The notes below the pieces were generated by a model, which was not told where the DNA came from, did not search any database, and saw nothing but the letters and a program-made list of their open reading frames with translations. 60,901 nucleotides of DNA from a virus, in IMG/VR virus record IMGVR_UViG_3300032313_001529, positions 1 to 60,901 of that record; one strand, 5' to 3'. Position numbers and translations under genes: made by a program. Positions 1-60,901 of this stretch are shown piece by piece. Each line of letters starts with the position of its first letter. The stretch's first letter is position 1.

Positions 1-849
1 TAATCCTTTTATAAAATTTTCATCATGTATTATACTTGAATTTTTAGGATATTTTTTATCGATAAAAGATATAAATTTATTATTTTGTATATTTTCTTTT
101 TTAATAAATTTTTTTAGATTATTAAAATTAGATTTTATATTTTCAATATTTAATGTTCCAATATTTGATGGAAAAGCAATATTACTTGATAGATTAACGT
201 GACTATTTCCGATTAAATTATTTGTTAAACCAGTCGAATAATTAACAAATTGATTCATGTCATTTATTTCATTTTTAATAATATCTGAATCATTCCATAC
301 TGTTTTAAAAGTATTATTTAAATTCGACTGATTCTGATCATATGTTAATTTCCATTCATTTCCTGTCCAATAAAAAATTATATCATTAAAAATATTTCCA
401 TTTTCAAAAGAAAAATATTCAGTATATCTATTTCCATTATAAAAAATCTTAAATTTTTGACTTTTAATATTTTTTGATGCAACTATTTTAATATATGACC
501 CAATATCTAAAAAAGGTATAGATGAATTAGTTAAAGATAAATTGATAGTTAAATCAGTATTTTCTTGTTGAAAATTAAATATATATTTTCTATTTAATAG
601 CGTTTTGTTTAATAATGATATTTGTATATTGTGTGTTGTTTCGAAATCATTTATTACATTTACATTAAAAATATTTTCTTTAATTTCATGACTATTTTCA
701 AAAATTTCACCATTAATAGGTACATAAGAATTTTTATTTTGTATTATATTTTGCTTACATATTTGATTTTTAATATTTATTAATGAATTACCAGATTTAG
801 GTTGTAATAAATCATTTGATATTGATATTTTTTTATATTTTCTGGCCAT
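1..849 (-). CDS. Hypothetical virion-type protein, 3' end outside window
   Basis: The frame is open from an ATG at 847-849 to the left edge with no stop, giving 283 residues; the C-terminus is missing. An AAAGGA ribosome-binding site lies inside the end of the preceding gene, about 12 nt upstream. The protein is Asn/Ile/Lys-rich and beta-rich, with a stretch around residues 125-165 (YFSFENG, IIFYWTGNEWKL) that reads like a beta-sandwich of a structural protein. I recognise no family. Its place as the last visible gene of the leftward baseplate/tail operon suggests a virion component, which is inference from context only. Confidence 0.75.
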   Translation of the reverse strand, partial: MARKYKKISISNDLLQPKSGNSLINIKNQICKQNIIQNKNSYVPINGEIFENSHEIKENIFNVNVINDFETTHNIQISLLNKTLLNRKYIFNFQQENTDLTINLSLTNSSIPFLDIGSYIKIVASKNIKSQKFKIFYNGNRYTEYFSFENGNIFNDIIFYWTGNEWKLTYDQNQSNLNNTFKTVWNDSDIIKNEINDMNQFVNYSTGLTNNLIGNSHVNLSSNIAFPSNIGTLNIENIKSNFNNLKKFIKKENIQNNKFISFIDKKYPKNSSIIHDENFIKGL

Positions 850-857
850 ATTTTTAA

Positions 858-2321
858 TTATTCCTTTATTCCTAGATATGCTATTGAATCTTTTTTAATA
901 AAGTTTTCTGTATCAAATCCACTTGCAGGATATTTTTCATCAAGTGTAATAGATTCAACAACTTTATTTTTTGTTTGAATTAAACTTTCTTTTTGTATTT
1001 TAACAATTTTTTGTTTTTCTTGTAATGAAATTGTTAATGAATTAAAAAATCCTGATTTTATTATTTGTGTATCGACTATAACATCATTTATTTTTGTTAT
1101 AATCACATCATCAAACGATTTTTCATATTTAATATTTATTATCTCATTATTTTCATTTTTTTCAATAATTTTCGCTATTTTATTTTTTATAAATTCAAGA
1201 GAGTTAACATTAGAATTAATATTTTTTATATTCATATCATTAAAAGGCGTTATATTTTTTTTATCATCATTATTTAACCAACCTAAATTTATTTGATTAT
1301 TTTTAAAAGGTATTGGATTTTCTAAATTAATAAATACTTTTTTAGTTTGTTTCGTTATTTTACCATTAATTGTAAAAGCGGTATTAGTTAATGAATCTTT
1401 TTTGACTACATTTATATTTTCAATTTTTTTTGTAAATATAGGTTTTATATTTGAAAAATCTCTAAAAGAATCAGAAAAAGTAGCTGTAGTTGTATCATTT
1501 ATCGTTATTTTATCATTTATTACATTTACTTCATTTCTTATATTTTTTCCTAAATCTATTTTATCAAATTTAATTCCTGTAAAATTAGATATATCTATTC
1601 TTTTTTCTATTTTTAGTATTAAATCAAAAGGATCTAATCTCATTCCTGAAAAATATTTAATGTATGAATTATGTGTAATAGGATATAATAATTTATAAAT
1701 AAACTTATTTTGTTCAACTTGACTTAATCCTACTTTAAACATTTTTTCATACATATTATACAAAATATATAATGCACCTGATGTTTCCCAACGATTATTT
1801 TGTTTATTAAAAACATGTGTATCAGGAAAACGTAAAATTTCATTAAAAGGAATAAAAGTATCAGATGTTAAAATTTCATGAATTATAAAATTATCTAAGT
1901 AGTAATTCAGGCTATTAATACTTTTGTTTTGAACATTTCTTATACTCGTTTTTTTATTTAAAATAAAGTCGCTATTCAATAAATTTATTACTTTATTTTC
2001 ATTTTTATCTCTATCTAAAAATATTTTTTTGTATGTTTTTAAAATATCTTTTTCCTCTTCATACAACTTCTCGTTATTTATAAAATTGTCGACATTATTA
2101 TCTAAATTAGAAAATTTATTTGAAAATGGTGAAATGATATCACGTAATTCAGGCGATAAATTTATTGAAAAAGAATATGAATTATTTATATTTATGAAAC
2201 TGTTCAACCTGGTTGTTCTGGTTGTTATTCTAGACTGTTTTTCAATTATTTCAAAGATATATTCTTGCGTTGTTTCAACAACAGGCGAAATATTACCTTC
2301 TTTTATCTGAATTGTTAACAT
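858..2321 (-). CDS. Hypothetical tail/baseplate-region protein (487 aa)
   Basis: A complete frame with a good ribosome-binding site (AAAGGT, about 8 nt before ATG). No signal peptide or membrane span is visible. The N-terminal 60 residues are Thr/Arg/Asn-rich; the middle (about 150-250) is mixed helical with a short segment (NNRWETSGALYILYNMYEK); the C-terminal third is charged and beta-rich. I do not recognise the family. It is followed after 8 nt by the partial gene at the left edge and preceded by a LamG-containing structural protein, so co-transcription with the baseplate genes is likely. Several plus-strand open frames inside it are antisense shadows. Confidence 0.7.
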   Translation of the reverse strand: MLTIQIKEGNISPVVETTQEYIFEIIEKQSRITTRTTRLNSFININNSYSFSINLSPELRDIISPFSNKFSNLDNNVDNFINNEKLYEEEKDILKTYKKIFLDRDKNENKVINLLNSDFILNKKTSIRNVQNKSINSLNYYLDNFIIHEILTSDTFIPFNEILRFPDTHVFNKQNNRWETSGALYILYNMYEKMFKVGLSQVEQNKFIYKLLYPITHNSYIKYFSGMRLDPFDLILKIEKRIDISNFTGIKFDKIDLGKNIRNEVNVINDKITINDTTTATFSDSFRDFSNIKPIFTKKIENINVVKKDSLTNTAFTINGKITKQTKKVFINLENPIPFKNNQINLGWLNNDDKKNITPFNDMNIKNINSNVNSLEFIKNKIAKIIEKNENNEIINIKYEKSFDDVIITKINDVIVDTQIIKSGFFNSLTISLQEKQKIVKIQKESLIQTKNKVVESITLDEKYPASGFDTENFIKKDSIAYLGIKE

Positions 2322-2371
2322 GTAAATACCTTTTTTAAATAAATATAAAAAAAAAATATAAGGTATTTAAT

Positions 2372-5300
2372 TTAAAATCTTCTTCCACTTAAATTTAAAT
2401 AATTATTTGATTTTCTTGTATTTGTATTTGAAACAATACTATAATCACCTTTCATTAAAATATGACTTTCCATAAATTTGTAATTAAACTTATGTCTTTC
2501 TAATGCATGTGATTCAATTACATAAATATTATTATTAAACTTAACGCGTGTTGAAATAAAATCAGACAACATATCTGTTAATATATTATCTAATATTTGA
2601 TACATTTCATATAAAGGTGTGATTTGAATTTTATCACTTTTAATTCTCTTAAAATAAAAATCTGAAAATTTTTCAATATTATTATAATATGAATCATTCA
2701 TTACTGAAAAGTCTGATATAATATTTTTTAAAAATGAAACGTCATTAAATAATTTTGCTATATCCTCATTTAAATGTTTTATATTTGACATTTCTATTGA
2801 AAATCTGACGTCATTTTTTTGTTGATTAATATATTCTACATTATAAACAGGTGAAATAGCAACGTTATATTCTTCTGCCAAATCAACATCACTAAAACTC
2901 ATTACTTTTACTTTATTTTCGAAATTAGGTTCATCAAATTTAATATCATTTTCATATATTACAATTTGTTTATTTATAATTCTATCAATTGATATTATAG
3001 GATTATTACAAATTAATTTATGAGGATAATTAATAGCATATAAATCAGTTGTTGTTAATTCACTGAAGTCTATTAAATTAATATTTTCTCCATTTAATTC
3101 TTTATGATATACATCATCTTGACATGATAAATGTAGTAATAAAAATTCAGACAAATTTTTGTTTAAATTTTTATTTAATTTATACTGATCATTCGCTATT
3201 GAAAATTGATTCATCGCATGCATATTTATATCATTTTTTGATAAATTTACATTCCACAATTTTATATTTGATATATTTCCATTAAATTCAAAAATATTTC
3301 TAAATGATATATTATTTCCTATATTAATCTCCAATATATCATTAACTATTTCAAAAATTTTAGGTTTTATTTGATTAGATTTTGCAAAAACATAATCACT
3401 TTTAAAATATTCAACATCTTTTTCGCATGTTTGACAAACTAAACTTAAAACAATTTCATTAACTTTATTTTCAACATGAATACTAAATTGCAAGTTATTA
3501 TCAAAAATATTTAAATTTTCAATTTTAAGATAATCAGTAATTGAATTATCATTATTTTTTAAAAATAAAATAAAATCGCCATAAAGACTTTCAGCATTTT
3601 TTTCAAAAATAAGTTCCAATAGTAATTCATTACTTTTTGTTGTATTTACTAATTTAAAAATACTTTCTGATAAAGATTTTTGTTGTAAAACGTTAAAATA
3701 ATTTAAAAAAAATTCGAATGTATAAGAATTTTGGCTAAATAAACTATTTGGTAAATTGTTTAATTTACTTTTTAAAATTAAATTTTTATTTGTTTTATTA
3801 AAATTTATTATTTTAAAATCTTTATTTTTTTTTATATAATTTTTTTCAATGAATGAATTTAAACTTTTGCCATATTCTCTAAATTTATAATATTCATCAT
3901 AATTAATACCTACAGAATTAAAAATAGATTTAATAGCTTGTTTTGTACCTTTAGACATAATCATATCTTTTGAATTGACAAGAATTCTTTTCCATATTTG
4001 GTTTTGAATATATCTCATATTATATTGACTTTTATCAGCACCATCAGCACCTATTACATATCCGTCTAATATTTTATTAGTATTATTATTCAATAATTCC
4101 TTAAATATAAATCCATTTTTTTTAGTCATTAGTGGTAAAAAGAAATTCACTACAGATTCAGCTGTATTTATATCTTCATAATCAATATCAATTAATTTTG
4201 GCATTATATCTAAATAAAGCTTAATTTCATCAAAAAATCTTGCCCAAATAATTAATAAATTTGCAAAAGTTTGAATTGCTTCTACTTTTTGTTGACCAGG
4301 AAGATCAGTATCAGTAATATAATATGTTTTTGCAGCTTCATTATTAAATGATTCACTTAAACCTTCAAATGCAGCGCCTTCATCGAAATAATGTCTTGGG
4401 AATAACTTAAATATTAAATTTGAATTAAAAATATCCCATTCTTTTGCTTTATTTAAATATGTTTCATTTAAATTACGATTTTTAGTAAAAGAAGGAAATA
4501 AAACAGGATTAAAATCATCGTTTTCAAATCGTAAAGAAGGTTTAATTAAGTCATTTTCATAATTATATCTCAAATTTGTTATAAGAGTGCCTGAATCTGC
4601 TATTATTCTTGAATGTAATGAATTTCCACTATAATCAAAACAAATTGAATTATTTCCATATGTTCCTGCTGGTTCATTAAATCTAAAATACAGTTTTAAT
4701 AAATCATTTGCAAATTCGTTTGTTTCTTTTTTTAATATAATTTCTTCACTTGTCAAATTTTTATGATAAAATCTAAATTCATCTAAAAACCCTATAAATT
4801 TTTCATTATTATTATTTAATTGAAAATTATAATTATTGTTGTTAGATATAATATGATTAGATATAGCTTTTCCAATATAAAACTTTGTATCATTACTTAT
4901 ATCTAAACTAGAATTTGATAAAATGTCTGATTCTTTTTGTAATGATTGTATCTCAACGCCATTCAGATACACGACTATATTTTTTTTATTTTGAGAACTA
5001 TTAATAGATAATGAAATATGCTCCCACGTATTTCTTAATATTTGAAAAGAAGAATATAACTTTTTATTATTTACGCCATCGGTTAAAATAAATACAACTT
5101 CTGTTAATGAATTTGCAATATTATTTTTTACAAAAAAAGTAAAGCCATTCTGTGTATTAACGCCATTTATAATTTTATTATCTAAATATTGAAAAACAGG
5201 ATGATTGTTATATTGTACATTGTCTTGTAAATATATTCTAAAATCAATTGAAAATTCGCTATTTTTTGGATTTAAAATTGGTTTTGTTAATTTTGAAATA

Positions 5301-5755
5301 ATATCATCATTTCTATTTAAAGAAAATAAATAACCTGCTTTATTAGTTACTTCTATATGTGCATTATTATTAAATTTTAAATAACCTATATTTTTATCAA
5401 TTTGATTGTATATAAACTTTCCAAATCCATCGAAACTTCTAAAATATTGATCAACTTCAATTGATGATCCATCAAGTGGGAATTCATCATATATTTTATT
5501 AAAAGTATACTCTACTTTTGAAACAGCGGAATCAAAAAAACAATGATTTCTAAATTCTGAAAAGTCTATTGCACCTAATAATTGTTGAGTATTAAATAAT
5601 CCTGAATATGTATCAAATCTTTCAAATTGATTTTTATCTAATATTAAATTATCGAAATCTAATAAATTAGAATTTTCATTACTTTTATTTACTCTTTTAT
5701 TTTCATTTATTTTATATTTATTAATCAATTCTTTTTGTTTAAATAATTTACCCAT
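2372..5755 (-). CDS. Large LamG-domain tail/baseplate structural protein (1127 aa)
   Basis: The N-terminal motif NHCFFDSAVSKVEYTFNKIY followed by EFPLDG (about residues 70-95) resembles the start of large structural proteins I know from marine myophages. Residues about 150-340 form a LamG/concanavalin-like jelly roll, with NTWEHISLSIN, VVYLNGVEI, FYIGK and FLDEFRFYHKNL. A central segment (about 440-640: AKEWDIFNSNLIFKLFPRHYF, then IWKRILVNS and SKGTKQAIKSIFNSVGI) matches the KGT...GI motif of the same phage family. A second LamG-like region appears near residues 670-860. The likely role is a peripheral baseplate or tail protein that binds glycans or other fibres. It overlaps the upstream gene by 8 nt, suggesting translational coupling. 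Confidence 0.75.
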   Translation of the reverse strand: MGKLFKQKELINKYKINENKRVNKSNENSNLLDFDNLILDKNQFERFDTYSGLFNTQQLLGAIDFSEFRNHCFFDSAVSKVEYTFNKIYDEFPLDGSSIEVDQYFRSFDGFGKFIYNQIDKNIGYLKFNNNAHIEVTNKAGYLFSLNRNDDIISKLTKPILNPKNSEFSIDFRIYLQDNVQYNNHPVFQYLDNKIINGVNTQNGFTFFVKNNIANSLTEVVFILTDGVNNKKLYSSFQILRNTWEHISLSINSSQNKKNIVVYLNGVEIQSLQKESDILSNSSLDISNDTKFYIGKAISNHIISNNNNYNFQLNNNNEKFIGFLDEFRFYHKNLTSEEIILKKETNEFANDLLKLYFRFNEPAGTYGNNSICFDYSGNSLHSRIIADSGTLITNLRYNYENDLIKPSLRFENDDFNPVLFPSFTKNRNLNETYLNKAKEWDIFNSNLIFKLFPRHYFDEGAAFEGLSESFNNEAAKTYYITDTDLPGQQKVEAIQTFANLLIIWARFFDEIKLYLDIMPKLIDIDYEDINTAESVVNFFLPLMTKKNGFIFKELLNNNTNKILDGYVIGADGADKSQYNMRYIQNQIWKRILVNSKDMIMSKGTKQAIKSIFNSVGINYDEYYKFREYGKSLNSFIEKNYIKKNKDFKIINFNKTNKNLILKSKLNNLPNSLFSQNSYTFEFFLNYFNVLQQKSLSESIFKLVNTTKSNELLLELIFEKNAESLYGDFILFLKNNDNSITDYLKIENLNIFDNNLQFSIHVENKVNEIVLSLVCQTCEKDVEYFKSDYVFAKSNQIKPKIFEIVNDILEINIGNNISFRNIFEFNGNISNIKLWNVNLSKNDINMHAMNQFSIANDQYKLNKNLNKNLSEFLLLHLSCQDDVYHKELNGENINLIDFSELTTTDLYAINYPHKLICNNPIISIDRIINKQIVIYENDIKFDEPNFENKVKVMSFSDVDLAEEYNVAISPVYNVEYINQQKNDVRFSIEMSNIKHLNEDIAKLFNDVSFLKNIISDFSVMNDSYYNNIEKFSDFYFKRIKSDKIQITPLYEMYQILDNILTDMLSDFISTRVKFNNNIYVIESHALERHKFNYKFMESHILMKGDYSIVSNTNTRKSNNYLNLSGRRF

Positions 5756-7652
5756 TATTACCTACCCTAAATACTTCATTAGCATTTACAATCAAATTGT
5801 TTTGTTCTTGTTGCTTCAATTTAAATATAAATTGAATTCTTCTACCATAAAATACATCTGAATTAAAAAATGGAAACCAATAATAATCATTTTCTTTTAG
5901 ACATTTTGTTGCATTCATTTCCTCAGTCATAGGTATTAATACTTCATTTGTATCATAATCAATTACTTCATAAAAAACATCTCCGATATCTAATCCTTGT
6001 AACGATCTTTTAACCTTAACAAAATCATATTGTGCATCTAAATCAAAAAAAGTAACAGCAATTTTATGTATATCATTCATAACACCTAAATCTGGAGAAT
6101 ATAATTTAACAGAAGCTCTTAATCTTTTAAAAGAATTTATTGTACTTAGCGTATCTTTATATACTTTTTGTATATCTGAATATATTAATGTACCATTATT
6201 ATACCAATCAAATTTAAATTCAAGATATTCTTTTTGTAATAATAAATTTAATATATTACTTTGGTTTAATGATGAAATATTCCAATTTGTAAAATATGTA
6301 CCTTTTAAATTTTGTCCTTTAATATCTGTCATTTGATCACATTGAATATCTTCATTAAAATAAATTGGGATATTATTAATTTTATCAATACTAGTTATAT
6401 TTAATGATAAATCTGACGTTGGATTAATATCAACAATATTACCGTTTTGTATTTTTTGAATATTTTTTAATGTTCCACCTTTTTTATTATATAAAAATAT
6501 TTTGTTTTGTTCATTAAAATAAAAAAGTTTATTTATTGGGATATTGTATGTATTATCATCAATTAAAATTTTTAATGATGGTTTTAAATGTCTATTTCTA
6601 ACATTTTTTGATCCAAGTCTTTTTGCGAAATATGTTTCATCATCGTTTAAATTAATATTAGCAAATTTTACACATAATCCTTTGTTTTCTAAAGTACTAT
6701 TATCTTCCCAATATTTTTCATATATACTTGTAATATCAACCAATATATTTTCATTACCATTTTTTACATAAAAATTACATAAATCTTTAAAATCATAATC
6801 ATTATAAGTCCAAATTAAATCACATGAATCAGCAACCATTCCTTCTACTAAACCTATTTCACCTGCTGATTCCCAAGATATTTTTTCATTTGTATTACCA
6901 TTATAATTCGCATATATCCAATTTGCTGCATCAATATCAGTTAAAGAATATACATCTCTACCTAAACCTTCATTAAAATCTTTTGATAATGGTAATACTT
7001 CAATATTATAATCCTTAGGTTTACTTAATGAAGTTGTAATATCATGTAAATCTAAATAAATTTTTATATTATCTTTTACAATATCATATGAAAAAAAGTC
7101 ATTATTTTTTCCTAAATCTGATTTTAATAATAAAACAGATTCTTCTACACGTGAAAAATTTCTTACAATGCTAAAATTACTATTGTTTTGTAATTCCAAT
7201 ATTTTATCGCCTTTTTCACCTTTTTCTTTTTGCTCAAACATCAATAAATCATGACAAAAATATGCATTTATACCAATAACTGAAGAAATATCTGTAATTG
7301 TATTTTTAATATGTTCATTTATTTCATCAATTGTAATTAAACTATTTATACATATTACCCATTTATTGTTTTGTAATGTTCCATTAATATTATCTGTAAA
7401 TAGAGTGTCTATATCAATATACAAATTAATTATAGAATTTGAATAATTTTCAAATATAATATCTTCTGAACTTTGAAAAATACTATCATTTAATCTCAAG
7501 ATACACTTCGATTTTAAATTAATATTTTCATTATATGTTTTAAATAAATCTAATGTTGAAGCTTTTCCAAAATTAGCATGTCTACCATCAGTATCATTTA
7601 ATAATTTATTTGTAATATAAGTGTCTTTTTCAATAGGATAAATAATGTACAT
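5748..7652 (-). CDS. Baseplate/tail structural protein with DNRLRE-like N-terminus (634 aa)
   Basis: The N-terminus (KDTYITNKLLNDTDGRHANF then GKASTLDLF, residues 9-36) resembles the DNRLRE/CBM96-type beta-sandwich, whose signature is D-x-Y-[VI]...N-x-G...S-x-L. A related region with SCILRLN-like strand character follows. Around residue 240 comes DAANWIYANYNG, with a preceding RDVYSLTDI, typical of such domains in phage structural proteins. The C-terminal third is beta-rich and unassigned. The gene sits between the gp6-like protein and the LamG protein and its end overlaps the next start by 8 nt. I infer a baseplate-associated structural role. The exact function is unknown. Confidence 0.65.
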   Translation of the reverse strand: MYIIYPIEKDTYITNKLLNDTDGRHANFGKASTLDLFKTYNENINLKSKCILRLNDSIFQSSEDIIFENYSNSIINLYIDIDTLFTDNINGTLQNNKWVICINSLITIDEINEHIKNTITDISSVIGINAYFCHDLLMFEQKEKGEKGDKILELQNNSNFSIVRNFSRVEESVLLLKSDLGKNNDFFSYDIVKDNIKIYLDLHDITTSLSKPKDYNIEVLPLSKDFNEGLGRDVYSLTDIDAANWIYANYNGNTNEKISWESAGEIGLVEGMVADSCDLIWTYNDYDFKDLCNFYVKNGNENILVDITSIYEKYWEDNSTLENKGLCVKFANINLNDDETYFAKRLGSKNVRNRHLKPSLKILIDDNTYNIPINKLFYFNEQNKIFLYNKKGGTLKNIQKIQNGNIVDINPTSDLSLNITSIDKINNIPIYFNEDIQCDQMTDIKGQNLKGTYFTNWNISSLNQSNILNLLLQKEYLEFKFDWYNNGTLIYSDIQKVYKDTLSTINSFKRLRASVKLYSPDLGVMNDIHKIAVTFFDLDAQYDFVKVKRSLQGLDIGDVFYEVIDYDTNEVLIPMTEEMNATKCLKENDYYWFPFFNSDVFYGRRIQFIFKLKQQEQNNLIVNANEVFRVGNNG

Positions 7653-7696
7653 AAAATTAATTTGCCTTTTTTTATTTAATTATAAATTAGGCTGAA

Positions 7697-9535
7697 TTAA
7701 ATCACAACTCTAGCAATAATATCAATTTCAGGATATTTTATTTCAAAAATACCTCCTTCAATCGGATATAATGAATCTTTATATATTTGATCTTGTATTT
7801 TTATAATTTCGTTTGAATACTTGTATGTTGTGCCTGTCGATTGATCATAATCAATATCAGTCTTTTGCACAATTAAATTTCTTTTATCTGTTACTATATT
7901 AGCAACTCCATATGTGTTTAATATAATATTAAAGACGTTATCTAAAGATATAGGTTGATTTATTTCAAAATCATTTAAATAATAAGAAATATTGTTTTTA
8001 ATATTTCTTTCTACTTGCGCTGGTGATATATTTAATTGTGCATTGATTCTAACATCTACATTAATTCTTATATTAAAAATTTTTGCATCTAATATATTAA
8101 AACTATCGCCAATTAATCTATACTCATTTAAATAATTCATTAAATTTAATTTTAAACTATCTGATGCCAATGCTAATTTTAAATTATTATCCTTACATAA
8201 AATATGTATATTTTTTGAATAAATATTATTGTTGTCATCATGCAATGCTATTTTAGAAACCTTACCAAATGCAACAGGCATTGAATGTATTTTTGCCAAT
8301 AAATCTTGATAATTAACAATTCTATTTTGCATTTTAATTGTATTTTGTATTTGTGATTTTAATTCATCAAATGTTAATGTATTTCTACCACCAATTGCAG
8401 GTTCATCATTAGTTACAAAAATTGAATTTATAACATTTTCTCTTGTAATCTCGTCAAGGCCTTGTGCAAATAATATATTCGATGTATCATCGATTCTATT
8501 TATATTATATGCAGGAATATTATGATCAATACCACCTCCATATATATATGTGACATATATAGTAGTATTTCTAGGGGCAATACCTAGACTATTTGTTTTT
8601 AATAAATCGCTAGGATCAAAACTAAATTTAGGGAAATAATCCCTTCCATATAAAGATAATGCACTTTTTGTAGGATCCTGAATTAATGATTTCATCATGA
8701 TTGAATTCGCATCGCCTGAACCAAATCTTAGTGAAACATCTCCTGTTTCAAAATTATCTTCTTTTATAAATCTATATGGAGCAGGTATCACTTCATAATA
8801 TTTGTTATTATTTTTTTCCAAATGCGTTGATTTATAAACTGTATCTTGCGACAAGAATTCAACTTCATAATATTTATTATCATTTGAATCAATAACAGTT
8901 TCAATCATTGTTACATTTTTATTAGATAAAAATATTCTTGGAAATTGTATATATGTATTATCAAATGAAAAACGTTCAGTAATTTTGCTACCTGATAATG
9001 CTAATCCATACTTTTTTAATACTATAAATCCTTGCGTTTCATTTACTCTATCTATTATATAATCCTTATTAAAATCAACATCTTCTAATAAATAAAAAGG
9101 AATATTATTGATTGATGATATTTTTAAATTTTTTAATATTTTTGGTAATTGCGTCGTATCTATTTGCCCGTCTATATAATCAACTCTAACTTTAAATAAT
9201 ATTTTAACAACTGCTGGTGATGCAGGTGTTGATTTAATACCTGCGTTTTTCATATGCCTTATTATATTATCATTTTCAACAGCAGTATCATAATTTAATT
9301 CATTATATTGATGATCCATATAAAAAGACAAAGAATCACCTACTATTGCTGCAAAATCTAATAACATACCACCGACTGAAGCTTCTGAAAAATCATTTAT
9401 TTTATCTGGAAAATAATTTTTTGCATAATTTAATAATTCATTTCGAAATTGTTCAAAACCTTTTGTTAAATAACTTCGATTTAATTTTTTTTCATCATTT
9501 ATACTTTTATTAATGTTTTGTATATCTACTGCCAT
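7697..9535 (-). CDS. gp6: Baseplate wedge protein, gp6 / baseplate J-like (612 aa)
   Basis: The N-terminal region (FEQFRNELLNYAKNYFPD, DFSEASVGGMLLDFAAIVGD, LSFYMDHQYNELNYDTA, IIRHMKNAGI; residues 25-115) is the classic start of T4 gp6/baseplate J-like wedge proteins. The middle carries VSLRFGSGDANSI and GGGIDHNIPAYNI, and the C-terminal half has the conserved RNTLTFDELKSQIQNTIKMQ plus RIVNYQDLLAKIHSMP, also family hallmarks. In T4, gp6 dimers form the inner ring of the baseplate and hold the wedges together. Length (about 610-660 aa) fits the family. It has a strong AAAGGA ribosome-binding site and lies 11 nt after gp25, the T4-like neighbour. Confidence 0.92.
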   Translation of the reverse strand: MAVDIQNINKSINDEKKLNRSYLTKGFEQFRNELLNYAKNYFPDKINDFSEASVGGMLLDFAAIVGDSLSFYMDHQYNELNYDTAVENDNIIRHMKNAGIKSTPASPAVVKILFKVRVDYIDGQIDTTQLPKILKNLKISSINNIPFYLLEDVDFNKDYIIDRVNETQGFIVLKKYGLALSGSKITERFSFDNTYIQFPRIFLSNKNVTMIETVIDSNDNKYYEVEFLSQDTVYKSTHLEKNNNKYYEVIPAPYRFIKEDNFETGDVSLRFGSGDANSIMMKSLIQDPTKSALSLYGRDYFPKFSFDPSDLLKTNSLGIAPRNTTIYVTYIYGGGIDHNIPAYNINRIDDTSNILFAQGLDEITRENVINSIFVTNDEPAIGGRNTLTFDELKSQIQNTIKMQNRIVNYQDLLAKIHSMPVAFGKVSKIALHDDNNNIYSKNIHILCKDNNLKLALASDSLKLNLMNYLNEYRLIGDSFNILDAKIFNIRINVDVRINAQLNISPAQVERNIKNNISYYLNDFEINQPISLDNVFNIILNTYGVANIVTDKRNLIVQKTDIDYDQSTGTTYKYSNEIIKIQDQIYKDSLYPIEGGIFEIKYPEIDIIARVVI

Positions 9536-9546
9536 AATATTTTCCT

Positions 9547-10050
9547 TTAATTATTCATTCCTAATTTAATTATTATCTCTTTAATATCATTTGAAACTAT
9601 TGGCATAGAATAATTTATTTTTAATACAATTATCGGTATATTATTTTTATCACTTTCTACTTCATCTTTATAAGAAACAAAAGATATTAAATTTATAAGA
9701 GGAGGAGGATAATATATATTAATAACACGTTTGATTTCTTCCATTAATAAATCATCTACATTTTCAATATCAGTTCTAGATAATATATTTTTTAAAACAG
9801 TACCAAATGATGGAAAACACAATCTTTCACCAGGTTCAGTCATTATTAAATTTTTTAAATTATCTTCTATTACTTTATCAAAATCATAATGCATTTTAAA
9901 TAAATCATCGCCAGGAGAAATTTCTAAAGGTGTTTTAATTCCTAGAGGCTTAAGTTTAATAAAAGTTTTATCATATTCAGCTTTTTTAAATAAATTATTT
10001 AAGCTATTTCCATTTTTTTTATATAAAATGTTTTTTGTTTCATTAGACAT
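9547..10050 (-). CDS. gp25: Baseplate wedge protein, gp25/GPW family (167 aa)
   Basis: The family signature is clear: DDLFKMHYDFDKVIEDNLKN followed by LIMTEPGERLCFPSFGTVLK (about residues 48-90). The TEPGER...P..G core is diagnostic of GPW/gp25 proteins. The C-terminal strand pattern (INLISFVSY, IIVLKINYSMP) completes the small alpha/beta fold. In contractile tails gp25 nucleates the sheath and joins gp6 in the wedge. Length is close to the usual 130-170 aa, with about 45 extra N-terminal residues rich in Lys and Asn. It is encoded directly upstream of gp6, as in many myophages. Confidence 0.92.
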   Translation of the reverse strand: MSNETKNILYKKNGNSLNNLFKKAEYDKTFIKLKPLGIKTPLEISPGDDLFKMHYDFDKVIEDNLKNLIMTEPGERLCFPSFGTVLKNILSRTDIENVDDLLMEEIKRVINIYYPPPLINLISFVSYKDEVESDKNNIPIIVLKINYSMPIVSNDIKEIIIKLGMNN

Positions 10051-10086
10051 TTATATTTACCTATTCTTATAATTTTAATTATAGCA

Positions 10087-10785
10087 TTAAAAATTATTAA
10101 ATTTTTCATTTTCAGTTTTAAAATCATTTAAGTCATTATTAAAATCAATTAAAATAGATTCTTTAACATCTTTAACAATATCTAAAGGAATCGGCGCTAA
10201 AATTGGCACATTTTTATTAATATTCAAAATTACAGGAGTACCTGTAGGTGGAGTAACTTGAATATTTAAAGAATCTGTCAATAATTTTAAAATATAGTAA
10301 AAGCATAAAGAATTCAAATAATCAAAGTCACTTTTCACAAATTTTTTATTTTGTTCTAATAACTTTTCTTTTATTTTATTATAAAAATTATCATTTAAAA
10401 AACCATTATTCAATGATTGTAAATCGAAAAAACTTTGATTTATTGTAGTTAAACTTGCGATGCTTAATATTTTTGAAAAATAACCTTGGGTTTCATCAAA
10501 GTTTGATATTACAGCCTTAAATACATCACAAAATGACTGTTCATTATTTTCAAATGATGTTATTTTAGATTGAACATATGGATCGTCTGCAGAAAATGAA
10601 AAAGAAATATTAAATGTTTGAAAAATAGGATTTTTAATAATTTCGACACGTTTAATACAGTCAGTAGCAATAAACAAATAATCATTTTCGTTTTTTGTAG
10701 CGAAATTTTGATCAGAAAAAAAAGGTTTTATTATTTCATCAATTATTTTGTTTTTATCATTAAATGAATATTCTTGATTTGACAT
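10087..10785 (-). CDS. Hypothetical baseplate-region protein (232 aa)
   Basis: A complete frame with AAATAGGTT as ribosome-binding site. It has an N-terminal helix (NKIIDEIIKPFFSDQNF), a beta segment (RVEIIKNPIFQTFNISFSF), and a hydrophobic C-terminal region with Pro/Thr-rich turns (VTPPTGTPVILNI, NVPILAPIPLDIV). I recognise no family. Its position between the spike and gp25 genes is where small baseplate wedge or hub proteins (for example gp53- or gp48-like) are often found in myophages, but I see no residue evidence for any of those, so function stays unknown. Confidence 0.65.
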   Translation of the reverse strand: MSNQEYSFNDKNKIIDEIIKPFFSDQNFATKNENDYLFIATDCIKRVEIIKNPIFQTFNISFSFSADDPYVQSKITSFENNEQSFCDVFKAVISNFDETQGYFSKILSIASLTTINQSFFDLQSLNNGFLNDNFYNKIKEKLLEQNKKFVKSDFDYLNSLCFYYILKLLTDSLNIQVTPPTGTPVILNINKNVPILAPIPLDIVKDVKESILIDFNNDLNDFKTENEKFNNF

Positions 10786-10799
10786 TTTTTATAACCTAT

Positions 10800-12512
10800 T
10801 TAATTTGTTTTAACAAGAGTACTTAAGATTTTATTTAATTCTGTTTTTAAAGTTTGAATATTATTCAAAATTTCACCTAAATTATTTACTTCAAAATTAC
10901 GATTATTTTCTTGTTCACCATCTACGTTTGTTCTTTCAAGTAAATTTTCTTCAGGACCTGCAGCTGTCCCTATTGTTGACTTTATTGTTATATTTAACAA
11001 AGGGCCTCGTATATCTGAAGGTTGTGGTGATAATGTAATACCTGCTGGGCCTGCATATTGATGTTGATGTTTGCTTAATTCATCTAATGCTTTACCTATA
11101 TTATAAAACCCTAATGATACTTGATCCATAAATGCTTCTAAACGTTCCTTTAATTGAAATCCTAATATCACAGGTTCAATTGCATCATTGCCTAAATAAA
11201 TATTATTACCTAAACCGTTATTTTGCTCACGCTTTTTATCACCAATTACAATTTTAGGACCATCAATTGAAATAACGCCATCATGTTCAAGTGTAATATA
11301 CGCTAAATCATCATTACCTTCTTTAATTAATTTAATAGAACCAGCAATCTCAGGTTCTAAAAAAACATTACTTAACGTGTTTTCATAATTCCTATTAAAT
11401 ACTGGATTCCTTGCAACAAGTCTAATTTCATCAGATTTACCAATGATAAACCCTCTCTTTTTTGATTTATCTACAACTTTTTGTTTTCCATCTATATCAA
11501 TAGAATAAATTTGAGAATAATTTAATAATTCATCACCATTACATTTTTCTGAAATATATAAACGACTAATATCAGTAAAAAAATCAGCATCACCTTCAGC
11601 TAAATTTTGGTTATTTGATCCAAAATAAAATAGATTATCTTTTGTATTTTCTAAATATCCATTTTCATTATAAATAGAAAACATTGCATTTTTAAATACA
11701 TCAACTGATAATAAGCCTGTATATTCTTTTTGGTTTGAATTTATATAATTTTTCAATTCTTTATTAGTTAGTAAAGAATGTGTTATTCCGCATCTACCTG
11801 CGACTATATCAATTGTTCCACTATTAGATTCAATACCAGAAAAAGCATTTGTTGAACCATACTTTTCTAATAAATTATTTGATGATTTTCTAATATTATT
11901 TGTTCCTAATTTTATTAATGTATTATTAGAACCTTGTATAACATAATCGCCAGGATTTTTTGTAAATCTAGGAATACTTTCTTTTAACCAATTTCCTGTA
12001 ATATCAAATTTTATTTTACTTTTTTTATCTATTTTAGATAAAGTAATGTCATTTTGAATATTATATATACTTCTGATTGGCCCATTATTAAATGGAGGTG
12101 CTACAACATTTAATCCAATATTTTGACCTGATTCTTGATTATAATTTTTTAAAAATTTACGATCAGGATGAGTATAATTTACGTCTTCTATAAAATTTAC
12201 ATTATGAATTCTAGATATCCAAAAAAATTCTACACTTCTGTCATTAGAAGAAGCAGAATCTTCATATATCCACACTTCTTCATTTGGTTTAATAGGTAAA
12301 CCCATATGAGAAGAAAAAAACGGGAGTGCTACAAATGCTTCATTAGTACCTGAAAATATAGCTATTATTGAATTTCTAGGTAAATCTTTTATTAATTCCT
12401 TTTTTTTATTTCGGAATGATATATCTTTATTGGGTGTTATTAATTTATCAATAATTTGATTAATACTATTAGGGTGTGTAATAACATCTAATATAATAGC
12501 TCTTCTAAACAT
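10800..12512 (-). CDS. Baseplate hub/central spike protein with OB-fold, gp5-like (570 aa)
   Basis: Residues about 1-120 look like the OB-fold of gp5/VgrG-type spikes: RAIILDVITHPNSI, then NSIIAIFSG, FVALPFFSSHMGLPIKPNEE and VWIYED, with the typical SHxGLP-K-GE-VWV pattern. A long central region follows (YVIQGSNNTLIKLG; SGTIDIVAGR; EKCNGDELL; RGFIIGKSDEIRLVAR). Near residue 400 (YITLEHDGVISIDGPKIVIG) is a strand pattern like the spike stem. The C-terminus has a coiled region with HQHQYAGPAG, whose His pairs could coordinate metal. I infer the membrane-piercing spike or its hub. No lysozyme domain is visible, unlike T4 gp5. Confidence 0.75.
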   Translation of the reverse strand: MFRRAIILDVITHPNSINQIIDKLITPNKDISFRNKKKELIKDLPRNSIIAIFSGTNEAFVALPFFSSHMGLPIKPNEEVWIYEDSASSNDRSVEFFWISRIHNVNFIEDVNYTHPDRKFLKNYNQESGQNIGLNVVAPPFNNGPIRSIYNIQNDITLSKIDKKSKIKFDITGNWLKESIPRFTKNPGDYVIQGSNNTLIKLGTNNIRKSSNNLLEKYGSTNAFSGIESNSGTIDIVAGRCGITHSLLTNKELKNYINSNQKEYTGLLSVDVFKNAMFSIYNENGYLENTKDNLFYFGSNNQNLAEGDADFFTDISRLYISEKCNGDELLNYSQIYSIDIDGKQKVVDKSKKRGFIIGKSDEIRLVARNPVFNRNYENTLSNVFLEPEIAGSIKLIKEGNDDLAYITLEHDGVISIDGPKIVIGDKKREQNNGLGNNIYLGNDAIEPVILGFQLKERLEAFMDQVSLGFYNIGKALDELSKHQHQYAGPAGITLSPQPSDIRGPLLNITIKSTIGTAAGPEENLLERTNVDGEQENNRNFEVNNLGEILNNIQTLKTELNKILSTLVKTN

Positions 12513-12513
12513 A

Positions 12514-12900
12514 TTATCTACCGCTGCTTTGTATCTTTAAAAACAACTCATCCTCTGAAATTTCTTCAGCTTTTTCTTGCTCATGTGCAATTAATTCAGC
12601 TAATTTTAAAATTTGATCATTCGATTTTGACATTCTTTCAATATATTTTGACATAACTTGTCCAACGCTAATATGATCAGATACATCGATATTACCCATA
12701 ACTTGATAACAATCATTAAATAATATTTTTGCTTTTTCTCTATCATCTATAGCGTTTTCATATATTTCTTTCCACAATAGTTTCTTTTTTTCTTCTGTAC
12801 TTGTTAAACCGTCAAGTATTTCAATAAAATTAGATAATTTGTTTTCTTTTTTTGATTGATCATCAAGCTTTTTTGTTAAAATATCAATATCTTTACTCAT
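12514..12900 (-). CDS. Hypothetical helical protein (128 aa)
   Basis: An almost entirely alpha-helical, charged protein with a good ribosome-binding site (AAAGGTAAAAA before ATG), one nucleotide away from the spike gene start. The middle segment (KEIYENAIDDREKAKILFND) and VGQVMSKYIERMSKSNDQIL are amphipathic helices. It ends in a short Gly-Arg tail. I have an impression of similar small proteins next to late sigma factors in marine T4-like phages, but I cannot name a function. Small terminase subunit was considered and is unsupported: no large terminase is adjacent. Confidence 0.65.
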   Translation of the reverse strand: MSKDIDILTKKLDDQSKKENKLSNFIEILDGLTSTEEKKKLLWKEIYENAIDDREKAKILFNDCYQVMGNIDVSDHISVGQVMSKYIERMSKSNDQILKLAELIAHEQEKAEEISEDELFLKIQSSGR

Positions 12901-12909
12901 TTTTTACCT

Positions 12910-13728
12910 TTAAAACAGACTAAATAAATCGTCTTGCATATCTTTATTTATTTGTTTATATAATTTTCTTATAGAAGATAATGCAGAACTTAATTCTGTA
13001 TTATTTAATCCTGATATTTCTCTTAAATATACTAAAACTGCTCTTTTATTTAATAACTCCAAATTATCAATATTTTCAAATACAACGCGAATAGCATCTA
13101 TACATTTTTTTTCTTTAACGTCTGTTAATTTTTCACATAAATGATCAATAATTGCATATACAGTTTGCATTTTCTCTTGATATATCATCATTTCCTCAGG
13201 ATTACCTGTTTCATCAACCATATATGTCGATAAATTTATTTTAGGATATTTCTTTTGACTACTTTTTTCTTCTTTTGGTTGTGTATTTGGTGTATATGTT
13301 TGATTTCCATCATCAATTACAACAGTTCTTTTATGTTGAATATAATTTTTTCTAGATCTTGCAATCAACCAATTTTTTGCGACAACATTAAAATAAGAAA
13401 AAGCTTTTTTACCTTTACCCCCGTCCCATTTTTGAATAGTCTCCCATAAAAAAAACACGCAATCACGCTTCATAGTGTCAAGATCATCATCAAAAGATTT
13501 AAAATTATATACTGATACAAGTTTATCCACCAACATTTCAAATGCAGGCATAATATCATTTAAATAGATTTCCCATTTTTCTTCATTTGTCTGCACATTT
13601 TTATATTCTTCAATCTTCTGTTGTGTATCATTTGAAAAATACTGTTCTTCTTTTTCTTTTTTACTTTTTCTGATTTTTAAATCTTCTTCAGTTATATTTT
13701 CAACTTTAACACTTTTTCTTTTTATCAT
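12910..13728 (-). CDS. gp55: Late-transcription sigma factor, T4 gp55-like (272 aa)
   Basis: Residues 86-135 contain the sigma-70 region-2-like core typical of T4 gp55: RDCVFFLWETIQKWDGGKGK then AFSYFNVVAKNWLIARSRK, with the conserved W-D-x-x-[KR]-G-K-A-[FY]-[ST]-Y-F pattern. A helical C-terminal half (TVYAIIDHLCEKLTDVKEKK; TELSSALSSIRKLYKQIN) may contain the weak downstream helix pair and the hydrophobic tail DDLFSLF. In T4 the gp55 tail, an acidic/hydrophobic C-terminus, contacts the sliding clamp gp45; the DDLFSLF end here is similar in character. It would direct host RNA polymerase to late promoters. It overlaps the membrane-protein gene by 4 nt (ATGA). Confidence 0.85.
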   Translation of the reverse strand: MIKRKSVKVENITEEDLKIRKSKKEKEEQYFSNDTQQKIEEYKNVQTNEEKWEIYLNDIMPAFEMLVDKLVSVYNFKSFDDDLDTMKRDCVFFLWETIQKWDGGKGKKAFSYFNVVAKNWLIARSRKNYIQHKRTVVIDDGNQTYTPNTQPKEEKSSQKKYPKINLSTYMVDETGNPEEMMIYQEKMQTVYAIIDHLCEKLTDVKEKKCIDAIRVVFENIDNLELLNKRAVLVYLREISGLNNTELSSALSSIRKLYKQINKDMQDDLFSLF

Positions 13729-14021
13729 GTTTCCTCATCTTTTATTTCTTCTTCATTCGTAAGTTTTTGAGCAATCTCTAAAATTGAATTCCTAACGCCA
13801 TTTATTTCATACAATACATCACGAACCTCTTTAGAATCATAAAAAATAGGAATACTTAAAATCTCTGAAATTTTTGAATATTTCTCATCTAATACATCTA
13901 AACTATCTTCAATCACATCTTGCATTTTGATTATAATCATCGCAAATTTAACACAAAAGTAAACAAAAATTGATAATAATATCAATAAAAAAACTACAAA
14001 ATATATCACATCATCATCCAT
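13725..14021 (-). CDS. Small single-span membrane protein (98 aa)
   Basis: Residues 4-29 form one strongly hydrophobic span (VIYFVVFLLILLSIFVYFCV), preceded by an acidic N-terminus (MDDD) and followed by a charged helical domain rich in Glu, Lys and Ile (MQDVIEDSLDVLDEKYSKI). The charge pattern suggests the N-terminus outside or in the periplasm and the helical part in the cytoplasm, although with such a short tail this is uncertain. The gene ends with a 4-nt overlap with the late sigma factor. No family recognised. It could be an inner-membrane anchor or a lysis/exclusion accessory protein. Confidence 0.7.
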   Translation of the reverse strand: MDDDVIYFVVFLLILLSIFVYFCVKFAMIIIKMQDVIEDSLDVLDEKYSKISEILSIPIFYDSKEVRDVLYEINGVRNSILEIAQKLTNEEEIKDEET

Positions 14022-14084
14022 ATTATAAAAACATTATTAAAATTTAATAAAATTAAAAAATATGTTAAATTAAAAAAATAAATA

Positions 14085-14927
14085 TTATTTACAATGCTCT
14101 GTATTAAAAAAAGGACACCATTGACACGAAGTTTTATTTTTTAAATATGTCGGATTAACCTTGGTAATACTTTTAATCATAGATCTAACAACTTTCATAG
14201 CCTCTTCCATACTTTTTGGTCCTGAACTTATCGATATCATCTGACATACTTTTTCTATTTTATCTACTTTCTTCAATAACACAAATGCGCATTGTACATC
14301 ACGTGACGTTAAATTATTTTTAAACATCCAAAAATTTTTATACAATAACAATTGCATATGCGTTAAAAAATCCTGTTGCTTTTCCCAGTCCCAACCACGT
14401 GCTGACGCTGTTTTCCAATCTAAAATGTAATATTTCCATTTTCCTTCTGTCTTTTGAGGAATCTTAATAATACAATCAATATATCCTTTAAATTTTAATG
14501 GTAATTCATTCATCTCTTCATATAATAACTCTTCAGCAGATACTGTTTCCCATAAAGGAAAATTTTCATCCATCCATTTAGGTAAAGCATTTATACTATT
14601 TTTTGCCCACAATAACCATTTTTCAAATGCAATATGCTTATAATTCTTATTTTTCTTCTCCTGCTCTTCACGCCATATACCATCAAAACCAACTCTATCC
14701 CACTCTTTTTTTAAATTTTCTTCCATTTCTTGTAATTTCAATTCTTTTGTATTTAAAAAATGTTCAACAGCATCATGTACAATAGATCCATAATATAAAT
14801 GAGGACTCTCCTCAAATACCTCAATTTTATCTAAATACAATAATTTATGCCTCCAAGAACATTCTTTCCACACCTTAACCTCAGAATAAGAAACATGTTC
14901 TTTTAATAAATTAACAGAAATAGACAT
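14085..14927 (-). CDS. Cas4/RecB-family PD-(D/E)XK exonuclease with Fe-S-type cysteines (280 aa)
   Basis: The motif order of PDDEXK_1 nucleases is present: YSEVKVWKECSWRHKLLYLD (residues 14-33), GSIVHDAVEHFL with His51, Asp151 in FKGYIDCI, the catalytic ILDWKTA with Asp170 and Lys172, and the QxxxY-type motif QLLLY at 192-196. Cys23 plus the C-terminal cluster C268-x2-C271-x7-C279 give four cysteines in the Cas4/AddB arrangement that binds a 4Fe-4S cluster. The enzyme likely acts as a 5'-3' or end-processing ssDNA/dsDNA exonuclease in phage recombination or host DNA degradation. It is a stand-alone gene beside the late sigma factor, with no CRISPR genes nearby. Confidence 0.85.
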   Translation of the reverse strand: MSISVNLLKEHVSYSEVKVWKECSWRHKLLYLDKIEVFEESPHLYYGSIVHDAVEHFLNTKELKLQEMEENLKKEWDRVGFDGIWREEQEKKNKNYKHIAFEKWLLWAKNSINALPKWMDENFPLWETVSAEELLYEEMNELPLKFKGYIDCIIKIPQKTEGKWKYYILDWKTASARGWDWEKQQDFLTHMQLLLYKNFWMFKNNLTSRDVQCAFVLLKKVDKIEKVCQMISISSGPKSMEEAMKVVRSMIKSITKVNPTYLKNKTSCQWCPFFNTEHCK

Positions 14928-15001
14928 TTCATAATCAACCTTAAATAAAATTTAGTAAAATATAAATAAATTATAATAAAAATTAAATATTTATACAAAA
15001 A

Positions 15002-16213
15002 TTAATAAAAAGGGTGAGTAATAGATGAAAAAGTGCAGCCAGTATTTGTTACTGTTTTTCCTAATCCACTACTATCAGTAACTAAATTTGAAGAATCACT
15101 GACATTTAATAATAAATGTGTATCAGCAACTGGCGAAATAGAATTATAGTTAGGAGTAAAAGTTGATGTATATAATGCCGTACCTTTTACCCAATGAAAG
15201 CCTTTTAAATTTCCGCCAAATGCTGCATTAGTAGTCAATGATTGTTCATTACCAATTCTTAAATTATTAGTTGTATCATTAAAATCATAAGATGATGTTA
15301 AATTAGAACCTAATTGCGTACCATTTTTAAAAACCCTTATTGTAGTCCCAGAACGTGTTACAGCAAAATGTGTAAATACATTTTTATAAGTTCCTACACT
15401 GCCAAAACTATTCGCAGCACCATTAATCCATAAGTAAAAAGTGCCACCTTCTATCGAAACTCCAAACGTTGCAGTAGGATATGTACCATATGAAAAAACT
15501 CTAGGCGCACCATTTGAATCTGTTTGATATTGCCACCATTCTACTGTAAAATCACCTGTCCTAAATGATAATTGATTATCATCTACAGGTAATGTTAAAT
15601 AAGTAGAAGTTGTGCCAGCAAATAAAATGCTACCATTTACAGGTACTATATTTTGTGTAACAGCTTTTATAACATGCCAAACTTCAGCTGTTGAATTAGC
15701 TGTACCATCAACATTATAACCGTATGTATACATTAATCTAACGCATTGTTGATTTGTTGAAGATAAAACATAGTTTTTATTTGTTGTTGAATTAATGCCT
15801 CTTACTTGATTCGCAGAATCGGCTGGCACTGTTAATGTTACAGTACCTGTACCTGTCTTTTTAAACATTAATTCAATTGCATTGTTAGAAAACGGTGTTG
15901 AAGAAGAACCATTTCCTGAAGGTAATGTGATTGTAATATTATTTGTTGAATTATTTACAAGATAATAATTATTATATCCTGCATAAAAATTAGTGACTGT
16001 CGATCCTAAGGCTGTTGTTGTTGTAATAATATTAGGTTGTCTTATTGAACCGCCACTATTGCCTAGCGAATAAAATGATTGAACAGTGCTACTTGATACA
16101 ATATAAAATGGTATTCTATTACTTCGTTTTGTACTATTACTTAATAAAGCCTGTAAAGTACTACCACTTGTTAGCCATAGTCCGCTTGATGTTATATTAC
16201 CTGTGTAAGTCAT
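15002..16213 (-). CDS. Tail-fibre/receptor-binding protein with C-terminal LamG lectin domain (403 aa)
   Basis: Residues about 85-190 carry the recurrent beta module of this window (YYLVNNS, NITITLPSG, KKTGTGTVTLTVP, RGINSTTNK, AEVWHVIK). Residues about 195-400 form a LamG/concanavalin-like lectin domain: SILFAGTTSTYLTLP, FTVEWWQYQ, FTHFAVTRSG, IRVFKNGTQLGS, FKGFHWVKGTALYT-like GFHWVKGTALY. The lectin end suggests polysaccharide binding at the fibre tip. It has a strong AGGAG ribosome-binding site. Its module is close to that of the next gene (16,232-16,750), including a 28-nt exact repeat, so one arose by duplication of the other. Confidence 0.8.
   Translation of the reverse strand: MTYTGNITSSGLWLTSGSTLQALLSNSTKRSNRIPFYIVSSSTVQSFYSLGNSGGSIRQPNIITTTTALGSTVTNFYAGYNNYYLVNNSTNNITITLPSGNGSSSTPFSNNAIELMFKKTGTGTVTLTVPADSANQVRGINSTTNKNYVLSSTNQQCVRLMYTYGYNVDGTANSTAEVWHVIKAVTQNIVPVNGSILFAGTTSTYLTLPVDDNQLSFRTGDFTVEWWQYQTDSNGAPRVFSYGTYPTATFGVSIEGGTFYLWINGAANSFGSVGTYKNVFTHFAVTRSGTTIRVFKNGTQLGSNLTSSYDFNDTTNNLRIGNEQSLTTNAAFGGNLKGFHWVKGTALYTSTFTPNYNSISPVADTHLLLNVSDSSNLVTDSSGLGKTVTNTGCTFSSITHPFY
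15775..15802. repeat. 28-nt exact repeat, copy 1 (partner 16,342-16,369)
   Basis: Identical to 16,342-16,369; both code for RGINSTTNK of the beta module in two adjacent fibre genes. Indicates recent duplication or recombination between them. Confidence 0.9.
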
Positions 16214-16231
16214 AAATATCTCCTAAACATT

Positions 16232-16750
16232 TTAAAATGTATACCAAATTTCTGCTGTTGAATCAACGCTCCCAGAACTATTGTACCCATACGAATAAAT
16301 TAATGTAATTGTCTGTTCAGTTGAAGCTGACAATGTATAACTTTTATTTGTTGTTGAATTAATGCCTCTAATCCTTGTACCTATTGTATCTGCTGGCGTT
16401 TGAATTGTTAATGTACCAGTACCTGTTTTTTTAATATTTAGATGAAAAGTACATGCACCTGGCCAAGTACCTGTATCAGTAAAATATCCTAATGGTAATG
16501 TTAAAACCCAATTACTAGAGTTATTATTTACAATAATATAATTAGCATAATCTGCTGTATAATTAGTTATTGTATTACCTAAAACAGTATTGTTTGAATT
16601 AACATATGTAGTTGTTAAAGATGTAGATACTAATAAATCAAGTCCATTATATGTAGGACCAGCTGCCCAATAAAAGCTAGGTCTTTGCCCATATCTTGCT
16701 GTTGGTGATGTTATATCTTTTGGCATAACTAAATTTGAATAATATGTCAT
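16232..16750 (-). CDS. Short fibre protein, paralogue of the beta module (172 aa)
   Basis: The protein consists of a short N-terminal region (MTYYSNLVMPKDI, TARYGQRPSFYWAAG) and a single copy of the recurring beta module (YIIVNNNSSNWVLTLP, NIKKTGTGTLTIQTPAD, IRGINSTTNKSYTLS, TAEIWYTF). It aligns with residues about 85-190 of the neighbouring 403-aa fibre but lacks the LamG tip. The ribosome-binding site is AAAGGAG, the best match to the 16S tail in this region. It may be a fibre-tip adaptor or a truncated receptor-binding alternative. Confidence 0.75.
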   Translation of the reverse strand: MTYYSNLVMPKDITSPTARYGQRPSFYWAAGPTYNGLDLLVSTSLTTTYVNSNNTVLGNTITNYTADYANYIIVNNNSSNWVLTLPLGYFTDTGTWPGACTFHLNIKKTGTGTLTIQTPADTIGTRIRGINSTTNKSYTLSASTEQTITLIYSYGYNSSGSVDSTAEIWYTF

Positions 16751-16777
16751 TTATTTCTCCTTTTTAAAATATATATT

Positions 16778-17320
16778 TTATACTACATCCCATCCTGATG
16801 CGTGTCCTATTAGTGTCCAAGATTGTCCTATTGCATTTAATGTTAACATTGTTCCACTTGAAATGCCTATTAATGTCGATGAATCTAAAAAAATTTGATT
16901 TGTAGGTGTTGCAATATTAACAGTTCCTGTTGAACATCGTTTAATATCTACTCTATAACCAGCAGATGCTGAACCATTTGGTAATGTAATTGTAATAGTT
17001 GATGTATTTGTACATCTAATTAAAGTAAGTGGAGATGACAGTGTAATACTTGATGTTGTTGAAACTGTTTGAATATTAGTTGTTGAACTACTTCCACCCG
17101 CTCCTGCAACTGCTGTTGTTACATATGCAGTTGTTGCAACTTTTGTTGAATTATCATTCGATGCTTGTGTAGTAGCTGTTGCAGAAGAACCTAACGCTAT
17201 ACTACCAGATATTGTTGTTGTACCACTTAAAGTTTTATTACCTGTAATAGTTTGTATGCCTGCAATTTCAACTAAATTAGTACTTTTATCTGATATTTGC
17301 TTGACTTTTATTTGTGTCAT
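16778..17320 (-). CDS. Phage tail-fibre-like protein (180 aa)
   Basis: The N-terminus (MTQIKVKQISDKSTNLVEIA) is the short fibre-adaptor start that also begins the next gene (MSQIKGKQIS). It continues with a hydroxylated low-complexity shaft (ITGNKTLSGTTTISGSIALG) and the standard fibre string TKVATTAYVTTAVAGAG, then one beta module (SPLTLIRCTNTSTITITLP, IKRCSTGTVNIATP, QSWTLIGHASGWDVV). The Thr/Ser/Gly/Ala-rich composition differs from the Asn/Ile/Lys-rich background and is typical of trimeric fibre shafts. Confidence 0.8.
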   Translation of the reverse strand: MTQIKVKQISDKSTNLVEIAGIQTITGNKTLSGTTTISGSIALGSSATATTQASNDNSTKVATTAYVTTAVAGAGGSSSTTNIQTVSTTSSITLSSPLTLIRCTNTSTITITLPNGSASAGYRVDIKRCSTGTVNIATPTNQIFLDSSTLIGISSGTMLTLNAIGQSWTLIGHASGWDVV

Positions 17321-17401
17321 TTAAAAAACCTTTATTTATATTACTTGATAATAAATATCATAAATAAAGTTTTAAATTTTTAAAAAAATTAAATTATAAT
17401 A

Positions 17402-18655
17402 TTATTTCATTCCAACAATTGTTACAACATCGCCTGATTCAATTGCAAAACCAGCATTTGTTTCACACCATCTTAAACGTGATGTAGAGGTTAAAGAAGA
17501 ATATGCTTGTTGATCAGCATTTGCAGCGCCATCTGCTGTAAACCAACAATCACCAGACTTATCAGCAAATGATACTATTTGCTTAATGCCATTCACAAAT
17601 ACTTGTACTGTTGCTCCAGCAGCTGGAGTTTGACCAATTGTTAATGTAGTATCTGTACCATTACCTCCACCGCCAGATGCTGTAAGTGAAGAAGATGTTG
17701 TTTCAAAATTAACAAATGATCCAGCGCCAGCTGATACAGATAATTGTCCATTTGTTGCACTTAAACCAGAACCTGCAACAGCTGAAATAAGACTTACAAT
17801 TGTTATTTTTCTAGAACCGTTTGAATCTGATGCATCAATAATAGGAACTGAATCATTTGCAACGCTAACACCTCCTGTTGGTGCAGATAATTCACTTAAT
17901 TCAAGACTAAATGATTGACCTGTTAATAATAAACCATCGCCTGCTGTATAAGCTGTTCCGCCAGAGAATTGTGTAAAACTTAAAGCTGTAGTTCCTAAAG
18001 TAATTGTACCCGTTGTTGACAATACCCAACCTGTTGCAGCATTTGCGCTACCTTGTTCAACAAATGTAAACATACCAGATGTTACTTCACCAGCAGGTGA
18101 ATTATCAGAATCAGCAGCTCGAGTTAATGCAAAATCAGGTGAAGCACCTACGACATAAATACCATTTTGTGAACCAGTACCTTGATTTTTAACAAGAACT
18201 CTATTTCCTTCAACAACTGTTATACCATCAATTTCAAGAGCATTTGAACCATTTAATGTAGGCGTAGCAAGTGTACCAACATCAGCTGTTGTAGCAACCC
18301 TTACACTCTTTTTAACATCAAGACCTGTTGCAACACTATCAACATAAGTTCTAACAGCTTGAACAGTAGGTAACTTTGAATTATCGCCAGAAGGTAATGT
18401 AGTATCAGTGCTATAGACATCTGAATTTAATTTTGCAAGTGTTACAGCTGTATCATTAATTTTGACGCTTGTGATAGCATTATTAGCAATAGTAAGTGCA
18501 CCATTAGCTGCAAGAGTTGCATCTGATGATAATGCAACATAAGCTGGAACGCCATTTGTTGTGACAATTAACTTGCCATTATCCGTGGAGGATGATTCGA
18601 GTTTTGTTAAAGCAACTGTACCTGTAGAGATTTGCTTACCTTTAATTTGAGACAT
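17402..18655 (-). CDS. Tail-fibre protein (417 aa)
   Basis: A textbook phage fibre sequence: SDATLAANGALTIANNAITS (about 45-65), LPTVQAVRTYVDSVATGLDV (95-115), KKSVRVATTADVGTL, then TVVEGNRVLVKNQG and QNGIYVV, the repeated domain found in many T4-like marine-phage fibres. The C-terminal part is Gly/Ser/Ala-rich (SGLSATNGQLSVSAGAGSF; SLTASGGGGNGTDTTLTIG) and ends in a compact beta region (VQVFVNGIKQIV, CWFTADG). Base composition is richer in G+C than the neighbours. The role is a trimeric receptor-binding or connector fibre. Confidence 0.88.
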   Translation of the reverse strand: MSQIKGKQISTGTVALTKLESSSTDNGKLIVTTNGVPAYVALSSDATLAANGALTIANNAITSVKINDTAVTLAKLNSDVYSTDTTLPSGDNSKLPTVQAVRTYVDSVATGLDVKKSVRVATTADVGTLATPTLNGSNALEIDGITVVEGNRVLVKNQGTGSQNGIYVVGASPDFALTRAADSDNSPAGEVTSGMFTFVEQGSANAATGWVLSTTGTITLGTTALSFTQFSGGTAYTAGDGLLLTGQSFSLELSELSAPTGGVSVANDSVPIIDASDSNGSRKITIVSLISAVAGSGLSATNGQLSVSAGAGSFVNFETTSSSLTASGGGGNGTDTTLTIGQTPAAGATVQVFVNGIKQIVSFADKSGDCWFTADGAANADQQAYSSLTSTSRLRWCETNAGFAIESGDVVTIVGMK

Positions 18656-18701
18656 AATTTCATTTCCTTATAATATTATTTTAATTATTATATATATGTT
18701 A

Positions 18702-20354
18702 TTAAGAATTTTTTATATACCAGACTTTAATAATATCACCATTTTCTATAATACCTTCTATTAGATTAAAATTAATTCTATTTGCTGGGAGAAGTGCGAC
18801 GGAATATTCTGCGTCATTTAATTCTATACCATTCAATAATATTTTTACTTGAGGAATATTATTTAATTTTTTAATTGAATTTATTACAGTAATATATTGA
18901 GATCCATTTTCTAATTGAATATTATTAAATGTAAATGTTTCATTTAACCAGTTAATTTGATTTAATAATGTATCTTTTGATAACCACGAAACATTTACGT
19001 TTGCGCCTCCTGATACCAAAATATCACCTTCATTGCCTGTTTGATATTGATATTCCTGTGTATTAATATCGAAAGTTGTTTGTGTTGATAGTGCGCCTGA
19101 ATTTGTTACAGATATTGCTTTTATACCATTTTCATATGTCAGATGAACTGAACCGCCATCAGTATCTGCAAGAAAATTAGGCATAATGGTAATATCTCCA
19201 TTAGAATTGCCAAGATATAATGTCTTAGATTTTTCACTTAAATAATCTGAACCTGACTGATAAGATTTACCACCTAATCCTAATACTGAATAATCAGACG
19301 TTTCGCTATTTCCTTCGTTTTTTAAATATAAATTAACAGATGCTAAAGAACCTGTTGATTTATTTTGCATTGTTAAACCACTATAAGTTCCATTATATGA
19401 ATCAGCAGTTACAATACTTGTTTTAACTGTTGTATTATAATTTGGGTCGCCACCTATAACTAATGTTTTATCAGGCAATCCTGTTTCATCATAATTTTTA
19501 AATAAAAAAGAATTATTACCTGCAAAATCTTGACCTGTTGTTGTATATAATATTTGATTTGCAGAAACATTTAAATTTTGATTTAGACCTGTTTTAATTT
19601 CAACCCAATCAACACCACTCCAGACATATGTTTTATTATCGTCAGTAACAATTACAAAATCTCCTTGTTGTATTTCAAGTGCATCACGTTCAATATTATC
19701 TGCAACGACAAATGTATCTGTAACAGCAATCGCAGGTAATTGCGATTCAGGTATTTTGCCTGACTCATCAAGCGACGCAACGCCTCCTGCAACGCCGATA
19801 TTAGTATTATCAACTTTATTTAATATAGATTGTTGATTGTCGTAAATTATTTTACCTAATGTATTATTTACAGAATTTGAAAGATCTAAAATTAAATTGT
19901 CATTTAAATTTTGTAATTGTTGAAAACCTAAATTTGTGATTAATGAATTAAATTTATTTAAATTTATTAAATCTTGATTTAAAGCTTGACCTAAAACTTG
20001 ACCTATTGATGCACTTAATGTTTGTAAATTCATAAATGTATCGATAACAATTTGATTATCTTCAAAATCTGTTGTAATATTACCAGAAATTGCGCCTTGT
20101 AATACTATGTTTTTATCTACATCGAATTTATGCGTTTTATTTGAAATAATATCAAATATAGTAGGCGTTTGATTACCATCAATTATCTGATTAATTGTTA
20201 AGGTATTAACTGTTAATCCATCGACTATTTGATTATTTACTTCAATATTATCAACAAATATATTTTGTGTATAAATATTTTCAAATTTATCATTAGGCGC
20301 CCCTAAATCCTGAATATTATACATACTCGGCGTTATTCTTTTTCTAATTGTCAT
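18702..20354 (-). CDS. Tail-fibre protein with fibre-adaptor N-terminus (550 aa)
   Basis: The N-terminus (ITPSMYNIQDLGAPNDKFEN then IYTQNIFVDNIEV) is the fibre-attachment motif N-x-x-[DS]-LG...[FW]-x-x-[IL]-Y shared with three other fibres in this window. A coiled-coil stretch rich in Leu/Asn (about 110-190: LSASIGQVLGQALNQDLINL) follows, then a common fibre repeat (GVASLDESGKIPESQLPAIA, ERDALEIQQGDFVIV, KTYVWSGVDWVEI; about 195-265) and a C-terminal beta domain (FTFNNIQLENGSQYI, VKILLNGIELNDAEY, GDIIKVWYI). Confidence 0.85.
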   Translation of the reverse strand: MTIRKRITPSMYNIQDLGAPNDKFENIYTQNIFVDNIEVNNQIVDGLTVNTLTINQIIDGNQTPTIFDIISNKTHKFDVDKNIVLQGAISGNITTDFEDNQIVIDTFMNLQTLSASIGQVLGQALNQDLINLNKFNSLITNLGFQQLQNLNDNLILDLSNSVNNTLGKIIYDNQQSILNKVDNTNIGVAGGVASLDESGKIPESQLPAIAVTDTFVVADNIERDALEIQQGDFVIVTDDNKTYVWSGVDWVEIKTGLNQNLNVSANQILYTTTGQDFAGNNSFLFKNYDETGLPDKTLVIGGDPNYNTTVKTSIVTADSYNGTYSGLTMQNKSTGSLASVNLYLKNEGNSETSDYSVLGLGGKSYQSGSDYLSEKSKTLYLGNSNGDITIMPNFLADTDGGSVHLTYENGIKAISVTNSGALSTQTTFDINTQEYQYQTGNEGDILVSGGANVNVSWLSKDTLLNQINWLNETFTFNNIQLENGSQYITVINSIKKLNNIPQVKILLNGIELNDAEYSVALLPANRINFNLIEGIIENGDIIKVWYIKNS

Positions 20355-20400
20355 TTAATATGTTAATCCTGTTTTATAATATTTAAATATATTTATTTTA

Positions 20401-23400
20401 TCACTCAGCTATTAAAATTTTTCCAATTAATTTTATATAACCACTCGAATTTATTTTTAAATAATGTGTATTTGTTGAACCTAAATAATTTTCACTATCA
20501 ATATATCTTAAATCGTTTTCAAATGTTATATTATCAACGCCTTCATTTAAATATAAAGAGTAATTGATATTATTAACTTTTTCATTTTCTTCATCAAAAA
20601 TATCAACTGTAATTGTATCAATTAATTCTGTTCCATTATATGAATATTGAAAATTTAATGAAGAATTAACAACCATTCTATATTTTTTTATATGCATCGA
20701 ATTATCTATTATTCTATATAAAGAAAATACTATAGGCTGCGTCCAATTATTAAAAGAAGATGTTGTCCAATCATTTATAAATGATTTATCAAGATCAATA
20801 TTACATGTACATGCCCAAATATTTTTTTGATTATCAAGTGCTATTTGAACAAAGTTTCCAGCATCTTTTTGCTTTAAAATCCATTCAAAATTATTTGAAC
20901 TATTTATTCTTCCATTTAAAATTTGAATTGAATTTTTTAGGTTTACTAATATTTTTGTGAAATTATCTTCGTCTAATGATAAAAATCCAATTTGTGTTTC
21001 ATTAAACTCATAATAACTTTGATATGTTAAATTACGCCAATTAGATATATCTATTTCATATGTTACGATTCTACGACATTTTGTTTTTTGTGTAGATGTT
21101 AATGAAGAATTATCTACTAATAAATCTGCATTACGATTTGTACCATAAAAAATGCAATGATTTAAAAAATATCTATTTTCGATTTTTGTAATAAAATTAT
21201 GATTCATGTATTTATATAATTGGCCATTATCATGTTCAGGTGTTGTTGATAAAACGAAATTTGTGCCAGTTATATTTGTTTTTGAACTATAAATTTCATC
21301 ATGTAAACACCCGTATGTAAACCAATCAGTTCCTATAGGATATGTAATATTGCAATCCAATAATTCAAATTGATTTGTATCGTAAATAGATTTATTCCAA
21401 TTATATACAATCGGTGAAAAATAATTTGTTGTTTTTAAAAAGTCATGTGTGGTATTTCCTGTCGAATATGCTGGAACATAAAAATGATATAAATTTGTAA
21501 CAATTGGATTAAGCTCAACTTTACTTGGCACATTAAAATATACCATACTATTACCACATGTCGAATTTGTCCAATTTTTAATTGTTTTAAAATCAGAATT
21601 TGCCCAATTATTGCCTGGAATATCATTTATATCTATTACTTCTCTCCAACGACTTCCTCTCCACTCAAAAACATAACTTTTTTGTGCAGAAGATGAATTA
21701 ATTAGCGGCGTTAAATCAAATGTTTGTGTTGTATTTGTAATATTTCTATATTGAACTTTAAAAGATCCTGTGCCTGATATATGAGATACTTTAAATTTAT
21801 CACCAATTTTTGGGCTTAGAGGTGGATAATATATAAATCCTGCATTACTTAATGAATATGTATAATTTTTCCAAACAGATGATAATTGCGATGTTGCTGT
21901 TAATGTTGTTGTTGTGCCTATAATATTAGGATCATCATATGTTTGTAAACAATTATAATTTAAATTAATGCAATTACTAACATTATTCATATTATATATA
22001 TCAGCTTGATTTACACCTGTAACAATCAACTCGAATGAATAAGTACCTAAACCTAATAATATACCATGATAATTTTGAATAGTATCAATTGTTACATGTT
22101 GATATGGATATATTTGTTTATTGTCGCCTGAAGTATTATAGAAATCATATCCACTTGATGTCATTGACATTACAAAATTATCAAATCTAATATTTAAATC
22201 AGGATTAAACATTATTCCAAAACTATTATGATTACCTACAGTTTTTGTTAAATTAATTCTAATGATTTTACCAATATCAGATGATGCAAAGTTTTGTTCA
22301 ATTGCAACCCACATAAAATTTGTTGACCCTGCATTTGTAATATTATATTCTGTAATATTAGATGAACTTATTGTCATTACGTAATTGTCTGATGTAGTTG
22401 TTATCGTTTTATTCACTATCGTTGTCGTGGGATTAACAGGATATATAGATTTAAAATTTAAAGATTTATTAAAATCTCTAATAATATTTGTTGAAAAATA
22501 TTTTTTAATATCTGTCGTAGGTGTTCCTGATTTAAGACATGAATTTGAAACATTTAAATAGTAATGTTGATCTAAATTATCCTGCCCTAAATAACCCATA
22601 TAATTAATTCCTACCCTAGAATCAGTCCTAGCATATCCTAATAATCCATCGCCTATTCGTTGTTGCATAATATTTGAATTTCCAAATTTTTGAACACGTT
22701 GACTATCTGCGTCACCTGCTAAAACAGTATTATAAGGTATTTTAACATCAGAAAATAAATCTGTATTAAAATATAAATTAACAGGTGTATTATAATTATT
22801 ATTCCATAATGATAAATCGTCTATTTCTGATGTATATGACGGTGATAAAACTCTTGTTTGCCCTGAAATACCTCTTGTACTTGGCATATCATGCTTAATA
22901 CAGATTATTTTTTTATTTATAAAATCTGTTGAAATATAACTAAGATTTGAAAACAATAAAGTATTTACTTCATTAACAGGATTTGTTGTAGCATCTTTAT
23001 AAAGATTTGTAATATTATACCAACCTCCATTTGCAAATTCAAGTAAAACTATCTTTGTTGATGAAGATGAAGTAATAGTATCACATAATCTTACAGAATT
23101 ATATGTTACAAAAAAAGAACCTGACGCTGATTCTGCTAACTCAAATAAAATTTTGCAACCCCCTGTTAACCCAACATTTAATTGGAATTCTTTGTTTAAT
23201 GTTGCACCAGTATATGTTATTTTTCTAGATTGTGATATTGTTGAAGATAAACCAGCTGCAGTTGTAACAGTATCAGGGTTTGTAGATGTCATGATATTTG
23301 TATTAATATATTGTGTATTTCCTGCAACAAAATAGTGATTTGATTCAATTGGAACAACTTTTGTCAATTGAGAATTGCTAGCATCGATATTAATATTTGA

Positions 23401-24054
23401 ACCTTTATATAAAATAAGTGCATTATCTGCATGAGTATTAATTGTTAAACCAGTATTCCAGGTTGTAATACCTCTTGACATATTTGATGATTGTTCATTA
23501 AAAAGTATATATTTTTGAGATGTATTCGGATTTTCAATAATATTTAATAAACCTAATTGCTTTGAAATATTTTTATCAAGACAAAATAGATGAGAATAAT
23601 CTGCATTTGAATTCTTTTGATAATATGTTCCGTATGTCGCATCATTATTATATGATATACCATATGTTGAAATTTTATTAATTGATTTCCCGTTAGTTAA
23701 TAATTTATTAGAAAAAATGTTGCTAGATAAATTAAATAAATCTGGGTAACCTACAAAATTATATATTAAATTTTGAAGAGAAGAAAAACTTTTTTTATAA
23801 TTTAAAAATTTACAAGAATCTACTGTTTTTATTATATTTGAGAAAGTTTTATCTTTTTTAGAAATTTTTGTATTTCTAGAAATAAATAGTTCATTATTCC
23901 CAGGATTTTCAATTAATATATTTCCTAATAGATTCGTTTCATTAAAAAATAATGGTCCTGCGCTTGCATTTACAATTGTTGTATCAATAGAAGCTGTTCG
24001 ATTAGCAAGTAAAAACTCAAAATCATCTATTTTTATTAAATTACTTATTGACAT
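20401..24054 (-). CDS. Giant fibre/adhesin paralogue A (1217 aa)
   Basis: One of three related giant proteins. Landmarks shared with the 946- and 764-aa paralogues: LFFNETNLLGNILIENP (near 35-50), LFCLDKN and SQKYILFNEQS, NYMGYLGQDNLDQHYYLNVS, NVPSKVELNPIVTN with LYHFYVPAYS, YFSPIVYNWNKS, WFTYGCLHD, NHCIFYGTNRNADLLVDNS, RRIVTYEIDISNWRNLTYQS, and a late Ig-like domain (DTITVDIFDEENEKVNNIN). It also contains at least two insertions of the recurrent beta module (TYTGATLNKEFQLNVG; KNYTYSLSNAGFIYYPP). Longest of the three because of these insertions. Likely an extended receptor-binding appendage. No catalytic motif seen. Confidence 0.75.
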   Translation of the reverse strand: MSISNLIKIDDFEFLLANRTASIDTTIVNASAGPLFFNETNLLGNILIENPGNNELFISRNTKISKKDKTFSNIIKTVDSCKFLNYKKSFSSLQNLIYNFVGYPDLFNLSSNIFSNKLLTNGKSINKISTYGISYNNDATYGTYYQKNSNADYSHLFCLDKNISKQLGLLNIIENPNTSQKYILFNEQSSNMSRGITTWNTGLTINTHADNALILYKGSNINIDASNSQLTKVVPIESNHYFVAGNTQYINTNIMTSTNPDTVTTAAGLSSTISQSRKITYTGATLNKEFQLNVGLTGGCKILFELAESASGSFFVTYNSVRLCDTITSSSSTKIVLLEFANGGWYNITNLYKDATTNPVNEVNTLLFSNLSYISTDFINKKIICIKHDMPSTRGISGQTRVLSPSYTSEIDDLSLWNNNYNTPVNLYFNTDLFSDVKIPYNTVLAGDADSQRVQKFGNSNIMQQRIGDGLLGYARTDSRVGINYMGYLGQDNLDQHYYLNVSNSCLKSGTPTTDIKKYFSTNIIRDFNKSLNFKSIYPVNPTTTIVNKTITTTSDNYVMTISSSNITEYNITNAGSTNFMWVAIEQNFASSDIGKIIRINLTKTVGNHNSFGIMFNPDLNIRFDNFVMSMTSSGYDFYNTSGDNKQIYPYQHVTIDTIQNYHGILLGLGTYSFELIVTGVNQADIYNMNNVSNCINLNYNCLQTYDDPNIIGTTTTLTATSQLSSVWKNYTYSLSNAGFIYYPPLSPKIGDKFKVSHISGTGSFKVQYRNITNTTQTFDLTPLINSSSAQKSYVFEWRGSRWREVIDINDIPGNNWANSDFKTIKNWTNSTCGNSMVYFNVPSKVELNPIVTNLYHFYVPAYSTGNTTHDFLKTTNYFSPIVYNWNKSIYDTNQFELLDCNITYPIGTDWFTYGCLHDEIYSSKTNITGTNFVLSTTPEHDNGQLYKYMNHNFITKIENRYFLNHCIFYGTNRNADLLVDNSSLTSTQKTKCRRIVTYEIDISNWRNLTYQSYYEFNETQIGFLSLDEDNFTKILVNLKNSIQILNGRINSSNNFEWILKQKDAGNFVQIALDNQKNIWACTCNIDLDKSFINDWTTSSFNNWTQPIVFSLYRIIDNSMHIKKYRMVVNSSLNFQYSYNGTELIDTITVDIFDEENEKVNNINYSLYLNEGVDNITFENDLRYIDSENYLGSTNTHYLKINSSGYIKLIGKILIAE

Positions 24055-24106
24055 ATTTATTTAAATTCTTTCATTTGTATTTTAAATATTATTTTGGAAA
24101 TATATT

Positions 24107-24748
24107 TTATGCCCAAAATTCTTTATATTGTCCGCCTGATTGGTTATTTCCACCATTTCCACTATCATTCGTAACTATTACTTTTTCATTAATAACATAA
24201 CTGTCGCTGCCATTATTTACGACCTTTAAATATAGGCTGTCTGTTTTATCATGTACATATAAATAGTCAGATTTTACAATAGTATTTCCAACATTTTTAT
24301 ATTGATTAATAGACGATTGTACTTGCGAATTATCTATTATAGGAACAATTATCGTATCGATACTAAAATTAGTAATATCGACGTCAAAAACATCATTATT
24401 TTGTAACGAAACAGGTATATCTTTTGTTGATATAAAATCTAATACTTTTATTATATGTTGTTGTTCTATAAAATTATTGTTACTTATATTTGTTGTTTCA
24501 TCTATAACATTTAAATTATCATATGATGTATTTGTTTTTTCAAAATTTATTGAATAAACATCGTTTTCGAAAGTTACATTATTAATATTCGTTGCATTTG
24601 ATACACGTAAAAAATCTTTGTTATTCGTTTGAAATTGTTGACTTATTTGATGATATTTTTCTTTCTTTCGAAAAATTTTTCCATCTTTAACTTCAAATTG
24701 TGTTGTATTTTTAACTTGAAAATATTTAAAAGGTAAATTTGTTAACAT
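24107..24748 (-). CDS. Hypothetical fibre-cluster protein with Gly/Asn tail (213 aa)
   Basis: A complete frame located between two giant paralogues. It is Asn/Thr/Val-rich with many short strands (VNNGSDSYVINEKVIV) and ends in a flexible Gly/Asn/Ser tail (NDSGNGGNNQSGGQYKEF). There is no signal peptide and no known domain. The start is preceded by a purine-poor leader with a weak ribosome-binding site. Context suggests a fibre connector or chaperone for the neighbouring giant proteins; this is inference only. Confidence 0.6.
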   Translation of the reverse strand: MLTNLPFKYFQVKNTTQFEVKDGKIFRKKEKYHQISQQFQTNNKDFLRVSNATNINNVTFENDVYSINFEKTNTSYDNLNVIDETTNISNNNFIEQQHIIKVLDFISTKDIPVSLQNNDVFDVDITNFSIDTIIVPIIDNSQVQSSINQYKNVGNTIVKSDYLYVHDKTDSLYLKVVNNGSDSYVINEKVIVTNDSGNGGNNQSGGQYKEFWA

Positions 24749-24800
24749 CTTTTAATATAACCCGCTTTTTATAGTATTAATATTAAATATAAAAAAATTC

Positions 24801-27641
24801 TTATACTATATTAATACTAGCAACAATATGAAATTGTTGTGATTCTTGTATTAAAAGTTCAATATTTACATCGCTAGTCTGTTCAGAAATTACAGAAATA
24901 TAATCTAATCCATTATCATTAAATAAAACTTTACCATTACCATTTTGAATTTGTAAATTAACTTGCACATTTTGTCTATCATTATTAATATCATAAACAG
25001 ATAATTTTAAATTTTTAATAATTGAATTTGCATTATTATCAATCAATGATTGATAAAATATATTTTCGTTATTTTCTTCATTCAACTCAACTCTATATGA
25101 TATATTCAATAAATTGCCTGTATCTATTTCTGATAATTTATGCAATTCAAATATAACCTTTTGTGAAACCAAATTTGTTAACAAATTACCATATAATTTT
25201 TCAGACAAATTAATATTACATTTAACTGCCCAAATTACATCATTACTATCACGTGAAATCTGTATAAAATTACCATCATATAATGCTGATAATGACCAAC
25301 CTATTGTTACGTCAAAATCTAAAATACTTACAGAATTTTTCTGATTTATTAGAATTTTTGTAAAATTTGTCTCATCTAATGGCAAAAACCCAATTTGAGT
25401 ATCAATAAACCCAAAAACACTATGATAAGTTAAATTACGCCAATTAGATGTATCTATTTCATATGTAATAATTTTTCTACATTTTTCTTTTTGTAATGTA
25501 CTTAAATCATTATTTGAATTATCTACTAAAATATTAGCATTATGATCTGTCCCATAAAAAATACAATGATTTAAAAAATAACGATTTCCTACTTTTGTAA
25601 TGAAATTATGATGAAAAAATTTATATAATTGTGAATTATCATGTGATTCTCTGCTTTTATCTACTGTTTCATGATTATAAAAAAATTCAGTACCATCAGC
25701 ATATCCTGTACCTTTATTGTATCCCTCTGTATGCGTATTTGCATATGTTAACCATGTATTCGAGTCAGGATATGTAATATTAGTATCAAAAATTGTAATA
25801 GCATCAGATGTAGTTAATGATTTATCCCAAGTATATAAAACAGGTGTATATATTGATAAATTTGCATTTACTTTTGATGATGAAAAGTCAGTATTTGTAT
25901 ATGCAGGTGCATAAAAGTAATATATATTTGAATTATTAGGACTTACAATTGCTTTTGAAGGAACAGGTAAATATGTTGAAACTAAACCTGTTCTAGGTTC
26001 ATTCCATAAATGAGTTCCAGGTATTGGAAAATAACCTAAATCTGTCTGTAATTCCCAAGTTGTATTCGATGAATTATATTTAAAATAATAAGTTTTTATT
26101 ACTGACGCTGTTGTTGTTAATGGTACTAAATTTGTTGAATTTGTTGCAGAGATATTTACTCTAAATGAACCTGCAGAACCTAAATGTTGTACTCTAAAAA
26201 TATCATTATTAGCAGGGTTTACAGGCGCATAATAAGTGACATTAGCAGTTGTTAAATTAAATGTATTATTTTTATTTAATGTTAATGCAACTGATGTTGT
26301 AGATGTAATTGTTATATTTCGATTTGTATTTCCTATTTCATAATATTGAGATACGTATGTATAATTAATATTTTTAAGATTTGTTGTAGTGCTATTTGAT
26401 GGATTTTCTTTTATAATTGCTGTTGTCCATGAGTTTTTTAAAATAGTTTCAATATTAGAAACTGCATTTTCAATATTTGTTGATACTGCACTTGCGTCTC
26501 TTGTTACGCCTTCATTAATATATAAAAAGTAATTTTGTCCTGTAAAGTCTTGACCCATATATCCTAGATATTTTGTAAAATAACGAGCGTCAGCTGTTGA
26601 ACCTGCTTGACCTAAAACCCCAAAGCTAGATGCCAAAAAATTCGCTGTCGTTGTTATATTTTCAAAATTTTGTATTGTATTTGCTGCAAATTTTGCATTT
26701 AAAATAGTTTCATTAACACCCCAGGTTGCTTTAAGAATTGTTGTAAATGTAAAATGTCTATAAGCCTTTAAAGCGCCAGATGATTTAAACTGCGATGTCT
26801 TTAAAAAGTATATTGATCTATTCGTAAAATCTGTAAATAAATATGTTAATTGATTATTTGGAATAGCATTTGTTGTTGATAATGTATTTTTTAAAATATC
26901 ACCTGTATTTTTAACATTATCTACGAATGTTGATGAATAAGTTTCAATATTAATATCATCGTCTTTATATATAAATAAACTTTGAAAATTGTACTGTGGG
27001 AAGTCACTCCATACACCTTGAGAACATGAAGCGTCTGTAAATAATATATATTTCTGTGAATTATTAATATCATTTAAAACAGACAATAAACCAGCAGATT
27101 TATAAGAAGAATCCAATGAAAAAAGATAATGATTATCACATGTCATGTCTCTATTTACTTCCATTGCTCTATATTCTGATAAGGCGTCTGTACTACCTGA
27201 TGACATGTCTGTCATACTTTTTACATTATTATAATATCTTTTAAACATCACATTTGATTTGCTTGTTGATAATCGCGTCGTTAATAATTTATTTGAAAAT
27301 ATTGCATTAAATCTTGACCATTCATCAGCTAAATAATTTAAAGATGTTGTGCTTGTTGAAAATATCTTTTTTGTAAAATTAAATCCTAAAAATTTTTGTG
27401 AATGTTTATATATAAGTGAATCTTTATCACGAATATCATTTTTTGCAAAAATTAATTCATTTTTTGTTGAACTAGGATTTTCTACCATAATATTTGACAA
27501 TATTCTTTCATTATTTATAAATAAAAACCCAGGTGATGCACCATCAAAAGCAATAGGACTATTTGTATATAGATAATAATTTTGTTGATTATATAAACCT
27601 AGATTTTGAAAAACGAATTCAGATTCTTTTATTTTTGTCAT
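24801..27641 (-). CDS. Giant fibre/adhesin paralogue B (946 aa)
   Basis: It shares the landmark series of paralogue A: PGFLFINNERILSNIMVENP (near 35-55), YLFSLDSSYKSAG and SQKYILFTDAS, YLGYMGQDFTGQNYFLYIN, PVPSKAIVSPNNSNIYYFYA, TPVLYTWDKS, WLTYANTHTE, NHCIFYGTDHNANILVDNS, KIITYEIDTSNWRNLTYHS, IGFLPLDETNFTKILINQKN, then a C-terminal Ig-like domain (IIKNLKLSVYDINNDRQNV). One copy of the beta module lies near residues 420-540 (YYEIGNTNRNITITSTTS ... IFRVQHLGSAGSFRVNIS). A 21-nt exact DNA match with paralogue A (25,429-25,449 versus 21,026-21,046) shows common origin. Confidence 0.75.
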   Translation of the reverse strand: MTKIKESEFVFQNLGLYNQQNYYLYTNSPIAFDGASPGFLFINNERILSNIMVENPSSTKNELIFAKNDIRDKDSLIYKHSQKFLGFNFTKKIFSTSTTSLNYLADEWSRFNAIFSNKLLTTRLSTSKSNVMFKRYYNNVKSMTDMSSGSTDALSEYRAMEVNRDMTCDNHYLFSLDSSYKSAGLLSVLNDINNSQKYILFTDASCSQGVWSDFPQYNFQSLFIYKDDDINIETYSSTFVDNVKNTGDILKNTLSTTNAIPNNQLTYLFTDFTNRSIYFLKTSQFKSSGALKAYRHFTFTTILKATWGVNETILNAKFAANTIQNFENITTTANFLASSFGVLGQAGSTADARYFTKYLGYMGQDFTGQNYFLYINEGVTRDASAVSTNIENAVSNIETILKNSWTTAIIKENPSNSTTTNLKNINYTYVSQYYEIGNTNRNITITSTTSVALTLNKNNTFNLTTANVTYYAPVNPANNDIFRVQHLGSAGSFRVNISATNSTNLVPLTTTASVIKTYYFKYNSSNTTWELQTDLGYFPIPGTHLWNEPRTGLVSTYLPVPSKAIVSPNNSNIYYFYAPAYTNTDFSSSKVNANLSIYTPVLYTWDKSLTTSDAITIFDTNITYPDSNTWLTYANTHTEGYNKGTGYADGTEFFYNHETVDKSRESHDNSQLYKFFHHNFITKVGNRYFLNHCIFYGTDHNANILVDNSNNDLSTLQKEKCRKIITYEIDTSNWRNLTYHSVFGFIDTQIGFLPLDETNFTKILINQKNSVSILDFDVTIGWSLSALYDGNFIQISRDSNDVIWAVKCNINLSEKLYGNLLTNLVSQKVIFELHKLSEIDTGNLLNISYRVELNEENNENIFYQSLIDNNANSIIKNLKLSVYDINNDRQNVQVNLQIQNGNGKVLFNDNGLDYISVISEQTSDVNIELLIQESQQFHIVASINIV

Positions 27642-27703
27642 AATTTTCTCTTAATTGAAATATCTTATAACTAATTATAGAAAAATTAATATTATGATTA
27701 AAA

Positions 27704-29998
27704 TTAAAAAATGACGTTTGCATAAACGTTGGCATATCCTGGTCCAACAATTTTAATAGGCACAGCTAAATCACTAGCTTGTAATGTCGTAACATTTGTT
27801 GTGTATGTTGTTGAATTATTTTGTAATACGAATAATGTATTTGCACCTTCCAAAGTTAATTGAACATTTGCAGCAATTCTTACTCCATTTTCATCAAATA
27901 CTGAAACATAAACATTACTGTTAATATCAACGCCTGTATAATTTTGAGTATTTTCTTCGAAGCGAACTTGAATTACATTATTTAAAGATTCCGATATTAG
28001 ATGTAATGAAACATTAAATTCTGCTTGCGCATCTGTAGCTCCATAACCTGTCCCAGCAGTTACATAACTTGATACATTTGTATCGAGAATATCATCATTT
28101 GAAACAGAATACGCCCAAACTCTATTTAATTGATCTCTTGTTACCTGTCTAAATGATCCAACTTCTTTATAACTTAAATTCCAACCAGCACTTGAAAAAG
28201 TATAAAAACATAATGAATTAGTATGAAGACACATAATTTTAGTAAACCATGTTTCATCAATAGGTAAGAAACTTAACACATCATCATCTAATTGTGAGCT
28301 GCTATGAAAAGTTAAGTTTTCCCAACTTGTATTTCCAATTGTATAAGTAACAATTCTATATTTTAAGTTATTTCCTGATCCAAAATCATAAGACCCTTTA
28401 TATCCTAAACATTGAATAAAGTTTAAATAATATGTACTGTTTAATTTTGTAACAAAACATTGACTATTTCTTCTAACATGTGAAGAATTTAGAGGAATAT
28501 TTGCACCTGTTGCAGTATTATATACATTAGCGTATGTAAACCAGCTTTTTGTAGGATCACCTGCGTCATATACAATATTACAATCTTTAATTGTAATTGC
28601 GTTTGTGCCTGCAGCAAATGGATTTACAGATTTATTCCATTTTACCAAAATCGGTGTGAAATATGTTGTTGTATCAGTTGAAGTATATTTAACACCACCT
28701 GAAGCTGTTGTAGTATCAGCAAAAGTTGGAATATAAGAATAATATATATCACTTTCATTAGATAATGGTGAATTTTCAAATTTTGATGGAATATTACAAT
28801 ATGTGAAACATGACCCGGCTTTCGTATCATACCAACCTGTTCTATTAATTCTAACACCTGACCCTGTACCTGACCCTGTATCGAAAACATAAGTAGGATT
28901 AACAGGGTCTGTTGATGCACTTTTTATACCTGTTACAATAATATTAAAATCTGATGGGTTTACAGCAGAATTCCATGTTGTTCTCATATGATTAAATGTT
29001 GATAAAAAGTATAAATTGCCTGTATTGTCTTTTCCCATATACGATGAGTGATTTGTTCCATATGCTGTTGATGTTACGTATTTATTAAAAGCACCCTGCA
29101 CATTTAATCCAGCTAATGAAAAGTCTTTTCCTGAAATATACGCTTGATTATTTAAGCTAGAACCCCAGTTTGTAGTCGTTTGTAATGATAACGATACTGA
29201 ACCGTCGTTTAAGAAATCGTAATTAAACACTTTCAATTGTGAAGTTGATAAAACTGCTGAATTTGCTGATGTTCCGCTATTCGTATACGCTTCAAAAATG
29301 CAATATATTTTCTTCAAAGTTTCATTATACGCAACAGGGATATATGAATTAAACACATCAGGACTTGCATTTGTTGATTTTCCAATAGAAGAAGTATTTA
29401 TATTATTATATAACTCATATCCTTTTGCAAGTATAAAATTAGATGCTTTAAATCCGCCGTTCACATTATAAACATTAGGACTAGAACAATCGATTAATGT
29501 GCATTCATTACTATTTAAAAAAAGTTTTGAAATAATAGCATTTTTATAATAAGTTGATTTATCAAGAGAATAAAAATATCCTTCCAGATTTGTAGGTGAA
29601 GGTGAATATGAAGCAATACCCGGCAAAAAGCCGGGTATTGGATTTAAATTTTTTGACATACTAAGACGTGTTGTCATTAAAAGGCTTTGTTGTAATGAAT
29701 GATACAAAGGAAAATGAGAATTATCTGTTGCGATCATTCCTCGCCCTGGAACAAACCAATGCCTAGAAGAATCCGAGTTTATTCTTAAATTATTAATAAC
29801 TGTAGGTTCAGCTTGCCAATCATTAACTAATGTTAAATAATCATAAGCCTGATTATTTATATATAAATAATCTTGATTAGGACTTTCAATTAATAATTTA
29901 TTATTTGAAGAATTTAATAAAAAAGCTCTTGTAGCATATGTTGCTGCAGGTTCAACCTGTGTAATAGCAGCTGTTTTAAAATTTTTTAAAATAGTCAT
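27704..29998 (-). CDS. Giant fibre/adhesin paralogue C with Ig-like C-terminus (764 aa)
   Basis: The shortest of the three paralogues. It has TTRLSMSKNLNP (about 109-120), YFYSLDKSTYYKNA, SSYMGKDNTGNLYFLSTFN, IPSKFENSPLSNESDIYYSY, YFTPILVKWNKS, WFTYANVYN, RIVTYTIGNTSWENLTFHSS and SFLPIDETWFTKIM. The last about 75 residues form an invasin-like Ig domain (NVYVSVFDENGVRIAANVQL then TLEGANTLFVL). It is less AT-rich than paralogues A and B. A GC-rich perfect hairpin lies in the coding sequence near residues 120-129, in the loop right after the conserved TTRLS segment. Expected to be a virion appendage. Confidence 0.75.
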   Translation of the reverse strand: MTILKNFKTAAITQVEPAATYATRAFLLNSSNNKLLIESPNQDYLYINNQAYDYLTLVNDWQAEPTVINNLRINSDSSRHWFVPGRGMIATDNSHFPLYHSLQQSLLMTTRLSMSKNLNPIPGFLPGIASYSPSPTNLEGYFYSLDKSTYYKNAIISKLFLNSNECTLIDCSSPNVYNVNGGFKASNFILAKGYELYNNINTSSIGKSTNASPDVFNSYIPVAYNETLKKIYCIFEAYTNSGTSANSAVLSTSQLKVFNYDFLNDGSVSLSLQTTTNWGSSLNNQAYISGKDFSLAGLNVQGAFNKYVTSTAYGTNHSSYMGKDNTGNLYFLSTFNHMRTTWNSAVNPSDFNIIVTGIKSASTDPVNPTYVFDTGSGTGSGVRINRTGWYDTKAGSCFTYCNIPSKFENSPLSNESDIYYSYIPTFADTTTASGGVKYTSTDTTTYFTPILVKWNKSVNPFAAGTNAITIKDCNIVYDAGDPTKSWFTYANVYNTATGANIPLNSSHVRRNSQCFVTKLNSTYYLNFIQCLGYKGSYDFGSGNNLKYRIVTYTIGNTSWENLTFHSSSQLDDDVLSFLPIDETWFTKIMCLHTNSLCFYTFSSAGWNLSYKEVGSFRQVTRDQLNRVWAYSVSNDDILDTNVSSYVTAGTGYGATDAQAEFNVSLHLISESLNNVIQVRFEENTQNYTGVDINSNVYVSVFDENGVRIAANVQLTLEGANTLFVLQNNSTTYTTNVTTLQASDLAVPIKIVGPGYANVYANVIF
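29614..29640 (-). repeat. Perfect GC-rich hairpin inside paralogue C
   Basis: CAATACCCGGC (29,614-29,624), loop AAAAA, GCCGGGTATTG (29,630-29,640): an 11-bp perfect inverted repeat inside coding sequence, coding for a P-G-F-L-P-G loop (residues about 120-129). It is one of the few GC-rich stems in the left 57 kb. Confidence 0.9.
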
Positions 29999-30000
29999 TT

Positions 30001-30282
30001 TTAAATATTTCCATCTATATTGTTTGTTTTATCAATTTGTAAACTAATGTCTATAAATTGAATACCCGCTAAAATATAATTAAATGCTTCATCAGCTGTT
30101 TGCCAATGATTATTTGTAATAGGATTATAATATTGAATTAAATGATCATATTCGCTATTATTTATTTTAACCCTAATTAAATGTGAATTTAAATTTTCAT
30201 CAAATTCATAAGTTATATTATAATAAAATTCATTTTTATCTTTATCAATTAAAAATAAAACGTCTCTTCTTTCAATAATCAT
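30001..30282 (-). CDS. Hypothetical small protein (93 aa)
   Basis: A small alpha/beta protein located 2 nt before the start of giant paralogue C and after the 173-aa fibre domain gene. N-terminal strands (ERRDVLFLIDKDKNEFYYNI) and a Trp-containing helix (NNHWQTADEAFNYILAGIQF) are visible. No family recognised. The tight spacing suggests co-expression with paralogue C, perhaps as its assembly factor. Confidence 0.6.
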   Translation of the reverse strand: MIIERRDVLFLIDKDKNEFYYNITYEFDENLNSHLIRVKINNSEYDHLIQYYNPITNNHWQTADEAFNYILAGIQFIDISLQIDKTNNIDGNI

Positions 30283-30329
30283 TCTTTATAAAACCTTTTT
30301 TAATTTATTTTATAAATATCAATATATTT

Positions 30330-30851
30330 TTAAATACCTGTCGAAAAATATTTAAAAGAAACAACTAAATCACTGCCTTTAATTGTTGATCCTACAACTT
30401 GTACTTCGATACCTATTGAATCTAATTCATCAAACGTAAATTCTTCATCATTTCCCGTCTGTGCAGTTGTTTGATTTTGCAAAACTGTTAGCGTTTTAAT
30501 TGTCGTATTTGTAATTGTCCCATTGTCGTTTCTCTTTTTTTTAATATTTAATACAATATTATCACCTGTTGGTGCTGTTGAAACTTGCGCTGAAATTTTA
30601 TTTATTTTCGTAGGATATAGAATTTTCCAATATAATAAATCAGTCGTCTTAACAACCAATTCACCTACAGTATAAAAATGTTTATCTTGATATGAAGGAT
30701 TCGCTGTGAATCTTTCTTCTGTAATAATTGGAGCAACCCTAGCATAAGTTGCATAAGGTCTAAGACCGTTTTGTGCCTCATCTATATCAGCAGTTGTTAA
30801 TGTAATAGTAGTCCCAAATTTTCCATTAACTTTGGTTTCATTGAAAGCCAT
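30330..30851 (-). CDS. Fibre-tip beta-sandwich protein (173 aa)
   Basis: Residues about 75-170 match a beta-sandwich common at phage fibre ends: WKILYPTKINKISAQVSTAP, DNIVLNIKKKRNDNG, then a low-complexity turn and DSIGIEVQVVGSTIKGSDL, with the diagnostic I-x-V-x-Q-V-G-S-T-x-x-G-S-D-L string. The N-terminus (ARVAPIITEERFTANP, DKHFYTVGELVVKTTDLLYW) is a second small domain. It starts 1 nt before the end of the 1690-aa fibre, so the two are probably co-translated and could form one fibre. Confidence 0.75.
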   Translation of the reverse strand: MAFNETKVNGKFGTTITLTTADIDEAQNGLRPYATYARVAPIITEERFTANPSYQDKHFYTVGELVVKTTDLLYWKILYPTKINKISAQVSTAPTGDNIVLNIKKKRNDNGTITNTTIKTLTVLQNQTTAQTGNDEEFTFDELDSIGIEVQVVGSTIKGSDLVVSFKYFSTGI

Positions 30852-30852
30852 T

Positions 30853-33800
30853 TTAGTTTATCTCCCATTCACTTGTACCATCTGATACAAGAGTTATTGC
30901 TTGTCCTTTGTGTTCTAATATCCATTCTGTTAATGTATCAATTTTATCAGACCCATTAGGATTAATTTTAATATTAAACCCACTAAGATTTTCTTTAAAC
31001 TTAAGTCTAATAATTGAACCTGCAATTGCATTAGTACTAATCGCTGGTAAATTTAAAGTTATTTGTCCTCTGTTATCTGTAGTAATTGAATAATATTTAC
31101 CAGTAACAATATTAAAAGTAGGAGGTGTATTAGTAGATGCAGAACCGACTAATGATTCATAAGAATAAGTTGCAGAAGTTGATTGAATTATTGCTTGTTT
31201 TATTGTTGTATTTCCTGTAATTGCATTCAATAATGCTTCAGGTGTAACAGCATCATCACCAGTCCCTGTATCAACTTCATCCTGTGTAGCAAGTCGAATA
31301 AGACCTAAAGTTGTTTCTGATGATGTAATTGTACCTGTTTTTAATTTGCCAGAAGCATCAGTAATTACAAAATTATTATTCGTTAAATCTGAACCAATTT
31401 CAGGAACATTACCTACTTGTGATCCTAAATCTACATATGCAGCAGTTCCTAAATCACTTGAATTTGCTTTTCCAGATATTTGATCATTTATTTTTTGCGT
31501 TAAAGTTGCGCTACTTCCAACATTTGTATTGAATAAGCTACTAAAATTATTAGTTAAAACATATTCAGATAAAGAATTTGTTAATTTTGTTTGTAAAGTA
31601 TTAGGTGTAATAGGTTTATTTGTTATAATACCTTCATTAACTTGTTCCTGTGTAGCAAAGTTTATTTTTGCAATGATTCTGTCATTTGCATCTGCGACAG
31701 AATCATATTCAAAAGAAATTGCAGGATCATGTGTCGCAGGTTCAATAGGATCATGTACAAAAAATGGCGCAATAATTTGATCCTGAATTATTTCTCTATT
31801 TGAATTTACATCAAATCCCACACCACCATTGCCAAAGAATCCTTCAACAATCCAATACGGATCAGTAGGATTGCCATTTGACATAAATTTAATAACTTGT
31901 CCCATATTATCAATATTTATTTGAACAAATCCTGTTGATTGATCTTGTGATATAGTTACACCATCTTGTAATAAAAAGCGTTCATCATTTGGTATTTTTG
32001 TCCAAATCAATAATTTTCCTGCTGCGTTTTCTTTCTTAACAACAATTGAATGACCAATTGAATCAGCAGTAATTTCTGGAAGGATGATTAAGTTTTTCTC
32101 ATTCACATTAGTAGAACATGTAACAAAATAATATCGATTTAATTTAGCATTAATTGGATTCCATGGTGAAGAAGTATTATTTAATTCGCTATTAACAATA
32201 CCATTTATTGTATCTTCTGACTGTATTTGTAAATAATCATAATATTGAAATGTTGCATCTGCTGATTTATATTCGTCACTGTCTCTATCATATTTTAAAT
32301 AAACTTTATCACTATTTATATCAAAATCTGTAATAAAACCTAAATTCCATCTTGCATAATTTACTTCATCTTCATGACGTAATATCCTGTTTCCTACTGT
32401 TGCACCTAATGTAGCCCTTGTTAAGTTAGTCATATCACGACGTGCATATGCAGCAAATAAATTTTGAGGGTTAACTGCATATCCTACATTTGTTGGCGTA
32501 GGATGAATATCTGTAACAGTAGTAGAAGAACCTGCTCTATTTAGAATATTATAAGTATATGAGCCTGAATTATTACCAAATTTTGTTTCATTCGCTTTTG
32601 CTATATATACTTTACCTGCGCCATCATATCTTAATGCTACATCTGTATCATGATAGGTATAATTTTTAGCTAATCTAATTTTATTTTGTATTGCAACAGG
32701 TTCATATCCACCAGATCCATCAAACTCCTGTGCTGTATGAATAGGTTCATTGCTTTGAAGATCAGGATGAATTTTATCATTTGATACATTAAGTTGATTT
32801 GTAATTTGATTATTCCAAAATAAAGAATATTCGTCTGCACTCCAATAATCATTTGCCCCTGCTAAAGACTTGTCAATACCATTTTCAATATGTTCTGTTT
32901 TTGTAGTATCTAATGGTAGAATACCTCTTAAACGAAATAAAGAATCTGTATTATATACAATATCATACCAATCTTGTGTATTAATAAAATTATATGTATT
33001 TTTTACGTTATCTAACTCATAAATGCCTTCAAATGGTGTATTATTAATTGATTGTAAAGCTTGATTAGGATTATTATCTGCGTAAAATTTAAAACTAGGT
33101 TTAACATTAATAAATTTTGCATGCCAATCTTCTGTTTTTCCTGGATCATAATCTAAATCATTGATTTCATGTGGGCCATAAGATAAAATCATTCCATCTT
33201 GTGTAGTTGCTTTTAATTTATCACCCGTTTCATTATCAATTAAAATATTACCAGATACATCTCTTTGCCAACCTGTTGTATTAACATCAGTAATATCATC
33301 TAATTTTATATTATTTAAAGCGCTAAAAATAGTTGTGATTTCTGTATCAACATAATTTTTGTTTGCAATATTGCTATTATATACAGGGTCTTTAATAGAT
33401 GTCCAAATATTATCATTGAATTTAAATGTAGGTAAATAAACATATTCAGGTGGATTTGCAAGTATATTTGAATTAATTGTATCTAAAAGTAGTGTATTTG
33501 TTTGAAGTTCAGTTTCAAAAATATAATCATTTGAAACGTCTATATTTCTTTTTATTTCAATATAATCTCCACGAAGTTCAAATAAATTAGGTAAATTATC
33601 GCTTGTTAAACCTTGAGATTTTAATGAGATATTTGTATCGAAATATATATCAGGATCAGAAGTTTTAATATCATAATTACCAATATTTACATTTTCATAT
33701 GCTTTAAATCCTGCTGTTAAATTTTGATTTTCTACAAATATATTTGTTTCATTTTTAAACGCAATTTGATCGCCATTTGTTAAATCATGAATATTTACAC

Positions 33801-35925
33801 CTGAAATATCAAGACCTATTACATTTTTATCGTCATAGTGTTTAAATTCTATACCTTTAGGATTATGCGGATAATTTTCATAACCTTCCTCTTCAAAAAA
33901 AGGTAGATTTACTCCATCTTGTTGTTGCGATGATGTTAATGCTATTGAAATTGCATCTCTAGCCCTCTCATCATCGTAAAAAAACAAATTATAACCAAGT
34001 GGTTTATAGAAAAATTCTGTTGTTATACCTTTACCATTATTTATTGAATTTTCAAAACCTACATTACGTGCAATTGGTTTGTCGCCATCTAAAATCATAT
34101 TTCCATTTTGATCTAAACGAAAAGATAATTCATAAATATTATGATCGACGTAACAATTACCATTACCAGCGATATGTATATCAGCTGAAACTGTATTTTC
34201 TTTTTTATAAAAATGCACTGTTTGTAAATCAAGTGTTGAATCAGTACCTATAGCATATAATAACGCGCCATTATATGTATCAGAAGCATTTATTATTATT
34301 GAATTTTTTATTTTTAATTTTACATTATCATTTACTTCACATACGCCATATATCTTTGAGTTGTTAATCTCACAATATGTTTTTAAATCTGTGGATATAT
34401 TAAAATTATTTTGACTTTGCCATAAACTAATAACATCAACGCCTGCTGTTTCATTTAAATAAGAAATTTCAGATTCTTCAATAAATATTTGACCTTTTTT
34501 TAAATAGATTGCATTATTATTAAAATTATTTTTAACTTTTGAATTTCTTATTTCAATTTTAACATTTGGATTACCAGAATCATCATTAATAATTAATCTA
34601 GAATCTAAAGTATTTGTAATTAAACAATTGATTATTCGAATAGTATATGGTATTTTTGAATTTTGTGAATCTAATATTTTTATTTGTTCAATTTGCACAT
34701 TTTCAAATGTAATAATGCCATTCGAATAAATAACATTTGAAATATCTACTTCTATTTTTTTAAATTTTACATAATCGTCAGCGTTTTTATACAATGATTG
34801 TTGATATATATTTGTAATATTAAGTTGTAAGATACTCGTTTCGTTATTATATAATCCTGTTGCGTCAGGTTTGATTAAAAGTGTTTTAGGTATAGACTTC
34901 TGAGGATTTTGTACAAGATTATTCTGATTGATTTGTGTATATACGTCAGTGATATTATTAATTTCACCTCTGACAGTATCTGAGCCTATAAAATAATCCC
35001 ATGGTTTTTTAGAAGAAGTTGTTGATAAATTACTAATTAAGGTATTAACTTCTGTTTGGGTGTATGTTTCATTTTTACGATATGTGTCATTTGACAAAGT
35101 GTCGATAAGCGTTTGCAAAGTATTAAAAGCATCAGGATCATTATTTATTGCAGCAGCTATTTCATTTAATGTATCTAAAATATCAGGTGCACCGTCAATT
35201 AAATTAGCGATTGCTGTATTGACAGTGCTGTTTACAAATACTTTTGTTGCAAAATCATCTTTATTAAAACCTAATGATAATGTTAAAAACCCTTCAAGTC
35301 TGTTTGCGTCAATCCAATCTTGAGGTTGTTCATATGAGTAATAATTAGGAATATTTGCTGGGTCAATTCCTGGGTTATCAATTGAAAATTGTCTAGCATT
35401 TTTATAAACAGTAATATCAGGAACAAAGAATAATAAATTTTTATTATCTAAATCTAAAAAAACTTCACCCTGCTTCAAAGGATATGTAATATCTGGATCA
35501 TTTGTTTGATGAAAAGTTTCAGGATCTATTCCGTTAAAATTGTCTATTGTATAAGGATCATTCCAATAGGGATCTTGTATTTTTTTAAAGAGAAATGTAC
35601 ATAATAATTTAAAAGTATTTAAATCATCAGATGTATATTGTAAATCATTATCAATATTTTCTAATATAGAATTTAATTCATTTCCGCCATTGTCTACTGA
35701 ACCTAATTTATTATTGCGATTATATCGAATATAAAGATTATTATTTCCAAAATTTACTGCATTTAATCCAGGGTTAATATTAGGAGAATCAACAACATTT
35801 AATCCTCCTTCTTTTATTTCTACAAAGTCTGAATAGATATTTCCGATATAGATATGTCTCCATTTTCTATCAATTTTTCCTAAATCGTTTCCCTTATTAA
35901 AACTAGGGTTAAATGAAGCGACCAT
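30853..35925 (-). CDS. Very large tail fibre, 1690 aa
   Basis: The N-terminal fibre-attachment motif (FNPSFNKGNDLGKIDRKWRH then IYIGNIYSD) matches three other fibres here. Residues about 230-285 hold the widespread fibre motif VFVNSTVNTAIANLIDGAPD ... LDTLNEIAAAINNDP. Residues about 390-610 look like a right-handed beta-helix (VKIEIRNSKVKNNFNNNAIY, IFIEESEISYL, IYGVCEVNDNVKLKIKNSII). The C-terminal part has two copies of the recurrent beta module (YYFVTCSTNVNEKNLIILPE; YYSITTDNRGQITLNLP) and the typical TTLGLIRLATQDEVDTGTG segment. It is by far the longest protein in the window and is probably the distal or lateral fibre that recognises the host. Confidence 0.85.
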   Translation of the reverse strand: MVASFNPSFNKGNDLGKIDRKWRHIYIGNIYSDFVEIKEGGLNVVDSPNINPGLNAVNFGNNNLYIRYNRNNKLGSVDNGGNELNSILENIDNDLQYTSDDLNTFKLLCTFLFKKIQDPYWNDPYTIDNFNGIDPETFHQTNDPDITYPLKQGEVFLDLDNKNLLFFVPDITVYKNARQFSIDNPGIDPANIPNYYSYEQPQDWIDANRLEGFLTLSLGFNKDDFATKVFVNSTVNTAIANLIDGAPDILDTLNEIAAAINNDPDAFNTLQTLIDTLSNDTYRKNETYTQTEVNTLISNLSTTSSKKPWDYFIGSDTVRGEINNITDVYTQINQNNLVQNPQKSIPKTLLIKPDATGLYNNETSILQLNITNIYQQSLYKNADDYVKFKKIEVDISNVIYSNGIITFENVQIEQIKILDSQNSKIPYTIRIINCLITNTLDSRLIINDDSGNPNVKIEIRNSKVKNNFNNNAIYLKKGQIFIEESEISYLNETAGVDVISLWQSQNNFNISTDLKTYCEINNSKIYGVCEVNDNVKLKIKNSIIINASDTYNGALLYAIGTDSTLDLQTVHFYKKENTVSADIHIAGNGNCYVDHNIYELSFRLDQNGNMILDGDKPIARNVGFENSINNGKGITTEFFYKPLGYNLFFYDDERARDAISIALTSSQQQDGVNLPFFEEEGYENYPHNPKGIEFKHYDDKNVIGLDISGVNIHDLTNGDQIAFKNETNIFVENQNLTAGFKAYENVNIGNYDIKTSDPDIYFDTNISLKSQGLTSDNLPNLFELRGDYIEIKRNIDVSNDYIFETELQTNTLLLDTINSNILANPPEYVYLPTFKFNDNIWTSIKDPVYNSNIANKNYVDTEITTIFSALNNIKLDDITDVNTTGWQRDVSGNILIDNETGDKLKATTQDGMILSYGPHEINDLDYDPGKTEDWHAKFINVKPSFKFYADNNPNQALQSINNTPFEGIYELDNVKNTYNFINTQDWYDIVYNTDSLFRLRGILPLDTTKTEHIENGIDKSLAGANDYWSADEYSLFWNNQITNQLNVSNDKIHPDLQSNEPIHTAQEFDGSGGYEPVAIQNKIRLAKNYTYHDTDVALRYDGAGKVYIAKANETKFGNNSGSYTYNILNRAGSSTTVTDIHPTPTNVGYAVNPQNLFAAYARRDMTNLTRATLGATVGNRILRHEDEVNYARWNLGFITDFDINSDKVYLKYDRDSDEYKSADATFQYYDYLQIQSEDTINGIVNSELNNTSSPWNPINAKLNRYYFVTCSTNVNEKNLIILPEITADSIGHSIVVKKENAAGKLLIWTKIPNDERFLLQDGVTISQDQSTGFVQINIDNMGQVIKFMSNGNPTDPYWIVEGFFGNGGVGFDVNSNREIIQDQIIAPFFVHDPIEPATHDPAISFEYDSVADANDRIIAKINFATQEQVNEGIITNKPITPNTLQTKLTNSLSEYVLTNNFSSLFNTNVGSSATLTQKINDQISGKANSSDLGTAAYVDLGSQVGNVPEIGSDLTNNNFVITDASGKLKTGTITSSETTLGLIRLATQDEVDTGTGDDAVTPEALLNAITGNTTIKQAIIQSTSATYSYESLVGSASTNTPPTFNIVTGKYYSITTDNRGQITLNLPAISTNAIAGSIIRLKFKENLSGFNIKINPNGSDKIDTLTEWILEHKGQAITLVSDGTSEWEIN

Positions 35926-36004
35926 TGTATTTCCTTTAATTTTCTAATTAATAAATAAATATTTCAAAATATATAAAAATCTGTAAATCTAATAAAAAAG
36001 AAAA

Positions 36005-37702
36005 TTATAATATTCTATCCCATCTGGGTTGATTTGCTAAATTTTGATATCGATAAACATGCGCTGTATCACTGCCATTTATTTGTAAAGTATTAATATT
36101 TGTAATATTTGAACCAGATCCATATATATATTGTTTTACAGTAATAGAACCATTTAATGTATCAGGCTTTAACACTAATATTGTTCCTATAGCAGTATTA
36201 TGTGCAGAGTTGTCTGTTAAAATAAGTGAAGAACCACTTTTTACCTTACAAAAAACATATGAATTAGGTGTAGGTGTAATAAAACTGCTAATATTAAAAT
36301 CTGTAACAATTGTTGATATTTGTTTAGTAATTGTCATAGAATTAACAACCTGTGTTTTTAAACTATTAATATTAACATCAAATTTAATAGCATCTTGACC
36401 TGCAGCTGCTAAAGTAGGATTCGGATTAGGTGAAACAACTGTCGGAGTAATAATAGAATCTATACCTGTGAATAATTTAAAAAAGTTAGCTGAATCTAAT
36501 TTAATATCAATTTTTTGTGTTTGTGCGTTAAAAGATTTTTTTAAAAGTACACCATCAACATTTATTGCATTATAAATATCTTGTATTGTAATGTTAGTTG
36601 ATTGTAATAAACTAGTATCAAATGATAATTGTGTTTTCTTTGTTATCTGATCTTGCTGCACTTTTATATATTGATCTGTTGAGATTATTGAAGAGAAGAC
36701 ACGATCTCTTGAAAAATACATTAAATCAGTTGCAACATTTAAGCCAGATTGTTCAGGAATATTTTTTGTTTCAAGTACAACATTACCAACAGGATTCCCT
36801 AAAGATGGTAAATTAGGTCTAACAAAAGTTGCATTTGAAGAAGGTAAATCCTGATTGATTGATTTAATATAATCGAAATTTGTAGGTTGCGTTAATTGAA
36901 GCCATATGTTAGGTTTCCAAATATATGTTAATTGCGAATCATCAGTCACTTTCCAAATATCACCTTCAACTAATAAACTATTATTAAATTGTAATCTTTG
37001 TTGATTTGTTCCAGAATATACTTTTGATACTTGCACAGGTGGATTTACTATATTGTCTGGTAATAACGATAAAGGTATTTTCATGTTTTCATCTAATTTA
37101 GGAATGATTCTAACAATATCAGTTAATTGTTGTTGTGAGCCATCATTTAGTTGTGATGTTCTAAGTAATTGTTCACTATCAGCTAATGCTGTAGAATGTT
37201 TTAAATAAAAAGATGTATTAAATCTATTTTCAGTCCACCATAAGTGAGGTAATCCAGGATCATCTGTCACTTCATCAATATCTTTTGTATATAATGTTAA
37301 TTTTTTTGTATTAGAATTATATTGTTGCTGATTATTAATATCAATTAAATTTATACCTTCAATAACACCAGTCAATTGATTATTTGTCGTAAAATTTGAT
37401 AATTCATTTTTAATATTTTTTATTTCTTCTGCAACATTTATTAAATTAGATCTGTTTAACCATTCAGGAATAAATAAATAACCGTCTGTTTGTCTAATAT
37501 TACCTATAGCTGAAATTGCATTTAAACTTAATTCACCATCTTCATTTGGAAGTTCATTAGTATTTATATTAATTTTTTCATCAGCATCAATTGCACCTAC
37601 CCATAATTTATCCCAACGAATAGCTGTAGATAAATCATTTAAATCTGTAGGCGGTTTACCTAAAATATGTTGTTTATTAAAATCAGGTCGAAAATTACTC
37701 AT
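36005..37702 (-). CDS. Tail-fibre protein, paralogue of the 482-aa fibre (565 aa)
   Basis: The N-terminal motif (RPDFNKQHILGKPPTDLN, IRWDKLWVGAIDAD) and a central LTLYTKDIDEVTDDPGLP followed by HLWWTENRF (about 140-170) are shared with the next gene. IRWxxLWVG is the fibre-attachment motif. DENMKIPLSLLPDNIV and QLTYIWKPNIWLQL are the standard fibre repeats. The C-terminus ends in one beta module (YVFCKVKSGSSLILTDNSA ... YRYQNLANQPRWDRIL). A 31-nt exact DNA identity with the 482-aa gene (37,233-37,263 versus 38,748-38,778) indicates duplication. Confidence 0.85.
   Translation of the reverse strand: MSNFRPDFNKQHILGKPPTDLNDLSTAIRWDKLWVGAIDADEKININTNELPNEDGELSLNAISAIGNIRQTDGYLFIPEWLNRSNLINVAEEIKNIKNELSNFTTNNQLTGVIEGINLIDINNQQQYNSNTKKLTLYTKDIDEVTDDPGLPHLWWTENRFNTSFYLKHSTALADSEQLLRTSQLNDGSQQQLTDIVRIIPKLDENMKIPLSLLPDNIVNPPVQVSKVYSGTNQQRLQFNNSLLVEGDIWKVTDDSQLTYIWKPNIWLQLTQPTNFDYIKSINQDLPSSNATFVRPNLPSLGNPVGNVVLETKNIPEQSGLNVATDLMYFSRDRVFSSIISTDQYIKVQQDQITKKTQLSFDTSLLQSTNITIQDIYNAINVDGVLLKKSFNAQTQKIDIKLDSANFFKLFTGIDSIITPTVVSPNPNPTLAAAGQDAIKFDVNINSLKTQVVNSMTITKQISTIVTDFNISSFITPTPNSYVFCKVKSGSSLILTDNSAHNTAIGTILVLKPDTLNGSITVKQYIYGSGSNITNINTLQINGSDTAHVYRYQNLANQPRWDRIL
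37233..37263. repeat. 31-nt exact repeat, copy 1 (partner 38,748-38,778)
   Basis: Identical to 38,748-38,778; both code for the DDPGLPHLWWT / NDPGLPHLWWT region in the 565- and 482-aa fibres. A possible recombination seam for fibre exchange. Confidence 0.9.
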
Positions 37703-37759
37703 AAAATATCCTTACTTTTTATTTAATTAATACTATAAATTTAATTATCAACAAAATAA

Positions 37760-39208
37760 TTAAAAAGAAGTAATCATATTTAGAATTTCATTTGATACTT
37801 CTTCTTTAACTTTTTCTATTAAAACTACTTTTTCTTTTAATTGAAAAATAGAAGTATTTTGTAAATTTGAATTACTTTTAATAAACTGAATATAATTTGT
37901 ATCAGTAAAGAATAAAGGTTTTAAAAAATTAAAAGTTAGAGAAACATTTAGAATATTATCAGCTGCAAAACTTTTTCTAATTTGTCCAATCATTACTGAT
38001 CCTGGATTACTAGTACCACGAAAGTTAAAAGATTTATAAAGATCATTTGGAATTAATGAATTTGAGTTAAAATATTGTTCTGAATGGTTTGGTACAAATG
38101 AAAAACCTAACGAATTATAAACTTGTTCTATATTTGAAATAGGGTTATAACCTACTAATGAGAGTGTTGTTTTATTTTCTTCATTTTTTGTAATTAAAAT
38201 TGTATTATCATTTGAATAAATTGAATCTTTTAATCTTTGCCTTGAAAAATAAATATTTTTAGCAGAAGTAAAGTCAATATTTTCATACTCGTCGATATAT
38301 TGCGTTGTAAAATTTGTAATATTTTTTGAATTATCAATTTGCAAAGAATTTAAATTATTAATATTCGTTACAATATCATTTTGATTAATGATATTGCCTA
38401 TTACTTCAATCCATTCTGTACCATTATATATGTATAATAAATCATTATCTGTTGGATTTGCATTATCTAATATTTTCCAAAATAAACCTTCAAATGGCGT
38501 TTCGTATGTATCTCTTTCAGCTAAAGTACCAACAATTAATGATTTATTATTTGACATATTATTAGAATTTACAATATCAGAAGGTAATAATGATTGATCA
38601 ATTTTCATTGTTTGTTGATTAATTCCAGGAATAATACATGTTGAATCAATAATACCAAAATTTAAATTATTGTATCTTAATAAATTATTACTATCGTTTA
38701 AGTCTGTCGACTTCTTTTTTGAGAAAGAAATATCAAATCTATCCTGTGTCCACCATAAGTGAGGTAATCCAGGATCATTTGTTACTTCATTAATATCATC
38801 TGTATATAATGTTAAAATTTTATTATTTTGATTATATCTACCAGAATTGTTTACACTTATTTCATTAATTTGTCTGACATGATTTGAATCATTGTTTTGA
38901 TTCATAGATATTACAGAATTTGATAAATTTTTTAATTCTTCAGCAATATTTAATATTAAAAATTTATTTATAAAATCCCTAATAAAAAAATCCCCTTGTA
39001 ATAATGAAATATGTCCTCTTACATGTAATGCGTCATATATTTGATTTGTTAAATCTAAATTATCTTGTGAAAAGTCATGAATATTAACTGAAATGCCTGT
39101 GTCTGTATCAATTGAGCCTACCCATAATTCATTCCATCTAATTATTTCAAATCCATCATTTTTTCCTAATGAATGAATTTTATTACCATTTGGTATTACA
39201 TTACTCAT
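37760..39208 (-). CDS. Tail-fibre protein, paralogue of the 565-aa fibre (482 aa)
   Basis: It carries PNGNKIHSLGKNDGFEIIRW then NELWVGSIDTD at the N-terminus and LTLYTDDINEVTNDPGLP plus HLWWTQDRFDISF centrally, so it is homologous to the 565-aa fibre over about 380 residues. Fibre repeats QQTMKIDQSLLPSDIV and DLLYIYNGTEWIEVIG follow. Unlike its paralogue it lacks the terminal beta module and instead ends in a charged helix (LKEKVVLIEKVKEEVSNEIL), which could be a trimerisation coiled coil or the attachment point for another subunit. Confidence 0.85.
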   Translation of the reverse strand: MSNVIPNGNKIHSLGKNDGFEIIRWNELWVGSIDTDTGISVNIHDFSQDNLDLTNQIYDALHVRGHISLLQGDFFIRDFINKFLILNIAEELKNLSNSVISMNQNNDSNHVRQINEISVNNSGRYNQNNKILTLYTDDINEVTNDPGLPHLWWTQDRFDISFSKKKSTDLNDSNNLLRYNNLNFGIIDSTCIIPGINQQTMKIDQSLLPSDIVNSNNMSNNKSLIVGTLAERDTYETPFEGLFWKILDNANPTDNDLLYIYNGTEWIEVIGNIINQNDIVTNINNLNSLQIDNSKNITNFTTQYIDEYENIDFTSAKNIYFSRQRLKDSIYSNDNTILITKNEENKTTLSLVGYNPISNIEQVYNSLGFSFVPNHSEQYFNSNSLIPNDLYKSFNFRGTSNPGSVMIGQIRKSFAADNILNVSLTFNFLKPLFFTDTNYIQFIKSNSNLQNTSIFQLKEKVVLIEKVKEEVSNEILNMITSF

Positions 39209-39226
39209 TTATTTATTATCCTTTTT

Positions 39227-39670
39227 TTAATATACATCACCTTCAAATACACCTTTAAATATAATATCAAATGTATTATAATCTATATCCCAATGTCTAT
39301 CTGAATATAGGTATGCGCCATTTTTAAATACGATATCGTTTTTAGAATTATTAAAAAAATCATGTGATTCATTAAAATTTATATCAATATTATAAGGCAT
39401 TAATTGTTCAGAAGGAATAGTATTTAATTCTAAAAAAAAAGGACCTGTATTAATTGAATGATTAATGAATTCGGGATAAATAACATCATTATTTTTTTGT
39501 TTAAATAAACCATAATGAAAACTATTATTTATTTTTCTTAAAAGAATATCTAAATCTGTTACTTCATCGCAACAATCTATTGATGCAGTATCACCTAATG
39601 ATGAATATTTTGGTTGTAACCTAATTAATGGATAATTTTTAGCATATCTATTTAAATCAATGATTGGCAT
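39227..39670 (-). CDS. Hypothetical protein at the head of the fibre cluster (147 aa)
   Basis: A complete frame, first gene of the long leftward fibre block. It has mixed alpha/beta character with CC at residues 33-34 (SIDCCDEVTDLDILLRKIN) and a Trp/Asp-rich end (YSDRHWDIDYNTFDIIFKG). No family recognised. It could be the small protein that joins the fibres to the baseplate, but there is no direct evidence. Confidence 0.6.
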   Translation of the reverse strand: MPIIDLNRYAKNYPLIRLQPKYSSLGDTASIDCCDEVTDLDILLRKINNSFHYGLFKQKNNDVIYPEFINHSINTGPFFLELNTIPSEQLMPYNIDINFNESHDFFNNSKNDIVFKNGAYLYSDRHWDIDYNTFDIIFKGVFEGDVY

Positions 39671-39716
39671 AATTAATTTCTTTCATTTTAAATTAATTAT
39701 TTATGTTAAATAAAAA

Positions 39717-41216
39717 CTATAATAAGTTTGCAGCCAAACTTGCTAAATCTGATCTATATCCTCTATCTAAATGTATATGACCATGTAAAGACGTTTCTTT
39801 CATTTTTTCTATTACGATAGTTAAACCATTACTGAATTTATCAACATATGGCAAATCTACTTGATCTGTATCTCCTAATAATACTATTTTACTATTTTGT
39901 CCTGTTCTTGTAATGATTGTTTTTAATTCATGAATTGTTGCATTTTGTGATTCATCTACGATAATAATTGCGTCATTAAATGAGCGACCACGAATATAAC
40001 TCAATGGGGCAACATCAATTACACCATTATCCATTAATGTTTCGAAATATGTCAATGAACCAAACTTATTTCTAAAATTATCAACAATTGGAGATAACCA
40101 TGGTGCCATTTTTTCATTAATATCACCAGGCAAGAAGCCAATATCTTTACCTACTGGTTGAATAGGACGAGTAAAAATAATTCTTTTATATTTTTTCTTT
40201 TCAATTAAATGCAATGCAGCCATTAATGTAATATAAGTTTTACCTGAACCTGGCATACCTGTCATTGTAACGAGTGGAATATCAGGATTTGATAACATCC
40301 ATAATGCGTGTAGTTGTTCTTTATTTTTACCTTCAACACTTGTTAAGTTTGTTAATATTTCTTTTGATGGTAATAAATGTAAAGAATGATTTTTATAAAA
40401 AGTTAGTGCAGACCCACCCCCGAAGCCTTTGGCGACAACTAGTTGATTATCATGTAGTTTCACATTAAAATCAATTTCAGATAAATCTGAGATGATCTGG
40501 TGTTTATATAATTCATTTATATTTTCTTCTGATATATTAACCTCCGCAAAACCTTTATAAAGTAAATCAGATTCTTTTGTAATAAATTCATAATCTGCAT
40601 AATAATCATTTGCTCTAAACCCTAGTGCATCACATTTTACACGTAAATTTATATCTTTTGTAATTAAAATTACTTCAAAATCATCTCCAAATTCTTTATC
40701 TATATTAGCCAATGCATGAACTATTAAATTATCATTTGAATTAGGTAAAACTATATCCTTTATTTCATTATCTATTTGTGTTAACCATACTTTAACAAAA
40801 ATATCTTTTTCTTCTACATAAACGCCTTCATTTAATCCATCATTTTCTCTTAATGAATCTAAAAATCTATTGTGTTGTCTGGCCGCTTCTCCTAATAATC
40901 CTGATTTATCTTTAAATTTATCTAATTCTTCTAATACTACAAATGGAATAAAAAGATTATTACCTTTTAATTTAAACATTGAATCTTTATCGTATAATAA
41001 TACACTTGTATCTAAAACAAAAATTTTACGTTCATTTTCTTCTTCTTCATATTCTTCATCTTCTTCATCAGCAAGTTGTTCTTCTTCATCAGGAAGACCT
41101 ACTAAACTTTTAATTACTGAAGGTGCTACTGGAATTATCATATAATTTTGATTTTCATCTTCAGTTATTGGCGTTCCGAAATTTGTGAACTTTTTATTCA
41201 TTTTCTTATTAGACAT
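39717..41216 (-). CDS. phoH: PIN-PhoH fusion ATPase (499 aa)
   Basis: Residues about 63-225 form a PIN ribonuclease domain: KIFVLDTSVLLYD with Asp69, VLEELDKFKD, LITKDINLRVKCDALG with further acidic residues. Residues about 285-499 form the PhoH P-loop domain: TMTGMPGSGKTYITL (Walker A), RIIFTRPIQPVGKDIGFLPG, SYIRGRSFNDAIIIVDESQN (Walker B), and KIVLLGDTDQVDLPY. This is the PIN-PhoH (PhoH2) architecture, which pairs RNA cleavage with an RNA helicase/ATPase. A Glu/Asp-rich linker (residues 43-62) separates an N-terminal tail from PIN. It may degrade or remodel host transcripts during infection. It is divergent from the plus-strand mini-regulator at 41,304. Confidence 0.92.
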   Translation of the reverse strand: MSNKKMNKKFTNFGTPITEDENQNYMIIPVAPSVIKSLVGLPDEEEQLADEEDEEYEEEENERKIFVLDTSVLLYDKDSMFKLKGNNLFIPFVVLEELDKFKDKSGLLGEAARQHNRFLDSLRENDGLNEGVYVEEKDIFVKVWLTQIDNEIKDIVLPNSNDNLIVHALANIDKEFGDDFEVILITKDINLRVKCDALGFRANDYYADYEFITKESDLLYKGFAEVNISEENINELYKHQIISDLSEIDFNVKLHDNQLVVAKGFGGGSALTFYKNHSLHLLPSKEILTNLTSVEGKNKEQLHALWMLSNPDIPLVTMTGMPGSGKTYITLMAALHLIEKKKYKRIIFTRPIQPVGKDIGFLPGDINEKMAPWLSPIVDNFRNKFGSLTYFETLMDNGVIDVAPLSYIRGRSFNDAIIIVDESQNATIHELKTIITRTGQNSKIVLLGDTDQVDLPYVDKFSNGLTIVIEKMKETSLHGHIHLDRGYRSDLASLAANLL

Positions 41217-41303
41217 TTGTAAAAATTACCTTTTCTATATACCATATCATAATATATCTAAATTTTAAATATAAAATTTGGAAAGGTAAATGGTAAAATT
41301 AAA

Positions 41304-41564
41304 ATGTCAAAAGAAAAAATTGCTGAAAAAACTTGTTTTTATTATCACAAAGAACAAAACAAATCTTGTCAAAAAGAATCATGTAGATACTATCAATCAA
41401 ATTTGATTGATTCACAAAATTGTATTATTAATAAATCTAATGAAAAACAACACACGCTTGAGGAAATTGGAGATATATTTGATATTTCCAGAATGAGAAT
41501 TTGTCAATTAGAAAAACAAATAATAAGTAAAGTTAAAAATATTATTGTAAATACAGTATATTAA
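41304..41564 (+). CDS. Zinc-finger plus sigma-region-4-like mini-regulator (86 aa)
   Basis: Cys11, Cys22, Cys27 and Cys40 (spacing 10-4-12) form a candidate zinc site. Residues 51-78 (LEEIGDIFDISRMRICQLEK) match the helix-turn-helix of sigma-70 region 4, where the family reads [ST]-L-x-E-[IV]-G-x-x-x-x-[ILV]-[ST]-x-x-R-[IV]-x-Q-[IL]-E-x-[KR]. It lacks regions 2 and 3, so it cannot be a complete sigma factor. It probably binds -35-type DNA or host RNA polymerase. The start ATG at 41,304 is chosen because only it gives the motif-bearing frame; the GGAAAGG ribosome-binding site is about 17 nt away, which is longer than usual. Its stop abuts the stop of the convergent Hc1-like gene. Confidence 0.72.
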   Translation: MSKEKIAEKTCFYYHKEQNKSCQKESCRYYQSNLIDSQNCIINKSNEKQHTLEEIGDIFDISRMRICQLEKQIISKVKNIIVNTVY

Positions 41565-41795
41565 TTATTCATCAACTGCAGCTTTATATTCAGTTGTTAC
41601 ATTATTTGTAAATTTAATACATTCAGTTAATTTTGTTTTTAATAAACGTAAATTCTTACGTGATCTTGTTCCTGCAGCTAAATTACCTGCACTACATTTT
41701 AAAAAATCTGTCTTTAATGCCTCTAATACAACTGTTAATTCATGATGTAATTCTTCAGCTTTTGTTACTAATTCTTGCTTAACTTGCTTTGCCAT
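41565..41795 (-). CDS. Histone H1 (Hc1)-like DNA-binding protein (76 aa)
   Basis: Residues 33-61 (KCSAGNLAAGTRSRKNLRLL then KTKLTECIK) match the core of Hc1-type histone H1-like proteins, whose pattern is [KE]-x-G-N-x-A-A-[GA]-x-R-[VS]-R-x-x-x-x-x-L-[KE]-x-[LI]-[AT]. Length (76 aa) fits the short bacterial forms. The N-terminus is an amphipathic helix (KQELVTKAEELHHELTVVLE). In Chlamydiae Hc1 condenses the nucleoid; short relatives occur in Bacteroidota and some phages. In a phage it could compact the genome in the head or in the infected cell. It lacks the long Lys/Ala/Pro tail of eukaryotic H1. Ribosome-binding site AAAGGA. Confidence 0.65.
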   Translation of the reverse strand: MAKQVKQELVTKAEELHHELTVVLEALKTDFLKCSAGNLAAGTRSRKNLRLLKTKLTECIKFTNNVTTEYKAAVDE

Positions 41796-41806
41796 AAAAA
41801 TATCCT

Positions 41807-42061
41807 TTATATTGTTATCTTTTTTTTATTTTCTAAGATATTATTTTCTTCATTTTTTTGAACTTGTAAACTATTTATTTTAGTTTTTGTAATATTTAAT
41901 ATATTTTTAGAAAATTCAGGATCTTCTGAATTTAATGCTAACCCTTGAATAATCCTAGCAATACATTGTTCTGTTACACCAACCTGTAAAATATCTTGTA
42001 CTATTTGTCTTGATCGTTCCAATGAACTTAATGTTTCTTGTATTTTATTATTATTTAACAT
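41807..42061 (-). CDS. Hypothetical helical protein (84 aa)
   Basis: A small helical protein (LNNNKIQETLSSLERSRQIV; VQDILQVGVTEQCIARIIQG) whose start overlaps the end of the upstream gene by 11 nt, implying translational coupling. Lys-rich tail (LENKKKITI). No domain recognised. It sits between the Hc1-like gene and a conserved marine-phage hypothetical, so it is probably part of the same small operon. Confidence 0.6.
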   Translation of the reverse strand: MLNNNKIQETLSSLERSRQIVQDILQVGVTEQCIARIIQGLALNSEDPEFSKNILNITKTKINSLQVQKNEENNILENKKKITI

Positions 42062-42536
42062 TTAACTCGCCTTGAAATATTTGTTGTTTTATTGAATATT
42101 TTCCTTCATTAAAAACTAAAAACTTACATACTATATCTTTATCAACTGTTTTTCTAGATATTATAATTCTATCATCAATTTTGTTTTCAAAAAGATATAA
42201 AGCCATTTCATAATCTGCAATGTCAATTATTTTATTTTTTGACATTAAATCAATTAAATCAGCTGGTAATGAATATTTTAAATCATCTAATGTCGTAACT
42301 AAATCAGTATAATCATCACTATTTTTCAATAATTCAGATTTACATATGTCATATACTTTATGTACTAGCTCACAATTATTACATTTAACATATTTTTCAA
42401 CTATATTTGTAAATTCATCGTTTTCATTACCTTTAAATAACGAAAACACTGGAAATTTATGAAAAAACGGAGCGGTTTGCTTTTTATATTGTGGTAGTAT
42501 ACATTGACATTCTATTAAATGTTTTAAATATTTCAT
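42051..42536 (-). CDS. Conserved phage hypothetical with Cys-x2-Cys (161 aa)
   Basis: The N-terminus (HLIECQCILPQYKKQTAPFF then HKFPVFSLF) and a KCNNCELVHKVYDICKSEL segment (Cys92-x2-Cys95, then His and Cys) resemble small hypothetical proteins I know from marine T4-like phages, where the C-x2-C region may bind zinc. The C-terminal half (DDRIIISRKTVDKDIVCKFL) is beta-rich. Role unknown. Its 3' end overlaps the next gene's start by 11 nt. The family impression rests on motif memory and not on a search. Confidence 0.6.
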   Translation of the reverse strand: MKYLKHLIECQCILPQYKKQTAPFFHKFPVFSLFKGNENDEFTNIVEKYVKCNNCELVHKVYDICKSELLKNSDDYTDLVTTLDDLKYSLPADLIDLMSKNKIIDIADYEMALYLFENKIDDRIIISRKTVDKDIVCKFLVFNEGKYSIKQQIFQGELNVK

Positions 42537-42554
42537 AAAAATTCTTTCTTTGTA

Positions 42555-42941
42555 TTACTTGTTTTGTTGATTTAATATATCATTTTTAATAGTTCTTAGT
42601 ACTGTATCAAATAATAATTCACGTGAATTTAATAACTCATATGTAACAATTTGATATAATTCTTTAATAAGCTTTTCATCTGAAATATTATATTTTTTAA
42701 CAAATTCTGTCTGAATTCTAAATAGAAGTTTTTCTTTTACAACATCTAATACTTCATAAATTGTTTTACCTAAAACGACGGAATTAGGTTTAAATAATTG
42801 TTCAGCTTCTTTTTCAACCAAATTTTCTAATTGATTTAACATTGTTTCTCCATCTTCCTTAATCACATCTTTTAAAGTTATTGCAACTTTTTTTACAGCT
42901 TTTTTTATATTAGTCATTATAAACTCCTTTAAATTTTTCAT
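42555..42941 (-). CDS. Hypothetical helical protein (128 aa)
   Basis: An all-helical protein rich in Lys, Leu and Glu (KKAVKKVAITLKDVIKEDGE; IYEVLDVVKEKLLFRIQTEF). An alternative start is Met9. No family recognised. It overlaps the downstream end of the chaperonin-like gene by 4 nt (ATGA). The pattern of paired amphipathic helices suggests oligomerisation, perhaps a co-factor for its neighbour. Confidence 0.6.
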   Translation of the reverse strand: MKNLKEFIMTNIKKAVKKVAITLKDVIKEDGETMLNQLENLVEKEAEQLFKPNSVVLGKTIYEVLDVVKEKLLFRIQTEFVKKYNISDEKLIKELYQIVTYELLNSRELLFDTVLRTIKNDILNQQNK

Positions 42942-44128
42942 TTTATTTTTATAATTGTTGAGATTTTAGATATTTTTAAATAAAATTCATTAGAATATTT
43001 TTTTACCAACTCATTTAATTGTTTAGGCATAATATATCCATTTTTTTCAATAATACCATGTTTAGATACAGAATTATAAACAAATAAAATAGTTTTTAAA
43101 TCTGATAATAAACTTTTTTTGATTTTTGGTATTAAAACATCAACTTTTTTACTTTTTAATCGCTTTTTTCGAAACAATAAATAATCTTTATGTTCAGGTT
43201 TTTCTAATAATAAATCATTTATTTCACTTATTAATAAATCATTTTTATTTTCAAATTCAATCCAATCAATACCTAATGTTATATTTTCTAATTTTTTTAG
43301 TTTATTTTTAACCTGAATTATTACTGGATCTCCATCTTCTATTTTCACTGGATTTATATATAAAGATTTACATAAATCATCAAATTTTAAAGGATCCTCA
43401 TTTGTAAATGGACATTCATATATTAAAACAGGGCATTTAGTATATACTATATTTCGTTTAATATTCTGAACACATTCAGCGTTTGTTCCTCTACATAATA
43501 CAACAATAATTTTATTTTTATTTTCTTGACTTTCAATATACGCATATTGTAAATCTGTATCTCTTTCAAGAAATCCATCAATGGCAACAAATATTATATC
43601 TCTTTTACTTTTTTCAAAATTATTAAATAAAATATTTGACAAAGATTCATGACAATATATTTTTTCAAATTTAGTAAAATTTTGTTTTTTTATAATAACT
43701 TTATTATTTGATGTATCTTCAAGATTAACCAAAGAATCAGGCCCTGATATATTTGTTATTTCTTTAAATAGAGAAATTGATTCATCTGATACAAATATAC
43801 TTAATATTTTTTCTAAATCTTTCATATTTGCACGTCTAAAATCTTTTTCAATATCATTACTATCACAATTAATATATTTTTTATATAAAGATTCTAATAA
43901 ATATTTTGAACTATTTGGAAAAACCTTTTCACTTTCAATTAACCAATCAATAAAAAAACTTCTATATGGACTATCATTTAAAATACCTGACATTACAAAT
44001 TTATAAAAAAAATTATTATTACTAGAATATATATTTGAAATGTTATCAATCAATTTATATTTTCCTTTATCAAAATTTTTTATAAAAGTATTTATTTTAG
44101 ATAGGTCTTTTGTTAATTGCATATTCAT
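42938..44128 (-). CDS. Chaperonin-like protein, apical/intermediate domain remnant (396 aa)
   Basis: The second half follows the order of GroEL apical and intermediate segments: RDIIFVAIDGFLERDTDL (about 176-193), ENKNKIIVVLCRGTNAECV and NIKRNIVYTKCPVLIYECPF (202-240, like the strand LLIIAEDVEGEALATLVVN), DDLCKSLYINPV (250-261, like DIATLTGG), then FRKKRLKSKKVDVLIPKIKK and SLLSDLKTILFVYNSVSKHG (320-356), matching the helix-strand plus ATRAAVEEGI-like pattern. The residues 1-160 are helical and unmatched. The Walker-like ATP pocket of GroEL's equatorial domain is missing. I infer a degenerate or specialised chaperonin relative; a structure prediction would decide it. Confidence 0.5.
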   Translation of the reverse strand: MNMQLTKDLSKINTFIKNFDKGKYKLIDNISNIYSSNNNFFYKFVMSGILNDSPYRSFFIDWLIESEKVFPNSSKYLLESLYKKYINCDSNDIEKDFRRANMKDLEKILSIFVSDESISLFKEITNISGPDSLVNLEDTSNNKVIIKKQNFTKFEKIYCHESLSNILFNNFEKSKRDIIFVAIDGFLERDTDLQYAYIESQENKNKIIVVLCRGTNAECVQNIKRNIVYTKCPVLIYECPFTNEDPLKFDDLCKSLYINPVKIEDGDPVIIQVKNKLKKLENITLGIDWIEFENKNDLLISEINDLLLEKPEHKDYLLFRKKRLKSKKVDVLIPKIKKSLLSDLKTILFVYNSVSKHGIIEKNGYIMPKQLNELVKKYSNEFYLKISKISTIIKIK

Positions 44129-44224
44129 TTAATAATTTCACTTTTTAGTTTAATAAAATAAAATATATTTAATTTATTAAAAAAATAAACATATATATAT
44201 ATTAAAAAAATAAAAAGGTTCAAA

Positions 44225-44545
44225 ATGAAAATTTCAGAAAACAGATTACGTACAATTATTCGAGGTCTTGTAAAAGAAAGTATTTTAGGTTCAAAAAATA
44301 GAAAATTAAATGAAATGTATGAAGATTATGAACAAGGCGAATTTGAAGAAATGTCAGAAGATGATTATATGCCTTCAGATGATTATATGTCAGAAGATGA
44401 TTATATGCCAGAAGATGATTATATGTCAGATGATTATATAACAGATGATTATATGCCAGAAGAAGAATATGTCGAAGATGAATTAAATGATTCTTTTGAA
44501 GATATGCCTGGTGAATATATTACAGACCCTAATTTCACATATTAA
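44225..44545 (+). CDS. Acidic DDYM-repeat protein with capsid-targeting-like N-terminus (106 aa)
   Basis: The N-terminus MKISENRLRTIIRGLVKES (1-19) is an amphipathic helix with Val16-Lys17-Glu18 followed by Ser, one of twelve such tags in this region. Residues 45-80 are tandem copies of a six-residue acidic unit (EDDYMP/SDDYMS). The whole protein is very acidic with many Tyr and Met. A mature product would be an acidic internal scaffold or DNA-mimicking polyanion. Ribosome-binding site AAAGGTT. Its stop shares TTAA with the convergent DinG-like gene. Function unknown. Confidence 0.72.
   Translation: MKISENRLRTIIRGLVKESILGSKNRKLNEMYEDYEQGEFEEMSEDDYMPSDDYMSEDDYMPEDDYMSDDYITDDYMPEEEYVEDELNDSFEDMPGEYITDPNFTY
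44357..44464 (+). repeat. In-frame tandem repeats coding DDYM units
   Basis: Six imperfect copies of a 15- to 18-nt unit, (tca/cca)-g(aa)-gat-gat-tat-atg, code for DDY(M/I) with alternating S/P/E/T spacers. Reading-frame length varies by one or two codons between copies, so it is a slippage-prone but in-frame array. Confidence 0.85.
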
Positions 44546-46167
44546 TTTAAATAAGATTCATGAAAATCTAAAGGAAATAATTCTTTATTTTTATTATAAA
44601 CCCTTTCCCAATCTGAATCTAATATGTATGTTACTGCATAATCATTTTCATTTCTTACTGATCTACCTATTGATTGTATAATCGTTCGAATTGTTTGCGT
44701 ATCATACCACCATTTCCATTTGTTCATCTTCTTTCTAACAACTTTATCACCTAAATATGGAAAAGGTATCTTACAAATAATTTGAAAACGACTTAAATTA
44801 TCTTTTAAATCAACACCTTCAGCCATTGATGGTGATAATAATATTGTAGGTTTATTTGATGTAGTATGTTCTTTAAGTGTTTCATCTCTATTACTCCCAT
44901 GTGCTAATAACAATCTTCCACTTTTAATATTATTCTTAATATATTCTGCTATTTTAACTGAATGTGTATGAATAATACCTTTTTCATTTTTGTGTTCTGC
45001 CATAATATTTTTAATTGCATTTACTAAATTTGGTAATGTTTTATCAATATTATTTGATGACATACTTCCTATTTTAGAAAATATAACTGGTTTATTCTTA
45101 GGATCAAATGGGGATTTTTCTTTAACACAAATTACATCATCACTATTTAAACCTAACGTTTCAATAAAACCCTCATGCGAAACAATTGTTGCAGACATAA
45201 AAATAATTTTTTCTGCATAATTTAATAAATACTCTTGCGCATATTGTGAAATATCAACAGGTTTAAAATTAAATTTGATATATCCTCTTTTTTCAGTTTC
45301 TTCTGTTTCACAAATCCAATTTTCTTTATCATATGAAGATAAAAATTTTTCAATTTTTGAATAATGTCCTTTAATCATTTCAACTTGCTTTAATAAAGTC
45401 AAATGATCTTGTAACTTTCCACCTAAACCAATTTTATCTATTTGCTTTTCCATAAATTCTTTTCTAGACTTTAATGTAGGAAAATAAGTATTTTCAATCC
45501 AATTGAAAATTCTCAATTGTGTATTTAAATCTTCAATATTAGGTAATGTTAATTTTAAAATACGTTCAGCAAAAAATGTTGATACTGATATTTCAATAAA
45601 TCTAGTTAATTCATTTTCTAAATTATGAGCTTCATCAATAATAATTACTTTCTTTTTCGGCAATTTTCTAGAATAATTAATTTCTGTTAGAAAATAACTA
45701 AAATTTGTAATACCTAATTGCCCATCAATAAATGCTTTTTTCTTGTCTTTATATACACAATCAAACTTACATTTATCATATTGCGTATCACCAGCTTTAA
45801 TCTCAGCTTGTGTATCAGAACAGTTATTACCTTTTTTTCTTTGACATTTATAATTAGTAGAAGAATATAATGAAATTAAACCTTTATTACTAAAATCTTT
45901 TTCATACTGATCCTGAAGTATTTTTTGTGTTGTTAAGAAATATGATCCATTTAAAAACAAATCACCATCTTGTACTGGCAAATAACCATTTAAATACCTA
46001 GCTAATGTTACACCAATTGCACTTTTACCAATACCTGTACCTGCCTCAATAATAGCATATTTTTTACCATTTTCAAACCCATTTAAAACCTGATTAATAA
46101 TTCTACTTTGCGATTCACGTGGGTTTGAAAATGGGAAATATGTTTGCCAATTATTATTAATTTCCAT
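44542..46167 (-). CDS. dinG: DinG/XPD-family Fe-S helicase (541 aa)
   Basis: Walker A EAGTGIGKSA (41-50), the FeS-cluster cysteines Cys108, Cys116, Cys133 and Cys137, DEAH box IIIDEAHNLE (175-184), FMSATIVSHEGFIETLG (motif III region), SPSMAEGVDLKDN (motif V region) and TIIQSIGRSVRNENDYA (motif VI region) are all present in the order of superfamily 2 Rad3/XPD/DinG helicases. The four-cysteine spacing (7-16-3) fits a 4Fe-4S domain. The enzyme would unwind DNA 5'-3', including R-loops, during recombination or replication restart. Its 3' end overlaps the stop of the acidic-repeat gene by 4 nt. Confidence 0.9.
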   Translation of the reverse strand: MEINNNWQTYFPFSNPRESQSRIINQVLNGFENGKKYAIIEAGTGIGKSAIGVTLARYLNGYLPVQDGDLFLNGSYFLTTQKILQDQYEKDFSNKGLISLYSSTNYKCQRKKGNNCSDTQAEIKAGDTQYDKCKFDCVYKDKKKAFIDGQLGITNFSYFLTEINYSRKLPKKKVIIIDEAHNLENELTRFIEISVSTFFAERILKLTLPNIEDLNTQLRIFNWIENTYFPTLKSRKEFMEKQIDKIGLGGKLQDHLTLLKQVEMIKGHYSKIEKFLSSYDKENWICETEETEKRGYIKFNFKPVDISQYAQEYLLNYAEKIIFMSATIVSHEGFIETLGLNSDDVICVKEKSPFDPKNKPVIFSKIGSMSSNNIDKTLPNLVNAIKNIMAEHKNEKGIIHTHSVKIAEYIKNNIKSGRLLLAHGSNRDETLKEHTTSNKPTILLSPSMAEGVDLKDNLSRFQIICKIPFPYLGDKVVRKKMNKWKWWYDTQTIRTIIQSIGRSVRNENDYAVTYILDSDWERVYNKNKELFPLDFHESYLN

Positions 46168-46223
46168 TTTTATTTCTTTCTATAAAAAAAGAGAACGTTT
46201 ATTTAATTTAATTATAAAAAAAT

Positions 46224-46247
46224 AAATAAGCTTTTACAAACTTATTT
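46224..46247 (-). terminator. Possible weak intrinsic terminator after 155-aa gene
   Basis: AAATAAG at 46,224-46,230 pairs with CTTATTT at 46,241-46,247. Read on the minus strand, the stem is followed by a T-rich run (ATTTTTTTAT). The 7-bp stem is AT-rich and includes the first base of the stop codon, so it would be weak. Confidence 0.35.
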
Positions 46248-46714
46248 TACCATGAAACACTTTTTGATTTATTAAGTGTATAAATATTTTTTTCTTTTTG
46301 TTCTTTACCTAAATTAGAATCAATTGTTGTTTTTACTTTTAAATAAAACTTTTTAATTTCATTTTCAACATCAGAATCAGCATCTGGTCCACTAGCTGTT
46401 ATCTTATATTTCATCAAATTACTAGGGAATAAATTACTAAATTTTTCATCTATTTTACAAATAGCAAAAGTTTTACCTGTATATGTATCTTGATCAGGAC
46501 CATCAACATGCATATATTGATAATAAAATTCATCATCAGGTGATTGTATTCTCTGATCTTTTAATTTTACATTAACATTTCCACCTGCAATACCAGGTGT
46601 TTGCATATTTTTAGAAAAACCACTTTTACCTGATGCTATTCCATCATTTCTTGGCGTCAATTTTGATTCAATCAATATCATATTTATATAATTTTGTAAA
46701 AGTTTAATATCCAT
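46247..46714 (-). CDS. Capsid-targeting-like tagged hypothetical (155 aa)
   Basis: MDIKLLQNYINMILIESKL starts with an amphipathic helix and a Leu14-Ile15-Glu16 site followed by Ser, matching the tag set. The rest is Gly/Asp/Lys-rich: KSGFSKNMQTPGIAGGNVNV and a beta-rich half (FYYQYMHVDGPDQDTYTGKT; FAICKIDEKFSNLF). No known domain. Predicted to be packaged in the head with the others; function unknown. Confidence 0.65.
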   Translation of the reverse strand: MDIKLLQNYINMILIESKLTPRNDGIASGKSGFSKNMQTPGIAGGNVNVKLKDQRIQSPDDEFYYQYMHVDGPDQDTYTGKTFAICKIDEKFSNLFPSNLMKYKITASGPDADSDVENEIKKFYLKVKTTIDSNLGKEQKEKNIYTLNKSKSVSW

Positions 46715-46752
46715 AAAATTTTCTTCTTTTATATAAATATATTTAAAAATTT

Positions 46753-47169
46753 TTATTGTGGCTTATTATATTGATCTTTTAATTTTAACAATTCTTTTTC
46801 AAAATCAATCTCTTTTTCTTCACCAATATCTACATCGTCAGATAAATTAAATTGGTTATTAGACATTAATTGATTTACAAAATCTTTTTCTTCATCAGGT
46901 GACATTGATGACATATAATCATTAAAACTATTCATTTTTTGTTCTGTGAAATATTTTGCATATAAATCCATCCATTCATCTTGCTGTAATGCATAAGCTA
47001 AATAACTAGTTAAAAACATAGCTTGAGACAACTCAGGAGTAATATCCTCAATATTATCAGACACTTTTGGGAAAAAAACACCTACTTCACATGTTTTACC
47101 ATTAATAATAACACCTGAATCATAATCATTAACTAAAATCTTATCGTTTTCTTTTTCATTTGAAGACAT
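46753..47169 (-). CDS. Hypothetical acidic protein (138 aa)
   Basis: Starts MSSNEKEND and lacks the [LI]xE tag of its neighbours. It contains EVGVFFPKVSDN, LSQAMFLTSYLAYALQQDEW and an acidic helical C-terminus (LSDDVDIGEEKEIDFEKELL). No family recognised. It is divergent from the 206-aa gene at 47,246 with a shared 76-nt AT-rich spacer. Confidence 0.6.
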   Translation of the reverse strand: MSSNEKENDKILVNDYDSGVIINGKTCEVGVFFPKVSDNIEDITPELSQAMFLTSYLAYALQQDEWMDLYAKYFTEQKMNSFNDYMSSMSPDEEKDFVNQLMSNNQFNLSDDVDIGEEKEIDFEKELLKLKDQYNKPQ

Positions 47170-47245
47170 AACTTATCCTTTTTATTTTATAAAGTATATT
47201 TAATATTAAAAAATAAAACTAAACTATACAAAAAGGTATTAAATT

Positions 47246-47866
47246 ATGTCTATTCTTTTATTAGAAAAATCAGAATATTTATTAGATACTCCACTACTAA
47301 TGTTAAATGAAAGTGGAAAAGCTCCTAAATTATCTGAAGGTTTACAATATCATATTAACAATAAACTACCACTATATGATAATATTTATAGAGTTCATTC
47401 AACTGCATATTATGATTTATATACTGAGGCTCGCCAATTATATAAATTAGGTAATTTAATATTAGGTCAATTAGATGAAAGTATGTTAATTGAAACAGAT
47501 ATTGGAGAATATGGTTATTATGAAGGACAAAAAGTACCGTTAGATTCACCTATAGAAGAAAATGATGATGAATTTACAAATATAAATGAAGCTGAATATC
47601 ATGGTAAAAGTGTTAAATTAAACTCACCTCAACGAGGTGGTAATAAAAAATTTTATGTTTATACAAAAAATGATAAAGGTAATATAGTTAAAGTATCTTT
47701 TGGGCAACCAGGTGTTAAAATAGCTAAAAGTGCTGCGGCTCGTAAATCCTTTTTAGCCAGACATAAATGTGATAGTCCCGGACCTAAATGGAAAGCAAAT
47801 TATTGGGCATGTAATATTGGACGTTATAAAAAACAATTAGGTCTAAAATTCCCTGGGAGATGGTAA
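47246..47866 (+). CDS. DUF5872-like phage protein with capsid-targeting-like N-terminus (206 aa)
   Basis: The tag is longer here: residues 1-23 end MLNESGK, with Leu20-Asn21-Glu22 then Ser. The C-terminal third (KIAKSAAARKSFLARHKCDS, PGPKWKANYWACNIGRYKKQ) matches a conserved motif I recall from large marine phages: S-F-x-A-R-H-x-C...K-x-x-x-x-Y-W-x-C. The two cysteines and one histidine may bind metal. The following gene (47,868) starts 1 nt after its stop. The likely location is the virion head; biochemical role unknown. Confidence 0.65.
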   Translation: MSILLLEKSEYLLDTPLLMLNESGKAPKLSEGLQYHINNKLPLYDNIYRVHSTAYYDLYTEARQLYKLGNLILGQLDESMLIETDIGEYGYYEGQKVPLDSPIEENDDEFTNINEAEYHGKSVKLNSPQRGGNKKFYVYTKNDKGNIVKVSFGQPGVKIAKSAAARKSFLARHKCDSPGPKWKANYWACNIGRYKKQLGLKFPGRW

Positions 47867-47867
47867 A

Positions 47868-48146
47868 ATGCCAGTTTATAAAAAAAAACAAGCATGTAAA
47901 CAAGCTGACGGTGATAATGGCACATATACACTTTATCATAAAACTAAAAATGGAAAAGAAGAAAAGGTCGGTTGCGCCACTTCTAAAGAAAATGCAAAAA
48001 ATTATGTAAAAGGCTCTTATGCCGATTGGGGTTGGAAAGATATTGATAGCAAAAAGAAAAAGAAAAATGAAAGTTTATCATTAGAAGAAATGATTTATCA
48101 TCGTTTATTAGAATATTTTGAATCAGGATTATATTTAATTGATTAA
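47868..48146 (+). CDS. Small basic protein with C-terminal tag-like helix (92 aa)
   Basis: MPVYKKKQACKQADGDNG, TYTLYHKTKNGKEEKVGCAT and SKENAKNYVKGSYADWGWKD give a small beta/alpha domain. A Lys run (SKKKKK) precedes LSLEEMIYHRLLEYFESG, which looks like the N-terminal tags of its neighbours but sits at the C-terminus. It has a strong GGGAGATGG leader and is coupled to the upstream gene (1-nt gap). A small nucleic-acid-binding head protein is plausible but unproven. Confidence 0.6.
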   Translation: MPVYKKKQACKQADGDNGTYTLYHKTKNGKEEKVGCATSKENAKNYVKGSYADWGWKDIDSKKKKKNESLSLEEMIYHRLLEYFESGLYLID

Positions 48147-49138
48147 TCATCATCTAAAACAAGATCAGGATTTTCAGTCACACTAAATACTATATTTCCT
48201 CTCCACACATCAAACATAGAATCAATAACTTTTTTCATGTAAGGCACCAATATTTTTGCTTTATTTATAAATTCATCTGGGGTATCATTAATAAAAAATT
48301 TACTAGCAATTTCTAAATCATTACGTTCATCAGAAACGCCTAAATATTTTACAACACGTAAAAAACTAACCAATAACTCATTCGGTAAATCAGATGTTGT
48401 TATTTTAAAATCTAATTGATTTCTTTTGTTTTCTGCTGTAAATGTTAAATAAGGATATAATAAATGTCTATTAACATTAGGAAACAATTTTTCACATAAA
48501 ACTGAATACTCTATATATGCATCACGATATTCATGAAAATCACTGCTTAACATACTTTCTTGATGAAATAATGCATGTGTCAATATCCAAGGTGTTTTTA
48601 AAAACCATTGCACTTTACCTTTACCACTTTTTTGATTTTTAATAGTATCACCTAATAATACAAACAAACAATCATTTTCATCATGATTTTCAATCCAAGT
48701 ATTAATTTGTGAATCCAATAATTTAAATATACCTGAAAAATCACTATTACTTTCGATAAAATAATAATATTGTTCTGGACTTATAATCAATAAACGATCT
48801 GATCTTGGATCATTTTTACCAAACTCTAAATATAAATCACGAAAAAAATTAACAGCTGCATTATCAACAGGTTGCACAATTACATCTACATTTATATCTA
48901 AATTTAAAAAAGTAGACTCCAACTTTTTACCATATTCATATTTTTTATTATGTGTTAAATTCATCAAATCCTCTGTCGATCTTTTATTAAAATTAATAGA
49001 AGATTTAGACGATATAGGATCAATACCATAATCATCCAATATATCATTTGTTATCAAAGGATTTGCCTTATAATTCTTTAAAGGCATCTCATTCAATATT
49101 TTCTTTATTATTTTCTTTATTTTTTCTTCATTCAACAT
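48143..49138 (-). CDS. Capsid-targeting-like tagged hypothetical (331 aa)
   Basis: MLNEEKIKKIIKKILNEMPL carries Leu15-Asn16-Glu17. The body is alpha/beta with RLLIISPEQYYYFIESNSDF and CLFVLLGDTIKNQ and WFLKTPWILTHALFHQES. The THALFH stretch contains two histidines four apart, but no matching distal Glu/Asp/His arrangement of a metallopeptidase is visible. Function unknown. Its stop overlaps that of the 92-aa gene by TTAA. Confidence 0.6.
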   Translation of the reverse strand: MLNEEKIKKIIKKILNEMPLKNYKANPLITNDILDDYGIDPISSKSSINFNKRSTEDLMNLTHNKKYEYGKKLESTFLNLDINVDVIVQPVDNAAVNFFRDLYLEFGKNDPRSDRLLIISPEQYYYFIESNSDFSGIFKLLDSQINTWIENHDENDCLFVLLGDTIKNQKSGKGKVQWFLKTPWILTHALFHQESMLSSDFHEYRDAYIEYSVLCEKLFPNVNRHLLYPYLTFTAENKRNQLDFKITTSDLPNELLVSFLRVVKYLGVSDERNDLEIASKFFINDTPDEFINKAKILVPYMKKVIDSMFDVWRGNIVFSVTENPDLVLDDD

Positions 49139-49162
49139 AAATAACCTATATTAACACATCAT

Positions 49163-49168
49163 TATACT
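49163..49168 (+). promoter_or_regulatory. Possible -10-like element of a leaderless transcript
   Basis: TATACT lies only 4 nt before the ATG of the cupin-like gene, within a 34-nt divergent spacer that has no Shine-Dalgarno sequence for that gene. This would fit a leaderless mRNA. Evidence is a single match in AT-rich DNA. Confidence 0.3.
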
Positions 49169-49172
49169 ATTT

Positions 49173-49457
49173 ATGTTACCATATCAAAATTTATCAGAAT
49201 TAGAAAATAATAATTCATTCAAAATATTCTCCAGAATCATCTATTTTAATCAACAAGATGAAGAATTAAAATGGCATAGGGATAACAACAACAGATCAAT
49301 CCTGGTTAAATCTGGATTAAACTGGCAACTACAATTCGAAAATCAACTACCTATCTATTTAGAAATAAACAAACGCTATAAAATAAATAAAGATGAATGG
49401 CATAGAGTTATAAAAGGAAAAGAAGATCTATTAATTGAAATTACAGAATTTTTTTAA
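49173..49457 (+). CDS. Small cupin-like protein (94 aa)
   Basis: Strand and motif pattern of a cupin barrel: LKWHRDNNNRSILVKSGLNW (residues 31-50) with His33, WQLQFENQLPIYLEINKRYK, INKDEWHRVIKG (His77) and LLIEITEF. The two His regions would face each other across the barrel. No Glu in the usual third metal position is certain, so metal binding is not assured. Only 34 nt separate it from the divergent start, with no clear ribosome-binding site. It shares a TTAA stop overlap with the convergent 104-aa gene. Confidence 0.6.
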   Translation: MLPYQNLSELENNNSFKIFSRIIYFNQQDEELKWHRDNNNRSILVKSGLNWQLQFENQLPIYLEINKRYKINKDEWHRVIKGKEDLLIEITEFF

Positions 49458-49768
49458 ATCTCCTCTTTTTTAAAACATATATTATCTTCCAATAATATAT
49501 CTAACTCTTTATTCTTCAATAAAAATAAAAAATATAATGTTACCATATCTTTTTCAAGACCTTCAATTTTCTCAACACACATATTTTCATTCATATAACA
49601 AATATTATTAATAACTTTATTTTTATTCTTCTCAATATTTATTCTTAATAATGCATCAGCTGTAATTAATTCAAACTCTTTTTTACAATCTTTATATTTC
49701 TCAATACCACCTATTTTATATATCAATACACTCCATAACAAAAAACATATAAAATAAATAAACTTCAT
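49454..49768 (-). CDS. Membrane-anchored or secreted Cys-containing protein (104 aa)
   Basis: The N-terminus MKFIYFICFLLWSVLIYKIG is a hydrophobic span without a basic tail; residues after it are charged. Five Cys (8, 28, 57, 64, 97) occur, two in a close pair (CYMNENMC). No lipobox. A helical C-terminus (VTLYFLFLLKNKELDILLED) could be a second span. A spanin- or lysis-related role is possible but there is no holin/endolysin next to it, so function is open. Ribosome-binding site AGAGGTG. Confidence 0.55.
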   Translation of the reverse strand: MKFIYFICFLLWSVLIYKIGGIEKYKDCKKEFELITADALLRINIEKNKNKVINNICYMNENMCVEKIEGLEKDMVTLYFLFLLKNKELDILLEDNICFKKEEI

Positions 49769-49790
49769 AAATCACCTCTTTATTTTAATT

Positions 49791-49839
49791 ATAATCTAAT
49801 CTTTGTCCACGTATTAGATTAGATTATGTTGTTTTTTTT
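49791..49839 (+). terminator. Hairpin plus T-run on plus strand
   Basis: ATAATCTAATC (49,791-49,801) and GATTAGATTAT (49,817-49,827) form an 11-bp perfect stem with a 15-nt loop, followed by GTTGT and a run of T's to 49,840. This is intrinsic-terminator-like for plus-strand readthrough of the cupin gene, which otherwise would run antisense into the genes beyond. Confidence 0.4.
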
Positions 49840-50867
49840 TAGATTTGATCTGTATCTACAACAGAAGCATCATCTACTTCTACTTCATTATCTTCTCCAT
49901 TTACTATTCTTTGAACTCCATATAATACTTTTTCAATTGCATCTTTACCTGGAGTTTGATTTTTCATAAAATGATTTAATACACCTTTAATATCACCACT
50001 TTTTTCTAAGCCTTTAACTAAATCAATATTTTTTTCAATTCCTGATGAGGCTAATTCATCAATTCCATCAAAAATATCATTAACAAATTTAGCATCTTCC
50101 TCACCAAATAAAAATGTTGCAGCCCCTGTTAACATATTTTTAATCCAAGATATAGATGAACTTGTCGACCATTTTTCATTTATAAAATCTTCTGATTGCA
50201 TTTTCATATCTTGCGTATATATTTTTTGTTTTTCAAAATTATCTAATTTATTTTCAATAATAAAGTTTTGAAAGCTACTAGTATTAATAATACCTAAAAT
50301 AGAATTATCATCTGGCATTTCAACAGTAGCTTCTCCAATAGTAATTTGATTAAAAGAAATATCATCAATGTTTTCTTTTATAAAATTAATAAAATTTTTA
50401 CTATTTAAAGATATAATTAATAATGGTTCCCATGATATAAAAATTTTATTTAATTTATTTTTTAATGTTGTATTAAGTTTATTAAATTCTTTAACATTAT
50501 TTATTTTTACAAGTTTTTCAGACCATTCTTTTAATATATTTTTTATTTTTTCTTCGTCTATTTCTTTTGCTTTATCTTGAATTTGTTTTACAACACCTAT
50601 ACTTTTATAAAAATTATCATCAAAATCTACTCCCCTGTCAAATAAATTTAATACAAAAGATAAAATTATATTATTGTTTTTAACTATTTCTTTTTGATTA
50701 TTTAAATTATTTTCATCAGGTATTTCTTTTAATCCTGCACCTAAATTAGAATCAATGTTAATATTACTAACATCACCTTCATCCTCTTTTAAAAGATATT
50801 TTATACTTTCATTTATTACTTTTTTTAAATGATTATTATTTTTTATTAACACTTTTATTACTTTCAT
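49839..50867 (-). CDS. Capsid-targeting-like tagged hypothetical (342 aa)
   Basis: The N-terminus (VIKVLIKNNNHLKKVINES) ends in Ile18-Asn19-Glu20 followed by Ser; the next segment IKYLLKEDE is acidic. The body is helical and acidic, with a hydrophobic helix (WIKNMLTGAATFLFGEED) about residue 246 and an acidic tail (NGEDNEVEVDDASVVDTDQI). No domain recognised. The internal hydrophobic helix could interact with membrane during injection; speculative. Confidence 0.6.
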   Translation of the reverse strand: MKVIKVLIKNNNHLKKVINESIKYLLKEDEGDVSNINIDSNLGAGLKEIPDENNLNNQKEIVKNNNIILSFVLNLFDRGVDFDDNFYKSIGVVKQIQDKAKEIDEEKIKNILKEWSEKLVKINNVKEFNKLNTTLKNKLNKIFISWEPLLIISLNSKNFINFIKENIDDISFNQITIGEATVEMPDDNSILGIINTSSFQNFIIENKLDNFEKQKIYTQDMKMQSEDFINEKWSTSSSISWIKNMLTGAATFLFGEEDAKFVNDIFDGIDELASSGIEKNIDLVKGLEKSGDIKGVLNHFMKNQTPGKDAIEKVLYGVQRIVNGEDNEVEVDDASVVDTDQI

Positions 50868-50957
50868 GATACATTTTTATCATTAAATATATCATTTAAT
50901 TTAATTTTTTTATTATATTAAAATGTTTGTTTTTATAATTTTTATATATATCAATTA

Positions 50958-52802
50958 TTACATCTTTTGATTACTAGAACCTATATTTTTTCTATCGTAA
51001 GTCTTTTGATTACTAGAACCTATATTTTTTCTATCGTAAGTCTTTTGATTACTAGAACCTATATTTTTTCCATCGTAAGTCTTTTGATTACTAGAACCTA
51101 TATTTTTTTGATTCTGTATATTACTTTTTGTACTATTACTTTCTTTATTATTAATATTCATTATTTGTATAGATTTAGATATTTTATTATTAATTAACAT
51201 TATATTTCGTGATGAAAAGTTATTTAAATCCAATACGCCAGAATTATCAGAATATACATACATACGATCTGATTTTATTATACTATCGATAAAACTTTTT
51301 AATGTTTTATTACCACCCATACTTTTAATATCGTCGCTATTAAAAACAAAATAATTAAATACTCTAGGTATAATATTACTCCAAATAATAAAAGAAACCC
51401 AATAATAAAAAGTAAATGGTGTGCCATTATCCCATATATCTGTAATATATCCTAATCTATTAATAAATTTTCCAGCACCTTGACTGAAAGCGCCTGATAC
51501 ATAATCCTTTGCAGGTTTCATTTCATCAAAAATTTCTCCACCACGTGTAACACTACTTTTACCTGATAGATGTGCACGATGTGGTTTATATGCTATTTTT
51601 TTATAATTTTTATGTAACTGATTTAAATCATTAACAATCTCTTGTAACGGAGTACCACCGTTATTTAATTTATTTTTTAATTTATTTAATGCAGTTACAA
51701 AAGTTGATTCAATTGCTGCTTTATCACTTTGTGTACTAAATGTATTTAGTGTATTATCAATACCCTTAATTAATTGCTGTTTAAATGAAGCAACATCAGT
51801 AGCTGCATCACTAATTAAAACACCTGGTGATTTAATTTTTAATAAATTTTGTCCTTTAGTTACAAAATTTAATGAAGCTTCAAACCAGGCACGATTAGCA
51901 GCCCTTATAATATCAGCTGATACATATCTTGATAACCATTTTCCTATAATACCTGTAAAACGAGAAGATGTGCCTGTAAAAAATTCAAACAATGTACCTT
52001 TCAGAAATATATATGTCTTTTTTTTCAAACTTTCTAATAATAAATTACCTTTATATAATAATATTTTTGATTCAAAAATATTGTCTGAATCAATTTTTTT
52101 ATTTAATTTATCACTATCAATAATACTTCCAATTTTTTTACCTATATCTTTAGCATCATCACTAATATCAAATTTTAAATCATAATGATTTAAAATTTTG
52201 TTTGCCAATAAATTAGTAATTTCATTCTTTTTATCTTTGCCTAAAACAAAAAATAATTCAGGTTTTCCGTCTAATATAGCTAGATTATTTTCATCTTTTA
52301 TTTTAAAACATATAATACATTTAAAATCTGTACTTTCTTTAAATTTATCGAATAAATCATCCATTTGTGGTAGATTATTGATAGATTTTCCCTTGTTATT
52401 AAAAATATAAGAAATTGCATTTTTAATAACAAACCCAAAATTTTGTTCCATATTATTATATAAAGGAATAGCGAAAATATTTTTTTTATTGTTTAAAGAT
52501 GTATAAAATTCAGAATCTATAAATTTTATACTACCTTTTTGATTATTTACTTTATAAAAATTTTTAAAAAATAAATTGCTATTACTTTCAAATTTATTAT
52601 ATTTTTTTTGTAATTCGTTTTTTAAATTTTTTATTGTATTAAAAAAAGATTCTACACAAATATTATTTATATTATTTGATATTTTTTTATATAAACCATT
52701 ATAATCTATAGCCCCGCTTGAATTATTTTCATTTAATTCTTTTATTATATTTTTATATAAAAATTCACGTATTAATTTTCTTTCCAATTCTTCTTTAAGC
52801 AT
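50958..52802 (-). CDS. Large tagged virion-type protein with C-terminal 13-residue repeats (614 aa)
   Basis: MLKEELERKLIREFLYKNII gives Ile11-Arg12-Glu13 then Phe; a second [I]xE (Ile20-Lys21-Glu22) follows. The central part has LFEFFTGTSSRFTGIIGKWL and SADIIRAANRAWFEASLNF, then a hydrophobic segment (FTFYYWVSFIIWSNIIPRVF). The C-terminus is almost four tandem copies of KNIGSSNQKTYDR. A large internal protein or injected pore-type protein would fit, but no homologue is recognised. Ribosome-binding site AAAAAGG. Confidence 0.6.
   Translation of the reverse strand: MLKEELERKLIREFLYKNIIKELNENNSSGAIDYNGLYKKISNNINNICVESFFNTIKNLKNELQKKYNKFESNSNLFFKNFYKVNNQKGSIKFIDSEFYTSLNNKKNIFAIPLYNNMEQNFGFVIKNAISYIFNNKGKSINNLPQMDDLFDKFKESTDFKCIICFKIKDENNLAILDGKPELFFVLGKDKKNEITNLLANKILNHYDLKFDISDDAKDIGKKIGSIIDSDKLNKKIDSDNIFESKILLYKGNLLLESLKKKTYIFLKGTLFEFFTGTSSRFTGIIGKWLSRYVSADIIRAANRAWFEASLNFVTKGQNLLKIKSPGVLISDAATDVASFKQQLIKGIDNTLNTFSTQSDKAAIESTFVTALNKLKNKLNNGGTPLQEIVNDLNQLHKNYKKIAYKPHRAHLSGKSSVTRGGEIFDEMKPAKDYVSGAFSQGAGKFINRLGYITDIWDNGTPFTFYYWVSFIIWSNIIPRVFNYFVFNSDDIKSMGGNKTLKSFIDSIIKSDRMYVYSDNSGVLDLNNFSSRNIMLINNKISKSIQIMNINNKESNSTKSNIQNQKNIGSSNQKTYDGKNIGSSNQKTYDRKNIGSSNQKTYDRKNIGSSNQKM
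50964..51109 (-). repeat. 39-bp tandem repeat, about 3.7 copies
   Basis: Copies start at 50,964, 51,003 and 51,042, with a partial fourth to 51,109. Copy 3 differs by one base (Asp-Gly instead of Asp-Arg in the protein). The repeat unit is a whole number of codons, so the reading frame is preserved and it codes for the last about 50 residues of the 614-aa protein. No spacers, so not a CRISPR array. Confidence 0.95.
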
Positions 52803-52829
52803 AAATAAAAACCTTTTTATAATAAATAT

Positions 52830-54110
52830 TTAAGGTTTTGCTTTTTTATTATAAAATTTAAGATATCCTGGATATTTACTGTCAAAAACATTTTTAATTA
52901 ATTGTCTATTATAATTTTTCTGATTGCTATACACAAAAAAGCCTTTTATATCTTTGTTTGGATCATTAAATATATTTATTTGTGGTTTATTTTTACGTGT
53001 AAATGTTATGTTTACATTTGCATTATGTAATTTAGATAATGTTGAAAGAATAATTTGGTCTAATAACATTTGATTATTATTATTAAAACTTACATTTTTA
53101 GTCCAATTAATTCTTCCATTATTTATATAATTTAATCTTGATATCATTTTATCTCTATATTCAGGCTTAATATTTACATCATTTATTTTATTATTTAATT
53201 TTGAATTCATTGCAATTATATAAGCATCTTTAAAACTCATTAAATCTTTTTTATTAATATAAATTTTTTGTACACCATTTATTAGTTTTCTTGTGTCATT
53301 TTTAAAAGCTGTTTTATGCGGAATTGCACCTAAAAATGTATAAGAATTATTATAACTATTGAAATAAACAAGGAAATATACATCTATTCTATTATTATTT
53401 ATGGTTTGTTTTGAATCATCTATTATTAAATTATTATATATAGAATCAGTCGTTTTAATATCTATAAAACATCCATTATAATTTAAATCTCCACTATCTT
53501 GTTGATTTAAAGTGCCTATTTCTTTACGTATTTTGAAACAATGATTAAAATTTAAACCCAACATAATAGCAACAGCTATTTCTCCCATTAAACCCATTAC
53601 ATTATAATAACTATTTTTTTCAATTTCTTCTTTGTTTTGCTGCAAACTATTAATATAATTTTCTTTTATATTATTCATACTAATATTTAAATAATTATTA
53701 ATCATATTAATATGTCTTTTAAAAAAATTTTTTAAATAATCTAGAAATAAATTATATTTAACAATACTGAACCTCATATTGCAAGGTATACAAAAATCAT
53801 CTACATAAGATAAATACATAAAAGGATTTTTTGTATTTTCATATTCATCTATTTTTTTTTCACATTTATTATCATAAATATTTTTAGAAAAACAATCTAA
53901 TAAATATTTAATATCTTCTTCTATTGTTTTTAATAACTTAGAAAAAGTTTCATCTTTATGCAAATTTATTAAATCTTTTCTATTATTCCAATGATTTCTA
54001 ACTTCAATTACTTTTTTAACATAATTACTTAAATCATCACTATTCTGAGAATTAAAAATTATTTTGTCATTTTTATCTAAATTAAACATATTAAACCCGT
54101 TATAAAACAA
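52830..54110 (-). CDS. Putative PD-(D/E)XK nuclease-fold protein (426 aa)
   Basis: Residues about 165-290 show the core of a restriction-endonuclease fold: YYNVMGLMGEIAVAIMLG with Glu177, SGDLNYNGCFIDIKTTDSIY with Asp208, Asp217 and Lys219 (D-x-K), then RIDVYFLVYFNSY and YTFLGAIPHKTAF as strand and cap. The long helical N-terminal part (LCFSK, VIEVRNHWNNRKDLI) and basic C-terminal part (LYSNQKNYNRQLIKNVF-like) are unassigned. Expected to cleave DNA or be a structural relative of type II enzymes or VSR/XbaI-type proteins. No tag. It is divergent from the kinase-like gene at 54,195. Confidence 0.6.
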   Translation of the reverse strand: MFYNGFNMFNLDKNDKIIFNSQNSDDLSNYVKKVIEVRNHWNNRKDLINLHKDETFSKLLKTIEEDIKYLLDCFSKNIYDNKCEKKIDEYENTKNPFMYLSYVDDFCIPCNMRFSIVKYNLFLDYLKNFFKRHINMINNYLNISMNNIKENYINSLQQNKEEIEKNSYYNVMGLMGEIAVAIMLGLNFNHCFKIRKEIGTLNQQDSGDLNYNGCFIDIKTTDSIYNNLIIDDSKQTINNNRIDVYFLVYFNSYNNSYTFLGAIPHKTAFKNDTRKLINGVQKIYINKKDLMSFKDAYIIAMNSKLNNKINDVNIKPEYRDKMISRLNYINNGRINWTKNVSFNNNNQMLLDQIILSTLSKLHNANVNITFTRKNKPQINIFNDPNKDIKGFFVYSNQKNYNRQLIKNVFDSKYPGYLKFYNKKAKP

Positions 54111-54161
54111 TTTTATATTATAATATTAATTATAAATTATTACAAAAATAAATTTTTTAAT

Positions 54162-54171
54162 ATATAAAATA
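54162..54171 (+). promoter_or_regulatory. ATATAAAATA element upstream of kinase-like gene 1
   Basis: Ten bases, identical to those before kinase-like genes 2 and 3, ending 23 nt before the start codon. The near-constant spacing across three genes supports a shared promoter or leader element more than chance in AT-rich DNA would. Confidence 0.45.
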
Positions 54172-54194
54172 ATAGTAGCAAATAGGTTTAAAAT

Positions 54195-55226
54195 ATGTTA
54201 ATATATCAATCAAAAAATATACTAAAAAAATATATTAATCTAATAATTAATGAATCTCGTACATTAGACGAATTAGAAAAAATATACGCAGATGATATAT
54301 TAATAAAAAATGCAGATATTCAATATACTGATGCATGGACAGAACTTAATTCATTAATAGAAATCCTAAGTAATTATGATTTAAATTACGATTCAGATGA
54401 AAAAGATATTAAAATTAATCAAATTATAAACGTATTAAATACATTAAACTATAAAATAATAGGAAAAGGTCAATCAAGACTAGTATATTCAAAAGATGAT
54501 GTTAATTTTATAATTAAAATTTCAAAAAAAATAAAAGAAACAGACATTTATGAAAATGAATACGATGAACAAGATCTAAAATATTCAGAATCAAATGAAT
54601 TAGAAATAAAAACATATCAAAATTATGGTAAATATTTACCTAAACAAGATATTTTTCCAAAAATATATGATTATGATAGGATGGATTATACATGGTTAAT
54701 AGCTGAAAAAGTTTATTCTTTCAATACACATTCAGATATTGAAAAAATATTTGAACCATTATTAACGCAAGTTGAAAAAATTAAAAAAATTATTACGCAA
54801 GATATTACTTTACAAAACGATATTACTTTTCAAAAATTTTTAAATTTAAATACAACTAAAATAACGCCTAATATTTTATTAATTTGCATAATTCAATTAA
54901 TTACTCAATTTTCAAACTTTTATTTACAAAAAGATGAAAAACATTTATTTATAGAATCAATAGTAGACAACTTAATCATCAGATATTTTGATATAGAATC
55001 TAACTACAACGCTGCGCAATATATTAAAAATAAACTCAAATCAACTTTGATAAAATATAATATAGAACCTACACAAGACATTATATATATTAACAATTTT
55101 TTAAAAAACGGAACGATAAATGATTTACAATTTTTTAATATTGGATATAGAAATTCGTCTATAAATAAAAAACAGCCATGGAAAAACTTTGTTATCTTAG
55201 ACACAGGCGAAGGATATATCGAATAA
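54195..55226 (+). CDS. Kinase-like protein 1, tagged, with variant catalytic loop (343 aa)
   Basis: The tag ends INE (18-20) followed by Ser. G-loop IGKGQSRLVYSK (89-100), Lys108 in IIKIS, and NELEIKTYQNYG with a candidate alphaC Glu (about 137) follow the kinase order. The catalytic-loop equivalent is DLQFFNIGY (Asp310, Asn315), with Gln instead of His and Phe instead of Gly, and the DFG equivalent is DTG (Asp336-Thr-Gly). It ends 5 residues later. The middle 150 residues are helical. It is the most diverged of three paralogues and may be a pseudokinase. It ends 3 nt before a convergent small gene. Confidence 0.65.
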   Translation: MLIYQSKNILKKYINLIINESRTLDELEKIYADDILIKNADIQYTDAWTELNSLIEILSNYDLNYDSDEKDIKINQIINVLNTLNYKIIGKGQSRLVYSKDDVNFIIKISKKIKETDIYENEYDEQDLKYSESNELEIKTYQNYGKYLPKQDIFPKIYDYDRMDYTWLIAEKVYSFNTHSDIEKIFEPLLTQVEKIKKIITQDITLQNDITFQKFLNLNTTKITPNILLICIIQLITQFSNFYLQKDEKHLFIESIVDNLIIRYFDIESNYNAAQYIKNKLKSTLIKYNIEPTQDIIYINNFLKNGTINDLQFFNIGYRNSSINKKQPWKNFVILDTGEGYIE

Positions 55227-55228
55227 AT

Positions 55229-55477
55229 TTAATTTTTAATGTAAAAAAAATCAGACCAACACCAATTTAATTCACCATCAACTAATATTAAATATTTCCA
55301 CCCCCACCTATTCAAACCAAATCTTAAACCAATATATATATCATTTTCATAATCATAAATATGATAACTTTTAAAACTAAACCAACACCATTTTCTATCA
55401 ATAATTATCCCATATTTTTGATTATTAATATCATCTTTCAATGTAATTAATTTACCTACTTTACTCTTAAAAAACAT
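55229..55477 (-). CDS. Small Trp-rich hypothetical protein (82 aa)
   Basis: A small beta-rich protein with seven Trp (KWCWFSFKSYHIYDY; NRWGWKYLILVDGELNWCWS). No tag, no membrane span. It lies between kinase-like genes 1 and 2 on the opposite strand. It is absent between genes 2 and 3. No family recognised; the Trp/Tyr spacing suggests an SH3- or Tudor-like barrel but that is a guess. Confidence 0.55.
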   Translation of the reverse strand: MFFKSKVGKLITLKDDINNQKYGIIIDRKWCWFSFKSYHIYDYENDIYIGLRFGLNRWGWKYLILVDGELNWCWSDFFYIKN

Positions 55478-55502
55478 TTTTTTATCAACTTTAAAATATA
55501 TA

Positions 55503-55512
55503 ATATAAAATA
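55503..55512 (+). promoter_or_regulatory. ATATAAAATA element upstream of kinase-like gene 2
   Basis: Identical ten bases, ending 22 nt before the start codon; see the matching elements at 54,162 and 56,641. Confidence 0.45.
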
Positions 55513-55534
55513 TTATAAAAGTATAAAGGTAAAA

Positions 55535-56632
55535 ATGTTAAAAAATAATATCATAAAAAATTATTTAAAAATTTTATTTGAAACTACAAATCTAGATGAT
55601 GAATTATCTGATTTAGAAAAAAAATACGAATTCGATATCAATCAAAAAAATAATGATTTAAAAAAAAAAATAAAAAACGAAATGTATTCAACAGAAGGTT
55701 GGGGATTATTAAATAACACAATAGAACAACTTGAAAAAATAAACAAAATCGATTATGGAGAAAATCTAAAATATAAATTAGATGATATCGAAGATCTTAT
55801 AACTACAGAATTAGGTTTTGTTTCAATTGGAAGAGGTGCTTATAGACATGTTTATGGTAGAAAAAACACGCCTTTCATCATTAAATTAGAACAAATAAAT
55901 TCTTTTTCTAAAAAAAGTCTAGGTACAAACGAAAACGAATATAATACTTATTTCAATTACGGATCAACATTTCAACCACGTAATGACTTATTCACAAAAA
56001 TATATGGATATGACAAAAAAAACGGTCTATGGATCGTATTTGAAAAAGTTAATACATTTAAAAATTCTTCAAGCGATATACTTTTAAAAATGTTTAAACA
56101 ATTTTTCTCTTTTTTAGAAAAAATTTATTCTTTTCTTGAAAATGAACCTGCTTTTTATAATGTACCTGGTTATCCTGAAGATGATTCTAATCTTTTTCAA
56201 CCGACAAATGAATTTGAAGATTTTATTAATAACCCAAAAGATCCACAAGATTTATTCTTTTATTTTATTGATTTTGCAAAAGCAGTTGCATGGAACTGTT
56301 ATAATCAATCACACACAGACATCGCAGAAGCATTCAAAAAAACATTAATAGATTTTACAATACAAACATTCACAGGTAAAGCATCTTATCATTATTTACC
56401 ACATTTTAGAAAAGATAATCCACTTGAATATGATTTATTAGTCACAAAACTAAATGAAAATTTTCCGGATCTAAAACCTACACCTGATGTCGCATATATA
56501 AGCAACTTTTTAAAAAATAAAACAATAGAGGATCTTCATTTTGGTAATATAGGTTACAGAGATATGAAAAATAACCCCACAGAACCATGGAAAAATCTAG
56601 TAATTTTAGACTTCGGTGAATTTGCATTTTAA
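55535..56632 (+). CDS. Kinase-like protein 2, tagged, canonical catalytic residues (365 aa)
   Basis: The tag helix ends ILFE (13-16) then Thr. G-loop SIGRGAYRHVYG (97-108), Lys117 in FIIKLE, TNENEYNTYFNYG with candidate alphaC Glu133/Glu135, hinge-like LWIVFEKV (165-172), catalytic loop DLHFGNIGY (Asp333, His335, Asn338) and LDFGEF (Asp359-Phe-Gly). The chain stops four residues after the Gly, so activation segment, APE and F-helix are absent. A helical region separates hinge and catalytic loop. Small-molecule or protein phosphotransfer is plausible. Ribosome-binding site AAAGGT. Confidence 0.72.
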   Translation: MLKNNIIKNYLKILFETTNLDDELSDLEKKYEFDINQKNNDLKKKIKNEMYSTEGWGLLNNTIEQLEKINKIDYGENLKYKLDDIEDLITTELGFVSIGRGAYRHVYGRKNTPFIIKLEQINSFSKKSLGTNENEYNTYFNYGSTFQPRNDLFTKIYGYDKKNGLWIVFEKVNTFKNSSSDILLKMFKQFFSFLEKIYSFLENEPAFYNVPGYPEDDSNLFQPTNEFEDFINNPKDPQDLFFYFIDFAKAVAWNCYNQSHTDIAEAFKKTLIDFTIQTFTGKASYHYLPHFRKDNPLEYDLLVTKLNENFPDLKPTPDVAYISNFLKNKTIEDLHFGNIGYRDMKNNPTEPWKNLVILDFGEFAF

Positions 56633-56640
56633 AAATTCAA

Positions 56641-56650
56641 ATATATAAAA
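56641..56650 (+). promoter_or_regulatory. ATATAAAATA element upstream of kinase-like gene 3
   Basis: Identical ten bases, ending 25 nt before the start codon, immediately after the stop of gene 2. Each kinase-like gene thus seems to have its own leader element. Confidence 0.45.
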
Positions 56651-56675
56651 TATTATATAATACAAAGAGATCTAC

Positions 56676-57845
56676 ATGCTAACAAAAAATAAACTCAAAA
56701 ATTATTTAAAAAAGTTAATTGAATCCATAGACTCAGAAGCACTCTCAAATCTTGAACAAAAATATCAAACTGATGTTATAGAAAAAGATCTTTATTCAAA
56801 AGAACAACAAATAAAAGAAAAAAACTCCGGAAAAGGTTGGCAATTATTAGACGATATCATTAAAACACTATCAGAATTAGATGATCCAAAAATACATCCA
56901 CAAAATTTACGATACAAATACGAAATAATAACTGAAATCTTAACAACACAATACAACTTAAAACTAATAGGTGAAGGACAATTCAGAAATGTTTATAGCA
57001 AAACTGGTATACCATTCGTTGTTAAAGTTGAAAAATTTCAATTTGATGATGATGCATATGAAGAAGATGAAGATTATATTTTATCATATGGCGCCAATAA
57101 AGTTGAATATAACACTTATTTAAATTATGGCACAGACACAAGACCAAGAACTGATCTTTTTTCAAAAATTTATGCATACGACAAAAAAAATGATATGTGG
57201 ATAATCACAGAAAAGGTTACAACATTCTCTGATGACGGCACAAACAATGATGTACTTTTAAAAATTTTTCAACCTATCATTACACTTTTATCAAAAGTAA
57301 TTAAATTTATAAAAACAAACAGAAATTTTCTAAATTTCCCTTATTATCCTTTTTACAACAGAACTTTTAATATAGATAAAAACATATTTTTTAGATCAAA
57401 TAATGTAATAGAAGATATTTTTGAACAAGCAAATAATAACGTATATGTAGATGCTGAATTAGCACAATCTATATTCGATAAATGCTTCGATTTTATTGAA
57501 ATAGTAACTGTAGAAATAGAAAGAACAAACGATCTAATAGCAGCATTTCAACTTGCAATCATTCAATGGCTATTATCAAACTTTAGTATAATAGGAAATG
57601 ATTACGACGTAGTTAAAATGTCACAACCTAAAAAATTAAAATTCTTAATATCAATATTTCAAAAAAATTTCCCAGATCTAAAACCCACACCTGATGTCGC
57701 TTACTTCGCAAACTTCCTAAGAAATAAAGCAATCAGCGATATACACTTCTACAATATCGGATATCGCGATATGAAAAATAATCCTACAGAACCATGGAAA
57801 AATCTAATCATCATAGACTTCGGCGAATTCGGAACAAATACATAA
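56676..57845 (+). CDS. Kinase-like protein 3, tagged, canonical catalytic residues (389 aa)
   Basis: The tag ends LIE (14-16) then Ser. G-loop LIGEGQFRNVYSK (97-109), Lys117 in FVVKVEK, KVEYNTYLNYG with candidate alphaC Glu, MWIITEKV as hinge, catalytic loop DIHFYNIGY (Asp355, Asn360) and IDFGEFG (Asp381-Phe-Gly). It aligns with protein 2 over most of its length, with longer insertions around residues 120-135 and 210-260, and shares the block YRDMKNNPTEPWKNL between loop and DFG. The end is again truncated after DFG. It ends 11 nt before the convergent DUF5824-like gene. Confidence 0.72.
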   Translation: MLTKNKLKNYLKKLIESIDSEALSNLEQKYQTDVIEKDLYSKEQQIKEKNSGKGWQLLDDIIKTLSELDDPKIHPQNLRYKYEIITEILTTQYNLKLIGEGQFRNVYSKTGIPFVVKVEKFQFDDDAYEEDEDYILSYGANKVEYNTYLNYGTDTRPRTDLFSKIYAYDKKNDMWIITEKVTTFSDDGTNNDVLLKIFQPIITLLSKVIKFIKTNRNFLNFPYYPFYNRTFNIDKNIFFRSNNVIEDIFEQANNNVYVDAELAQSIFDKCFDFIEIVTVEIERTNDLIAAFQLAIIQWLLSNFSIIGNDYDVVKMSQPKKLKFLISIFQKNFPDLKPTPDVAYFANFLRNKAISDIHFYNIGYRDMKNNPTEPWKNLIIIDFGEFGTNT

Positions 57846-57856
57846 TTAATCAATCT

Positions 57857-58198
57857 TCACTTCTTCGCTTTCTTCCACAAATCATCATCAGCTTTCCTAG
57901 CACCACCCTTCCCTGATAAAAACGAATTCACACGACCCATAGCCCAAGCATGCTGCGGAGTCCCCTGCCTATGACCCGTCGCCCACGCAGCCAACCCCCT
58001 ACGATACACAGCTTTCACAACACCCAACGACACCTTATGCTTCTTAGCTTTCGCAGCCAATGTCTCATTTGTCTTCGCTGAAAATCCCTCCATCAACACA
58101 TTCTCAACAATCATCTCCCAATTCTCATTAATATCTTCATACTCATAATACAACGCCTCAGAAATTAATCTATCCAACTCTTCTCTCAATAACTTCAT
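57857..58198 (-). CDS. DUF5824-like phage protein with capsid-targeting-like N-terminus (113 aa)
   Basis: MKLLREELDRLISEALYY ends the tag with Ile12-Ser13-Glu14 then Ala. Residues about 60-108 (KVSLGVVKAVYRRGLAAWAT, GHRQGTPQHAWAMGRVNSFL, SGKGGARKADDDLW) match the motif I know as DUF5824: V-x-[RW]-R-G-[LM]-A-A-W-x-[TS]-G-H-R-x-G...Q-x-x-W-A-x-x-R-V-N-S-F. Found in many phages, often in head-associated loci; biochemical role undescribed. It is clearly richer in G+C than most of the window, with strong C bias on the plus strand. Confidence 0.75.
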   Translation of the reverse strand: MKLLREELDRLISEALYYEYEDINENWEMIVENVLMEGFSAKTNETLAAKAKKHKVSLGVVKAVYRRGLAAWATGHRQGTPQHAWAMGRVNSFLSGKGGARKADDDLWKKAKK

Positions 58199-58446
58199 TT
58201 CTTTTTTCCTTTCGCTTGATCATACTCTTTATCTGCATCCCAATACTCATAACAACTCGCAGGCCGACCCTCAGGATCAGCACACTTATTAATCTCTCGC
58301 GCCATAGAACGAATCGACTTCTTTGTACCTCGCCCCTTCTTTCCACTCTTATACGCACGCTTCAAATTATCCACTGTCACACGCTTCTTCTCAACCAATA
58401 ACATCAATTGAATATACTCATACAACAACTCTTCAGTCATCAACAT
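58195..58446 (-). CDS. Tagged small Cys-containing phage protein (83 aa)
   Basis: I start it at 58,446 because AGAGG lies 8 nt upstream and the residues from there (MLMTEELLYEYIQLMLLVEK) form the tag with Leu17-Val18-Glu19. The longer in-frame start at 58,488 would add 14 residues with no ribosome-binding support. The body has KKRVTVDNLKRAYKSGKKGR, SIRSMAREINKCADPEGRPA and SCYEYWDADKEYDQAKGKK, a small basic helical domain with Cys45 and Cys55 (approximate) that recurs in phages of this type. It overlaps the 113-aa gene by 4 nt. Confidence 0.65.
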   Translation of the reverse strand: MLMTEELLYEYIQLMLLVEKKRVTVDNLKRAYKSGKKGRGTKKSIRSMAREINKCADPEGRPASCYEYWDADKEYDQAKGKKK

Positions 58447-58520
58447 TTCATACACCTCTTTTACATATATACTATATATCACCCCCACCTACAAGAGGCT
58501 CCCACATCACACCAAAAAAC

Positions 58521-59108
58521 TTATCTCATCTTTGATTCAAACTCATCTATCATCTCACGCTGCTTAATAACATTACGAGACATATCCCTATAATTACTCT
58601 TCGCAACCTCAATCTCTCTCTTATACACTTCACACTCTTCCTCATCAACACAATTTCTCAACTTCTTCAAACTATCCTGCACTTTCCAACGAGCCCCATC
58701 TCTCATAAACACATAATGATTATACACCTGCTTCGCATAAATCAGTTTATATCCAATAGAACCATAATCAATATTCTTCGGATCATACTCACCAGCAGGC
58801 ATATTATCTTTTCCCCACCACTTCTTCTTCTCAATACCCGGATAATTATCCTTATTCCACCTCATATTAGGCTCAAGATGAATATCATTATATAACCCAG
58901 CTCTCTCCCTCTCTCTCTCACTAAACGCCTCACCCTCCAACTCTTCATCATCAATCTCATCTAAATCAGGATCATACTCATACTCCTCTTTCCTATATGG
59001 CACCCAACGATTCTGCGTACCATCAATCACCCACTCCCCCTTCTTCTCACTCCCATCATACCACGATTCCCTAATCAATCTCCTCAATTCACTCTCTCTC
59101 ATCAACAT
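58521..59108 (-). CDS. Capsid-targeting-like tagged hypothetical (195 aa)
   Basis: MLMRESELRRLIRESWYDG is the clearest tag (Ile12-Arg13-Glu14 then Ser). The body is Trp/Tyr/Asp-rich (KKGEWVIDGTQNRWVPYRKE; DPDLDEIDDEELEGEAFSER) and ends in a charged coiled coil (VQDSLKKLRNCVDEEECEVY then KREIEVAKSNYRDM). No known domain. Weak ribosome-binding site. An internal head protein is the most economical guess. Confidence 0.65.
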   Translation of the reverse strand: MLMRESELRRLIRESWYDGSEKKGEWVIDGTQNRWVPYRKEEYEYDPDLDEIDDEELEGEAFSERERERAGLYNDIHLEPNMRWNKDNYPGIEKKKWWGKDNMPAGEYDPKNIDYGSIGYKLIYAKQVYNHYVFMRDGARWKVQDSLKKLRNCVDEEECEVYKREIEVAKSNYRDMSRNVIKQREMIDEFESKMR

Positions 59109-59430
59109 GTCTTCATCTCTACTTTTCTTTACTCTATATATATCCCAATCTTTTTCAAAATTTCTCCCGAATTTTTTTTCAACTTTTCACCACCATATAA
59201 AAAAAAGTACGTTTACCTTTTTCAACACATCTCATACACCACACACACCCAAAACAAAACAAACACTGTAAACCCACCTTTACAAAAAGCAAACTTTTTC
59301 AAAATTTTCCCGGGAAAAAAAACTGACTTTTGACTTGGCGGCCCCGCCAGCCACCCTTCGGGCTAACATTTTAGGGGGCTAAATAGGGGGCCCAAAAGGG
59401 CCCTTTTTTGGGGGCTGTTTGAGGCCCCCT
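59109..59430. other. Intergenic region with GC-rich hairpin island
   Basis: No gene is supported here. The left part is pyrimidine-rich (C/T on plus), then TTTTCCCGGGAAAA at 59,305-59,318 is a 14-bp palindrome, TGGCGG...CCGCCA at 59,336-59,349 an inverted repeat, and GGGCCC-AAAA-GGGCCC at 59,388-59,403 a hairpin. AGGGGGCC (59,385-59,392) can also pair with GGCCCCCT (59,423-59,430). About 110 bases here are far richer in G+C than the window as a whole. Confidence 0.75.
59388..59409 (+). terminator. Intrinsic-terminator-like GC hairpin on plus strand
   Basis: GGGCCC, loop AAAA, GGGCCC, then six T's (59,404-59,409). This is the expected layout for a rho-independent terminator read on the plus strand. 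On the minus strand the same hairpin lacks a downstream U-run, so it is not an obvious terminator for the TadG-like gene. Confidence 0.5.
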
Positions 59431-60684
59431 CTAAATGCTCTCAGGAGTTGTAATCGTTGGTCCCCCATACCTCACCGCCACCACTCCTCCCTCCTCTAGA
59501 ATACGATCACAAGTCTGATTATATATCTTTATCTCATACGTATCTTCATCTAATTCCCAATCATCTCTCGTAATAGGCACATCATTCAAAAAAAGATTAA
59601 GATTAGATAATTGATTCATCGCTGGTATCGGAGAAATTGGTCCCCACTTACACATAATAGAAGCAATAATGTTATCAAAGGCTTGACTGATCTGATTATT
59701 AGAAGCATAGAAAAAATAATCAATACGCTCATCATCAGCAGTAGCAGCATGACCTGACATCTTAATCAGACGTTCAACACCAGCATCTGAAATATTAATG
59801 CCTAAAGAATAAATAACAATACAACTGGTCCCAGGATTTATTCTTTTACAATCAATAGGATTTATGCTGAAAATGTTTTGACGCACCCATGATATCGGTT
59901 CTCCGCCGGCGGTAGGATCTCCATCTGTAATAAAGACAAAGAAATGTTTATCAATCGGCTGATTAAATAACAGACGCTTACCTTCAGATAATGCAGCCGT
60001 AAAATTAGTGCTACCATCTGCACGTTGTTGCGATACTCTACGACTTGAATCACTATCATGTATATTACCTTTATTAATATTAATCGATGGTCTAATCACA
60101 TCAGTACTGAATAACACAACGCCATATTTAATATCATATCGACCTTCAATAAATTGATTAAAAGCATTAATCAGTTGATTACGTCTATTAAACGAATTCA
60201 TAGAACCTGAAAAATCTAATATAAACGTAATACTACTGTCTGGCTTCTTAATATCACCTGACTGTTCATTAATATCAGTTATTACAGATCTATTCGTCAA
60301 TTCATGATTATAATGAGATGATACACCTGTTGTTGTGCTAATCACTATCCGCCTTTTAGTACGTCCAAACTCATCTGTATATATACCCAAATCATTACAA
60401 CGAATATCAGGTATCGGTTCAATATTCATCTCTCGCGCAACCTGTAATAATTTAACTCTGGTTTCATTCAGAACGCTTCCATTCATACACACATGATTTA
60501 ATCCATACTTAATCACATCGTAACCCACAAGCGCTCCTGCATTATCCAAAAGTTGTTTTTGCTTAGACACTTCAATAGATGACTTTGATACATGCACTAA
60601 ACCCAAATATAATATGCCAAATAACGCTGCTATAACTAAAATCAATAAAGATATAGCACCACCTTTCTCATCATACTTTTTCAT
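59431..60684 (-). CDS. TadG-like protein with von Willebrand A domain (417 aa)
   Basis: Residues 10-31 (AISLLILVIAALFGILYLGL) are a membrane span after the basic MKKYDEKGG start, as in TadE/TadG pseudopilin-like proteins, with a helix after it (SIEVSKQKQLLDNAGALVGY). Residues 152-330 form a vWA domain with an intact MIDAS: D157-x-S159-x-S161 (FILDFSGSMNSF), Thr226 in DGSTNF and Asp254 in FITDGDP. TadG proteins belong to Flp/Tad pilus systems; one in a phage window is unusual. It may bind metal-dependently to host surface proteins. It is less AT-rich than the fibre genes. No other Tad gene is visible. Confidence 0.72.
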   Translation of the reverse strand: MKKYDEKGGAISLLILVIAALFGILYLGLVHVSKSSIEVSKQKQLLDNAGALVGYDVIKYGLNHVCMNGSVLNETRVKLLQVAREMNIEPIPDIRCNDLGIYTDEFGRTKRRIVISTTTGVSSHYNHELTNRSVITDINEQSGDIKKPDSSITFILDFSGSMNSFNRRNQLINAFNQFIEGRYDIKYGVVLFSTDVIRPSININKGNIHDSDSSRRVSQQRADGSTNFTAALSEGKRLLFNQPIDKHFFVFITDGDPTAGGEPISWVRQNIFSINPIDCKRINPGTSCIVIYSLGINISDAGVERLIKMSGHAATADDERIDYFFYASNNQISQAFDNIIASIMCKWGPISPIPAMNQLSNLNLFLNDVPITRDDWELDEDTYEIKIYNQTCDRILEEGGVVAVRYGGPTITTPESI

Positions 60685-60781
60685 ATAATATCAACTCTTT
60701 CTTGATCTTTAAATTTTAATATAATTTTAGATCTATAGTTCTTAGTAAAAAAAAATTTTAAAAACATGAATATTATAAAAT

Positions 60782-60810
60782 TTTAAATTATAATTTTTTT
60801 ATAATTTAAA
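60782..60810. repeat. 12-bp perfect AT inverted repeat
   Basis: TTTAAATTATAA (60,782-60,793), loop of five T's, TTATAATTTAAA (60,799-60,810). Located in the divergent spacer between the TadG-like gene and the last plus-strand gene. Could be an operator or terminator; AT-only palindromes are frequent in such DNA. Confidence 0.5.
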
Positions 60811-60863
60811 TTATTTTAATTTAAATTATATTTTAAAAATTTAATTTCCAAAGGAAAATTTTT

Positions 60864-60901
60864 ATGAGTACCGATCTTCAAACTCAAATCCTAATGCTCC
60901 A
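60864..60901 (+). CDS. Start of a gene, truncated by window edge
   Basis: ATG at 60,864 is preceded by AAAGGAAAA with 6-8 nt spacing, the ribosome-binding pattern used throughout the window. Only 12 codons are visible (MSTDLQTQILML) and no family can be named. It is divergent from the TadG-like gene. Confidence 0.6.
   Translation, partial: MSTDLQTQILML

Follow-up and report, generated by a model that had tools for sequence, protein, structure and literature searches.

The set of proteins that are carried in the phage head and injected before phage gene expression has been established in just a few cultured phages. In T4, IPI-III and Alt carry capsid-targeting sequences (CTS), short N-terminal propeptides ending in [L/I]-x-E that are removed by gp21 (PMC9026906), and residues 4, 7, 8 and 10 of IPIII have been identified by T4 genetics as targeting and cleavage residues (PMC9026906). 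Many head-packaged proteins are likewise processed by a protease in the giant phages phiKZ and SPN3US (PMC5694885), and the so-called polyvalent proteins are predicted to be packaged and injected as early effectors (PMC5512222). We analyzed a 60,901-nt stretch of DNA from an uncultured giant T4-like phage (IMG/VR record IMGVR_UViG_3300032313_001529, hereafter the window), in which an earlier note had proposed a capsid-targeting tag at the N-termini of twelve otherwise unrelated proteins. Our results suggest that this common N-terminus is very probably a T4-type capsid-targeting propeptide, used far more widely than in T4.

The sequences confirmed the signature described for all twelve N-termini: a Glu at residues 13-22, a Leu, Ile or Val two residues before it and, in nine of the twelve, a Ser, Thr or Ala immediately after it. 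The 83-aa basic protein at 58195 fits this description only when translated from an internal ATG (58446), and not from the GTG at 58488 with which the longer frame begins. All window proteins were scored with a 15-column profile trained on the N-termini of five other phages, the window being held out, and tags were called at a score of at least 8 bits. The tags and one internal predicted cleavage site are as follows.

44225..44278, plus strand: tag MKISENRLRTIIRGLVKE of a 106-aa acidic protein (44225-44545), 15.2 bits
46667..46714, minus strand: tag MDIKLLQNYINMILIE of a 155-aa protein (46247-46714), 8.5 bits
47246..47311, plus strand: weak tag ...LLMLNE22 of a 206-aa protein (47246-47866), missed by the profile
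47588..47590, plus strand: internal predicted cleavage Glu of the same protein, INE115/AEYHGK, preceding a basic C-terminal domain
49088..49138, minus strand: tag MLNEEKIKKIIKKILNE of a 331-aa protein (48143-49138), 13.3 bits
50808..50867, minus strand: tag MKVIKVLIKNNNHLKKVINE of a 342-aa protein (49839-50867), 15.2 bits
52764..52802, minus strand: tag MLKEELERKLIRE of a 614-aa protein (50958-52802), 15.9 bits
54195..54254, plus strand: tag MLIYQSKNILKKYINLIINE of kinase-like paralogue 1 (54195-55226), with kinase motifs, 18.1 bits
55535..55582, plus strand: tag MLKNNIIKNYLKILFE of kinase-like paralogue 2 (55535-56632), paralogue of 54195, low score
56676..56723, plus strand: tag MLTKNKLKNYLKKLIE of kinase-like paralogue 3 (56676-57845), paralogue of 54195, low score
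58157..58198, minus strand: tag MKLLREELDRLISE of a 113-aa DUF5824 protein (57857-58198), 20.4 bits
58390..58446, minus strand: weak tag MLMTEELLYEYIQLMLLVE of the 83-aa basic protein (58195), seen in the sequence only, low score
59067..59108, minus strand: tag MLMRESELRRLIRE of a 195-aa protein (58521-59108), 15.7 bits

Eight of the 55 window proteins reached the cut-off (44225, 46247, 48143, 49839, 50958, 54195, 57857 and 58521), compared with none of 178 pseudo-N-termini placed at internal Met residues and an expectation of 0.1 after shuffling. All eight belong to the twelve proteins singled out beforehand, an overlap with a chance probability of ~4e-7 (hypergeometric). Two more of the twelve, 55535 and 56676, were accepted as tagged because they are paralogues of 54195, and the tags of 47246 and 58195 remain weak. 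No other window protein reached 4 bits, and the earlier statement that the tag is missing from baseplate, fibre and enzyme genes is correct for the baseplate, fibre and helicase/PhoH genes. It probably does not hold for enzyme genes in general, since the tagged set probably includes kinase-like enzymes, and the bodies are not all unrelated, since the three kinase-like paralogues share 35-42% identity. The tag is enriched relative to other N-termini of the genome, where equal frequency would have spoken against it. The bare [LIV]-x-E motif at residues 10-24 was found in 40% of window proteins vs. 18-31% for later segments, and was dropped as tag evidence because it is too weak; specificity resides in the whole helix.

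The bodies themselves gave almost no matches to Pfam and PHROGs beyond DUF5824, phrog_7595 and a weak match to phrog_4301. The DUF5824 protein matches PF19141 from residue 50 (E=2.5e-11). A second possible site, LME/GFSAK, lies shortly N-terminal of this domain, and the 614-aa protein also presents a second possible site (IKE22). Six paralogues of the kinase-like family keep a GxGxxRxVY loop, a Lys, a catalytic D..N and a DFG-like motif. Nearly all of the top 50 Foldseek matches to a model of 55535 (pLDDT 54) had a kinase fold, none of them significant; a sequence search of the PDB returned no match for the family and a pattern scan of IMG/VR returned no relatives. The weakly tagged protein 47246 has a homologue in another phage (G006_3404) with a canonical tag at the corresponding place. 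At the position of its internal predicted cleavage Glu, relatives in phages with a Peptidase S77 present an acidic, LxE-like boundary (LTE/A in C48C1, LEE/A in HTVC008M and MLE/A in G006), and in phages without S77 the start codon of the gene sits at this same point.

Across 159 proteins scoring at least 8 bits in eight phages, the four most informative columns of the tag were the Glu (position 0, 3.44 bits) and positions -6 (2.07 bits), -2 (1.98 bits) and -3 (1.85 bits), and these correspond to residues 10, 4, 8 and 7 of T4 IPIII. Selecting proteins on residues 1-5 alone, which avoids circularity, still yielded L/I at position 8, I/L/V at 11, I/V at 12 and E at 14. The tag helix is basic and amphipathic, with a consensus resembling MKITKRQLRRIIKE.

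The earlier note had placed the prohead protease beyond the window, and one was indeed found on an 80.7-kb contig that we assigned to the same phage based on a 100% identical gp6. This contig encodes a T4-gp21-type Peptidase S77 (E=1e-28) and a Gp23 capsid protein (E=2e-65), and its only high scorers are the protease, three small proteins of the head cluster and two large proteins adjoining the capsid gene. The protease carries an LxE site near its own N-terminus. When the profile trained on N-terminal tags was applied to eight related major capsid proteins (MCPs), the Glu at the propeptide boundary ranked first among 25-43 Glu residues in seven and second in the eighth. The tag signature was present at this boundary, the predicted cleavage site, in all six aligned MCPs, which were matched to E65 of T4 by eye. 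The cleavage site of T4 gp23 was not ranked by the profile, so the specificity appears to differ from that of T4, and homology to untagged members extends through the tag region in some families; both points count against a propeptide. Together with the IPIII-matching positions, the S77 protease, the tagged head genes and the capsid-site signature support the capsid-targeting reading of the earlier note, in which targeting and cleavage are predicted steps.

Tagged proteins numbered 8-43 per record among the relatives vs. 0-4 in phiKZ, KVP40 and P-SSM2. The largest set was found in LR756508 (484 kb), with 43 tagged proteins vs. 2.2-2.6 by chance; in other phages, proteins of at least 8 bits numbered 32 vs. 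1.6-2.7, 19 vs. 1.1, 13 vs. 0.6-1.9, 10 vs. 0.5-0.8 and 8 vs. 0.2-1.4. Among 97 families common to at least three genomes, 85 were never tagged. As a control, gp24, IpII and IpIII were among the top-ranked of 272 T4 ORFs, and the profile found no expanded tag set in RM378, Mel-JY01 or KVP40. Peptidase S77 was detected in 15 of 20 tagged records, including all those of at least 142 kb; we rejected this co-occurrence as proof because T4-like phages may in any case make up most of the very large contigs. The MKITKRQLRRIIKE sequence form is present in about 100 IMG/VR stretches, a full peptide query against 50,697 GenBank phage records returned one weak match, and its letters were not found in the literature examined. 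Tagged genes of Flavobacterium phage immuto (GenBank MW353175; host Flavobacterium LMO8) include 81525, 102294, 111184 and 113188, with MKKSQLRQIIKE as an example tag and a predicted cut before ALDAS; our literature search found no virion proteomics for this phage. An ADP-ribosyltransferase fold considered for the 76756/78283 family was dropped, the structure model being useless (pLDDT 36).

Alternatively, the tags might simply result from recent gene duplication or from a regulatory or recombination element that acts at the DNA level at gene starts, with no selection on the peptide. Many small tagged genes do stand in tandem in two genomes (G005 and G014) and some bodies are paralogous. However, it is the amino acids of the tag that are conserved (42-58% identity), whereas the DNA upstream of tagged genes is unrelated (26-33% identity), and in four of five genomes codon identity (0.44-0.49) is near the value predicted by codon usage (0.35-0.44). 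The exception, G005 (0.58 vs. 0.41), suggests some duplication in that genome. Moreover, an alignment of 56 tagged proteins shows near-invariance at M1 and the Glu only, and the 14 Pfam families represented match one protein each. We consider such an origin largely excluded and extremely improbable. A T4-type late promoter (TATAAATA) was not found upstream of tagged genes, which is uninformative.

It is also unlikely that the helix serves to dock the proteins onto another phage or host partner (membrane, RNA polymerase or replisome) with the Glu as an uncleaved part of the interface. A basic amphipathic helix would suit membrane or protein docking. Docking would nevertheless leave unexplained why homology begins at the predicted cleavage site in some tagged bodies and domain starts coincide with the Glu, why the boundary of the capsid propeptide bears the signature of the tag, why the protease and head-core genes are tagged and why the conserved spacing equals that of T4. 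Tagged proteins could finally be core or scaffold that is broken down and removed before the DNA is packaged, as T4 gp67, gp68 and most of gp22 are. This fate fits two small tagged families adjoining the protease and the proteins with multiple LxE sites; additional tag copies also occur internally and C-terminally in some proteins. It is very unlikely to account for the whole set, since the large bodies with a single site, enzyme domains (poly(A) polymerase, HD, zeta-type kinase and kinase-like) and variable gene content resemble T4 internal proteins and Alt. Both fates, degraded core and delivered cargo, probably coexist.

For the capsid-targeting propeptide, we infer a path that leads from targeting to the prohead through cleavage to ejection, with the cargo acting as effectors. 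In the phage-producing cell, the basic amphipathic helix of 13-22 residues would bind the prohead core via the hydrophobic residues six and three positions before the Glu, and the shell would close around the loaded core. The S77 prohead protease would then cut after [LIV]-x-E, the same signature as at the capsid propeptide boundary, and the freed bodies would stay in the head with the DNA until ejected into the next host cell. The tagged set would combine conserved small core proteins adjoining the protease with changing accessory cargo, here three kinase-like paralogues, the DUF5824 protein and small basic and acidic proteins.

Most likely, the tag addresses proteins into the phage head and hence into the next host cell. 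It is reasonably likely that it represents a clade-wide export address by which uncultured giant T4-like phages load dozens of interchangeable accessory enzymes per head (kinase-like, nucleotidyltransferase, zeta-type kinase, HD hydrolase and DUF families), such that the tag would read out the pre-loaded, injected proteome. A sequence-readable tag would allow the proteins that many uncultured giant phages probably inject to be listed, it suggests testable functions for many orphan genes, and the tags are potential new peptides for loading proteins into heads.

Compared with known systems, the tagged proteins resemble polyvalent proteins in their predicted packaging and injection, but the latter are giant, multidomain, recognized by their domains and devoid of a common cleavable N-terminal tag. 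They share with phiKZ and SPN3US the setting of giant phages whose heads contain many processed proteins, processing being predicted here; most propeptides of those phages, in contrast, are about 80-130 residues long and are cut at AxE or SQE by an S80 protease (PMC5694885). An S77 protease is present here instead, and the profile returned no match in phiKZ, which has no S77 match. No body was homologous to IPI, IPII, IPIII or Alt among the Pfam or PHROG matches. T4-type CTS peptides are about 7-20 residues long. The closest likeness is to the T4 CTS, with a short N-terminal propeptide ending in [L/I]-x-E, hydrophobic residues six and three positions before the Glu, an S77 protease and unrelated bodies (PMC9026906). 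T4, however, uses MKTYQEFIAE-like tags on about four internal proteins, whereas the phages described here present a basic, MKITKRQLRRIIKE-like tag on 8-43 proteins per record, with internal and C-terminal extra copies and other cargo.

The window, an IMG/VR record of 60.9 kb (25% GC), comes from a T4-like phage and had no DNA-level match to any cultured phage. Besides numerous fibre genes it carries genes like gp6, gp25 and PhoH. Small and medium genes on mixed strands occupy 44-59 kb. A second record, IMGVR_UViG_3300033571_020726 (the 80.7-kb sister contig G017), encodes a gp6 identical to that of the window across 612 residues and agrees with the window in gene order and content from position 858 to about 39,200. 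Beyond the other window end it extends into a head cluster encoding Gp23 and an S77 (T4-gp21-type) prohead protease, the enzyme that the earlier note had expected outside the window. A 116.7-kb contig of similar GC from the same sample (G041; L345-L350) shares cargo paralogues and no core genes, and its gene content is complementary to that of G017 (tail sheath, tail tube, replication genes). It has 13 tagged proteins at 8 bits or more (1.2 expected) and probably belongs to the same genome. Where records were not annotated, genes and start codons were called in this analysis. Two other window genes were observed:

59431-60684, minus strand: 417 aa, N-terminal membrane segment and von Willebrand A domain (PF00092, E=1.2e-11), like bacterial TadG-type pilus proteins and odd for a phage
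41304-41564, plus strand: 86 aa, sigma-70 region 4 (PF04545, E=1.5e-9), neighbours on the other strand; possibly a late-gene regulator

The earlier note listed twelve proteins whose N-terminal helix ends in [L/I/V]-x-E (the tag), and their sequences match that description. The simple motif alone is common, and we therefore took N-termini of five other phages and trained on them a 15-column profile anchored at the Glu. In the held-out window, eight proteins reached 8 bits, every one among the twelve, against 0/178 internal-Met pseudo-N-termini and 0.1 among shuffled N-termini. Matches above 6 bits in G017, also held out, were the S77 protease (68752), three small head-cluster genes (69763, 70395, 72338) and two large related proteins immediately past the capsid gene (76756, 78283); tail, baseplate, terminase and replication genes gave none. 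The note's refuting condition, an equally frequent profile at other N-termini of the genome, was not borne out. Related phages presented 32 (G005), 19 (G014), 13 (G006), 10 (G020) and 8 (G003) matches for 0.2-2.7 expected, the huge phage LR756508 had 43 (about 2.4 expected) and the cultured Flavobacterium phage immuto 6 (about 1.3 expected). The tag pattern was also seen in three MAG bins (L221-L227: Methylococcaceae TMED69, Halobacteriovorax SP2999 and Ca. Peribacter UBA6535), which look like binned phage contigs because the Halobacteriovorax one is as long as an IMG/VR virus record.

Among control phages, top T4 matches include gp24, IpII and IpIII, which carry annotations as gp21-cleaved or internal head proteins; the top-scoring one is a false positive from an intron-borne I-TevIII fragment. 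KVP40 had one match, P-SSM2 four, and phiKZ, which lacks an S77 match, none.

Within a genome, tagged genes share 42-58% of tag residues, their tag codons resemble background usage and the DNA upstream is unrelated. Only Met1 and the Glu are near-invariant across 56 aligned tagged proteins, and Pfam matches among tagged proteins fall into fourteen families, one protein apiece. Genetics of T4 IPIII implicates residues 4 and 7 in targeting and 8 and 10 in processing (PMC9026906); these lie at -6, -3, -2 and 0 from the Glu, the four most informative tag columns. Because our starting pattern already held these positions, selection on residues 1-5 is a cleaner test. The 64 N-termini picked in this way had L/I at residue 8 (49/64), I/L/V at residue 11 (58/64), I/V at residue 12 (49/64) and E at residue 14 (37/64); residue 14 was E in 52/70 with no constraint imposed there.

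Tagged members occur in only 12 of the 97 families that at least three genomes share. Two small families adjoining the protease are consistently tagged (6/6 and 4/5 genomes); the others are accessory. Families both with and without the tag, such as the HD hydrolases G005_204729 versus G014_225103, are expected of a modular address. Extra copies occur inside some proteins or at the C-terminus; wrongly called starts may account for a few of the internal copies, and T4 Alt is processed at its C-terminus as well (PMC9026906).

The claim that the tagged bodies in the window are unrelated held in part: 54195, 55535 and 56676 form one family with further paralogues on G041. Its members conserve a GxGxxRxVY loop, a Lys, D-[LIF]-[HQ]-x-x-N-[IV]-G and a D-[FTY]-G-like motif. 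AlphaFold gave a poor model (pLDDT 54), but kinase or aminoglycoside-phosphotransferase folds make up nearly all of the best Foldseek matches, none of them significant; we call these proteins kinase-like rather than kinases. Protein 57857 contains DUF5824. Another family that has expanded (L054:16756-19596; G041 52778, 54462, 75532, 71486) consists of large proteins, most of them tagged; it shares TPxGxYxYP ... IHxNEPxQ, has two members immediately downstream of the capsid gene, and yielded no Pfam family or usable structure model.

Predicted processing sites present the same signature. When the capsid propeptide boundary was aligned by eye with T4 E65, six phages showed QLLRE/S, QVLRE/Q, QILRE/Q, QVLRE/A, QVLKE/S and QVLRE/S (slash, predicted cleavage). 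Trained with no capsid protein at this boundary, the profile ranked its Glu first among all 25-43 Glu per protein in 7/8 related capsid proteins and second in the eighth. The S77 proteases carry [LI]-x-E, or a close variant, directly ahead of their own conserved domain. As a separate observation, the S77 gene of the 484-kb uncultured phage LR756508.1 (L275:16480-18204) is a single 574-aa open frame with a ~350-aa insert directly after the catalytic-motif sequence GELDHPD, beginning with Cys and ending TGN/S, which looks like an intein.

In window protein 47246, a basic C-terminal domain follows INE115/AEYHGK, and homologues in S77-bearing phages have an acidic boundary at that place:

Boundary in homologues of 47246
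C48C1, with S77: LTE/AEYQGK, behind a T4-like MKKFKQYIDE/
HTVC008M, with S77: LEE/AEFQGK
G006, with S77: MLE/AEYRGR
Kolga, HTVC202P and CRP-901, without S77: gene starts at MA-x-Y-x-G-[KR]

The common body of G006_3404 and its immuto homologue likewise starts at the tag Glu. The contrast between phages with and without S77 may be regarded as a natural experiment, counted toward prohead cleavage. Judged from sequence, these results suggest that the tag is a capsid-targeting, prohead-cleaved N-terminus, with packaging, cutting and ejection as predictions.

The capsid-targeting sequence is a concept from T4, dating from 1996. Variable bodies behind a conserved targeting sequence are known in T-even relatives (PMC9026906). 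In GenBank phage records the sequence form of the tag found here has a single weak match. The clade, consensus, scale and cargo are new here.
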